64,000 bases of DNA, from contig CAIIXF020000001.1 of NCBI GenBank assembly GCA_903813345.2, positions 1,612,001 through 1,676,000 of the forward strand. Direction: 5' to 3'. Below are positions 1 to 64,000 of the stretch, in pieces. The notes under the pieces are model-generated. The model was not told the origin of the DNA. It did no database searches and saw nothing but the letters and a program-made list of their open reading frames with translations. This DNA comes from Owenia fusiformis. Lineage: Eukaryota; Annelida; Polychaeta; Sabellida; Oweniidae. A program made the translations under genes and the position numbers. The stretch's first letter is position 1, and each line of letters begins with the position of its first letter.

Positions 1-270
1 AGTGCAGTTACTACATATTTCATTAAGGAAATGTTCTGAACCTTTTGTTCGCATTTTGTGAATTTTCCATATTATCAAAGGCAATTGGAATATAAAGTGC
101 AGAATGGTGGGCAGATTTAAAATATGAAAATTGAATGATTCAAATATCCGGGTGAAAGTTTTATAACAAGAAACCTTCCAGGTAGTTTCAACCATATGTA
201 TCACTAAGTATATAGATTGTTCAGCATTGATTTCTATATACTATAGTGTTAATATGACTCTATGTTTCAG

Positions 271-384
271 CTATGCCTTGACTGTCTCTGGAAGACACTT
301 GGCTGAGAAATGTTCAGACTTTGCCCAAGCTTATTACAACTTCAGTTCTGTAAGAGGAATACCTAAAATACCAGAAGCATCAAG
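271..384 (+). CDS. MUS81-like: MUS81-like exon: end of winged-helix domain
   Basis: After an acceptor at 269-270, the exon reads YALTVSGRHLAEKCSDFAQ and continues to a donor at 385. The Y-x-L-T-x-x-G-x-x-L-A-x-K pattern is the end of the winged helix that precedes the nuclease core in MUS81 (human form YSLTxxGxxLAxKL, from memory). It ends in phase 2; the AG is completed by T817 to give serine, which fixes the next acceptor at 815-816. Upstream exons are outside the window; 1-270 is intron with nothing else seen. Confidence 0.7.
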
Positions 385-3300
385 GTAAGTACATACATGT
401 ATTTTATATTCTTGTATTCTAGTCATGATTACTGTGTGTATTATAGTTACCAACTAACACTACCTGCAGTAGGAAGTTAAGAATAGTATCCTATCCTATC
501 TTAGGAAATAAATCATACAAATGTAGGGCTACACCATGCCCAATAACAGAAAATAGGCAATTGGCTGTACAATGCATGAAAGAATTGTTATATATGCAGG
601 TTTACATTCCCTCATACTAGGGCTCATAGGGAGATGTTGTTTGAATCTCATAATGATAGCTATCCATTGTGTCGCATGTAGGCATTAATTCAAGTGCATT
701 ATACTATAGTATATATGTAAATGAAAATAACATAACAACTTGTATGCCTTAAGATCTGTGTTGTATGTGTCTTGCTTTAATGCACCTACCTATGTTTATG
801 GTTGGCTATATTTTAGTACTCAGATAGGTGCAGAAAGGCTGTGTTTGGTGATAGATTCACAAGAGAAAGAGAGGGAGAGGCTGATAGGGTTTGCTAGACA
901 GAGGGGAATTGTCACAAAAGTGCGAGAGCTACCTGCTGGCGACTATGTGTGGCTTCTGCTGCCCCCTGGTGCTGATGGGAGCCAGGATATACCTAGTAAT
1001 AGAGAAATGGTAGGCACCTACTTGTATCACCCTTGGTATACGCAGCTAACGAAAATTGACCGGTACGGGTCAAAAGCTGGACCGGTACGGGTTAACGGTT
1101 TTATTTGAATTTAAAATAGCCATAACTTGCTCAATATTGACTTCCTTGTGTCTAATTTGAAATATATGATGCCTCCCGATGCTTTTAAGTACCCCAATTT
1201 TTACAGATTTGTAAACGGACCAAAACTCTCTAAATGCGCATTTTTGCTCTTTTCTCTCGAGAACGACTGTCTCATTTTCACGATAACTTTTATTTAGTAC
1301 TTCTAACATATAAGATCTATTTTTCCCCATCAAGGTATGATGTAAATGACATGCTATTTACATCTTGTGAGTTTCAATGACGCGCGTTTGATTTTATAAA
1401 AAATGCCAAACTTTGTGACAAAGAATTTCATCCTGCTTGCAGCGAGAAGACGGACCGGTTCGGGGCAATCTGCTTGCAGCGAGAAGACGGACCGGTTCGG
1501 GGCAATAGCTGATGAAATTCTTTGTCACAAAGTTTGGCATTTTTTATAAAATTAAACGCGCATCATTGAAACTCACAAGATGTAAATAGCATGTCATTTA
1601 CATCATACCTTGATGGGGAAAAATAGATCTTAGAAGTACTAAATAAAAGTTATCGTGAAAATGAGACAGTCGTTCTCAAGAGAAAAGAGTATAAATGCGC
1701 ATTTAGAGAGTTTTGGTCCGTTTAAAAATCTGTAAAAAATTGGGGTACTTAAAAGCATCGGGAGGCATCATATATTTCAAATTAGACACGAGGAAGTCAA
1801 TATTGAGCAAGTTATGGCTGTTTTAAATTCAAATAAAACCGTTAACCCGTACCGGTCAATTTTCGTTAGCTGCGTATACCAAGGGTGTGTATGGAAGACA
1901 TTGTTGAGCTTATCTGTCTGGTTCCATAAATCCACCATCCCTTTATTTACAATGTCAGTTCATTGAAATATTGATCCCTAGGATAAACATTGAAGTCGTG
2001 TGTTTCATTTCCAAAAAAATTAAGATACTTTTACATTACTAATTTACTGCATTATACAGTACATGTATCTAAAAACGAATGTGCACTTAATTGAAAAAAA
2101 TATTCATTGAAAATTGAAGTTGCCAAAAATCTAAATTCTTACAAATTGCAAGGTCACTTAAAATTAACTTTATGGAAATTGTGAAATGTTTCACCCTGAA
2201 CACTTTATGTCTGATACATCCCTTTGGAGGGATCTGTGTTCGTTCCATTCAATTTGTATCCATTCAGTTTGTTGAATTATTAGATGCTGCCTTACATTGT
2301 GGAGAGGAAGTCCTGGGATGACCTCTTTGACAGTATGAGAACATCACGCTTTGACAAGCAGATTGTCAAAATGCAGGTAAGCATAGCAAGATCCCAAAAT
2401 GCAACCTTTAATTTTGGAAATAAAATTCAACCGCAGTAAAACCTTTAATTTTCCTGTATAGAAACATTAGTAGTGTACCATGGAGCAAACAATTGTATAT
2501 TTACTTATCTTTGTATTTGTGCAATAAAAAGAACACTGAAACTCAATTTCAAATTATTTAGATGCTTTCCTCAAGGCTCCTGAAACATTACATACCTGTA
2601 TATAACTTAAAAGGTTAAAATGAGTTCATTGAGAATTTGTTTCAGTTTGACAAGAGAGATTACTCACATGCTAATTAATTTACAAACATATTTTTCAGAG
2701 GTGTGGCCTGAAGAACATATTCTACCTTCTAGAGGGATCCATCAATGATACAAAAAGTAAACTGACTGATGAAAAGAAAACACAAATAAAGGTTTGCTGC
2801 TACTAACAATCTTAAAGGAATATTCCTTGGCAGACCCTTTCTCTCTTGATATGGTAGCTATAATCATATATATAGTTTCCATATTTAGGAAAACATGGGA
2901 AAATGTTTTAATATGGTCAATATTGATCATTTAAAAATCTAGTGCTTATTTCCAGTGAGCTGCCATCTTTTAAGATTTCTTGCAGGAAGTGATGTCATCA
3001 ACTCTCAACTTCTATAACCTTGCCCATAACAGTATAGGAAAGTAGCACAAAATCACTTCTAGGCAAGTGATCATTACTTTCTGTGCAAAAATATTTTCAG
3101 GGCTTGTCAACTTAGAATAAAAGAAGATATTTTCAGAATGATTAAATAAGATACAAAGTTGAAAAAGAATATTTGGCTGGTTTTGTAATTCTTAATAGCT
3201 CCTCACCTAATGCTATATGCAAAGTTGAGAGTCGATGACATCACTTCCTGTGTGAAATTTTAAAAGATGGCAGCTTACTGGAATTGAGCATCACATTTCT

Positions 3301-6300
3301 AAGTGATCAAATTTGACCATATCAAAACATTTTTGCGTGTTTTGCTAAACATGGCAAGCATATATATGGTTATAGCTACCATATGAGGAGAGAGATGGTT
3401 TGGCAAGGAATATTCCTTTAAGTATGAACCAATTAAAAACACTGAACTTTCAAACTAATAAAAATCTTAAGAATAAACAAATTAAGAAATATTGAACTTT
3501 ACAATCTTTAGCATTGGTGAGTGCTAATACATGTACAGTAGTTAAATACAGAAAAATATGATGTGCAACCATAGTGCACAAGTACATATTCACTTTAATA
3601 CAAAATAACAAATCAAAACAAAGCATTTATAGCTAAATTATGAGAAATCAAAGAGAAATCAAAGAAAGTCTAGATTTAAATATTTAATTATACCACCGAA
3701 TGAGGTGAGAGGGGGATATAATGAAGCCGTCCATCTGTCCATTTGTCTGTCCATTCGTGTGTCCTTGCGATGGCTCAAATACCAGTTGACGGATTTTATT
3801 CAAATTTTATAAGCTTAGGCCTTATGGGTGTAAAACCTCTGCTCGAGATGGAATTTTCAATATGGCTGCTCAATTCAAAATGGCCATCATTTTCATGAGA
3901 AATTTAAGCTTTGATAATTCATATACTATATTCAAATTTGAAGAATTTTGATCAAACTTTATTTGCTGATTCCTAGGGACATTAAGGAGCTTTGCTTAAG
4001 AATAAATTTTCAAGATGGCCGCAGAACTTCAAAATGGCCACCCTTTTTTGTAAGAAAAATGTAATCTTTGAAACCCAAATACCAGTGGATGGATTTGGTT
4101 CAATTTTCATATGCTGATGCCTAGGTACACAAGAGCTCTGCTCATGAAGACATTTTCAAGATGGCCACTGCATTTGAAAATGGCAGCTATTTTTCATAAA
4201 ATGTAATCTTTGATTACATTGGATCAGAAAATTCAAAATGGCTGCCTAGAGTTGAAATTCTCTATTACTCAGATATCTCTTCATACAAGGCATTAACATG
4301 ACAAAATGTCACCACTTCGTTCCTCAAATCTGAAATCTAAAGTCAGATTTGAAATTCTGAGAACTTGTAGATGGTTTTTAAAAAAAATTGGTCAATATCC
4401 CAGATGAGAGTGGAAATAATCTTGATTTACGTCATTAAAAATTCCGTCAAACTGATGTCATATTTGGAATCTACATGTAAAATTACATTTAGAAATGTGG
4501 TTTTGAAAAGAGTTGATCAACTTTGAATATTTAATTTTCTTTGAAAATGTTACTTCTAGGTCGGGGAGATTCCCCATAGACCCCATTTTGTTGTAAAACC
4601 ACAAAAAGTGAAAAAAAAATTTTCTTGTGTTGGGCAGATAATATTTTCTTTTACTGGACATATTTTAATTTGTATAACTATCAGATACATAAGGGTAATA
4701 TGAAAAGTGAACCACTAAAACTGATCCATATTCAAGTTTAAGGGAATTTTGTAATACCCTGCCATGTTAATTCCCCCGAATCAGCCACCTGGTGACGAAA
4801 CTGGTAACTACCTTCTCGCATCTGAGTAATTAGAAGCAAGTTAAAAAAAGACCTTTTTGACCTTGAGAAGGTCAAATCTAAAGTAAGATTTTAACTTCTG
4901 AAAATTTGTAGATCATTTAGGAAGACATTGTTGGATTATTCCATTGGAGAACTGTTATGGATTATTGAAATGCTTCTTGATCTGTAACCTTGTCAAGGAT
5001 CATCAAGGATATTTATCAACATTGAGAGATCATTGATTGGACATAAGTATGACAACATATTTTATATATCTCATTTAGTTTTTTCAAAATATAGGTACAT
5101 TGTTATATTTTAATTGCTGTTTTTACTTTCCTTTTTCCATTATTATTGAAGGTAACAGAATCTATTGCAATTCTAAACTGAATAATATGTGTATTGTATG
5201 ACCCAGTAGTAACATCTGCATGCAAGCTTTCTTAATTTATGTTTAAATGTCACATTTAACATTTTTCTCCTCTAGTGGATTTCATGATGCATGTCTTTTG
5301 TGAAAATGTTTTAGAACAAACATCACATTTGAAGTTCTTTCCTCAAGTATGAATTCTATAATGTGTGTTAAAGGAAGATTTATGCATAAATGTTTTAGAA
5401 CAAACATCACATTTGAAGTTCTTTTCTCCAGTATGAATTCTATAATGTGAGCTAAGATATGACTTTCTTGAAAATGTTTTAGAACAAACATCACATTTGA
5501 AGTTCTTTTCTCCAGTATGAATTCTATAGTGTAAGTTAAGAGTATCCTTTCGTCTAAATGTTTTAGAACAAACAGCGCATTTGAAGTCCTTTTCTCCGGT
5601 ATGAATTTTATAATGTAAGTTAAGAGATGACTTTTCTGTAAATGTTTTGGAACAATCATCACATTTGAATTTCTTTTCTCCAGTATGAATTCTATAATGT
5701 ATGACGAGAGAAGATTTATGCCTAAAGGTTTTAGAACAAACACCACATTTGAAGTTCTTTTCTCCAGTGTGAATTCTATAATGTCTGCTAAGATGTGACT
5801 TTCTCAAAAATGTTTTAGAACATACATCACATTTAAAGTTCTTTTCTGCAGTATGAATTCTATAATGTTGGTTAAGAATTGGCTTTCTTGAAAATGTTTT
5901 AGAACAAACATCACATTTGAAGTTCCTTTCTCCAGTATGAATTACATAATGAGCGTTAAGAGATGACTTTCTTGAAAATGTTTTAGAACAAACATCACAT
6001 TTGAAGTTCTTTTCTCAAGTATGAATTCTATAATGTTTGTTGAGAGAAGATTTATGCATAAATGTTTTAGAACAAACATCACATTTGAAGTTCTTTTCTC
6101 CAGTATGAATTCTATAATGTGAGCTAAGATTTGACTTCCTTGAAAATGTTTTAGAGCAAACATCACAATTAAAGTTCTTTTCTCCAGTATGAATTCTATA
6201 ATGTTCGTTAAGCTGTGACTTTCTTGAAAATGTTTTAGAACAAATATCACATTTGAAGTTCTTTTCTCCAGAATGAATTCTATAGTATAAGTTAAGAGAA

Positions 6301-9300
6301 GCTTTTTGTGTAAATGTTTTAGAACAAATCTTGCATTTGAAGTTTTTTTCTCCAGTATGGATTCTATAATGTTCCACTAGTACACACTTCCATTTACACA
6401 CTCTATGGCATATATCACAAATATGTGTTCCTTTGTGGCCATTTCCTCGTGCCTTAAGACCAGTAGTAATGATTTTACCACTAGAAGTATCAGCATTCAT
6501 CAAAGAAGTAGAACTATTTGTCATACTTTTGGCAGTATTTATCCCATCAACATTGATTATCACGCCATCAGCATAATTTATTACACTTTTGGGATGATGT
6601 ATCATTACACTAGCATTATTTTTCATAAAACCAGCATCATTTATCACACCATCAGTGTTAGTGACCTTGCTACCATAGTCCATGATGTTTTCCATAGTAA
6701 TGTTGAATTTGCATTAATTAATTCCCTGGTCTTGTGTATGCCTCAGTTCCTGAATAAAGTACATGTATATGCATTTATTCAATGATGGTGAACCTTCTAG
6801 CAATCTCAGATAGTCCCTGATATAAATCCTTTAGTGTTATGCTGTATGGTGTGGATTTCATGTTTCACATTCATGTCACTCTATTATTGGGTTTCTTGTC
6901 CAAAGAGTCATTTTCTGTTCGATTCAAAATAGCATTTTCCGGTCTAATAGAGTCAAATAAACATTGTAGACCTTTCTGTCATGTGTCATACTTTTTTCAG
7001 AATATTTTAGAACAGCATCATTGAATAGTAAATAGCAGTCTTTTCTTGGTCTTATTTGAAACACTTGTTTGGGTCGTATTGTACCACTGTATTATTCTCA
7101 TACACATAATCAATTGTAAGTTTATCTGCTTACAGATTGTCACTGTTACTCTACTTACTATATTTACTCTAGTAGGCTCATGATAAGCTTAGATATAGAT
7201 TGGATAAGTCCAATTTGTTTGGCTGTAATGAAGATTGTACAGCACCATCCAAGTACAACACATTATGTGATTTGATAGGTTATCATGTATATAAACATGG
7301 CTAATGAGGGTCTTTCTAATTCTTTATTATCCCATTGAACAAAGTTGGGTGCTATAGAGAACGGCTCCATATGTATGTCTGTACATCTGTACGTCCTTAC
7401 ATCCATCTGTTTGGGCAATAACTCAACTACCATTGACTCCATATTGTTTATAATTTATATGTCCCATGTGAGTTCAAGCTCTACTCGAAAGCCAATTTTC
7501 AAAACGGCTGCCAGTTGGCCAACATTTCAGTGTCAAGTTTACAGTTTTTAGTGCAACAAATAAAACTGTAATATAGATATATTTTGAGTGAAAAAAATAT
7601 ATAGGATTTTGAACATTTTTATGTGTGCTATTTTAGGTTGTTGCTACAACTGGAAAAGTTTGGACCGATTTTGTTGGAATTTATATGTGAATACTAAGAA
7701 GCATATTAGACTTTCTAATTTCACTTTGGCTGGAAAGCAGCCATTTTGAAAAAAAGATGCCATTTTTATGTTTGTTATTTTACATTTTTTGCTATAACTG
7801 AAAAACAGTGGAGGAAATTTGTTGGAATTTTATATGTGCATATTGCACTGCTGTCTAATGACAATTAGGCTAATTGGCAGCCATTTCCACAAATGGCAGT
7901 CATGGCTGTTTGATAGGATTCACTACGCCTTGGTGTTGCTGTTATCTAGTTAATTTTTTTTTATTTGCAAACCTGGAAAAATTTGGATGTGCCATTTCAT
8001 TTAATAAAATACAATATATTATTAACATAAAGTCTCATGCTGTTTTATTTAAGACCAGGATCCAAAAGCTGCAATTTGAGGAAGACATATTTGTGAATTA
8101 CACAGCATCTTGGCTGAAAACGGTCCAGTGGCTTGTCCAGATCACTTCCCTTATAGCAGATGCATACAGATCAGGTGTGTATTCAGGAAATTAATTCCAA
8201 AATTAAAGATATAATATATTTTCTTGATAAGGATTACCATTTATAATGAATAATTCATAACCTTTGGAAAATTCTACCTCCTCTTAAGGAACTTAAGGAA
8301 TCTTGAAATTAGTCTGGGATTTTTTAAAAGAATTTCTTATTTTTTAGTATAAGACCATCTCTCTTTGAATGAATTTTCAAAGCGTCTACAGTACATGTAT
8401 GTTCAAATAAGTATTAATATTCAAGTGATATATTTCACATGGACATTTAGTTGTTTCAAGACCCTGGACCCCCCCCCCTCTTTCCTCTTTTATCATGTAA
8501 TGTGTTAAAGTAGATAAGAGGGGTCCACAGCCTTGAATCAAGACTAATGAACATTGTATTCAGTAAATCTAGGCTATATCTTCCTCCTTTCAAAGGACAA
8601 GTCTCAGTTCGGAGAACAGTCTCCTGGGCAAAAAATTATTTTTATGAAAATATAGAAATATCACCAAAATTAAATTATGAATATTCAAAAGAGAACATTT
8701 AAATCGATAAGATGTATAAATATCACAATTGCCCTCGGCAGGGATAACTGTGCAATAGACCGATTCAATAGAATACAAGTCTTGATTTGATGAAAAAAGT
8801 TCATCAGTGTACTGCGCTAATAATTTTTTTATGAAAAATCTAGAAATATCACCCAAAGTAAATTATAACTCTATTCAAAAGAAGACATTCAAATCTATAT
8901 TATGTAAAAAAATCAAATTTGTCTGAAGCAGGGATAATGCTCAATGAGACCAATGAACTTCGTTCTCCAAACCGAGAATAGTCCTTTAATGTAACAATGA
9001 CTATCATGATTCCAAAATATTTCCCTTTTAGGCATGGACACCCATGATAGGTTGATGAGCTATGCAGAGTTCTGTGAGAGAGTACAACATGGGGATAAAA
9101 GACACAGGGACAGGAGACCAAGGGAATATCATACTTGGCCAGCTGGTTTCTTTGTAGACTTGTTGTTCAGGTGAGGATCAAAAGTGTTATTTAATCTTAC
9201 AATTTACACACAGGGTGAAAACATTAAAGGTGCAACAATTAGTGCAGGAGGGCCATTCAACAATCATCGACTAGTGTCAAAATGTATTTAAGTTTGGATA

Positions 9301-12300
9301 TTTCATCAAGTCTAACATATATTTTTATTATCTACAAAGAAACCCTCTGGATGAACATTATTTCAGCTGATATTCCTCTTGAAACGTAGTAGATCTGAAA
9401 AATCTATAAGTGGAACACCCTTTATAGAAGCTTTGAACTGAATTCACACTTCTTAATGATAGTTTATACATACATTTCGAGAAAATAGGTATGTCAAAGA
9501 ACACTGGCATGTAGCGGCCCTGATATCGATAAATTCTACACGCAATATAACCCGATTCTAGATGCTTGGTTAAAACTTTACACGAAAAAGCCTCGATATC
9601 CGGGCATTTACTCTTACACTGAACTGAAAATAGCATCATCTAAACGTATATGTGTTGGCTTCCGGGTAAGTTTATCAACATTTATACTCAATTGAAAGAG
9701 CAGTCGTGCTTATATCGTGTACCAGTTTGATTATTTTATATGTGTGTGTATTTATAATATGATAGCCTAGTAATACCGTGTCGTTAGAACAACTGCTAGA
9801 TATCGAACTGATGACCTGAAATTACATTATTGGACTGATCGCGCATCTGATATTAAATGATTAATTTGCATTGAATCTGATATTAACTTGCAACCCAATA
9901 CCATGCCTTTACATTTGAATGATAACACGGCCTAATATTCTAATTCATTATACGTCCATTGCAGGCCAAAAATGTTTCAATGTGGATATTGTAATGCACA
10001 CGAGAATACATTCGATTTGTATATTGATCATACATCAATTGAACATGGAGATTTTCCTGTACACTTTTCCCAAACCTGTGGAATAGACTAGATGCAAGTA
10101 GAAATTATCTTGATTTACGTCATCAAATATTCAAAATTCAGTCAAAGTGATGTCATATTTGAAATCTACATGTATAGATACATCTAAAAATATGGTTTCG
10201 AAAATTGTTTATCAACTTTGAAATCTTTTTTTAGATATTTTTGAAAATAATTAAAAAATGTAAAAAGAAATTTTTTGAAAAAATTCGAAACCATCGAATA
10301 TCACTTTTTATTCCATAGTTAGCATGATATCCATAGGATAACATGTCAAAATAAAAACGGTATTTTTGAAATCAGTGGTAAAATATGATATTTTTGACAA
10401 ATTTTCACTTAAAGTGTGCACCAAAGTTTAATACTGCGCAGGCGCAGCGTTCTCGCTATATAAAGAGATCACCAGGTACACGATTCAGAGGTAAGCAAGG
10501 AAGGCGAACAATCTCCGTCTCGTGATGATTTCCCGTATAATCGTAACCAGGGAAGTTTCACCATTGAAATTGAAAATTACTATTAGATATACTTTGTAGA
10601 TGTTATTTATGAAGCTATTTAGTGTATGTATCAATCAAATGGCTCATTTTGGACATATAAAAAGTATTTGTCTTTTGTTTCCCCGGGAATCGTATTCCCA
10701 TGTAGTACACACATAAATAGTGTACATTATGTAGTACATATTGAATAGCCTGGTATAGTAACACCGTGTTTTTATAATATTGAAGGGCATGCTGATTGTA
10801 CACACGAGTACAAGCATGCTAGAAGGCCTAATTTTATATAGCTTGCATACCTAAATAAAAAATAAACCCTTCTAATCCCCTTATGTAAATACGGCGGTAT
10901 ACGTAGCCAGATTTATCGGAATCTTTAACCATAGCATACGGTGTTTTAGCCATGACATACGGCGCCGTATGCCATGGTTTATGGATTTTTGCTACTTCAG
11001 ACTCAAAACGAGGCTAAGTGACAATATCGCCGTATCGTTTGGAAAATTTGTTTTAAATCACTTAATTCACGATGATTCTGATGATGACTTTAACTATGGA
11101 ATAAAAAGAACATCCTATGATTTACTCGTGATATGATTTTAATCCACTCATGGATGTTGATATCTGCACTCTCTCGCTACGCTCATGCGTGCAGATATCA
11201 TATCCATTTGTGGATAAAAATCATATCACTCATAAATCATAGGATATCCTCTATATATATATTTATCGTCTATTATCCTATGACAAGTAGAGTAGAGAAA
11301 AAATAAAAAAAATTGAAAAATTCAAAAAAGGAAATAAGATTAATTTTTTAGAAAACTACTTGGTATATGATAAAGCAGATATGTGCGGTCAGTTTGGATA
11401 CGGGGTTTATCCCTCGTGAGATATGCACGTCTACGTTCGGTCCCTATGGTCCATCAGGCAGATGGAGATTATCCTATATTCCATACCTGATGAGGTTTCA
11501 GAGACATATCAACCGGGAATATATTCCATATCCGGCAAATATTTTTCGTATGTCCCGCTCCAACGGAGCTCCGGGACATATAAATCGTATGTCCTGCTCA
11601 AAAATAAATTTAAAAATAAATTCGGGAAAAAAATGTGAAAATAAAAATTTGAAAAAAAAATTGTGGAAAAAATTATGTAAAAAAAATTGGGGAAAAAAAA
11701 TTTGAATTCCCAAATTTTTTTTTCATTTTTGAAAAAAAATTGAAAATAAAAAAATTAAAAAAAAATTGTGGAAGAAAATTATGTTAAAAAAATATTGAAA
11801 AAAATTGAAACAAATTTCTTGAAAATATTCTGAAAAAAAATTATGCAAAAAAATGTGAAAAAAAAATTGGAAAAAATGTGAAAAATTTGGGAAAAAATTT
11901 AATTTTTGAAAAAAATTGAAAACAAATTTGGAAAAAATTGAATTTTTTTGAAAATGATAACATATTTTGCAAGTAAACACACCAGATCATATGGGATACA
12001 TGCTTATTATTTCAAACCTCATCAGGTATGGAATACAACAGTTATGCACGGTCGATTTGGATACAGGAAATATACTTGGGATATACAATACATCTTCCCT
12101 TGGTCCCTTCGGTCCCTCGGGAAGATATATTGTATATCCCTCGGGATATTCCCTGTATCCAAAACCTCCCAGTGCATAACCCCTATATATAGTTTAGCAT
12201 GATATGTACTTCTTTCTGTAACTGGAATACGATTCTAATATACAAGTAACACATACGTATTCCCGGGGAACCATAAATATTTTGTGTAGGGTGTGGACAT

Positions 12301-15300
12301 TTTTCTTTTCGTTTCTCTAAAATCAGATTATTCTCATAAAATTCATACAAAGTTGGGCCTAAGCCTCTATTTTCGTATTCTGCATGTTAAGATATTTATA
12401 ATGTAAAACCTAAGAGATAAATTCAATGTCTTCAGTTGAGAATAAGTATAAGGTAAATGTGTGAATTCTGCTTGTTGTTGCACTATTTTTATAATAAACA
12501 AGGTTCGATACGCAACACTGAATAGACTGCAGTCATAGCTTAGTTGTAAAGAAAACAAAAGAAGTTGGGACGTGGTCATGCTTGAATACGATTTTAGATA
12601 TATCGCCGTTTACACTTGTTGAAATCGGCCTGTATTAATTTCAACAGGTGATCGGTGTACAAGGGCATATATTTGAGTTATTGGTTTAATGATAAGTATG
12701 ACCTATGAGTGGGTAATGTTTTACAAATGCATGAAACAAATACTCCAATGGCCTAATCTCAATTTTCCTGCATAAACTATTACATTGAAATGATGGTCAT
12801 TTGCTCTCTAACTTCCGCACTGCATACGTAACTTCGTAACAATTCAATAAGCCAAGACAGGACCGCTATAATCGCTACATGCCAGTGAAAGAAGATGTTA
12901 AGCCAAATTGACCTGATAGCTCAGAAAAAATAAAAATTTTCGACTTTTCTTTCTACAGTCCTTGTTGCCCCTTTAAGGCTGAAACATTAAGGCTGAGAAC
13001 ATTATTGCCACAATTCAGTATATTTGCATTCAGTCAATTTGTCAAACATTATTGCCACAATTTAGTATATTAGCATTCAGTCACTTGTCAAACATTATTG
13101 CCACAATTCAGTATATTGGCATTCAGTCAATTGCCCAATAGGCAACCAGTTTTTCCAAGTTCATTGGTAAGAGTGTAAAGTGATTACCATTGGCAGCCAG
13201 GTTGCCGTGAGTTTTTAACCTTGTTTATATATAAAATAACTACAAACCAGGGGTATAGACAGGAACTAAAATTAGAGGAGGTTAAATTAATTAGTGAGGC
13301 TTAGTGCTAAATGAAGATTATCACTACCTTTGAATTGTTAACACAATTTAAGTTGGAATTCCTGTTAAATTTCTTTAAGATTTTGAGTTAGGTTTCTCAT
13401 CTACATGTACATGTACGACGTAGCTCATGCCTTGCTAGTGGCTACACCCATGTACACTTATCATAGTCCTTTTATGAATGTAGTTTACAGGATAAAATAT
13501 ATTAAGTCATACATTTACTTCATACATTTCTTTTAGAGATAACCATGGTGGTGGTGCTATGATGCAGACTGTGAAGACTGAGCTGGGAATACAAGGGAAA
13601 TATGGCCCTAGAAAGCACCTGCTTGTTATACAGGGACTAGAGGATTACAATAAGGTATATATAGAGTACATATTAATGAATACTAAATAGTTTGTAATTG
13701 ATATAAATCAGTGGTTATGAAATAACTCTAAAAAACTGAATTCACTAGGGCAGAGCATTTGTACTGAAAGGAGCGTTTTCAGTACAAATATGTACTGAAA
13801 AATGTACTAGTTTTGTTTCAGTACAAATTTAAGTATATTTTTGTACTGAAAAATGCACTGAATTTTTTTCAGTATATTTTTCAGTACAAATTCATGTACT
13901 GAAAAATATACTGAATTTTAAGTACAAATTGTATATTTTTCAGTACAAATTGAAGTATAAATATGTACTGAAAAATGTACTGAATTTTAAGGACAAATTT
14001 AAGTGCAAAAATATACTGAAAAATGCACTGAAAATTTAAGGATAAATTTAAGTACAAATATATACTGAAAAATGTACTGAAATTTAAGTGCAAAAGTCAG
14101 TATAAAAATGTACTGAAAAATATACTGAAATTTAAGGATAATTTTAAGTATAAATATATGCAATGAGAAATATTTGTGCCCAATAATGGAAATAAGAGAA
14201 AACGTAAATGTAAGGCATACTTTATAAACTCTAAATCACTCAAAAAGTTCTTCGAATGGTGAAAAAGTGCATGATTTTAAAAGAATTTTTGGCGGGGGGG
14301 GGTTCGCTTGGACCCCTGAAACCCCCCCCCCCCCCCAACAGGAATGCTATTACATTATGAAATTATTTTGGATGCTTCCTTTACAGCATCCTTTATTGTT
14401 GTATTGTATTTTGTTTACCACCAATGAAGGTGAGCAATACCTCTTGGCTATGCCCCGTATATATACGATCGTAATTTACGTAATTAACATGGAAGATAGA
14501 CCCAGAAACCCCTCCTTGAAGGAGCCCTGTGTTCTTTTATGTGCACTTATACATAGACATACAAGTACACACCACAGCCTTTTGTACGAGTTGCGGACCA
14601 CTCAGTCAAACACCCTGAAGTACTTCACGCAAACAAGCAAATTTAGTCTTGCCTGAACCGGGGATCGAATCCGGGACCTATTGCGTAAGAGGTACCTGCG
14701 CTACCGCTGAGCTACACGGGTGGACTTAAAAGAGTCTCTCTGTAATCAGGTTTGTTTTGCCTTGTCAAAATATTTTGTTTTGTTGGTGGATTAATAAAGT
14801 TTCTTTAGACACATCCTTTATAAAAGCAGACTCTAATCAAACTGGAGAGGCTAGGTTTACTGTAATCAAGTGATTTCCTTTTTAGAAGTTATGTTGATGG
14901 ATTTATTAAAAACGGCCTAAATCACTCAAAAAGTTCTTAGAATGGTGAAAAAGTGCATGATTTTAAAATAATTTTTGACCGGGGGGGGGGGGGTTCGCTT
15001 GGACCCCTGAACCCCCCCCCCCCCCCCCCCCCCCCAGGAATGCTATTACATTATGAAATTATTTTGGATGCTTCCTTTACAGCAGCCTTTAACCAAACTT
15101 AAAAGAGTCTCTCTGTTATCAGGTTTGTTCTGCCTTGTCAAAATATTTTGTTTTGTTAATGGATGAATAAAGTTTCTTTAGACACATCCTTTAAAGCAGA
15201 CTCTAATCAAACTGGAGAGGCTAGGTTTACTGTAATCAAGTGTTTTCCTTTTAATAAGTTATGTTTTTGGATTTAATTATTTAAGACGCATCCTGTATAA

Positions 15301-18300
15301 ATTTCTTTTTAGCCCGATCAAACCTATCAAATATAATGCACATATAAGGGTTATGTACTGGGAGGTTTTGGATACCCATATTTCCTGAGGGATAAACCTT
15401 TTATTTAAAACTGATCGTACATAACATGTGTATTCCATACCTTTTGAGGTTTCTAGATACATTCTACCTTATTAAGTTCTAAAATTCAAAAACATTAAAG
15501 GTACATATTTTCTCAGTCTTAAAAATAAGATTTTCATGAGATTTTCACTCATATTGCTTGAGCAAATTAATTAATTGATATCAAAATTAAAATATATAAC
15601 ATGAACATAGAACCTCATTTGTTCGAGTAAAGCAAAATCCATGGTATAGATGTCAAAGTCAGGAAGATGTCGTAATTCAAAATCTAAGTATATTTTTCAG
15701 TATAAATTTACACTTAAATATGCCCTTAAATTTCAGTATATTTTTCAGTACATATTTGCACTTAAAATCACACTTAAATTTCAGTATATTTTTAAGTACA
15801 TATTTGCACTTAAAATCACACTTAAAATTCAGTATATTTATCAGTATAGATACGAGGGGTGATCCAAAAGTCTTGGACGCCCCACTCTAACTTTGCTATT
15901 TTCTAATATAATTACATGAAACTTTCAGATAATAAAGATCAACATCTAAACAACTTTGTGTATAAGTTTCAACAGAAACTAATATATTTTAGCTACTTTT
16001 CTAAATATTTTTTTTTTGATACCGGGTCCCTGCCACCCGGAACGGTATTTAAATATTGCAAATCACGTCACAACTGTTATAATGTGGCAAATACTTTAGG
16101 TGCAGGTGCACAACCTAACACCAGTCATGATATGGGAGAATTTCCAATTTTCAGTCTGAGTGTCATCTGCCATGATCATCTTCACATATTAAGACCTACT
16201 TTTCAACATATTTTCCACGAATTTGAACACATTTTTCATACCGCTTTACCAATGAATGAAAGACATTTATGAAACGGCCATTGCCTTTGTGATACAAATG
16301 CTGCTGGAGTGCCACTCTAAACCTCATCCAATGAGTAAAAAACATTTTCTTTCAACCCTCCTTTCAACTTGGAGAAAAGGAAGAAAATCACACAAAGCCA
16401 TATCTAGACTGTATCGTGCATATAGTAGTTGCTCAATGTCAAATATAGTGAAAATATATTGTAGTATTCTTTGTTCCACTTTGATTTCTTTCATGTTCTG
16501 CATTTCAGCAGCCATCTTGGAGCAAAAATGACACCAGAATGAGGGTTGATTGTCTGATGTCATTTTCTTAGAACTTGACATATACGGCCATTGCCATATG
16601 TGACATTATTATTAAAAAACAATTAATTGGTTGCCTAGTAACAAAGGAAGTAAACTAACATGGTTTAACATTCAAAATTTAAGGAAAGAAAGTGGTCAAG
16701 ACTTGCAAAACAAGTCAAATAGCGGCAACGTTTAAGGCTGAAAGTTGCCATGTGCGAATACCAGTGATCTCCCCAGGATTTTTTCTCAGGTGGGTGCAAA
16801 ATTCTTATTTTTACGATTCAAACCAAAATTGGTCAAAATATGCCAATTTTTCATGATTTTTCTCATTATCAAGTGGGTGCAAATGGATTTTCAGGTGGGT
16901 GCAAGCCTATTTTCAAAATCTCAGGTGGGTGCTGCACCCACTTGCTATAATGCTGGGGAGATCACTGAATACCGTTCCGGTTGGCAGGGTCACTATATAA
17001 ATAACTATCTAGAAAACTACATAAAATATATCAGTTCACCATGAAATTAATACACAATGTAGTTAGGTTGTTGGTCTTTATTATTGGAAACTTTAAAGTG
17101 ATTTTAGCAAAAATCAACAAAATTAGAGCAGGGCGTCCAAGACTTTTGGATCACCCCTCGTATATACTGAAAAATGTACTTTAAATTTCAGTACATTTTT
17201 CAGTACATATTTATACTGAAATTTGCACTGAAATTTTAAGTATATTTTTCAGTACATATTTATACTGAAAAATATACTTAAAAATTCAGTACATTTTTCA
17301 GTACATATTTGTACTGAAAACGCTCCTTTCAGTACAAATGCTCTGCCCTAGTGATTGTACCACACAAAGATTGCTTCTCAGACCCCACATTTTACAATTA
17401 CAATTAACAATTACAATTACAATTTACAATTACAATTACAATTTTTTACAATTCCAAATTTTGTCTGCATCCATCCAAACTTTTCTAAGACTTAATTGTG
17501 ATGGCACTAAGAAGCAAAAGATTTCTAAAATCAACATGTTGGACAAACTAATTAATACACTAGTACTGTAAACATTTAATCAATAGAGAATCTATTCAAG
17601 AATAACAATATTACACATTTTGTAGTTTAACAGTTATGACATATTGCATTTGTAATCATAGCAGATCACTGTACTTGTTGGAATCTGATATAACAACAGA
17701 GGATAAAAGCTTATTGACATGATATACTGTTCAGTATAAATGGTAAAATACAATCTGTGTGCAGCATAACAATCACATTAAAACAGTAACTTAATGCAAA
17801 TGTTGTCCTATAATATAATAAATTATACAAGGAATATTATTTAGGTTAATTTCGATTGCAGTGTCGACAGCGTTACATTGACAAGGCTCTGAGTGATTTC
17901 AGCAACAATAAAGGTGGCAGTGTGGTTGACATCGTGAACGACCAGCTAGGCCCTCTGGTGGCAGATTTGGTGCACTATGATGTGACATCATTTTGGCAGT
18001 TACACATCCAGGTATAGTGAGGAATTTGGGTGATTTACATGTACATAATACATATTTATATTAGATTGTAGTTATGTGTCACCATCATATTGTCATAGCC
18101 ATTGATCTTTTTGGCTACCACTGATGTCCAGCTTTGACATCTGTAACACTTGTTACACATTTGTAATTGTAACCAGGTGGTTTTCTTATTGTCATGTTAG
18201 TTTTGCCATCCCCAAGAATTGATGACATATTGTTATGACAACTGTGCTCACCTTAACACATGTATCCAAGTGTCGCCATAAATAGGTAGTGACATATTGA

Positions 18301-21300
18301 TACAGCCACCATTTTTCATGACTGGCAGTTGGTATCCGTAACAAATTGTTACATCTATGCAACTATTTGTAGTAACTTACTAGATGGTGGTATTGGGTCA
18401 TGTTAATGCCTTGTCACTTATAATGATATTGTTCCCGTTTACTATATGTTAATCCCATGTTATGTCAGCTGCATTATCTCAAATATGTCCATATTACATG
18501 TATCATGTGTTATCATGTATTTCTAGGTTTGTGTTGGTGTTGTTATACAGAGAACTGAGAAACCCCAGGAGGCAACAGACATTCAGGAACAGTTTATGCA
18601 GGGCCCAGGTACAAAACCACCATATCCAAATACCCTTCAATATATATCAAGTGAACCGTAATGTACATTTAGTCAACTTATCTACTTAAGGCTTTCGTGA
18701 TTATTGAATTGAAGACATACAATCAGAGTGATTGGCTGTTATTTTCCTATCCAGTATACAATGTATGTACATCCTATACAATTTAATCTTATGAATTTCC
18801 AGGTGATCATCCTGATGACCATATGCCAAGACAGCAAAACCTTAACAATTATGTAAGACCTCCTCCCACACCCCAGTCCGCTGCCAATAGTACACAGCCT
18901 GTCAAACCTGCCTCAAGGCACAAGTCTCCAACTCTCCCAACCCAAGCCCCACAAGTGCACACTCTACCCTCCACATCTAATGCCACCATTACAACTGCTG
19001 ATATAGGACAAATACAAGGTGTCCAAGAATCCCTTAACAATACAGTTGAAATACAGGGTGGTCAAGAATCTCAAGATGATGATCTTAGAAAAGCTATAGA
19101 ATTAAGCTTAAGACAAAGCCAAAATAGTTGTAATGTTAGAGCAGATGGACTAGGTCCAGTATCTTCCAATAGTGCCAATAAGTATAGTGCAAATGCATCA
19201 GAAGCAAAAGGTGCAACAGATGAAGGTCAACTCTCTGAAGAGGAACAGTTAAAAAGGGTTTTAGAATTAAGTAGGATTGAAACCGCAATGAACAGTGATC
19301 TAGTCAATGACTCTGATTATGCCTCTAAACTTGACAGAGGTCATGTAACCAATGCAAAAGCTATATATAAAGATGAGGCAAGACCAACACCATGCAAAAC
19401 ATTAGACAGAAATGAAAACCATGTGCCATATAGAGGAACAACATATTACACTGATGAAGTCCTTATTAGTAAAGCACCAGGTGCAAGAACTACAACTAAA
19501 CCAACAGCCGTTGATGAAGAGGAGGAGGAGATATTCAGAAGAGCTTTAGAATCTCTTGATAAACCAAAGATCAAGGAAGAACCAGTTGAGACCACCACTA
19601 CTGCAGAACCAATAGGAGCCAATAATGATGTTGAGTTTAAGAAGGCTCTTGAAGTAAGTCTTTTGGAAAGTCAAATTAAAAATGAGCCAATAGATTCAAG
19701 TGAGCAGTCTTGTCATCCTGTCAGACCACAGCAAAGACTTTCAAACATTGTTCATAACAGAATGGACATTACAAGCGATCATTTGAAAAGTAATCCTTCT
19801 GCAAGCAATGTCCATGTTATTAAAGAAGAAAAGATGGATAATGCCCACCCTGAGGATGATGATCTGAAAAAGGCTTTACAATTGAGTCTTATTGAAAGCC
19901 AGTTTGAGAAAGATCCAATTATAGCTCAACAATATTCGCCAGTTTGTTCCTCAATAGACACTAGGTCAGGTGACAGCTATGAGCCAATACTGAACAAGGA
20001 ATTATTCTCAATATCTGATGATCCAAATGTACAACATGACTTAGAGAAAAGTTTTCATGAAGATGAAAACAAAGTTGCCAAAAAAGGAGGAAACTCTAAG
20101 AAAAGACCTAGTCCAGATAGTGAACCACATGCCCCAACTAAAATCCAGAAACTGTATGATACACCAATTCAGAATCTAAGTGAAGAGGAACAGTTCAGAC
20201 TTGCCATGGAGGAAAGTATGAAAGAACCAGTGCCAAAAACTCAACTATATAAATCTGATATCCATGCTCCACCAAATGCCCCGAAATCAAGAGCTCAAGG
20301 TGTTCTGTCAGATGAGGAATATGCGAGAAAGCTGCAAGAAGAGCTTAACCAAACATCACCAAACAATAATGCTGATAAAGATGCAATCCTAGCTAGAAGA
20401 CTAAGTCTCAGCCAAGACCCAGTACAATATAAGCAATACATAGAAGATGCTAAGCTTGCTGTGAAACTAGAGGCAGGTGATATAGATATAATAGATGTAC
20501 CTGTTGATACCTTTGGGCCCCCAGGGGCTAGGGCTTTCAGTACACCATCTAAAGCCACATCTAGAAGGAAGGCAACAGTCATGAAACAGCCATCCAGAAC
20601 TGCATTAGGGAGCCCTATTGTGCATGTACCAGATACAGACAGCCAGGTAAGTATTCCATTGTACTCATGTTAGCATCAAGTCAAGTGTGTACTCGTCAGG
20701 TGTACCTGTATTTATTCTGCTTCATTCAAATATTACTATTTTTGGCGAAAGGAGTCTGCAAAGGTGCCCCAAAAGCAGTGAATGAAGAAATATAATCGGA
20801 TTAGCTAATTAAGCAAATCCACCTAATTAAGCTAATTAGGCAACTTTAATTAGCCTATAATAGCTTATTCCTTAAAGTAAGTCATATAAATGGTAAATTC
20901 TTAACATACTTACATAAATTGCTGATCAGTTGTTATTTCATACTAAACCTAATGAGGTGATAGGGGCTGGGTAGGTGGGTTTTTGCAATGCAGCTGACTG
21001 TTTGCTGGCTCTAGCTAGTCTAACTGAAGTTCTAACATAATTCAGTGCCTCTGTTCTGATGCCTTCATCACAAATTACCTATAAATCTACATTTTGGCTT
21101 CTAATTGGTATACTGCAAGAACATTCAAGCATGTATAAACTCTGCATATTGTAAGCTTAATTAACTAAAGGTCAGCATGGGGAAATAAAACTTAAAGGAC
21201 CTGTCCAACCTTATATGCCACCCTAAGCAAAACAAGCTTAAGCTTTACGGCACCAATTTCAAACACCTTTTCAATGCTTCCTTTTCAATTATTTCATAAT

Positions 21301-24300
21301 TTTCATGTGCAGATGCTAATAGAATAATTTGCTGTGAAGCATGATGTACTGAAAGCGTAAACCTTAATATTGATTTACAGTCAGGTTATAACAAGATAAA
21401 GTCTAATATTTTCAGTTAGCAGAATACAGACGCTTGCAGCAGATGAAACACAGTGGGAAGACTGCCAACATTTCTGGCCATCCCAGTCCTCGTAGTCCAC
21501 ATGTAAATGGGCCACATACACCTAAGGGGGCAAAATCTGTACCGACTGCTACATATACTCCTATGTCTAAGCAGGTTAGCTCCTCGTCTACCTCGACATA
21601 CATCCCTACGGCTGATAGGTCCATAAAACAACATGGCCGTATTCAACCTGGAACCCCTAACTTAGCCAAGCAATTGACAGGTTTGTGAATTGTTTGGAAA
21701 TATCTATGAGTTTTGAGGTAGAAGAGGGAACTCCCTCACCAAAACTTTACATATTTTGACTTGTCTCAACTATTATGTCACCACTATTATGTCACCACTA
21801 TGAAATGATGACATATTGTCATACCATACTTTTTTATCAAATCGTTACACTTTTGTAAACATTTACAGCTGAAGACATCATGTCATGTGTACTCATAGTG
21901 TCAATTTGCCTCACCTATTTTGGGATTCTGGCAATGCCCCTTGTGTCTTGATAAAGTAAAACAACAGAAATGAAAAATTGATTTATTAAATGTACATTGA
22001 AGTACTTGATGATGAAAAGGCCTTACAATTGCAACTTACAAATACATGTACCTTACAAATGCAACTATTCGTGCAGAAATTGTCTGGGATGATTTCTTTT
22101 CTTACAAAACTCAATATTACAATCAGTTTATTTATGACTGATGTTTACTTTTGTAGCAAAGGTACTCTATTGTCTGGTTAATTAAATTTTAATCTACATG
22201 GTATTTAAAAGAAACAATTTAATTTAAGATTCATGACTTATTTTATGAGCAGCATTACAGGAAATTGATATTGCATTTTTATGTTTAGAAAAGGAAATAA
22301 TCAATTAGAAAGTTGTTACTGTACAAATTGTTCAATTTAGTTGAACATGATATTTATACACTGATTAATTGCATACAAAGTGCAGAACTTTTATTATTCA
22401 ATTTATTTTTTATAAATCAATTTTTCAAGTTTGACCCACTTGTGTTTATAAAGTGTGTCTCAAATAAACTTTATGATTCAATCCCAGTGATTCAATTAGA
22501 TATCTCAAGATATATCCCCCTCCCCCTTCTCACCTTAATGAGCTATACTTCAGTTTTCATGTAATTTATAGGTGTGGTCCCACAAGCTGTAGTCAGTCCA
22601 AGAGTGCACTCCAACCCTGCTGTAACCCACAGGCCAGCCAGCCATACTCAACATGTAGCAGACCAACATATTGTGCACCCATTTAATAACACTCCCATCA
22701 TACCAAACCCTGACCTAACCCTGACCAATAATCCACTATCAAGCAAACATGATACAATTACGAAGGAGTTTCCTAATCCAAAATTAGCTTCTGGGGTCAA
22801 TCAAGGAACAGTGGCTCAGGTTCATGGAGAGAACACAGACCAAGGTTTTGCATCATCTCCATGCAAATATCAAGCAGAGGTTAAAGGTCATCAGGGGGTC
22901 AAGGTCAAAGATGAAGTTGTCATTATAGATAGTGATAGTGATGATGACCTACCACCAAGTGGAGTTGTGAAGCCAGGCAGCTTCAATCCTAAAGTGGGTA
23001 CAAAACAAGGTACGCTTTAAACGATTTATTTTCTCATAAGCTTCTAATGTATATTCATGTTATTTCTCATTGAATCATTTAATTTTCAATTAAAATTATT
23101 TCTTTTTGTTATTTAATTAATTGATTTGACTTTCATTTTTCATATTGCTTGCACCTTTGCATTTTGAATGTTGAGAAATCCAAAATATGTAAATGAAATG
23201 TCAGTTTTTTGTGATAATTTGTTTTGAGCTTGGAAGATGTTTTTTCTCCTAACCATTGATGTATCTCAGGTGGCACATTCACACATGGAGCAGAGCCACA
23301 CCAGTCCAACATCAAGTGTGGCAACTGTGGCAGACTGGGACACACAAGGACATCCAGTAGATGTCCTCATTACTACTCACAAGAAGAACATGATCGCAGA
23401 GAGGTGAGATATCCATAATTGCATAAAGGGCCACTGTAAAACCCATGTAACTGAAATGCCCTTGGTTCCACTAAAATGTGATCTACTTACGAGGGTAGAA
23501 TGACATTAAGTCAACTTTGGAGTGGTTCACTTATATTATACTGTAAGTTATAGAGGTTTGATTAACAACAGAAAATATGTTCACATGGTAACAAATCAGT
23601 TGATGAAGCATGCATTGGAACAATGTATAATAATATATTACAGTGTGGACACTATCAAACAGTATTGTCTAATCACAAGCAATGATACCTGGATAAAATC
23701 CTCACGCGGTCCTAACTTCGACCGTTAATTTGAATTTTTGACCTACCAGATGCTCGAAAATCAGGGATTGCGAGTTTCATACTGCACCGTTTTTCTTCAA
23801 ACTTATACCATTAAAAGCAAAACAAAATTGCCTTTCTGTCGGTGCATTACTTTATTGTAAAGAGTCCCTCGTTCTAGCAGCGTTTTGGTCCCCGGCTGTT
23901 AGAAGGCCTTCTTACACCTGGGGACCAAAATGCCGATGGAAGGGACTCTGTTTAGGAGAATAATGTACCAACAGAAATGGATTTTTGTTATGCTTTGAAT
24001 GGAACAAGTTTGAAGAAAAACGGTGCAGTATGAGACTCATAATCCTTGATTTTCAAACATCCGGTAGGCCAAAATTTCAAATTAACAGTCGAAGTTAACA
24101 CCGCGTGATCCTGCACATTCTATTTCCTATGCAATTTTGCTAAATAATTGATTCTTATTGTGTTTTCAATAGGCCAAGAAAGCTAAAGCAAGAGAGAAGA
24201 GAGAAGCTGCAGAGAGGGAAGATCAGCGCCTCCTTGATAATCTTGTAAGCAACACATATGACACATATGAAATATATTCACAAGTCTCTGGTTTTCTGTT

Positions 24301-24895
24301 AGATTGAAATTAGTAGAGGATGTGAATCTGTAAGGGGGAGACACCGAGGAGTATTTCAAAACAAGAAACGATTAGTCATAAAAAAGCGAACCTCTATTAT
24401 CCAAACTATGATCTTATGTAAAAAGAAACAATGTTAACCACAAAACCACCCCCCCCCCCGCCCCTTTCCACCATACATCATTCATAAATTAATTTCATAA
24501 TGAAGGTGGTACTCCTATATATCAATAATAACAATGCAGAAGCTTTTCTCGTCAGACCAAATACACAGCAACATGAGTTTGCTTGAATAAATTATTGACA
24601 ATGATACATCATCCATATACCAAACTTACCCTACTCCTACAGAACTACTGTAGTGTTTTCAAAATTACTCTGAACTTTTATTTTCTGTTTCCAGCAACGT
24701 AAGCATGATCGAACGCAGGAGTTGATTGAACAGCAGGAGAGAGAGAAACGCCTTAAACAACAACAAGCGCTGAATGCTGTGAATGCAGTCTTTGAAACTC
24801 AGATTGAGCCAGTCGTCGCTCAGAATCAGGAATACGAGGCAATGATCGCAGCCTTGGAGAACAAGCAGAGAAAGAATGCCCGAAAGAAAAAATAA
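271..24895 (+). CDS. MUS81-like: MUS81-like structure-specific endonuclease with EME1-like region, UIM array and zinc knuckle (5' partial)
   Basis: Fifteen exons join in frame through GT-AG introns: 271-384, 817-1009, 2284-2376, 2699-2791, 8054-8174, 9032-9170, 13537-13654, 17862-18011, 18527-18608, 18803-20646, 21416-21680, 22572-23009, 23270-23403, 24173-24244, 24695-24895. They give 1351 visible residues; the N-terminus lies outside the window. Seen in order: winged-helix tail, ERCC4 nuclease core, a region resembling EME1, about six UIMs, psi-K-x-E sites, a SIM, a CX2CX4HX6C knuckle and a charged helical C-terminus. MUS81 cleaves branched DNA (replication forks, recombination intermediates) in the nucleus as a heterodimer with EME1/EME2. 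The usual C-terminal tandem helix-hairpin-helix is not recognisable. Family assignment is firm; the fusion reading is inference. Introns carry many transposons, but no exon is broken. Confidence 0.88.
817..2791 (+). CDS. MUS81-like: MUS81-like exons 2-4: ERCC4 catalytic core
   Basis: Exons 817-1009, 2284-2376 and 2699-2791 join in phase 0. Visible residues 46-54 give strand LCLVIDSQE, the D-x-x-E site. The core continues with RELPAGDYVW, then PYIVERKSWDDL (residues 105-116), matching the family's GDxxW and V-E-R-K-x-x-D-D metal-site motifs. Next come TSRFDKQIVKMQRCGLKNIF and YLLEG, matching the MUS81 block GRFxEQxxRLxRCGLxxxxYLVE. All metal-binding acidic residues and the ERK triad are present, so an active nuclease is expected. 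The residue after D-x is Q rather than the XPF-type R; MUS81 also deviates there. Confidence 0.9.
1028..1887. mobile_element. Foldback transposon (long TIR), 5-bp target duplication
   Basis: An 860-bp near-palindrome: the left end cacccttggtatacgcagc and the right end are reverse complements, with arms of about 400 bp (1028-1433 and 1512-1887). The unpaired centre holds two tandem copies of a ~38-bp unit containing gacggaccggttcgggg. Flanks TGTAT at 1023-1027 and 1888-1892 form a target-site duplication. It sits in intron 2 of the MUS81-like gene, 18 bp after the exon 2 donor. It has no coding capacity; the superfamily is not assigned. Confidence 0.9.
2812..3421. mobile_element. Foldback MITE with TTAA target duplication
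   Basis: Terminal inverted repeats start ttaaaggaatattccttgg and end with its complement. Long imperfect arms share ggaagtgatgtcatca and agatggcagct blocks. TTAA at 2812-2815 and 3418-3421 fits piggyBac- or Kolobok-type insertion. It lies in intron 4 of the MUS81-like gene, only 20 bp from the exon 4 donor. Confidence 0.85.
3690..4990. repeat. Dispersed repeat fragments in intron 4
   Basis: A stretch with repeated gtccatctgtccatttgtc and several 'caaaatggcc' motifs (3690-4260) is followed by gcattaacatgacaaaatgtc at 4290. Copies of the units that form the array at 54613-56040 follow at 4330-4400 and 4830-4930. A block at 4405-4540 (cttgatttacgtcat) recurs at 10100-10230. No coding signal; old transposon fragments. 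Confidence 0.65.
5256..6695 (-). pseudogene. Intronless C2H2 zinc-finger gene, interrupted by two in-frame TGA codons
   Basis: Read from ATG at 6695, 226 residues lead to TGA at 6015-6017; the same frame continues to TGA at 5343-5345 and ends at TAA 5256-5258. A low-complexity N-terminus (about 90 residues) is followed by Kruppel-type fingers joined by HTGEKNFKC linkers. Five fingers precede the first stop (finger 2 has Y for its first His), eight lie between the stops, and a broken one follows. Both stops replace the G of an HTGEK linker (GGA to TGA). It lies antisense in MUS81-like intron 4 and lacks introns, which suggests a retrocopy or a young lineage-specific ZNF. The five-finger protein before the first stop could still be made (DNA-binding, nuclear). 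Gene or pseudogene status is uncertain. Confidence 0.75.
6700..8053. repeat. Rest of intron 4: dispersed repeat, copy A
   Basis: About 7321-7960 is homologous to about 47650-48485. Shared blocks are a start with 'ttattatcccat', 'aaaacggctgccag', 'aaaactgtaatat', 'gcagccatt' and an end with 'gttgctgttatctagtt'. It is non-coding. Nothing recognised in 6700-7320 or 7960-8053. Confidence 0.6.
8054..9170 (+). CDS. MUS81-like: MUS81-like exons 5-6: end of nuclease domain and linker
   Basis: Exon 8054-8174 starts after the acceptor aag and runs TRIQKLQFEEDIFVNYTASW, then a helix ending in LIADAYRSG. This matches the last strand and helix of the MUS81 nuclease fold (xxRTxxxxESxxYLxxLTxxLxxxYxG). Exon 9032-9170 is joined in phase 1. 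It encodes a charged segment with KRHRDRRPREYHTWPAGFF that I cannot place in MUS81; in MUS81 the helix-hairpin-helix pair would follow here. Confidence 0.8.
8592..8987. mobile_element. Short inverted-repeat element with internal duplication
   Basis: Ends aaaggacaagtctcagttc and its complement (…gagaatagtccttt) mark a ~396-bp element. Inside, a ~190-bp block occurs twice in direct order (8636-8730 and 8820-8945, each with 'gaaatatcacc' and 'gcagggataa'). It lies in intron 5, 45 bp before the exon 6 acceptor. Confidence 0.65.
10435..10492 (+). promoter_or_regulatory. Promoter-like cluster: NRF1-like site, TATA box and splice-donor match
   Basis: TGCGCAGGCGCA (10435-10446) resembles the palindromic NRF1 site, and TATATAAA follows at 10457-10464. 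About 30 bp downstream, cagaggtaagc offers a strong donor. The order resembles a core promoter with a short first exon inside intron 6. No downstream exon is identified, and the 5' flank is a dispersed repeat, so it may be a transposon promoter. Confidence 0.3.
11109..11253. repeat. Near-perfect 145-bp hairpin
   Basis: Arms of about 60 bases (catcctatgatttactcgtg… and …cataaatcataggatatcc) pair with few mismatches around a loop tctctcgctacgctcatgc. It is compact with no obvious target duplication; a MITE or hairpin-type element. Confidence 0.7.
11355..12190. repeat. Hairpin-forming repeat family and A-rich filler
   Basis: 12034-12182 folds back on itself (gatacaggaaatatacttgg… pairs with …atattccctgtatcc; inner stem gatatacaatacatcttccc). 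Diverged relatives with 'cggtcagtttggatacggg' lie at 11375-11540 and 15330-15475. Between 11600 and 11945 the sequence is almost only A-runs with short tt/gg breaks. Confidence 0.6.
12998..13130. repeat. Tandem repeat, three copies of about 56 bp
   Basis: Each unit contains aacattattgccacaat, 'agtatatt' and 'gcattcagtca'. Copies are about 90% alike. Non-coding. Confidence 0.85.
13537..18608 (+). CDS. MUS81-like: MUS81-like exons 7-9: region resembling EME1/Mms4
   Basis: Exons 13537-13654, 17862-18011 and 18527-18608 join in frame. The segment KHLLVIQGLEDYNKCRQRY (visible residues 277-295) is followed by an acidic helical stretch. Next comes LVADLVHYDVTSFWQLHIQV (near 322-341, W335), then IQRTEKP. 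By eye this follows the EME1 block 'V-I-x-G-L-x-x-x-x-x-x-x-N', the short 'a-L-x-x-L-Q' region and 'T-x-x-W-I-x-x-F-T-x-x-I-S-x-x-P', the pseudo-nuclease half that pairs with MUS81. I infer a nuclease and partner-like domain on one chain. The similarity is weak in places; a profile search would decide it. Confidence 0.5.
14231..15274. repeat. Direct duplication inside the CACTA element
   Basis: Unit A (14231-14905, interrupted) and unit B (14917-15274) share 'ctaaatcactcaaaaagttc', 'gaatgctattacattatgaa', 'aagagtctctctgt' and 'gcagactctaatcaaactgg'. Each has a G-run and a C-run (ggggggg ttcgcttggacccctga ccccccc) of differing length. Unit A differs mainly by a SINE insertion. Confidence 0.85.
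14397..14724 (-). mobile_element. tRNA-derived SINE
   Basis: On the minus strand, from 14724 down, the head carries a box A (TAGCTCAGCGG, 14704-14714) and a box B-like GGATTCGATCC (14662-14672) at tRNA spacing. The acceptor stem does not close, so it is not a working tRNA. A ~240-bp body follows and ends in an A-rich tail (aaacaaaatacaatacaaca) near 14400. The paralogous unit B lacks the insert, which confirms the boundaries. Confidence 0.75.
15853..17160 (-). mobile_element. Degenerate mariner (Tc1/mariner) element
   Basis: Inverted ends cgaggggtgatccaaaagtc and the complement at 17132-17160 are flanked by TA (15851-15852 and 17161-17162). The length of 1308 bp is typical of mariner. A minus-strand transposase remnant confirms the family. 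The element sits in the right part of the CACTA transposon. A further inverted pair, 'taccg…ctgccacccggaacggtatt' (16020-16048) and 'aataccgttccgg…' (16968-16983), and a 'caggtgggtgca' repeat block (16764-16975) suggest later insertions. Confidence 0.85.
16196..16581 (-). pseudogene. Mariner transposase C-terminal remnant
   Basis: The minus strand encodes YARYSLDMALCDFLPFLQVE, a decayed form of mariner 'HxPYSPDLAPCDFxLFPxLK' that carries the last catalytic Asp. After a frame change it reads VKRYEKCVQIRGKYVEK and TAG (16196-16198), matching the usual C-terminus 'KRxxKCIxxxGxYFEK'. Frameshifts and stops make it non-functional. Confidence 0.85.
17392..17450. repeat. (TACAAT)n microsatellite
   Basis: About nine imperfect copies of tacaat / tacaatt right of the CACTA element. 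The rest of intron 7, 17451-17861, shows nothing else. Confidence 0.9.
18060..18440. repeat. Degenerate 'gacatattgt' / 'tgttacat' repeats, intron 8
   Basis: Diverged units with 'tgacatattgttatgaca', 'aacaaattgttacat' and 'tgtcaccat' recur in intron 11 (about 21776-21960, 'gatgacatattgtcatacca'). They look like remnants of one inverted-repeat family. Intron 10 (20647-21415) contains nothing I can name. Confidence 0.45.
18803..20646 (+). CDS. MUS81-like: MUS81-like exon 10: array of ubiquitin-interacting motifs
   Basis: This 1844-nt exon encodes a mostly disordered region. UIM candidates are DDDLRKAIELSLRQSQ (about 19075-19122), EEEQLKRVLELSRIE (about 19233-19280), EEEIFRRALESL (about 19519, degenerate), DVEFKKALEVSLLESQ (about 19627), DDDLKKALQLSLIESQ (about 19855) and EEEQFRLAMEESMKE (about 20178). 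Four fit acidic-Phi-x-x-A-x-x-x-S well; the second has V for A and the third lacks S. A related helix, DEEYARKLQEEL, lies near 20310. psi-K-x-E SUMO acceptor patterns IKEE, IKNE and IKEE sit between UIMs. A bipartite basic patch (KKGGNSKKRPSP) near 20080 may be a nuclear signal. Confidence 0.85.
22572..23009 (+). CDS. MUS81-like: MUS81-like exon 12 with SUMO-interacting motif
   Basis: Phase-1 exon after acceptor tttatag. It encodes a low-complexity Pro/Asn/His-rich region ending in KDEVVIIDSDSDDDLPP (about 22907-22957). The core V-V-I-I-D-S-D-S-D-D-D is a textbook SUMO-interacting motif: a hydrophobic strand followed by an acidic, phosphorylatable tail. The preceding exon 21416-21680 encodes a Ser/Thr/Pro/His-rich linker with several S/T-P sites and no recognised domain. 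Confidence 0.8.
23270..23403 (+). CDS. MUS81-like: MUS81-like exon 13: TAF1-type CCHC zinc knuckle
   Basis: Visible residues 1231-1250 read IKCGNCGRLGHTRTSSRCPH, that is CX2CX4HX6C (C1233, C1236, H1241, C1248), followed by YY. Spacing and sequence match the zinc knuckle of TAF1 (CGACGxxGHxRTNxxCPxYY, from memory), a small zinc fold for nucleic-acid or protein contacts. I know of no such knuckle in canonical MUS81 or EME1. Confidence 0.85.
23699..24111. mobile_element. Foldback MITE, intron 13
   Basis: Left sequence cacgcggtcctaacttcgac and the right end pair over arms of about 180 bases (…gtgcagtatgagactc… against gagtttcatactgcaccg). The centre is gtccccggctgttagaaggc. Non-coding. Confidence 0.8.
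24173..24895 (+). CDS. MUS81-like: MUS81-like exons 14-15: charged helical C-terminus and stop
   Basis: Exons 24173-24244 and 24695-24895 encode a Lys/Arg/Glu/Gln-rich helix, probably coiled coil (AKKAKAREKREAAEREDQRL and QEREKRLKQQQALNAVNAVF). It ends in NKQRKNARKKK and TAA at 24893-24895. The basic tail may add nuclear targeting or DNA contact. The reading frame is continuous with the zinc-knuckle exon in phase 0. Confidence 0.85.
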
Positions 24896-26253
24896 ATAGT
24901 ACTTACTTGTGTTACTTTTAGGGTCCCTGTATATCATGCATTACCATGGTCAAGATGAATGTCAGTATTCAGTAGTCATATTGTTGTTGTGTATTAGTTA
25001 GTTTATAGAAATGTGTTTCTATAGTGACAGTACAGTATACACAGTACACAGAGTACGGGACTATTTAGAAGGCAATATTAGCAATATACGGACTGGTGCT
25101 ATTACATATATTTACAAATATGTATTACTCTAAGACTTTACTGTTGAGAGACAAGAATCTAATCAAAAGTTTGTGCAACTTTTTTAAGTCATTGTTCAAA
25201 GAGTATTAGGGGAACGTTTATGATAGTTGATCTGATCTTTAATCATTTTCTGTTATTATTCATTGAATAATTGAATTTAAAATTAAAACTTATTTTAGAA
25301 GAATGAAACTGTCTAATGGCCATGTCCCTGTGCATTTCTGGATGCTTCATAAAGTAGAACAACTACCAAGAATAAAGAAGAGTGCAACTAATACTACTAC
25401 CAGGGACTTGGACTTAGCAGTACTGCATGTTTTGATTAACCCATCGGCGTAGCCAGGCATGACGCAGGGGAGGAAACTGCCTCATCAAAAGTATATTAAA
25501 AACATTTTTGAAGATCATATCGAACATGTGGTTACGTTTTGCCTCGTCTATTTTTGGATCTTGCCTACACTCATGCTAATCAATTCATGTTGTTTCTGTA
25601 TATCTAAGACTTAAGAGTTAGTTTGGTTTGTAAAATTGTTCTTAAAATACAAGAGATATGAAACAAATCATTTTGTTTTCTCAGTTTTATTTTACGTTTA
25701 TTTTGTCTTGAAATCTTAATGACAAGAATGTACATTGTCGTTTAGACAGTTTTGCAAATGCATTCAGGAATATTTCATTATGAGACCACACAAGCAGATA
25801 TTTTACAGCCGTAAACACTGTAAAGTCCTGATTCAAAAACTCCTTGGCAAGGCCCATAAAATCAGATTAAAAGCCTAGATCTTTACAGACTCATGCTGCT
25901 GGACAACTCCAGTCTATAACCCATGATTTATAAGGTGATCTTGATCTGTTGATACCTGTATGTTGTCGATTGGAGGGGAATGTTTGAACACGAAATACTG
26001 ATAAGTCGGGAATAAGGCATCGAGTAAGACGACGTCCTTAAATTATTTTTATCGTCCATGTAAAACTGCAGCACAAACATGATTAATACACAATGTATGG
26101 ACGTAAGTATTCAATGCATTGGAATGGTAAGGTTATATCACAAACTTGTAGACTCATCCAGCATATTGCTCCATAATATTGCTTTGATGCTCCTACAACA
26201 GTAGCTACTTTCCATGAGGTCAACACTTTGTCATTTATTAATATATGTACACC
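24896..26253. other. Tail-to-tail intergenic region
   Basis: This lies between the stops of the + strand MUS81-like gene and the - strand SLCO gene. AATAAA at 25371-25376 (+) is a candidate poly(A) signal for the former, and AATAAA on the minus strand at 26234-26239 for the latter, only 15 bp past its stop. A fragment with 'ggcgtagccaggc' at 25446 belongs to the hAT-like MITE family. No other gene seen. Confidence 0.5.
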
Positions 26254-29200
26254 TTACAATGCTGTAAAATTGAAAGCTTTGTTCACGTGGCCATTTTCAT
26301 TTGTACCATTTTGTTTTAGAGAATCTTCAATCGAAAATAACCCATTGTCTTTAGTTTTCTTCAACTCATTTGCTTCATCAATGTTTGCATAGTTGTTATT
26401 GTCATTTTCTGCCTCTTTGATCTCTTTAACCTCGGCGAGGTCCTTGACATCATCTGGAGGTTTATAAAATCTCCAAGCGAGGAATGTAAAGAAAGATGAC
26501 CCAAATTTAAAGCAGACACCAATGACAGACATGTAAACCGCCATGTTGAAATTGTCATATGTACTGCACGAACCACGCCCCGAGCACGTAGTTGACCAAA
26601 GAACACAGGCGCGATCCAGAGCAGCTCCAAATAAGATATTCCCGGGTACCGTTCCTGGAAAATAAATTGCTTATTACAACGGAGAGTAAATGAGAGAATA
26701 TTTCTTGGTGTCCATGGAACAACTCGATCCAGTTAGAGATTAAAACCACAATGTTCTTATCTGGTCCCATTTTCCCGGGCCCATTTTATTATGTCATCAT
26801 CAGAAATGTTGGGCGTTTTGTGTCTTTAACAAATGGCAGGTTGTGACATTTTGGCATGTTAATGCTATAATGCCTTGTTTTTAAATGAAACCTATCGTTA
26901 CAGAGGTATTTAAGGGACTAAAACAATTGTATTTGAATCTAATAAAGGCACTATCAGGGTGACTATGATGATACTATCAAGTACGTACCTAACAAACGCA
27001 ACACTGTTGATTGTATCCCCACTGCCGTAGTTCGCTCGTCAGATGGCACCACCCTACAACATTCAACAACTGCGTTAAGACATGTATACAAAAGTTCAAT
27101 CCAATTATTTCTTCACGAAGTCGTTTTTTTCAAGTCAAAATATGCCAGTTTCATTGTTACAGATTCTGGAGGAACTGGTTTTGCATAAAATCTTGAGAAC
27201 CTTATTTAATCATACACATAGGAGGTCCGTCTGACACAACAGCATGGTAAAACGTATTTACAAGACTTAGTATGCGGTTCCTATTCTTAATAGTATTATA
27301 ATGAAGACCAAGGCACTGATTGAGATGTAAGACCTAACATACCTGAGGATGAAGTTGACGTTAAGCACATTGCCGGTAAACGTAAAGAACATGACGATGA
27401 ACCAAAGGATAATGAACAGAGGGAGAAGAGTGCAGTTGGAAGCGCAGACACTTTGCTCAGCGCCATGTGTAGTAAAATCTGGACTAGGGATACAGCTGCA
27501 GTTGAAGAATCGCTGGAAAGGATCGTGGAAACGTTTCATATAAGAAGAAATAAACGTGCCAAGAAACAATTTCAATAAAACAAGCATGCTGCACATGTTA
27601 AATTATTCCTCTCCGGTGCATTATTTGAACATTGGGGTAATACATTGTATCGCAACATATCGCTGGGATTTGTTACAGGAGGTTGGTCTACTATGCTGCT
27701 CTTTGTGCTTTTCTGTTCGCCATGTAAATACTAGACCTGACTGGGCCAAATGGTTCCTTTACCTTGGGGTTACTATTGTCCATATCTAAGCAACCAGCAT
27801 AGCAAGGAGAAAAGTACATGTTGCCATCTCGACCACAGATCGGCTCCTGGCGCATGTTGGAACACTCGCAGCCAGTATTGCAAACTTCGGTGAAGTTTTC
27901 CTTACGTAGAACGCTGTATGTAGGAAAGCAGATAATAACTTTGTTATCAGGTTATTAATTTGAAATCATAACTTACCCTTGGGATCTACCTTGCGTCTTG
28001 GAACTATCAAGTTATAGATACGGTTTATATTGGTCTTTGTCTAAAGTATTAGACCGGAAGTATTAGATCTACAGTACATACCTGTTATTGTATGGCCTGT
28101 TGACTCCAACAAATGGCAATTCGTCACACTTCGCAAAGAACAAAGGTGCCATACACATTGATAACACGGCCAAGAGGAATTGCAGTTTAACCATTTGTGT
28201 ACATGTCATGTTGAACCTCTTAATGATGTAGCCTCCAAATATTGTCCCCCCTGCTCCACCAGGTACGGCAATTATTCCTGTCAGAATACGGTTTCGATTA
28301 TTTGAAACACCTGTTTCATTTGTGGGAATAAACCATCAAAAAAATATAGCAGAATGATAAAACAATGGGTATTTTGAAGAGGAATTACCAACGATTTCGT
28401 TGTACAACATGTTTCTGTCAGAACCACTGCACAATATGCGACCCCTCTACCTTTTAGCATATTCCCGGCCCACTTACCAAACAGCATTCCTGCAAATCCT
28501 CCATTTAGATGAAACTGATTTTCTAGATACTTTGGACCAAATGCACTAAATCCACTAATGAGCACAGCTTCTGTGAGAGAGTACCCAGTTGAAAAGAGGT
28601 ATGCAGGATTCTTGATGAGCATCCAGACACTTCGTGGTAAGTCTCGGATATGTCTTGAAGTCTCCAACAAAGGTGCGTCTGTATTGTCTGCCTTATGGGT
28701 CTCAGACTTCTTGTTTTCTCGTATTTCTTTTGCACCTATAACGTATCAACATTCAAACATCGTGTTTTGTGATTGTCAACGCATTGATTTCATAAGAAAA
28801 ACCACGCCGCTATGGTCATTTTAACAATTGCTTTGTTTATGTGACGAAATATAGATTGGATTTTTACCTGGTATGTCTCTCGCAAATCCCGCAAAAGGGA
28901 TCACAAGACAAAGTGTGATAGATCCAAATATAGCAAAGCCCAGCCACCATGCGCCGATCCATCGTGGATCACTTGATGTTATCCCGACCCTGTGTATAAA
29001 AGTAATAATATAACGTTTTAGAGTATGTCTTACTAAAGTATGGATTCGTTCCAACAGGGACATGGAATTTTGCTATCTATTCTTTTTCTGCTCTTCTAAG
29101 TTTAAATAAGTAGCCTGTGTTAAATAATTTGATGAACTTCAGTACTCACTTGCTCATATCGACTTTTCCCGTGTCTACGAAGATCTGCAACAGCGCACCT

Positions 29201-32200
29201 CCCAAAGCGTATCCCACCGCAGGGCCAATCACTCCCATGCCATAGAATATTCCTGTTTGTATACAAATTGTACAATCGTTGATGACCAAAATGACATAGT
29301 GGGGGGGGTGTATAGAGATATTGTATATCGTATAAGAGGCTGAAAATTTATTGTATATTGTATAAGAGGGGGCAAAATTTATCGTATATGGTATAAGAGG
29401 TGTAAAAAATATGGTATATGGTATAATAGAAAATATATGGTATATGGCATCTAGAATTAAAGAAGGCTAATTATGAAGAAATTGTACCCTAAAGTTCCCC
29501 ATTGTGCCAACTCTCTTACTGTAACCGTGTTGGAAAAACATGGAAAAGTAGTCTCTCTAATTGGTTCCACCAGGTCAATCAATACTGTAAGTTTAGAGAA
29601 AATCCCTCTCAAACTAAGAGTTTTGTGCCCTTTTCATTCAAATTTTCACAGGAGGTGTTAAATATAGTCTCAAATAAGAATCACGGCCGGTGATCAGAAG
29701 AAATGAATGGAGGGGGAGTAGATCTAGCTGATTTTCGGTAGAAAATTCAACAAATCTTGAAGATTTATTTTTTCAAGAGAAAGTTTACAATTGAATGGCT
29801 AAATGAATAGACGCAGTGTACGGGGGAATATGTTAGGTCTTCTTGGATTTTCTTTGAACTGTGGAGTTCTAAAATAAAAGATCTATTAAAAAAGTGCAGC
29901 ATCGCCAACGTGCAAATGCCAATGTTTTTGCTATAAATCAACCAACAGGGGTCTACACGACCTGTAATAAATACTTGTAAGTGAAGTAATTATCACAAAA
30001 CTATTGTCATCATTGGTTTTGTAAAACACGTTACCATACGTGTTATGTAAAAAGTGAGTAATGTGTCTATAAGACATATGAAAACTTCCAATAACTCCAT
30101 ATGTCCCCATTTTTCACTTTTCAGAGTTGTAACATCAAGTTACTGAGTAAGTGAGGTCATTTTTCAAGTACACGAATTTGTCGGTGGAAATTTCTTCCAC
30201 CTTAAAGACATATTACTCCCCCCCCCCTCCGTTTTTTAGCCATTCAATTGTTAACTTTTTCTTGAAAAAATAAATCTTCAACATTTGTTGAATTTACCGA
30301 AAATCAGCTACTCCCCCTCCGTTCATTTCATCAGATCACCAGGCGTGAGACTGCCAAATGTCATTGACTCATCTTAACTTTGATGAAAAATATGGTCACT
30401 ATGGCTACTCGTGTTACGGGGTATGTGGGATAAATCATTAAAATATTTGAGTGTTCAAAAAGTTGTAAAGTGTTCATACAGCGCATGTTTTAATGCAAGC
30501 ATCACAATGCTAATATAGCATAATATAGCAAAAGGTGTTTATTTGGTCTTCAAACTGTCATATGTTGGATTTCGGCTATTTATTGGGGATTTGAACAGGT
30601 GCATATGTTAGGCCAATGCATTAACTCCAGCACTCATAGAGGTAATAAAATAATTTGGACTTTGGAAGGTTTTTCTGAAATGATGTCCTGATTTCCAGCC
30701 CTTTCCACATATGTTTTTTCAATGTTTAATGCACCAACATGTTGCACTTTGAGACACAGTTAACCTCTAAAATATGATTTATTTGGGATAAAGTGGCAAA
30801 CAGTACATGTATTTCCCATGTTATTTTCCCATAGGGAAAACTCATGTGATCCATTGTTTTCAGCTTAATTTTGGTCATCCAAAATTGATATCTTTAACCC
30901 CTGCATGAATCATATTTTCATTTAAAGATGTTAACCATGTCTCAAAACGCAACAGAGTGATCACTGCAACAAACAATGAAAGACAGGTGTGGAAAGGGCT
31001 GGAAATCAGGACAGCATTACAGAAAAAACATGTTGATGGGGTGTTTGCACCTTCCCTGTCTTAAAGTCCAAATTATTTTATAATCTCTATGACTGCTTGT
31101 CCTGGAGTTAATGCATCGGCCTAACATATGCACCTGTTCAAATCCTCAGAAAATAGCCAAAATCCAATATATGACTGAAATCTGTTGCGATAACGTCCGT
31201 GGTCTTTTAAAAGAAAGTCATTTCTAATTACATAGAGTAGTTTTCATTCTCATCAATACATCTTTGCCTTGAAATCATTCGTGAAACATGGGGTTTGACC
31301 TTTATGGAAATTTGCTTAATTTTGACACACCTTTGTTTAACTTATACTGTCTTTGAGGCTGCCTTATCTGAAACCCCGAAGTGTCTCTTGTTTCAAATGT
31401 TTAAACAATCAAGTCTCATCTTGCCTTTATTTCAAACTCTAGTTTCCAGACTCGAGTCCAATCAAAAAAAAATTATCTACATGGAAGTTTGTGAAGTCCT
31501 TTATTTCTGAAACTGTTTCAATACTTAATATTTTCCAGGTAACTGCTTTACAAAATTATTGTGCATTGTGAATCTTCATTATCTATCTGATACATATTTT
31601 CCTCAGCAAACTTTATTTTCATAGAACACATGATGAATCTTTTATTCCACATTCTCAATTTTGCATCAATTATGTTTCAAGGATTTTTTTCCCTGGCTCA
31701 CTTTGAAGGATTCCATTGACATTAAAATAAGTCATGGGAAAGTACGTAGGTCATAACAAAGAGGAATACTGAGTTCCACCCATTCCAATGATGCAGGTTT
31801 TGTGCTAATTTTGAATATCTTTATGGTACTTTTACAGGTAATGGGCTAGTGGCTGTAGCAAATTGCAGAAATGTTAAAGTTAGTTTTTTTGTCAAAGTAG
31901 GTTGTGAAATCACTAAAGAGAAGTCATGAATCTTACATCATAGATGTGTTTTAAATCAACTTGTTTACCTGAAAATAAAATGTGGTCACAGCTTTTCTGA
32001 ACATGCGGATTTACCCGAATGGTGTCTTATTCATAATGTAATAAATGAAATCATTGTGGTATGTATGTGGAGTCTATTTGCCTTATAATATTACATTTAC
32101 TTTAGTACATGGATTCTCTCCTAATATAATATTATTTCCTTATATATATCCAAACTTAAATCAAAAGCAGTTTCAAAAAAATTATTGTATATTGTATTTC

Positions 32201-33121
32201 ACCTAAAATATTGTATATGGTATAAGAGCTGTGAAAAATATTGTATATGGTATAAAAATATTGTATATGGTATAAGAGAGCTAAAAAATATTGTATATGC
32301 ATTTCCAAGACCCTCTATACACCCCCCCCCCCCCATAGTGAAGATCAAAACGAAAACACAAATCATTGAAAACAAATACTGCACACAAACTGAGCTTCTC
32401 ACTTTTTGAGAACATGATAATTTGACATAAAAAAGTTATTACTCGATGTGATAGTGGAGCAAAATATACTGTATGACACCTTACCTATAAATAATGCTGC
32501 CATGTCCCTTGTGGTGGTTTCGTCGAGGAAAGCAACCCCAACAGTGTACATGAAGATCGATCCTGTGCCATGGAGGAAATTTCCAATGAAAAAAACATAT
32601 CCCCAGTTAGAGAGAGAACCCTGACTCTCGTCCCCACACATATCATAACTGTCGTTTCGTCCGGGGATACAGAGATTCTCTGACTGACCACTAGCCGCAT
32701 ACTGGTATGGTCCTGTTGCTATATGTGGGAGGATAAATACGAGAGATCCTAGCCCTGTTCCAAATACGCCAACTGCGCACCATTTTGGCTTGTGGGCAGT
32801 TGCCCCGAAGTATCCCACGAAAAGGACAAGCACGGCGCAGCAAATGTCATAAGCACTGACGATAAGTCCAGAGACTGTGCTATTCAGGTCATATCTCCTC
32901 TCTATTGAGGACAGATTTGTCCCAATCAGTCCATTTACACTGCCGGACATACAAAAGTTCATGAGACATAAACATATAAGAAAACACCAAGATTTGTTGA
33001 TCTTCTGCAGCCATTTCGGTGTGAATCCTCCCCATCCATACAGCAAAGGCTGCACCTCATCCGGCTCTATAGTCTTTACAGTTGGCATGTGGCCATTCTG
33101 GGGTTTTTCAGTTTCATCCAT
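26254..33121 (-). CDS. SLCO4A1-like: Organic anion transporter (OATP/SLCO4A-like), copy A, complete
   Basis: Nine exons on the minus strand: 33121-32485, 29252-29150, 28989-28868, 28735-28478, 28277-28082, 27913-27763, 27512-27343, 27053-26989, 26654-26254. They total 2103 nt, 700 residues, the normal OATP length. OATPs are 12-helix plasma-membrane carriers that exchange bulky organic anions (steroid conjugates, bile salts, thyroid hormone, prostanoids). Seen: N-terminal YGWGGFTPKWLQ and SSIERRYDLNSTVSGLI, HKPKW in the first cytosolic loop, the family signature DPRWIGAWWLGF (residues 254-265), and a Cys-rich Kazal-like outer loop (from C450: CNTGCECS… CGRDG… FFNCSC). The hydrophilic C-terminus is rich in Asn and Lys. 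ATG 33121 has G at -3 and +4. The SLCO4 subgroup is inferred from the N-terminal block. Confidence 0.92.
27343..27913 (-). CDS. SLCO4A1-like: SLCO copy A: Kazal-like extracellular loop exons
   Basis: Exons 27913-27763 and 27512-27343 encode the large loop between helices 9 and 10. Cysteines run C-x3-C-x-C, then PICGRDGNMYFSPCYAGC and NCSCIPSP, and finally CASNC ahead of the next hydrophobic helix. This is the disulphide-rich Kazal-type module shared by all OATPs and needed for surface expression in studied members. Sequon NFT lies near residue 445 and NCS at the start of the second exon. Confidence 0.88.
29295..32340. mobile_element. Large inverted-repeat element with nested foldbacks in SLCO A intron 1
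   Basis: Ends carry inverted 'catagtggggggggtgtatagag'-like sequence (29295-29317, and complement at 32312-32340). Inverted subterminal repeats of ttgtatatggtataagag follow inside at 29320-29450 and 32190-32300. The ~3-kb body holds two foldbacks: 29690-29803 pairs with 30237-30350 (ggagggggagtagat… / …ctactccccctcc), and 30560-30710 pairs with 30990-31170 (cctgatttccagccctttcc / its complement). No transposase found. Intron 1 (29253-32484) is almost entirely this element. Confidence 0.7.
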
Positions 33122-35169
33122 AACGGTTAATAGTTAATGTGAATCAAAATTTAAATTCTATACTTAATCTAAATGTCCAGCTAGTTAGTCCATTATCACA
33201 GTACAGTGAATCATGCAATCTGAAACAGTGATAACAATTTGCATTATCATATACGTTTGTAAATTATTGATGGTTTAAATTGTAGCTTTGCAGATCCATG
33301 GGTCTACTGGGCAAGGGGTTCAAGCCAGTATTTCTATTCATGCTCCCATAAAGTCTACGGGTATTTCCACTTCTGTACACAGCAACAAAATCTGATAGAT
33401 GCTCAGTAAAAAACCAAAATATATCACCGAAATGATTTTCGGTTGTTTTAAATGTATTGTCATGGGTTTTCAATTTGGAATTATCAGATGTATTTTGGTT
33501 TTGAAATGTTTGAATGTTGCTAATGCCGTCTGCTTATGTCGTCTGCTAATGTCGTCTCAAAGGTTTAATTTGCGTATTAAAGCAATATGGGGAATCAGTT
33601 ATATCGGGTCATGTTGTATACTTTGCTGTTTAGTCTAACATGTTCTTCGTCTTTCTATATTACATTAGGGCAGCCTTAAGTACGGAGGTGAGACTTTAAT
33701 CGTAATAGACATTCAATAATTACAAATTCCAAACTAGGCACAAAATAAATTACTATACGTCGAACTCTGATCTCAAACATGTCAAGTGATTTCATTATGT
33801 GACATTTATCTTAGAGTAGCTTATGATTTATTATTATGAAGTATCTTTAAATCATTGTTCATCCTTCCTATAGAGCAAATAAAATGTATTTCGAATCGCA
33901 TTTAAACGCCCATCCATTCATATTACGAGAAACATTGATATAAAGAAATCAAAAAGTCATGTTGACTTTGAATAAAAGAATTTGATCGCAAGAAACTCAC
34001 CTTTAATTGAATAGATCCAACCTTAATCTAAAAATTTATTGTTTCAGATGCATCGAGCACTTGCTCATCTACAGTTTGTGTTTTGTCTTTTTTAATGTTG
34101 TCACTTGTTATTTCTTATTAATTAGGCATCGATCAGTTTACTCTCCAGTGCATTCCAAATTAATCTTCGTATAAACAAAAGTACGTTCGCTCTCCTTCAA
34201 ATATGCTCTCATCGTATGTTCCTAAAACTTTAAACTTTGAAGATAGAACTAAAGTTCAAAGGGTCATTAATAAGTTTATATTCAACTGTATGAAAACATA
34301 CCGAATTTGAGTTGAACAATGGTGACATCTTTATCAGTGAACTCCAAATATCACTCGTATCACTGTTTTACAGTCTGGTATTCATTCCTTTCTTCATTCT
34401 TCTTCATTCTCCTTTCTTAATATGGACAAAATCTGAATGACTGAAATTGCAGTGGTATGCCATGTTGTCTAAAATTGGTAAATCATAAATCAAATGTCAT
34501 ATTTATTTCATCTCTTTGCCACCACAAAGTTAGTGTTCAGACATGGACACGGAACTGATTTGGAGAAACACACACAAATTCACTTCCCTTTCTCTCGAAT
34601 TTTCTTTGTCTAATAATAGATGTCACTCCATGTCTATCCTTGTCAGACTCGTAATTGTGATACGATATATAATTTACAGAATAATACAATAAAGTTGAAA
34701 ATTGTATGCTGGATGTACGTTTGGACCTAAATGACATCAGTACAAATAAAATCCTAAATTATATATTAACCGTCATCGTGGTAAGCCACGCCCTCTCCAT
34801 CTCTATCCTTCTGCAATGCAACAGGGAGAGATGTTATTAGTATCAGAATGATTAACCGTCCAGACTCCATTCTAGTCAACATGGCATTATATGTACCCAG
34901 TACCATTAAGAATGGCTTGTTGTGACATTATCTAAGTTAGTGTTTTAAATGAATATGATATCTCACCTAGATGAGTATGAAAAATAAATTAAGCATTTAA
35001 TTTTTAAAAAAATTATTGATTTTCCTAATATATGTAATATTAAAAATAAATAAAACATTTTGACTAAAATATTGTTTAGCTTGTGGTATTTTTTATTGTA
35101 TATTGTGATATTTCTGGATGATATGGAAGATAACAATTGCCACTTTAACAAAATACAATGGTATGTGTA
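33122..35169. other. Intergenic region between SLCO copies
   Basis: Upstream flank of copy A and downstream flank of copy B. AATAAA on the minus strand at 35092-35097 is a likely poly(A) signal of copy B. No repeat family or further gene recognised, and no clear TATA box before copy A. Confidence 0.4.
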
Positions 35170-38100
35170 TCATTTGATAACATCACTCTCCCCAAACCTT
35201 CCATTTAGTTTGGCTTGTAAAAGTGGCGAAAGTCGTTCACCATTCTCTTCTATAAATCTCTCTTTTGTATACTCTCTGCTCCTGGAACGTCTTAACGAAT
35301 ACTGAGATAGTATGGTTGGTTGCGGAGGACGATAACTCCTCCAAGCCACTAAACTAGATAATGTGCTTAGTATCTTTAACGTGAGTGCTAAGAGCATCAC
35401 ATTTAGTCCCATTTGAGCATTGTCATATACTAAACACGAAGTATCTGAGCCGCACTGAGATTGCCAAAGAGTACAAGTGTGATCGAGAACGGCACCAAAG
35501 AGAACCGTACCTGGTATTGTTCCAAGGACACGGATGAGTGTGGCACGTATCCCCATAGAGAACAATCTATGGGTCTCTTTAACATACCTGGAAAACAGGA
35601 AAAACTATACATGTACAATTGCATTAAAATATAGTTCCATAGAAATCACATCAAGTGGAATAAGAAATTTGGAAATCTAGTATCAAGTCTCTAAACTCCA
35701 ACTTACTCCCCCACATTGTGGAAGGCGAGTTTCTGGAGTGCGCAATTTGAAATGAAATTGGTATCCTCGAAAATATTTGATTTAGCCAGATCATTTTAAA
35801 ACCAATATGAACTCAAAAGGTTCACCTCATGTTGGCTTGGGTTCCGGCAACGTGAGTGGCAAACAGGAAGAACATATTGAAGAATAGAAATATGATAAAG
35901 GCGAACATCGCGGGACACCATGTCACACAAGCCTCCTCAACACTTGCTCGTTGGCTCATAGAATCCACACATGAACAATTCGAATAATTCTAAAAACAAA
36001 ACCTAAAAGCATTAAAGTACTTGAAGTTATTCAGCAGAAACCCCCACATTTTTAGTGACTTCATATTAACGGAGGTCGAGTTGAAATAATCATGGCTGCC
36101 AATCCTCCAAAATGTCGAATAATTTTATGAATCCCACATCAAGTTGTGCAGTAGAATATATTCAAAATGAGTCTATATTTATATTGTGGAAGAATACAGT
36201 ACATACCAATGATTCGACATCAGAACTTTTGCAGCCAGCATGGCAGGGAGAAAAATAAACATTTCCATCGTCCCCACATATTGGATTATATGTTGAATGA
36301 CACGAACACGCATCATTGCACGTATTCTTCATAGAAACAAGCGTACTAAATCAAAATGAAACAAACTTTTAATGAGTTACCGCTCCAGCAAAGCTAGTTC
36401 TACGAGCAAATATCTGATATCAGACATTCAAATGATCATTCGAACATCCCCAAATGCATTTACATATATGTACTCGTATTAGTCTTAAATCATTTTAATT
36501 GAATTACAAAACATTATCTCACTATGTAAAATCCCATGATTAATACAGTATCATAAACCCATTAAACATACATATCAGTTGTTTTAATTCGTTTTAACCT
36601 GTTATCATAGGTTTATGTATAAGACGTAATTATAACAATAAATGATACGGACTTTTTTGGAGTTTCTCCTCTGATACTTGTATAATTTGTTTTAATTTGT
36701 TATCAGCTGTTATCAGCTGTTATATTCCATCTGGTTCAACTGGGAAAAACATATTATACTGGATGATACATTTCTCTGCTCTTGCGTATAATTTGTTTAC
36801 ATTAGGTTACATGTTGTTGACACAACGTGTTGACACTATCTTGTTGACATAGACATATTGAGTGTTTTAATAAAAGCGGGTATTGATAAATTAGGTTTTG
36901 ACATTTGAAAGTTGTAATGAATTAATATAAATGATTTTTCAAAATAAGTCACCAGAAGTGATTAGTGCAGCAGTTGAAATATATATTTTAGTTTTAGCAT
37001 TTATAACGTGCTTGCAAAAACACGGGCGCCCATTTAGATTATTAGCGGTTTTATTATAATATTGGATTGCTTCAATGCGCTCCATTCAAGCACTAAATAT
37101 CAAAAGAAAGATTTCAGTACCCCTTAACTTCGCTCCCGGACTTCACTATTCACCACCTCCCCTCCCCCTTCCCCAATTATCTTTTATGACCCCAGATTGT
37201 TCGTTTCTGTGCCCCCCCCGTCCATGGCAAGTAAGTAATCTATGTGTATATCGGCTCCCTCCCAATGGTGGGCAAAACCAGATGCAGGCATAGACATTGA
37301 CAAGATGAGGGGATTAAAAATAAAAATAGTTTTGTTTTAGGATCTGACTGAAATATTTTGGCACTGTTCAACGAAGCGGTTTAAGGAATTAGAGGCAGAA
37401 ATAATTCCTAGATGACCTGTCTTTACTGTAATCAAGATGCTACCTAACCGCAGTTTTAAAAGTTATTTATCTTTTGTGATAATCTAATACTACTTATAGA
37501 TTGGTTTTCCAAATGTAAGACCCCGTATAAGACCCTTGTCTCTGATTGTGAAACATGTGTATGCATCAAATCCGAGGAATATTACATTATGTGAAACAAT
37601 TCCAAAATGTTTTGTCTTGAACTCAATCAAATAGCAATATATTTCAACATGTGGAAATTGTTTATTAACGTAATGTCGGGCACTATAGGTGAACGGGTTT
37701 TCAGTTTTGCTCTTTTTTGTCACACTTAAATTGTGTGCTTTATTTATTTGGAATTTGAATTTGAATCCAATAAAGCTTATAGTATCATTTATTAACAGAT
37801 GCATCGAGGTAGAGCCACCGTTCAAAAGACATAAACATAACTCTGTCGAGTGCAATAAATCCATGCATATCCATTTGTAGCAATCATACGGCCAGACCAG
37901 GGGAACACAGGGGAACACAGTTACCCTTCGCATCCTTACATTGTCCGCATGTCAACCATACGGCGACCGCACGGTCAGCCTGCCTTTCGCACCTCTCATA
38001 CACGTGTACAAATTCTAAGATCATATTAATTACCATTGATTCCTAGTTTTCAATCCCTGGTTTTCAAAGCCCGTTAGATGTTAATGAATGGAGATTTTAT

Positions 38101-41100
38101 TTTAAATGTGCTTTCATTAAACAGCCAGGAAAAATAAACTATTTTTCATTTCCCAGGAATCACATAATCCGTCAAAATTCATTTAATTTAAAATGTATCT
38201 AATATTATCATGTATACAATCAGACAGACTGGCTATTCTAATCTGTTATGAAAAGCCATTTGTTTTTTCCTCTACAGGATGTTTCTGCGGAAGTTAATTT
38301 GTTTATCTTAGTGTTTAGAGGCAATGTCCTTTGACGCTTTCGTGAAATAAATGATGGATTACAATTGTATATTTTCTACAGGAACAGCTACCCGAAGTAG
38401 ACACTGTTACATTATTTTCATTTTAGGTCTCTCTAATTAGTTGCATTGCAGAAGTCTAATATTATTCTCTCCTGTGCCGAGGGTACTTATACCCGTAGCC
38501 AAGGGGGGGGGGTTCAAGGAGTCCAACTCAACAGAATTCGAATTGAATACAAAATAAATTCATAACATATAAATATATAAATACATAATGTCTATCCAAG
38601 TCTTCTTGCAATTTCTGAACTTCAAATGCGCCTTTTGATGTGTGATAACAAAATACAAAATAAATACTTAATGTTACTCCAGCTTGTTTTTATAGTAATT
38701 TGGCAATTAAACATGCATATAAAGAGATAGCAATGTGTGTACTGTGTACAACCCGAATCCTCTCCCGATCAGGTCACGTTTTATATGTCTCTGATGTAAT
38801 AACTGCCCTGTCAACCCTCACGCATTAGGCATGATTGTTACGCATTTGTTGGAAAAATAGAAATCACGCATCAATTTAGCGTGTATGATCAAATATCACG
38901 CAAATCACGGATTTTGTTAAAATTTTTAAAAATCTTTTTTTGTGAAAAGCCGACACGGTAAAATACCGAACGGCGAAAAAAAGCGAACGCATTCCGTTCG
39001 GTCTTTGCACGCGATTGCCGTTTATGTCACACATTTGGTACAAAATATGTGTATATATCACGCATTTGTTTCGAAAATATTCACACCTACCTATTTGATT
39101 GAAATCATTCAAATCAAAGTTGGCATTCGAGAACAAAAATGTGTCCAGTCAAAAATAGATTTCTAATGTTTGATTTGAGTAGTTGTATTTATTGATCCTT
39201 GTTTTTCAATCTACAGATGGTTCACTGAATTCCGAAGTAAACAGAAAATAATATATATTTCCTTGGTTCCCATGATACTGCCTATAACCCAGGCCCGTAG
39301 CCAGGATTTGCCAAGGGGGGGGGCAGTTTTCAAAAATGTCTAGGGGGTTCACATTTGACAATTTTGGTCCAAATATGGCTAAAATCACACGAGAAATGCT
39401 CAAAATGGTGAAAAACTGCATGATTTTGAAAGAATCTTTGGCCAGGGGGGTTCGCCCGAACCCTGCGAACCGCTCCCCTGGCTACGGGCCTGCCTATAAC
39501 CTATAATACTCATTTATTAAAACAAATATTAATTTATCCGTCTGTATAAAGCCTTTTGTTATAAAAACCCATAAATCCTCACCATATAAATATAGTTTTA
39601 TTGATGACCAAAAACAGATATCAGGGGCGTAGCCAGCTTTCAGTCAGGGGGGAGGGGGTGCGATCGCCAAAAAGTTTTCGGTTTTCAGTCAGGTAGGGTA
39701 CGATTGTGGCCTGAGCAGCATTTTAAAGCTCCTTTCTTCTTCTTTCTCAGGGTTTTATTTTTATTGTTAAGGGGGGGGGGTGAGATCGCACCCATCACAA
39801 CCCCCCCCCCCTGGATACGCCCACGGATATTTTGGCAACTTCAACGTTTACCCCCCCCCCCCCCCCCTAATCATTTTTGCGCCCCCTCTAAATATCAGAC
39901 CAATCAGGCGATGAGACATGGATCAGGATACCCTGACTCCCAAGCTGTGCGACTTCTGGCAACCGCTACACCTATATTCCCGGGGGAAATGCTTTTTCCT
40001 TTGAAAAATTATCAAATATGGTCATGTGTGGGCAAACACGGAGGAGGAGGAGAGGGGTGCGTGCATTGCGTGCGATCCTTTATCAGTTGTGTACCTTATT
40101 TTTGTATGAATTTCTCCCGAGCAGTTATGCTAGAGGGGTTATAATATTCATTTCTGTTTTCAAATAAAATAATTTCACCCTTGCCCGATTGGCTTGTAGA
40201 TAATGCACGAATCAAAAAGCATGGAGATCAGATAATTAGATTGATTCGTTTTTTCGCAATCAGATGAATTAACTTATTGTTTTCTCTGATTAAAAGGCGG
40301 TTTGAAGCTACTTTTATAGGATTTGTAAATTCGCAATCAGACTGGCTTATTTTAATATTTAATCAGTGCAAGAGGAGGGGACTATAATGTAGAAAATCGT
40401 TTTGATTTCGACACTAACTGAAATAATTTATCACAATAAATTGTTAAATACGGAAACAGAGACCGGTTTAAAAACGAAAAGAGAGGCAAAAAACTCTATT
40501 CATACAATGTAATTAAAACCCGGGAATTAAAAGCAATTTTAGACTGTTAGATCTTCTGTAATCAAGGTGATGTTGGTACACTTCCACCGTTAGAAAAACA
40601 AAGACTAAGACAAAGACTATATAGCAATTAATCCTTTTGTAATCATTAAATGTTAAATGTAGATTCTTATTATTTCGTTGGACAATGTTAAGACTTCTGA
40701 CCAAGATTTATTCATTTATGTTTGTATTTAAAAAATAGTATTTCAATCAGACAGACGTTCTAATGAGTTAGAAAAATACATTTGTCCATCACCTCTCAAG
40801 AAGTTTTCAAAAGTAATCAAGTCGATTTGTTTATTTTAGTGTTTAGCATTGTTTTTCATAACTTGACGCTTCCATGAACAGAATGACTTTGAAATGAGTA
40901 TTTATAATTTTAGCTTTTATACGACATGCTTATTGTATATTTCTATATGAACGTTGTAGTGATGTGATGTAACATCGCCCCCCCCCCCAAATACAGGTAT
41001 ACAACTTTTGGTCGGAATACTTTAACTTGCGATTAAAAGCAATTTTAGACTGTTAGATGATCTCTTATGTAATCTAGGTGATGTTGGTAGACTTCCGCAG

Positions 41101-44100
41101 TTAAGAAAACAATTTACTAAGACAAAGAGAACTATGTAGCAATTAATCCTTTTGTTATCACTAAATGTTAGATTCTTTATTGGACAATATTTTGACTTCT
41201 GTCTCCGATTGTTATGCAGATATGTGTATATAATCATGTGAACAACATATTACGTGGAAATTTTCCATATTCATTCTCATAATGTCTTACAGGTATTTCG
41301 CAAATGACATGCATGTAAGCCTAAATAACATGTGGACGTAATATTGCAGAACTGAGCGAAAAGAAAGGTTGAACAAATCAGATTAAGATATTTTATTTTC
41401 TAAATGCACAAAGGGCAACAGTTGAAGAGCAAAAATTAAAGGCTTTTGTATGATCCCCTTCTATAGTGCCCTACCCTTTGCATTCGTTCGACTTCACTTC
41501 TTAAAAGAGAGTTTCGTCTTCTCGTAGTATATAACTAGACTCTGCACGTAGCGTAATAGTGCCCCTATTAGCCATGTACAGGGGCGTAGCCAACTTTCAG
41601 TCGGGGGGCGGGGGGGGGGTGCGATTGCCAAAAAACATTATCGGATTTCAGTCTGAGACAAATGGTCAAACATGAGTTTCAAAAAACTTCTAGAATTACC
41701 TTATGTAAATATTTACGTTAGCTTGTTTAATTAAGGTCTCACGTTATGAAAACAAAGTGCCATTAATTTCTGAACCGTATAATACAGTATCATCTGTTTG
41801 GTCTCTGTATATTCCAGTTTAATTTGTATTATACAAAAATGATATGTATAATTTGTATTATACCACTTTGAAACCTGTTATAATAGAAAATGATATGCGT
41901 ATAATACTGTTTAATCTGATCCTGACTTAAATTATATCAGGTTAAACTGGAATATATTTTGGTTTAATCGGGTATCATTCTCTAATGATATTTGAGTCCG
42001 GATCAGATGTTATAATATTGAATGATACTTTCTGTGATATTGGATTAAACAACAAATTAAACATCAATATAAGATGTTATCACAAGTATTAATCATAGGA
42101 TTTTACATAGTGTCTGATCTATCATACACGTTTTCTAAAATTGCACGTTCACGTATTGTACCTTCCATTGTAGCCAGTGTTTACCCCTACTAAGGGGATT
42201 GTGTCACAGTAAATGATGCAAGGGAGAGTGCAGAATACTGTGATGAAATTCAATATGAACACCAACTTGAGTAAACCCCTGCACGACAACTTCAGCTTCT
42301 TTATAAGAATTCCTCCAAATATGTCTCCACCTGCTGCACCCGGCACAGCGATTAAACCTGAAATTAAACTTCCATAAGTTTAGCAACTTGAGGTTTTCAT
42401 TGAAAATCCAATCAAAGCCTGTCAAAGTTGGAATCTTTTTTTCCTAAATTACCCTCATGTCTTTGATAAACTTTATCAATTTTATTGCCAAACATAAACA
42501 TGCCTTGGTAAGTGATCCAAGAGGGGAATTCTATAGTTGACAAATTATACTTTTGGAGGGGAGTGTATATTAAGACTTCATGGAGGGGAGTGTATATTAC
42601 GACTTTATGGAGGGGAGTGTATATTAAGACTTTATGGAGGGGAGTGTATATTAAGACTTTATGGAGGGGAGTGTATATTAAGACTTATGCAGGGGAGTGT
42701 ATATTAAGACTATTTGACTTGTATTTGAACCTTGTGCCTACCAAATGCTAAAAGTTCATTAATAGACTTTTAGGTCAATGGAGGAAGCGAAGAATGGCTT
42801 GTATCAATCTCAACAAGAACACTAAAATACAAATCTTAATTGGCAATTTCCTATATATTTAAAATATATTATCGATTCATCTATTCTGAATTTAATATGT
42901 TTATGGCCGTTTTGTATTAATATTAGTAAAAGGATGTTTAAAGGTCGCATACATGTCAATTTTATAAGTATCTAAACCAACATTCAGTGAATACTCACCG
43001 AATACCATACCAGCCATGCTGCTACTGAGATGGAATTGATTCTTCATTAATTTTGGTCCGAACGCCGAGAACCCAGCCACAAGAACAGAATTGAAAACAT
43101 CCACAAAGATACTGCTTACATAAGGGGGATTCCTCATCAGCTCGATGAACGTCTTTGGAACTTGTTTCAGAGGAACTCCAAAGCCAACATCACTCTTTGT
43201 GTGTGATGAGGCTCCATGGCTCTCTGACTGCCGTGATGCTCGTATTGCTGCAGCTCCTTATAATAAAATACGAATAGCCTTATGATAAGTTGATTCTTGT
43301 TTTTCACGCAGTACTCATCCAAACACATATGAAGTGATCCGTTGTCGTGTGTGATTTTAGAACACGTTTCTCAGTCGGAAATTGTCAGAGAACAGAATTC
43401 GGATTATTTCATATGGATCGAAATGGGGACTGCGTTTTATATATTTTTTACATAAATGAATTAACACATCCAACGTGTTATAGGAGTAATTATACCTGGT
43501 AAATCCCTAGGGAATGCCGAAAGCGGCAAGGCCACGAGAAGAGAAAGGAAAGCCGTCAGCAGAAATCCCAACCACCATGCACCAACCCAGCGACTGTCGG
43601 ACTGATTTATTGTAACACTTGAAAGAACCAAACAACACATATACAAAAATCTAAATTGAAAGATTGCCGCAACGTTGAGATTTCTGGATTTGTGTTCTTC
43701 ATCAAATATCAAGTCGCCCGTCGTATATGGCCATTATAGGCATGTACATGGGCATACGATCACTTATCTTATTCGAACTGTATTTTCCTTTTCAAGACAA
43801 TATTTTGATTTTAACGGCCTTGAAGTAAAGTTTTATCAAATAACCATTCCTATAGTCCATGTGCCTCTGAGTAGAAAGCTAGCTAAGCCATTTCAACATT
43901 CCATGGTAATCTCTTCATTTGAAATCACCGTTGGAGAGACGCAGTGAATATCGAAATGAATTCCTCATAGCAAATAACGCACCTGTCGGTTTGCACTCTG
44001 TCAAAATCTGTATATATTCCTAGAAGCATACCGCCACCAATGAAACCTAAACAAGGCCCTATCACTCCCAGACATGCATATATTGCTGAAAGAAGAAAGG

Positions 44101-45206
44101 TTGACATTTCTATATTTTAGATTGTGATCTAAAACCTTCGGGAAGATTAAAATCAGGGTGGCCAAAAACGAAAATTTCTTTATTTGACGATTATTTTTTT
44201 CAACTATGCATATGTTTCTACAGGAGATGTATGAATCTTGAACAATGTTTCTGAATAAGAAGGGTTGGTCGACATTTTCCTCGGGTCTAATTGAAAACAA
44301 ACAGTTGTCAGTGTGGGTTAATATTCAAAACAACAGTTTCACACATACATGTATATCGGTCATATTTCAAATAAAAGTACTAGGTTGACATCGTATACAG
44401 TCAGTCAAAGGGAATGAAATTTTTGATTAAAATTAACGTTTTTTGGCCCACCCTGTAGATTCCGGTTTGATACCAACAACAATGCTACATAATCCGCTGC
44501 AAACCCAGAAGTATTACTAACAGAAATATAACGAAAATGATGAGGTAGGGGTTGTGTCATCCAGGAACGTTACTCCCAGTGCGTGAATGCAGGTTGATCC
44601 TAGACCATGTAAGACATTCCCGAGAACGAACAACCAGAAATATATTGACAGTCCATTGCCTCTGGAGGAACTCTGACCATAGTCACACATATTAGTTGTA
44701 TTGCTGTGGTTGGTAGTTGTACCACTACACAGTAATGTGTTATCGACTGATTCACCATCACTATAGTCATACAGCGGTGACAGAAAGTGGGGTAACGTGA
44801 ATATAAACGATCCCAAAGCTGTTATAAGCGCTGCCAACGCTAACCATCTTGGTCGGTGGGCTTTCGAAAGAAATATTGTAACAAGTAAAGAGACTGGGGC
44901 ATTTGCCATATCATATGCGCTGTAAATCACACCACTGAGAGTACTGCTTAGTTGGAATTTCATCTCAATACTAGGCAGGCTCACACCTAATTGTCCATTT
45001 ACTGCCATTGATAATGCTAAGTTTCCCACACCCAGACACGCAAGGAAGTATGGCGTTTTGTTGAATCGCTGTAGACATAATGGAGTTAGATGTCCCCATC
45101 CAAACTTGAAGTCGGTTTCAGGGTTTAAATCTTCGTTTCTTTCTATAGCAATGAAGGGCAATGCCAATGGTTTACTGCCGTAATCTTCATTGTTTTGGTC
45201 CTTCAT
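35170..45206 (-). CDS. SLCO4A1-like: Organic anion transporter (OATP/SLCO4A-like), copy B, complete
   Basis: Eight exons on the minus strand: 45206-44522, 44085-43983, 43617-43496, 43256-42999, 42357-42162, 36345-36207, 35989-35826, 35587-35170. They total 2085 nt, 694 residues. Sizes of exons 2-5 (103, 122, 258 and 196 nt) equal those of copy A and all shared phases match. Seen: FGWGHLTPLCLQRFN, the signature DSRWVGAWWLGFLL (residues 270-283, full consensus), and a Kazal-like loop with CNDACSCHSTYNPICGDDG and NCSCVD. The C-terminus is Arg/Ser-rich (YSLRRSRSREYTKERF). The last exon equals exons 8 plus 9 of copy A, so one intron was lost or gained. The exon 1 donor is gttagt, a weaker form. 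Substrate cannot be inferred. Confidence 0.92.
39290..39492. mobile_element. hAT-like MITE with 9-bp (8-bp) target duplication
   Basis: Inverted ends caggcccgtagccagg / ccctggctacgggcctg enclose 203 bp. Flanks cctataacc at 39281-39289 and 39493-39501 are identical. G-runs lie just inside the ends. It sits in intron 5 of SLCO copy B (36346-42161). The rest of that intron holds no exon that I can see. Confidence 0.9.
39622..39825. mobile_element. hAT-like MITE, caggggcgtagccagc family
   Basis: Left end caggggcgtagccagc and right end ctggatacgcccacg are imperfect inverted repeats. Internal 'gtgcgatcgcc' and G- and C-runs are characteristic. Relatives: a 5' fragment at 41579-41640 and a reversed fragment at about 49360-49432. 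C-runs at 39850-39868 belong to a further broken copy. Confidence 0.8.
42410..42720. mobile_element. MITE ending in aggggagtgtat, intron 4 of SLCO B
   Basis: Shares 'aaagcctgtca', 'tcctaaatta', 'aagtgatccaa' and 'ggggagtgtatatta' in the same order with the complete relative at 54357-54575. Its right end is amplified into a minisatellite (42554-42715). Confidence 0.7.
42554..42715. repeat. 27-bp minisatellite, six copies
   Basis: Units tggaggggagtgtatatta plus agacttta repeat six times with few changes. The unit equals the terminus of the MITE that contains it. The 27-bp period gives an open frame by chance. Confidence 0.95.
44154..44457. mobile_element. Tc1/mariner-type MITE, intron 1 of SLCO B
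   Basis: Ends cagggtggccaaaaacg and cgttttttggcccaccctg are inverted repeats of a 302-bp element. TA follows at the right; at the left it reads AT, a probable decay of TA. A related end (acagggtgggccgaaat) stands alone at 51463. Confidence 0.7.
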
Positions 45207-45457
45207 TTTTCTGGCACGACGCAGGTACCTACGTCCAGTTTTAGTACATAAACTATTAGCCTACACTGTCAAGAGTCCACATTTATGTTCCTTATCACAG
45301 TAGTGAACTCAAGAGGTCGACCTAACATCTATAGTAGTAAAGACATTGTTATTGACTTTGTCATTTACAGGTTTTAGGTGAGAAAATTGCATATTTTCAG
45401 TCATGATAAAATTACAGTAAAACCTGTTTTAGTTAACACCTCGCTCGTCTCTCTCCG

Positions 45458-45703
45458 TGGCGGATCCAGGAACCAACAGGGGGGGCCAAATTTGAGATCA
45501 GAGAAAAAATGTTGGGCCCCTAAAACCGAAAAGTCAAAATTTGGCCTAAAATTAAAAAATAAGGCCTTAGAAGGCCCAATAATGACCAAAAGGCCCACTT
45601 TTTGAGGCCTTTTTTGGCCTAAAATTTTTTGGGCCCAACTTTTTTTTCTGGGCCAACCTTAGGGGGGGGCGGACCCCATGCCCCCCCCCCCCCGGATCCG
45701 CCA
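45458..45703. mobile_element. MITE with tggcggatcc ends, copy 1
   Basis: Inverted ends tggcggatccagg / ccggatccgcca. The interior is made of 'gggccc', 'aaggcc' and 'ttggcc' words plus a G-run and a C-run. Copy 2 lies inverted at 59379-59696. Target duplication not clear. Confidence 0.85.
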
Positions 45704-46611
45704 TAGCTCCGTGCCACTCCCTCTCGATTTGATTTCAGAACCGTATCAGCTGTTACATATGGGTTAGCTGTAAAATATAATACCACACATAACCAGTTTT
45801 AATCTTTATGTAATTTTCAGATTAAACTTTGCTACACACTTTAACTTTTGAACTGACAAGTTGCACTCCAAATACGGGTTTAATGCACGTACCCACATCT
45901 ACTCAGCTATGCTAATTCTAGATCATTGGTACAACAGACTTAAATTCAAAATATATCTTTAGTAGCCTAGGGCTTCAAAGATAAGGGCAAGTAAAAACCA
46001 ATTAATGCCCAATGTTTCGATACATCGTTGGCGTCCCCTATGTCCCCTATCAAATCACACATTATCAAAATTCAGAGGTTTAAGGTCTTAATGTTGAATA
46101 ATGTGACATTTTCTCAATCTTTTCTGCTTTTTTCCTCGTTGAACTACATGTCGAAGATTGCTTTTGCTGACTTTATATCAAAATAAATCAATGGGTCCTA
46201 AAGGTCCTCAAATTCAAATTTATTTTTAAAAAACCCTTTAATTGGAATGACATGGGATTGATACTCTATCACTTTCATTCATCGAAGCAATCTAAAATCT
46301 CAGTGTACAAAACCTGTAACACGCGTATACAAAAATTTTTATTCCCTACATGAAAATAAGTTTTGCTAAATGATTTGATAAATAGATGGCATGTGATCTT
46401 ATTTGTGGCAAACCCACCGTTTCGTAAATGGAATAACATATAGATGTGCGATTTTCAAAAGTAATCAAATAGCCTATATCATCAGAGTAAGACATTTTGC
46501 TAGGGAAACTTTCGGAAAAATTCCCAGGAACTGGATAAGAGACCAATTCATAGAATCATTAATAAATTAAACCAAATGTTTTTGTGATTTTTTAAGACAA
46601 AGACGGATGTT

Positions 46612-46838
46612 ACGCGGTATATGGCATACATTCATGGTTGCGCGGTATTTGTGATACGGGTGAATATGCCATACTCACATTCGGTATATGGCATATTCCG
46701 CAGGTGAGTATGTGATATTCCGCAGTGAATATGCGATACATTGATTTCAGTGAATATCCGATACTCACCTGTGGAATATTTATATCATACTCACTTGCGG
46801 AATATGCCATATAGCGCAGGTAAATATGACATATACCG
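46612..46838. repeat. Degenerate tandem and inverted array of 'gcggaatatgccatac'
   Basis: About ten units built from 'cgcagGTGAATATG', 'gatactcacct' and 'atatgccatat' alternate in both orientations. A short relative (catacggcgccgtatgccat) occurs near 10955. Non-coding. Confidence 0.7.
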
Positions 46839-47649
46839 CAGACTCAACGTGAACGCCAAATATTTATTCGGATTGCTCTAGATGCTAAAATAGATTTTTT
46901 GTACCATTCCACATCAAATAAAGAAATAATCAAGCTATGGTCATTTTACAGTGAAATGACTGTCATCGAATATTTGGGGGATTTGGGGCAAAAACGAGAA
47001 TCGATTGACTTCCTTTGAAAAACGATTAAGGAGTTAACGAGTTCTCTTACTGGAATTCGATACTTGCCCCTCTTTGTCGTTGTTGCTCGTTTTTTATTTA
47101 CAGATACATTCATGATCTATATGTTTACATTTCCTGTAGCCTATCCTTTGTTCTTTAAGATTGACTATGAGAACAACCTAGAACAATTATGCCCTGTGAA
47201 GTGTGATTAAATGCAATTGCAAGTTCATTGAACCCTGACATCCTTGAGGATGGCAAGCTGTGGGTTTTTTCTAAACGATATTATTCAGTGGAGCCAAGAA
47301 AGTGCCGCTTAAGTTTTCAACATGTATTACCCTGATCTTGAGTTTTCTTACTAAATCATTATGTCTTATGTATGGACACATTCATGATGTATGGTTGAAT
47401 CTGAATCAATTCTTTTATAATCTATACTATTGATATTTTTCATGTATGTTTCACATGTTATTTGTTCAGAATGTAATTTTCAACATATGTAATTTAATTG
47501 CAATTTGGTGGAATAAATTACAAATTGTATAACTCTTGTTTGTGTTTAAAACTGAAAAAAATCGAAAATGTGGGATGTTGACATTTTTAATCAGTGTATC
47601 ACGTCAAAATTGCTTCACTTATTCTTCTTTCCAAAGTACAATGCTCGTC

Positions 47650-48485
47650 ACTGGGCTTTATTATCCCATCGAAAAGAGTTCGGGGGATATTTAAAACGGC
47701 CTGTCCGGACAAGGACAAGTTCTGCTCGAAGGCCGATTTTCAAAATGGCAGCCAGTTTCAAAATGGCCGCCATTTTAGTATCAGTTTTGCAGTATTTTAG
47801 ATACAACTTATAAAACTGTAATATTAATATCTTTTAATGCAAAAAGTGTATTGCTTAAGTTGAAAATTTAAATATTTAAAAACATGGTGGCCATGACATC
47901 CTTGGCAGCCGTGACATGATATTTTACGATTTTTGGTGTTACTGGAAAAGTAGTGTCCGATTTTGATATGTGAATACTCATGAGCAGACACACTGTCTTA
48001 TGACACTTTGGATAGTAGGCGGCCATTTTGAAAAAATGACCACTATTTCTACGTGTTTTACATTTTTACTTTAATAAGTAGTTAAGTGATTTTGTTGAAA
48101 TTGTATATATAATAATAAAAAACACTGTCAAAATTTAGAAAACATGAATAACGTGGAACATAAATTAATGTTTCTATTTAATTCAGAGGGAATAATATTA
48201 AATATACTAGCAAAATATATATCTAATATTTTTATCGAGAGAGAAAAAAACACGAAATGCATCCAATAAAATCTTGCAATGATCAAGCACCCTTTGATTA
48301 GTTAATATACTATATAGATAATTAGTTAAGCTTTTTCATTTTTTCTGTTTAAGCTGTACACTTTGCCCAAATGTGGGATAAAAGTATAATAAAGCTCATA
48401 ATAATAATATGTGCATATTTAATAAAAGCACATTGCACATTGTTATGACAATTGGCGCTGGCGTTGCTATTATCTAGTTTTTTCC
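47650..48485. repeat. Dispersed repeat, copy B
   Basis: Homologous to 7321-7960. It contains 'caaaatggcagccagtttc', 'aaaatggccgccatttt', 'aaaactgtaatatt' and ends near 'cgttgctattatctagtt'. Family unknown, non-coding. Confidence 0.65.
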
Positions 48486-49788
48486 TTTGCTTCCTCTCCA
48501 GTCTAAACTTGAAGTTACATATTTCTGAACTAATTGTAATTAAGGACCAGAATTAAGATTGAAACATCGACAGGCATTGACAGGATTTGCGATGAAAACT
48601 TGCGGTTCCCAAACTTATGGAGGGAAGTGTATGTACATTGCATCAAAGACTATGATATTTAACCTTATTGATATTCAGCGAGATCAGGACAATATTGTTA
48701 GGAATACCACATAGTGTACTGGAATGAACATCGATATTGTTATAACAGAAGCTATATATTAGTACCAAATGGTACTAATGGCTATACCATGGCATTCTGA
48801 TACTCATAGCATCTTTCTGTTTCACCTGAAACATGCTCTGATATTATGAGGAATATTCTGCGATCTGAGCACATCAGATGGGAAGTGTTATAACTGTCAA
48901 TAAGTATGATAGTTATCATGTAATTATTTACCTTAATGCCAATACATTACATAATAGGCATTGTTTATTGCAGATATTGGAACAGGCACACATACAGACT
49001 TTAGATGAATATGAGCTGGGATGAAAGATCTCAAAAATCCTCATTTTTGGGCTCTCCTGGATCGCCAAATCAAGCTCATTATATCATGGCATCTCAGGGC
49101 TGAGAAGAAATGATATGTCATGGTTTATCATGATGATACCATGGTACAACACATAATAATAATAAGCCGACTCATTTGATGATGTAATATAAAAAGATAA
49201 TTTATTTGTTATTGTAATATATTATCTTGACAATATAAGTGATAAATGTTTGTCTTGTACCCTGCGACTTACATATATCCTCGTAATTATATACAAATCA
49301 TCTAATTTACTACCGTATGTAATCACATATCATATACGAAACTAAATGCACGACGTGATCGCACCCCCCCCCCGATCGCACCCCCCCCCCCCCCCCTGAA
49401 AGCTGGCTATGCCCCCGTACGCTATTGCATCCAACACTGTTAGGTTAAGTTAAGTTCAGCTCGGTTGTACACATAAGTAATGTGCACTAAGGAAATTGAT
49501 CGTATTTTAGCAACTTGTACTTGCCACATGTTGTTCAATTAAAATCTTTTATAATATGCTAAAAAGTGTGCTTCTGACATGTTCATGTTCATATCTGGTC
49601 ATATTCTCTAGCTATAGCTATAAGATATAGCTATATGCTCTAGCTATATGTGCAATCATGCAGCTGCAAATAACACCCACGCAATAACACTATGTGTTAT
49701 ACTATTAGACCAGAAATTATGTCATACTATATAGCAACTTTGAATCTAAATGAAACAATGGTATAAATCTCAATACAAAGAAAGAACC

Positions 49789-50000
49789 TACACTCCCCTC
49801 CATACGTCTGGCAACCAATAGCCTTCGTTTGATAGCTAAGGTAAAGCATCAACGTTTGAATGATTTTATCATTCCTTTATTATATTAGGCCAAATTTTGA
49901 CAAATGTCGGGATTCTTTTTAAATCGCCGAATATAAACAGACTTTATCAAAAGTTCCAGGGGGGCTTCTAGTTACTAGATTTATGGAGGGGGCGTCCATG
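49789..50000. mobile_element. MITE with tacactcccctccat end
   Basis: Left end tacactcccctccatacg and right ttatggagggggcgtccat are inverted repeats. The internal 'cttcgtttgatagct' matches 'ttttcatttgatagaa' in the 54357-54575 copy. Confidence 0.65.
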
Positions 50001-52460
50001 TAAACTTTATACGATAGAATTTTGTACCAAGTGCGTGTCACAAGTGTCACAATTTAACCTTTTTCTAAGTTGTTTTGTATTATTTCGGCAAATATATATC
50101 AATATTCGATCAAAATGGCCTGGAAAGAATTACGCCATTTGCCGCAGAGTTTAAAATGCAGGGCAACGTTTCTGTGGTATGAATCTGACAACAATAGGCT
50201 TAGTCAAGATTTAGTATGACGCAGTCGCAGATTTTTCCCTGACTATTCAATAATGTATTGCAGCCGTGGGGGAAATTGTGCTATTCGTTTCATATTTACA
50301 CACCATTTTTGCAGTTCTACCTTGCTCATGTAACATATAAGAAACTGCGAGCGGTCAGAACTACGATCGAGCTCGTCAATAACAAACAATATCACGGAAT
50401 TGGAACATATCGGATATCACAAAGTCGTAGCAAAATACTACTAATGTTAATTTGAGTCTACAAACATGCATTCCACTCGTATATGATATTACATACCGTA
50501 TATGACTTTGATAATCTTTTTAACCCGAGCTGATATCGATTGCAACGGGATGTAAAATCTTCTGATATTTATACTGACGAAGCATATTATGATACCGGGT
50601 TTAACCCACACTTAGCCTGTTTCCAAAATGTATTTTTCCAAATTATCACGCATATGGATGCGACATCGACTCGTTTCTGATATCACGCATGCGTGGAATA
50701 ACCAATCAAGAAATATTTAACCGCTTGATACCAATCAATGTTGTTAATCTTGTGGTACTACTCTTATGATATAATCTTGTGATAGATTATGATAATCGAT
50801 AAATTATGATAATCTTGGCCATTGCATGCAATTTAATACTGGAAAGAAGACATATGCGCAGAATTTGAATTATATAAATTTACAAAATGGAATAATTTAA
50901 GCATACTTCCCTATTTCTAAATTAAAAATATCAATGAAAACTATACCCCACATGTCCTTGTATCAAATTTTGGAAATCTAATTTGGATGTAAAACAAATG
51001 CTTTCGCCACAAATTGAATTCTTAAAAACTTTTTTGTTTAATTCAAATTAGATTTCTGTATTCACTTTTCGCTTGAATATTTGTCCTTTTCAAAGGTTCG
51101 CCAAAGGATAAACAACATCATATAATTGGAATGTAGATATAGCCGGATATAGACTACTAGTTATCCAATTCTCGTTTACGTAATTTGTAAGTCACGATTA
51201 TCGAACGCTCATATTTTTTTATTTTGATGATATTTTTACTGGCGTAGGCCTCGAGACTTCTCATTGAAACTATCGATATGCACCGAATGCCCCCGATGTA
51301 CACCAGTATTCAGAATGCGCCCGAAGAATTCAAATTGCTCGTAATAAAGGAATTTTTGAACATTGATCGAATATTGATGAAGCTATTGTTATTAGATTAG
51401 ATCTAGTTGACATAGTTTCAAATATTGGGTCATTTCATTGTCCTTTTTAACAGCCCATATAACAGGGTGGGCCGAAATCGTCCGTTCGTTTCATTTCTCT
51501 GAGAGACAGTATAGTAAGCTTATACATACAGTTTGGTTCACGTATTAACAGTTCCACTAGTTATCAAGTGTTTCAATCAATATTATCATGTTTTTGGAAA
51601 TAGTAATTAGCTCTTCCACCCCAGTGCCTCCCCCGCCCAGTCTATAAACCTTTCTCAATCACCCAAAAATCGTATATGGGTAACACTTGTGTAATACACT
51701 CGTTCTACAAAAGAAATATTTTCGAAATCCATAGCTTATTCCTCAAAATGTTTTGGGATGCTCTTAATGAATAGAAACCAGATGGATCTGTGTGAAATAT
51801 TCAATGAAAACAAAAAGGTTCCTTACTTAGACGGGAATCTCGGGTTCAATAAATCGTGACACTAGATGCTCAATAACGTGTAATGTTTACTTAATTTGTG
51901 AAGTTACACGATAATCGAATGCTCGTATTTGTCCATTCCGTGGTTCGTGTGAGATGTCTCATTTCTCTTGCTCTAATAGTATAATATGAGTACGGTATAT
52001 GTGTGTTTGTGATAATTTCAAATGATTCTCTGCATTCCAAGATATGCAAAAGATGCAATATAAACAACTGTAAACAACCACAACTGACTGTTCCATCAAT
52101 TAACGTTATCTCATTCGTGTACTTCTAACATTCACAAAAACTTTTCGACGATGCTCTCTTATCAATCATTGATAAGGAAGAATATTGCTAATAGAATAAA
52201 TGCAACTATTCTCGCTCTTCCTCCACTTGTATTTAGGCAGGCAAGTTGAAGGCCATTATAGTTATCGAATTCGAACAGCTTCAGTTGTATTGGCCTAATG
52301 CTGGGGGTAGAACATATATAGCCCTCTTAAAGGAGCTTTGGACCCGTGCCACTTAAACCATCTTTCATCCACATGTTGATGGTGAAGAAATATACGCATT
52401 CACTGGGTGACAATTATGATCATGTTTACCCGGTAAACATACGGGTATTTTCTGCAATGG

Positions 52461-53342
52461 TCATCTTTCGTCCCAACCCTTTTTTCGCCTAATTTTTCTT
52501 TTTCTTCGACATTCACAGCACACAGTTACATCGTGTCGAGATATCTTCCACGACTCTTCGTATGTAGTCGATGAGTTCAGATTCGGCAATGGATTACAAG
52601 AGTTTGGGTCTCTTTTTAATATTTTAATCACATATTTTTTAGGCACACACTCATACATTACTCCACCCATACACTCTGTCGAGAGACATCTTCCTGTTTG
52701 AATATATGGAGGAAATACTCCTTTTTTCATTTTAACCCATTCAGTTTTCATTTTACACTGCCAAGGTTCTAAGGCTGATATAGAACGTTTCTCAATTCTC
52801 TTGTCTTCACGATGTGTTCTGTTGTTATGATACATCGTGGCTTCAGTGCCTTTAAAGCTGCGTTTGTATTCTACTGGAGTATAGTAAGGCTCCGTTTCAA
52901 CAGAGTCTGTAAACAAAGACGTGTCATCCACATCCACTGACGTAGCGTCTGTAAATGCTGCCTCCTCATACCCGATAAGCTGAGCTGCAGTCCTATCAAT
53001 TTCATCACTACTATCCAGCACATCTTCCTTTCTATTGTGTTTTTTACCCTTACGTGATTGCTTATTTTTTCTTTGTTTTTTTCTTTTCCGATTTTTTCTG
53101 CCTTTTCGCAGTTTCATTCTAGAATCATCAAAAGCTGTTCCAAGACGTCGCTTTAACTCGCCTTCTGAGAGACTTTCACATGCAGCGATCTCTAGTAAAC
53201 TAGATGCACGTTTCCTGATGTGTTTGTTCATAGTTTTTTGTGGATACGAAGACGTGGCTACAGACATAAGTACTATCATCAACAGCACAGCTAGCACTGT
53301 TCCATACAAGCATCTCGATTCCTGGAAAAATATATGGATCAT
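52461..53342 (-). CDS. Trunk/PTTH-like secreted cystine-knot factor (5' end uncertain)
   Basis: A 293-residue ORF with a hydrophobic signal segment (CLYGTVLAVLLMIVLMSVAT), a very basic stretch (residues 79-105), an acidic middle, dibasic sites (KR181-182, KR185-186) and a C-terminal domain with eight cysteines: C196, C219, C224, C232, C249, C275, C276, C278. The pattern PWQCKMKTEWVKMKKGVFPP, C-x4-C, YECVPKKYVIKIL and TVCCECR resembles the Trunk/PTTH group (torso receptor ligands, related to noggin). The mature factor probably starts after KR186. Sequons: NRT (174) and NSS (256). An acceptor match tatatttttccag ends just before codon 8, so residues 1-7 (MIHIFFQ) may be intron and the true start upstream. 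Ortholog relation is inference. Confidence 0.75.
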   Translation of the reverse strand: MIHIFFQESRCLYGTVLAVLLMIVLMSVATSSYPQKTMNKHIRKRASSLLEIAACESLSEGELKRRLGTAFDDSRMKLRKGRKNRKRKKQRKNKQSRKGKKHNRKEDVLDSSDEIDRTAAQLIGYEEAAFTDATSVDVDDTSLFTDSVETEPYYTPVEYKRSFKGTEATMYHNNRTHREDKRIEKRSISALEPWQCKMKTEWVKMKKGVFPPYIQTGRCLSTECMGGVMYECVPKKYVIKILKRDPNSCNPLPNLNSSTTYEESWKISRHDVTVCCECRRKRKIRRKKGWDER

Positions 53343-54356
53343 TTTATTGGTGATCTACTGGTAGTAGTGAATATGAGGCATCCGTCATTTTATTCTTATG
53401 CATTGTATTTTACGAAAATTACAAATAATTGTAATTGTTCTGTTTAGTCACAATATTGCCTTCCTGTGTGGAATCTGATGTGACAGGGATCTCATTCAAT
53501 ATGTAAACATAAGTGCAAGGGCAAGAACATTAAAGAGAATTAAAGGCAGAATCAGATCTGTAGGGGGTGACAAAATTACAAGCAACTTGTATAATTGGCC
53601 TACCAATCTATTCCTTACAATATCAAATACAATACCTCCCAAAAAGATTCACAATATGTTATAATTGTTGAAGTTATTAATGATTCAAAGTGCAAAATTT
53701 GGTGAAAAATGTAAAATTCTCCCAAATAATAAGAATGGTAACTATTCTTATACAAAAATAATACATTATTGTAAAAATCTTTGGTTTTCCTTGAATAAGG
53801 TATGCACTTTGACAAGGAATGACATGAGCCTAAAATATTCTAAAATTCTAAAATTGTTTAGTCCGTTCGCTATATCCGATTCTCTCTTTAAAGCACAGTT
53901 GAAAAGTAACATTTAAAAAAGTGTACCATGAAAACAGACCCCAACATCCCAAACAATGATATAACATGCAAAAATGTCTAAATCTAATTTTAAACTTATA
54001 GATACGTCGACAATTTGTCAATTAAACCAGTTATTTAACTCCCATGTCGTTTCTTTTTATTTTGAATCCATCCATCAATGATATCAAGTATCAAAAGAAA
54101 TCGATTTGAGGAACTAGTCTGCCCGATGTAAATGATTTAAAGAGCGCCAAATGATTTTGATTGACTGGACGTTTCATAGCATCGATCAGTTAGTGAATGA
54201 AGCCTCAAAAGTATACAAAAGCACATGGCGGTTTCATTCTTCGCGACCAGTCCCGAACATCACTCTCTGGAATGTTGATTAGCATGTGACATAGTGGTGT
54301 CATGTCCTACTCATAAATGACCTTATTGCAATGTGGGAGAGATGTATACCATACAG
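53343..54356. other. Flank or intron upstream of the trunk-like exon
   Basis: AT-rich sequence with no named repeat or gene. If the trunk-like gene is spliced, this is the 3' part of its first intron. Confidence 0.4.
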
Positions 54357-54575
54357 GTGCACTCCTCACCATAAGCTTGGCAACTAAAAGTTTTCATTTG
54401 ATAGAATAACAAAGCCTGTCAGTGTGTTAATCTTAATTGTGTTCCTAAATTATAAAAATTCGGGAATTCATGACAAGCTTGATGATTTTTTCAAATTGAC
54501 AAACGTAAACAGGTTTTGGAAAGTGATCCAAAATAGGACTTCCGATTAACAGACTTATTGAGGGGAGTGTATATT
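54357..54575. mobile_element. Complete ~220-bp MITE, ggtgcactcctcaccataag / cttattgaggggagtgtat ends
   Basis: The ends are imperfect inverted repeats. It is the reference copy for the family also seen at 42410-42720 and 49789-50000. It directly precedes the tandem array. Confidence 0.7.
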
Positions 54576-54612
54576 ACAAACAAGGCATTAACATGCCAAA
54601 ATGTCACCACCT

Positions 54613-56040
54613 AAAACAATTTGGTCAATTTAAAGCAAGTTGAAAAAATACCTCTTTGACTTTTTTTGACATTGAGAAGGTCATTGAAGGTCAAATGTCA
54701 AATGTAAAGTCAGATTTGAACTTCTGAGAACATGTAGATGATTTTGAAAAAAAAATTAAGTAAATTTGAAGCAAGTTGAAAAAAGACCTTTTTGACCTTG
54801 AAAAGGTCATTGAGGGTCAAATGGCAAACCTAAAGTCAGATTTGAACTTCTGAGAACATGTAGATGATTTTGAAAAAAAAATTAAGTAAATCTGAAGCAA
54901 GTTGAAAAAAGACCTTTTTGACCTTGAAGGTCAAAGGTCAAATCTAAAGTCAGATTTGAACTTCTGAGAACTTGTAAAGTCAAATTTGAACTTCTGAAAA
55001 GATGTAGATGATTTTGAAAAAAAAATTTGGTCAATTTGAAGCAAGTTGAAAACAGACCTTTTTGACCTTTTTTGACCTTGAGAAGGTCATTAAAGGTGTA
55101 ATGTCAAATCTAAAGACAGATTTGAATTTCTGAGAACATGTAGATGATTTTGAAAAAAAAATTAGTCAATTTGAAGCAAGTTGAAAAAAGACCTTTTTGA
55201 CCTTTTTTGACCTTGAGAAGGTCATTGAAGGTCAAATGTCAAATCTAAAGTCAAATCTTAAGTCATATTTGAATTTCTGAGAACATGTAGATGGTTTTGA
55301 AAAAAAAATTTAGTCAATTTGAAGCAAGATGAAAAAATACCTTTTTGACCTTTTTTGACATTGAGAAGGTCATTGAAGGTCAAATGTCAAATCTAAAGTC
55401 AGATTTGAAATTCTGATAACATGTAGATGATTTTGAAAAAAAAATTTAGTCAATTTGAAGCAAGTTGAAAAAAGACCTTTTTGACCTTTTTTGACTTTGA
55501 GAAGGTCATTGAAGGTCAAATGTCAAATCTTAAGTCAAATCTAAAGTCAGATTTGAATTTCTGAGAACACGTAGATGATTTTGAAAAAAATTTTTAGTCA
55601 ATTTGAAGCAAGTTGAAAACAGACCTTTTTGACCTTTTTTGACCTTGAGAAGGTCATTGAAGGTCAAATGTCAAATCTTAAGTCAAATCTTAAGTCAGAT
55701 TTGAATTTCTGAGAACACGTAGATGATTTTGAAAAAAAATTTTAGTCAATTTGAAGCAAGTTGAAAACAGACCTTTTTGACCTTGAAGGTCATTGAAGGT
55801 CAAATGTCAAATCTAAAGTCAGATTTGAAGGTCAAATGTCAAATCTAAAGTCAGATTTGAATTTCTGAGAACATGTAGATGATTTTGAAAAAAAATTTAG
55901 TCAATGTGAAGCAAGTTGAAAAAAGACCTTTTTGACCTTGAGAAGGTCATTGAAGGTCAAATGTCAAATCTAAAGTCAGATTTGAACTTCTGAGAACATG
56001 TAGATGATTTAGAAAAAAATTGAAGTCAATCTAAACAGTA
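54613..56040. repeat. Satellite-like array, ten units of about 145 bp
   Basis: Each unit has 'tttgaagcaagttgaaaa', 'gacctttttgacc', 'gagaaggtcattgaaggtca', 'aaatctaaagtcagatttga' and 'gagaacatgtagatgatttt' followed by an A-run. Units vary by loss of the 'ttttttgacctt' piece or extra 'gtcaaatct'. A GC-rich 15-bp repeat (cgccggacgccaacc, about 56079-56145) and 'tgtcaccacttttggtggtgacat' (56169-56192) follow. The front flank has 'aaatgtcaccacc' (54598), so the array is probably the core of a transposon; single units lie at 4330-4930. Confidence 0.9.
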
Positions 56041-56192
56041 TTTGTTATGTTATAGGAAGTTGTAAGAAATTGTTACAGACGCCGGACGCCAACCGCCGGA
56101 CGCCAACCGCCGGACGCCAACCACCAACCGCCGGACGCCGTCGCAAAAAAACGGAGACCATAACAATATGTCACCACTTTTGGTGGTGACAT

Positions 56193-59100
56193 AAAAATGG
56201 GTGTCGGATATAGAACGGGACATTTATACTTTACCAGAGAAAGTAACATTTTAAATGTGTGGTGTTCGGATTTTTCTGATTATAAAACGAACGAGTGCGA
56301 TCCTTGTAAATATGCAATTTAACACGTTAACCGTTGCATGTATTACTCATCGTAGATCAATGTCACTGGTGACAAAGACCTGAATAGGCTGTGGATCGGA
56401 TACCACAATTTCATCTGCATATGTCAGGTTGTCAATTGTACCTCAAAATGAAAGTTAAATGATTTGACACAGACAAAATCCAGGTATGTTAGATTAGGTT
56501 GTGACTCGTCAATGTCTTAATAAAAGTACACGTGTAATATCCTGTCGACATTTATTTCGGGGGGTCACAAGCACGACCCAAACAACGAAAGTAAAATGTG
56601 AATATATGTATAGTTTTTTAAACTCACATCACAGCAGGCAGAATACGTGCGATAAAAAATGGAAGATGCCTTTGACCAGTCAGATCAAGGGAAAGATCAA
56701 TACCCGGTGATTTCAGCGGGAAGTGGCGTTTCGTTCATTGGATGAGCTGCGCGCGCACGCATAAATGTGATTATCCAATATAATTAGGGGAGGGCTATTT
56801 GAAGTAGTTTTTGGTCTCAGGCGCGACCCAGGGCTGTTGTCTTAAGGACATTTTGTTGAAAATGAGCCATTCGGCTGATAATTGGTAAGAGTTTGCGATC
56901 TTATAATGTATAACTGTTACTCAGACACATATTTTGACACGATTCTGTTGGAAATAAGCTTTGAACCGAGAGATATTCACGATTGATATGCACATTTTTG
57001 ATTGTGCCATTGCTTTTCTATTGCACAATCCATGTATTGATAGAAGAAACATTAATAATGCAGATTGGTTTACCTTCAATACATGGCAGACACTACATAT
57101 CGGTCTATTAATACCAGTTTGTGCCTTAAATAGTTTTATATTTCCATCCACGGCCTGGAGCCTGGGTGTGTTTGTCTCTTATGTGTATGCTTGTGCATGG
57201 ACTTCTAATCACTAGCAGAATTTAACATGATGCAAACTCGACATTATAACTCATGCTGTAACATTTTGACTTCGCTGGAAAACAATAGGAATTATTTTTC
57301 TTGCCAATCAATCATGAATCACAATCAAAATTTCAGAATGATCAATCAGGCAATGGTCCAAATCAAGTTATAACATTATATGATATTCAGCAAGAAGTCC
57401 GGTAGAAATACAGAATATTTAAACATCAAAGCTGAAAGTTAAAAGCTAATCTGTCAATTTTCTGTCTGCAAAAGAGCGTCCCAATTCTCGAAATCGTTGT
57501 TCCCTCTTCAAAAGAGAAGACGCGAAAATCTTTCCTTATAAGGGCAAAATATTTCCCATGATGCAGTTCGCGGAGGAACAAATTTCTACTTCCTTATTTT
57601 CCCTCATAGGTTTAACATGGGGATTTTCACACCTATTTTTCAAACGATATATTCGTTCATATTCCCGTACGAGAGTACAGAAAAAATTATAAGAAACGAT
57701 TGATCTCTCATTAATCTTAATATAACAGCTATTTTTTCATTGTATTAATTCATAGCGTGGTGAAAACGATGATTGAAAAGTGAGAAAATATTCCGGAATA
57801 AAAGGTCACGTGATCAGTAGACTAGTCGCCATATTGGAAAAAACAATTCCATTCGACTTTCAATACTTTCATGCCAATCTTACCGCACTACAAACTGCGA
57901 CATCGATGCAACAACTGAATAAAAGTATTCATCTTCAAATTACATTATAGAGTTACGTTGAAAACCCACAAACAACTGAGCAGTAGACCAAAGAAGACAC
58001 GTCGCTATTATCTAGGTCAATCTGTTCAGTGGTCCGAAAGCAAATCTATAGTATTCGTTTCCAAATTTTGTTGTTCATTGTACAATCTTTTATTGATTAA
58101 ACTCGGTATACTGACTATTAAAGCAATGACAAAGAAGAATACTTACGATGGTGTCATTGTTTTATTTAGCGTGCGGGTGTAAAAACAAAATTGAGTAATT
58201 AGTTTGATTGAGAACTTTCGTGTCATGCAAATAGCTACGCGAAATGCATAGTGGGAAAATATTGACCAATCAAATTTTGTCCTTTTTGAGTGATTTTTCA
58301 GTACATATTTGCGAACGTTCTGATTCAAAGAGCGAACCGCGAAAGGGAGAATAGCGTTTACATTTGACACAATAACAGACTGAGGCTTTGAAATCTAGGA
58401 TTCCCCAGGAAAATATGACGTCATACTAATTAGCATAAGGATTTCCCTATTGGTGTGGGTCGAGCCTTGTTCGAAAACACAATCCATAAATACATGCTAA
58501 TTTCTAAGGAGATAGGAAGTGTATAACGTGTTTATCGATTTTGTTTAAAGATTTAATCAATTATCAAATTGTTTAAGTGGATAAAGTGGTCACACTTGCT
58601 TCAATTCATAGCGAAATCGACGGATAGAAACTGACCGAAATCCCGATATCCTACCCCGTATTACTGTAGGCTATAAGCACAGTGACCTACAGAGGGCGCT
58701 ATCACAAACAAGTACTGGACGAACCGATAAATTCCCGGGTATTGTAACGCCCTTGGTCAGATAAGGCATTAATCCAATCAATTTGTATCATATTGACCAA
58801 TCAAATTTAGTCCTTTTTGAGTACATATTTGTTCCATATTTGCGAACGTTCCGATTAAAAGTGCGAACCGCGAAATGGAAAATTCTAACACAAAACACGA
58901 GTTTCTGCAAACATTCCTGCCAGGCAGTTCACAATCATCCTGATAGTCATTCCATATTTCTCATGATGGTTTACAATTAAGATTAACGTAGTTCCGTATG
59001 TCCAGAAATTGCGATGTCCTTCTAGTTGGAGTCTCATGGAATTTTTAGATACACAATATTTATTCCATTGGTACACATCTTTCATATCATCCACCGATCA

Positions 59101-59378
59101 CAGGGCTTCAAAATCCAGAATATATTCTTTTTTTTATAATATTTTTTATTTCAAAGAATAAGCATGTTAAAGCAATTGCAAAAAACAATTACAGTACAGT
59201 TACATGGTAAACCTACATTTGACAATTTTTTATTCTTTTTTTTACCGAAGAAGGAGGTACGAATTCTGGATACCTGCTTAGGAGGATGCTTTCATATTTG
59301 CACAAAGAGTGCATGATACCTAATTATTAGTTGAGCATTGATAAAGATGTGGAAATCTAAAAAATAGGTACTGATCTA
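56193..59378. other. Gene-free region with one duplicated block
   Basis: A ~90-bp block (attgaccaatcaaattt…gcgaaccgcgaaa) occurs at 58261-58350 and again at 58794-58880 in the same orientation. No gene, RNA or other named element seen. ORFs up to 84 codons lack motifs. Confidence 0.5.
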
Positions 59379-59696
59379 TGGCGGATCCGGGGGGGGGGGC
59401 ATGGGCCCCCCCCCCCTAAGGTTGGCCCAGAAAAAAAAAGTTGGGCCCAAAAAAAATTTAGGCCAAAAAAGGCTTAAGGCCCCAAAAAGTGGGCCTTTTG
59501 GTCATTATTGTGCCTTCTAAGGCCTTATTTTTTAAATTTTAGGCCAAATTTTGAAGAAAATGGGCCTCAAATTTTCAAAATTTGGGCCCACTTTTCGGTT
59601 TTAGGGGCCCAAAAAAATTTTCCGCGCACGCGCAAAGGTTTTTTCTCTGACCTCAAATTTGGGCCCCCCCCCACCTGTTGGTTCCTGGATCCGCCA
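59379..59696. mobile_element. MITE with tggcggatcc ends, copy 2
   Basis: 318 bp with ends tggcggatccggggg / ggttcctggatccgcca, inverted relative to 45458-45703. It shares 'taaggttggcccag', 'gtgggccttttggtcatta' and 'gcccacttttcggtttta'. About 70 bp longer than copy 1, including a 'ccgcgcacgcgc' piece. Confidence 0.88.
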
Positions 59697-59834
59697 CTGC
59701 TGATAGTAACTGATTTTTCTGAATTTCCAAAAATGATTTACCCTCAACTTATATTAGAACGTGTGGAACGTGTGGAAGAAAGATTATGTACACTATTTAA
59801 GGATAACTCAGTTGAAACAGAAATACATTTTCTG

Positions 59835-60722
59835 TATAATTTTTTATTTACTTAAGTATTAGGAATAACGGATAGACATGTCGATGACCACAGTGTTAAG
59901 TCTTCATGGATAGGCTAAACATCTTAAATATTTCTTATATATCTTATATCTTATATATATCTTGTCTTATCAGAAATCTAATATGTAACAATAAACCAAT
60001 TATAGCATCTTCTATATATCGTTTAACTTACCGTACATCATAAGGATTCCATTCTGATACTCATTACATCTTTCTGCCTTCAACTAGAAATCTTCTAGAG
60101 AGAAGCTAAAGGAAAACTATGATTTCTCATGATGAAGGATTCCACATATCACGGGACTTCATCCTAGATTTCTTTTTAGAATCATTTGAATAAAATCCTG
60201 CCCCGAGAGATAAATATATTGTATACCTTATTTTTTAAAACTAATTCCAGCTTGGAACAAAAGCAAATGGCAGGTGACCTTTCGGAATAATTAAACCCAA
60301 TGGAACCAGTTTAATACACCAACGTCAAATATCCAAAGGTCGGTCCACTTGTCTTACCTTAAGGTAGTTCTGCATGTGCACAAAGTTTTAAGGCTTCTTA
60401 ATTATCATGTTATTTTCAGTTGCATATTACTCATTCCATACATTTTCAGTTTTGAACAAAGATTACATAAATGTACATAGAATATTTAGTTTAGTTTATA
60501 TATTTATCTCTAGTGGTCAGTCTTACAATTCAATATAAAAAATATTAATAACAATATTACTCAGCCCATCTTGGGCTTATTAACCACGGTTAACATTTAT
60601 AAGATATAAGATATGTATATAAGAAATAAATAGATGTTTTAGCCTATCCATGAAGAGTTAACACTGTCGTCATCGACATGTCTATCCGTTATTCCTAACA
60701 CTTAGTAAATAAAAAATTGTCA
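59835..60722. mobile_element. Foldback element, about 0.9 kb
   Basis: Left arm 59835-59965 (ggaataacggatagacatgt, gataggctaaacatctta) pairs with right arm 60597-60722. The centre includes 'tctagagagaagctaaagg' and no coding sequence. An AT-rich 'atatcttatat' tract sits in both arms. Confidence 0.75.
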
Positions 60723-63513
60723 CTAGTGAGTTCTGCTTCCTTGGACCTGATGCTATTTCACGAGTACATAGGCGGGTCAACCTCCGACTGTCTTCTGACA
60801 ATTAATCATTGTTACAAGCAGTTTTTATTAACTACATATGTTTTGAATAAAATGCTTGACTCGCATTGAATGCTCAGTTCATATTTTATGCAGATGAGAT
60901 TGTTCACCTGTTAAGTGGTCTATATGGGGTGTATCCGACACTTCACGTGCGAGAGTGAGCATTCAAAACTGACTTTCTAATATATTCTAGCAGGCCACTT
61001 TTACTGGCATCACTGAAGCGGTGAACAGTAATAATTGAGAAGCATAGACCCATCACTTTAAAGTCAAAAGGGGACAACGTCATCATATTTTCTATGTGAT
61101 CAGACCAACTCGTATTCTATCTGATAAATATGTTTGTACCTGTATTGAATTTGCCGAAGATGCCGCATATTGGCCTGGTCAATCAGGGTTACTCGGCAAA
61201 TGTTTTTTCGTGGCTATTGAGATGTCAACCAAATATCGACCTCTGGATTATAACCTGTGTTTCCACTTATAAGATCCAATAATTTAACAGTCATAATTGT
61301 AATCTCGTTTCTTGTAGTTTGTCTGGAGGGTATATTCACCTATATGTATTTGTTTTCATTCAAAAGAGCAAAGAATATTGATGGCAAATCGCTATTACAG
61401 TTTGCACGGCGATCAATTCAACGTGCCTGATAACTAAGGTATGCGTTTTGCTGAAACAATGCCGGCATTGAGAAAGCTAATGACTTAAGATACCAACCTA
61501 TTTCTTTCAAAACAACTTTAAATTATTATGACATTTTTAATGGATTTCCAAGAATTAGAATGGAGATATTTTCGTTTCATTTTTATGTAAGTTTCTGATA
61601 ACTAATCGGAGGAAAGAAGGTTTTGATTTTCATGACCAAGAGCAACATTCGAGAATGTTTTGCAAGAACCTCGAAACTTTCCTTGTTTTAACTGCCAGTC
61701 TTATCTCCCGATACTTCAACTGCAGTTCATTTTGCTTGTATACCCACTGGTAAATCAAGATGTTTAGCCTACTTCTCTCTCAAGAATGGTTGAATTACAC
61801 TATTTATGCTGTAACCTCTGTGTATTATCATCGGATTCAGATAATTAGCCACAGCTTCTTTCATTCACGTTTTTGTGTCTTATGATATCTTTTATTCACA
61901 ATTCTCAAAATAATATACTTTCCATCAAAAGTAGAATTCAATCAATAGTTCAATGGGTCTAGTCATTGTCAACGCTGGCTATCACCGACTCCGTGCCCAA
62001 ATCAATTATTCTTGCACTCGCATATTATATCTTTGACATTTGTTGTTTTGAGTGATTTTCTGCAAGTGGAGAATCAATATCTACGATTGATCAAACGTTG
62101 CTTTCTGTCTAGCCTTACAATCAAATATAAAATTGGAATCTATAAAATATGGAATCAGTTACTAAAATGAATTTGTTAATGGGTCATTTTCTCAAAATAT
62201 CACAACAAGATTCTTTCCCGTCATTGGTATTATCGCAACAACTGACCTGACTATAGATGATACTGATTTACAGATGTTTAAACCCGTTGTATAGGAATAG
62301 AAGACTAGTCTTCAAAAAATCCCTCCTGTCATCCCTTTACCGTAGGGAATCATAGGGAGGTTAATCCCAAGGACCTTCTGCCAGCGTCTATTGACTTAAC
62401 AGACAGCCCAGGATATCCAGGGATTTGTCCCGAAATTTTACAAACGCGGGTACCTTTCACTTGAAATCCTACAATTTATTTAAACAAACAAAAAGGTATC
62501 TGACGTTTTTTTAAACTAAAGATTGATATAACACTACTTTTAAATAAAGCAAAATGGATTTTCGGACTTACATCATATCTCCTCATTATTCACATGCTTG
62601 AGTATAAATCCACTTCTGGAGTGGTCTGTGGTTCCCTTGTCTTGTCAGCTTTCTGTCCATCCTCCTTTATACCTTACAAGTTCACTCCTGTGAGAGTCAT
62701 TGAGCACAATTTGCCTCAAACAACTTGGAACGAGATCGATTGAGAAACACTACCCCAGTATTCTTTTAATGCAAACAATAAAATGGTATTTATATCCCTG
62801 GTTCATAAATCCATTCGTGACATAACATAATCTTTCTAGAAAACGCCTTCTTTGTTAATCCAAGTGACATTTGTCTCTTCCGCGTCACATGAAACATTAT
62901 TAATATCCCATGGTTTGGCTGGAATTGCTTCAATATTCGTGTTGTAATCCATGGCTTATTACATGACGTAGAATTGAAGCTTAACGTTGTAGGCGGCTCT
63001 CTCACAAAACTCCTTCACTTCATAGATATAACAACGATCAAATTATGGCAAGATTAACTGTAAAAGTCAAAAATATAATATGTTTTATACTGTCAGTGGT
63101 TTGAATAGCGAACTATATTGGACGCGTGCCTTCTATAGTCTCTGGCTAAACGCTTGACGGGAACATGTGAAAACATATTGTACTTCTATACGAACATGAT
63201 TGTAAGATGGATTGACATTAGCAACCGCCGAATGCACACAAAACACTAAAATAGATAGATGAATTAAAACGGTACCTTAGACATTTCCGTGGAGCGAGTG
63301 ACCGTGAAATGTTGAAGCTTGGCCAATGCGGAAGTGTTCTACGTGTAGGTGCGTTCATTGTTTCTCAACTGCATTAAGTAGTCATCTCCGGAGCATCTCT
63401 CGTTGCCTTTCTAAATCCACGTACGACAGACAACCTAGTCTTCAATATATGAATGTAAGCAGTAGTATTTGTTGAGAATAAGCTCTCTTTTATCCTAGGT
63501 AAACAAAGTAAAT
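60723..63513. other. Gene-free region
   Basis: No repeat family, RNA gene or convincing exon recognised on either strand. It could be intron of the trunk-like gene if that gene has a distant first exon. Confidence 0.4.
63276..63284 (-). other. Speculative first coding exon of the trunk-like gene
   Basis: On the minus strand, acggaaATGTCTAAG is followed by the donor gtaccg. Joined in phase 0 to the acceptor before GAA (53321) it would give MSKESRCLYGTVLAV, a better signal peptide than MIHIFFQ. Short ATG-plus-donor matches are frequent by chance over 10 kb, so this is only a candidate. Confidence 0.15.
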
Positions 63514-63774
63514 TTAGATAGACCTAGTAACTTTATTAAAGCAAATGCGCTGGTGATAGCCAAGACTCGATCCTTTTATTCTTATTCGATCTTCTTCACT
63601 AAATATTTTCCAATTATCTATGTTGACTCTAGGTGCACTTTGAAGGCAGATTCTTTCATGTTTTGTTGGCAGCCCAAACTTAAATTCTAACAAAATGACT
63701 AAAGTTGCGACCATCAATGTAAACATGACACCGAACAGCCCAGTCACTATCTTATTGGAATTTTTTATTAGCAT
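63514..63774 (-). CDS. Small ORF with N-terminal membrane anchor (possible gene or first exon)
   Basis: 86 residues: short basic N-terminus (MLIKNSNK), one hydrophobic segment IVTGLFGVMFTLMVATLVIL (9-28), then a polar tail with ICLQSAP and NIDNWKIFSEEDRIR. The layout fits a type II signal anchor, as in Golgi enzymes, or a short membrane protein. No family recognised; it may be the first exon of a gene extending left. The remaining 63775-64000 shows nothing. Confidence 0.3.
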   Translation of the reverse strand: MLIKNSNKIVTGLFGVMFTLMVATLVILLEFKFGLPTKHERICLQSAPRVNIDNWKIFSEEDRIRIKGSSLGYHQRICFNKVTRSI

Positions 63775-64000
63775 GTAAAAATGTAAAAATCACACGCTTG
63801 TATTCAATGCTTTAATAATTGTGTATATTATCTGGCGTCAAATACGAAGTAGCATATTTACCAAGGTCTCCAGCTTCAAAGGATTGCATATTCGCCGCTT
63901 CCGCAGTATCTATCCCATGTTTTGTTGATTTACTTGTATATATTGGTCCCAGTTACTTCTTATCTCGTCCTATCTTATATTAGAGTGCAGAATATTGACA

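Follow-up and report, generated by a model that had tools for sequence, protein, structure and literature searches.

Can both halves of a MUS81-EME1 nuclease be carried on one polypeptide? MUS81 activity normally depends on a separate partner and on cell-cycle-controlled scaffolds, with EME1, EME2 or Mms4 as the non-catalytic partner. The question is raised by a MUS81-like gene on the plus strand at 271-24895 of the window, by which we mean the whole 64,000-nucleotide stretch of DNA analysed here (positions 1612001-1676000 of C1, in a genome of 498 Mb whose gene content looks animal-like). A preliminary description of this gene had proposed a MUS81-type nuclease core followed by an EME1-like half, and the sequence blocks it quoted, as well as a 4.2-kb intron (13655-17861), were all found in place. 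Fifteen modelled exons join into a single 1,351-residue frame that is still open on the 5′ side and ends with TAA at 24893-24895, and all 14 modelled introns are GT-AG. With exons 10-15 as training set, a codon measure gave each of exons 1-9 a higher score than the average open segment outside the exons; out of 400 segments, 28, 7, 76, 20, 61, 35, 5, 22 and 4 scored as high as or higher than exons 1 to 9, respectively, so that this measure by itself gives little support to exons 3 and 5. Further along the window, on the minus strand, five open frames between 26254 and 45260 match the organic anion transporter OATP; they include two N-terminal-side and two C-terminal pieces, and at least two gene copies are therefore probable. 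A 297-aa frame at 52461-53354 (minus) has a weak interleukin-17 match (20.5 bits, cut-off 24, E 0.00063).

The nuclease core is of MUS81 type, as had been proposed. The ERCC4 nuclease domain begins in exon 2 (817-1009), which carries GDYVW and residues D51, E54 and GD79-80; exon 3 (2284-2376) supplies the catalytic ERK109-111 and D115 within VERKSWDD, exon 4 (2699-2791) continues the domain (RCGLKNIFYLLEG), and exon 5 (8054-8174) contains its end. The Pfam ERCC4 match (PF02732, E 3e-24) spans aa 50-193 and stops at about position 8140. A PDB sequence search with E up to 1 listed five matches, four of them MUS81 chains with E from 9.9e-12 to 7.6e-11 and the fifth an unrelated protein with E 0.51. 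D51, E54, G79, D80, E109, R110, K111 and D115 were invariant in an alignment of the MUS81-like protein with the MUS81 of its own genome, human MUS81 and an XPF-like exon of the same genome, and the nuclease site therefore looks active.

The MUS81 character extends to the N-terminal side. Exon 1 (271-384) codes for the end of a winged helix of MUS81 type (YALTVSGRHLAEKC), and three further winged-helix exons, W1-W3, were modelled upstream of the window (L003 7566-7650, 8527-8627 and 9099-9183; phase joins checked by hand). When W3 plus exon 1 was compared with the own-genome MUS81 winged helix, none of 2000 shuffles aligned as well, and for W1 against own-genome MUS81 2 of 2000 did; the two genes also agree in the codon and phase of the modelled winged-helix intron before YALT/YSIT. 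The Pfam model of the MUS81 winged helix (PF21136) gave the MUS81-like gene 14 bits, under the 27-bit cut-off, versus 103 bits for own-genome MUS81. No convincing match to an N-terminal HhH domain was found in the 20 kb upstream, and the gene may start further upstream than this. The upstream region also contains an exact tandem duplication of about 6 kb (L004-L003, about C1:1597300-1609400; period 6,015 bp), in which 11 of 28 segments, each 500 bases long, are identical throughout and which is either very recent or an assembly artefact; a mariner-type transposase-like frame (by eye) lies within it.

Separate genes for both subunits are present elsewhere in the genome. The own-genome MUS81 on C8 matches the winged helix, ERCC4 (107 bits) and, in part, the (HhH)2 domain (PF21292, 41.5 bits). 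The own-genome EME1 on C9 comprises two (HhH)2 exons above the Pfam cut-off plus exons for an ERCC4-like second half; the C9 stretch examined did not yield its first half. Because separate MUS81 and EME1 genes exist, the MUS81-like gene is an additional gene. The EME1 exons are adjoined by a long LINE reverse transcriptase-like frame (L024 about 115-2550, minus; by eye).

What follows the ERCC4 domain is harder to classify. Exon 6 (9032-9170) encodes a MUS81-like linker, LMSYAEF (aa 212-218), after which the EME1-like stretch begins with PAGFFVDLL (aa 241-249). The second block (aa 205-368) continues through exon 7 (13537-13654), which contains LLVIQGLEDY and whose last residues are QGLEDYNK (aa 283-290), and exon 8 (17862-18011; QRYIDKALSDF to TSFWQLHIQ), and ends in exon 9 (18527-18608; VCVGVVIQRTEKPQEATDIQEQF), which supplies the V next to TSFWQLHIQ. 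The block had no match in Pfam with E up to 10 (a sub-piece gave one DUF, E 0.19), none in NCBIfam, where two weak matches fall on the nuclease part, and a single irrelevant match among PDB sequences (E 1.3). These negatives are not decisive, since even the second half of the bona fide own-genome EME1 misses the ERCC4 cut-off, at 16.6 bits. Two AlphaFold models made without an alignment had mean pLDDT of 39.0 and 41.4, the ERCC4 part of the first being mostly below 50; with values so low even on a known domain, no fold was read from either model. A genome search with the second block gave four matches, all inside the window. In a separate genome search, a weak match on C44 (E 0.56) was set aside, its frame resembling LINE ORF2 by eye.

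Two readings of the second block were weighed. One holds that a genuine EME1 ERCC4-like half, though truncated, was fused after the nuclease and would form an intramolecular pseudo-heterodimer with it; we regard this as possible, if on balance unlikely. The other, to which we give the same tentative standing, sees in it a degenerate form of the C-terminal (HhH)2 domain, standing where a MUS81 paralogue normally has this domain, with no EME1 half at all. The most favourable result for the first came from a semi-global alignment to a profile of the EME1 second half (human EME1, a version with the 2ziv loop, part of EME2 and own-genome EME1): in this set-up, the best of several and chosen afterwards, and with the EME1 resemblance resting on one query sequence, the score was 43 versus a shuffle mean of 14 (z 4.5), and 8 of 5000 shuffles scored as well or better. 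Thirty decoy segments, including the second block reversed and pieces of the tail of the MUS81-like gene, reached at most z 2.48 in the same test. The block is also collinear with EME1, PAGFFVDLL corresponding to PLAAFIDMV, QGLEDYNK to QGLEKYFK and QLHIQ to the following EME1 helix, and exon 7 (118 nt) stops in the same codon as its own-genome EME1 counterpart (122 nt by count), the two ends differing by 1 nt.

Other tests separated the two readings less clearly, and many pairwise settings did not reach significance (counts are shuffles as good or better, for aa 205-368 unless stated). HMMER gave nearly the same result for the EME1 profile (247/5000, with 3,766 shuffles reported) and for the MUS81 C-terminus profile (233/5000, with 2,318 reported), borderline for the former and no advantage for the latter, and the EME1 profile run on the whole chain did not pick out the block. 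In pairwise comparisons with BLOSUM62 and BLOSUM45, respectively, the counts per 1000 were 160 and 91 for human EME1, 149 and 234 for its second half, 48 and 35 for 2ziv EME1, 159 and 262 for the own-genome EME1 pieces, and 128 and 484 for own-genome MUS81. When aa 237-368 were used, the corresponding pairs were 149 and 48, 113 and 152, 45 and 22, 156 and 212, and 62 and 278. In a further series (local BLOSUM62, local BLOSUM45 and global BLOSUM62, per 1000), 2ziv-type EME1 gave 2, 1 and 2, which favours the fusion, while human EME1 (194, 145 and 253) does not; own-genome EME1 gave 202, 32 and 602, the human MUS81 C-terminus 389, 255 and 897, and the human MUS81 nuclease 835, 718 and 879. The own-genome MUS81 C-terminus gave 9 and 36 in the two local tests, in favour of a degenerate (HhH)2 domain, and 545 in the global one. 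With profiles (BLOSUM62 local and semi-global, then BLOSUM45 local and semi-global, per 200), the full EME1 profile gave 4, 1, 5 and 0, own-genome plus 2ziv-type EME1 30, 8, 33 and 0, and own-genome EME1 alone 101, 137, 7 and 5, the first two of these counting against the fusion. The MUS81 ERCC4 second half gave 105, 170, 118 and 196. The MUS81 C-terminus, at 48, 120, 105 and 145 and at 781 of 1000 in a separate profile test, speaks against the (HhH)2 reading.

That reading draws further on local features: LMSYAEF precedes the block as LMTFTEF precedes (HhH)2 in own-genome MUS81, KHLLVIQGL matches KHLMMIHGL of the same protein, and, by eye, NDQLGP is similar to RNLGP in the C-terminus of MUS81. 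It is weakened by the spacing between LMSYAEF and the putative hairpin, about 66 residues versus about 26 (by count), and by the EME1-MUS81_C (HhH)2 model (PF21292), which has no match in the whole chain, the second block or exons 11-15 and which even the incomplete own-genome MUS81 C-terminus reaches with the score given above; a strongly degenerate (HhH)2 domain may nevertheless be present. The same missing match weighs against the fusion, as does the EME1 first half, which was not detected in the chain: with the human sequence as query, 976 and 901 of 1000 shuffles were as good. Simple splice filters yielded no candidate exon of at least 20 aa in intron 5, and several candidate exons for a hidden first half in introns 6 and 7 were rejected, none being EME1-like by eye.

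We conclude that the second block appears to resemble the second half of EME1 and that a fusion is possible and unproven, involving at most half of one EME1 domain. The EME1-like half put forward in the preliminary description has the collinear motifs, the matching exon end and the semi-global alignment in its favour; the missing family or PDB match and the borderline HMMER result count against it. With the EME1 first half and (HhH)2 not detected, the protein is not a complete MUS81-EME1 heterodimer in a single chain, and to call it a single-chain version of the heterodimer was an overstatement also because the two subunits have separate genes in the genome.

Whether the nuclease and what follows it belong to one gene bears on every reading. 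The long introns can be explained by inserted elements and are no argument for dividing the gene. Most of intron 7 is occupied by a transposon-like insertion of about 3.6 kb (13742-17354, strand not assigned) bounded by 67-nt perfect inverted repeats (13742-13808 and 17288-17354); satellite-like repeats lie inside it, a second inverted-repeat element is nested at 15847-17166 with arms 78% complementary, and the transposon label is inferred. A separate gene beginning after this 4.2-kb intron is accordingly not favoured. Intron 2 holds a MITE-like foldback element of about 860 bp (1028-1887) with four arm pairs 93-98% complementary. In intron 4 of the nuclease gene lies a C2H2 zinc-finger array split over several open frames (5282-6713, minus), apparently an intronless zinc-finger gene that is broken.

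A break between exons 9 and 10 would leave an ordinary MUS81-like nuclease beside a separate gene for the C-terminal region, wrongly joined in our model. Exons 10-15 do stay open when read alone, in a frame that contains an internal methionine, and with intron 9 retained the nuclease frame would meet TAA at 18659-18661. We nevertheless consider two genes improbable: the GT-AG joins are in phase throughout, and exons 9 and 10 are 194 bp apart, with no AATAAA or ATTAAA in that gap or between exons 8 and 9, so that one gene is the simplest reading.

The tail encoded by exons 10-15 comprises about 980 residues. The preliminary description covered neither this tail nor the extension of the gene beyond the 5′ border of the window. 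Exon 10 (18803-20646) carries ubiquitin-interacting motifs (UIMs): with the Pfam UIM model (PF02809) the protein as a whole scored 34.2 bits (cut-off 21, E 1.7e-08), and four stretches passed E 1 individually. The best stretch is aa 718-730 (about 19852-19899, plus strand), and three further putative UIMs with the AxxxS pattern lie on the same strand at about 19075-19122, 19627-19674 and 20185-20232. The same exon contains QQNLNNYV, which we take to be a near-PIP motif. Exon 11 (21416-21680) is rich in Ser/Thr/Pro, and exon 12 (22572-23009) includes VVIIDSDSDDD (22916-22948), presumably a SUMO-interaction-like motif; such short SUMO- and PIP-like motifs could be due to chance. Exon 13 (23270-23403) encodes a zinc knuckle, CGNCGRLGHTRTSSRC (23317-23364), that matches zf-CCHC_6 at 32.3 bits (cut-off 22, E 9.4e-08); its nearest other genomic match is an exon on C2 (E 0.013) that looks like TAF1 by eye and that we take to be TAF1-like. 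The protein ends with exon 14 (24173-24244), charged and coiled-coil-like by eye, and exon 15 (24695-24895), which encodes a charged C-terminus and the stop codon. From its sequence the tail would be a ubiquitin receptor, and it looks built for ubiquitin, perhaps also SUMO, tags.

A decaying, functionless MUS81 duplicate would be in keeping with the transposon-rich introns and with the divergent sequence, the nuclease domain being 29% identical to MUS81. Yet the gene as modelled keeps 1,351 open codons with canonical splice sites, its catalytic residues are retained and its tail has UIM and zinc-knuckle matches, and we consider decay highly improbable.

The reading we prefer, with a probability of roughly 55%, is that the gene encodes an additional, diverged MUS81 paralogue that works as a ubiquitin/SUMO-recruited nuclease, perhaps with an EME1-like remnant. 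The sequence itself shows the modelled gene structure, the ERCC4 identity, the intact catalytic residues, the UIM and knuckle matches and the separate MUS81 and EME1 genes; we infer that the gene is transcribed as a single unit, that its product is an active nuclease and is recruited, and what the second block does. The ERCC4 domain, with its complete catalytic centre, is predicted to cut branched DNA such as flaps, forks and nicked junctions, and the UIMs, possibly with the SUMO-like motif, would direct it to chromatin or repair factors that carry ubiquitin or SUMO marks. Recruitment of this kind has parallels: ubiquitin-binding domains are reported to localise SLX4, and ubiquitinated FANCD2/FANCI to recruit FAN1 (PMC4075355, PMC4402529). 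In place of (HhH)2, the paralogue would carry a block most resembling the C-terminal half of the inactive ERCC4-like domain of EME1, which may pack on the nuclease domain in cis, or on a partner, as a non-catalytic half. Without (HhH)2, the protein would have to bind DNA through its winged helix, its zinc knuckle or a partner, for example the separate EME1.

With UIMs of its own, such a MUS81 paralogue would tie junction cutting directly to ubiquitin signalling. Neither a MUS81-UIM protein nor a single-chain MUS81-EME1 protein was among the matches listed in open-licence literature, and a MUS81 paralogue with a ubiquitin-reading tail would be new as far as those matches reach. In one scan of viral contigs for relatives, seven stretches fitted the pattern and none was a relative. 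The more far-reaching proposition, a natural single polypeptide that joins an active MUS81-type ERCC4 domain, a truncated EME1-type half in cis and a ubiquitin/SUMO-reading tail with a knuckle, alongside an ordinary two-gene MUS81-EME1, is in our judgement possible but rather unlikely. If the EME1-like half is real, a single chain can carry both halves of the heterodimer, and EME1 can do without its (HhH)2 and its first half in that setting.

Compared with known systems, the protein is closest to MUS81, with which it shares the winged helix (by pairwise test), the ERCC4 domain with its catalytic residues and the LM(S/T)(Y/F)xEF linker; it differs in having no detectable (HhH)2 and in carrying the second block and the long UIM/SUMO-like/knuckle tail. 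The second block loosely, and with modest statistics, follows the second half of the ERCC4-like domain of EME1/EME2/Mms4, whereas the first half and (HhH)2 of EME1 have no counterpart found in the protein. Like TAF1 with its type of zinc knuckle, it has a C-terminal CCHC knuckle of zf-CCHC_6, but Pfam reports no other TAF1 domain in it. FAN1 and SLX4 are UBZ-containing crosslink-repair proteins, and we liken the MUS81-like protein to them by working only, as a repair nuclease or scaffold guided by a ubiquitin-binding module, with no claim of homology; unlike them, it has UIMs in place of UBZ and bears an ERCC4 nuclease on the same chain.
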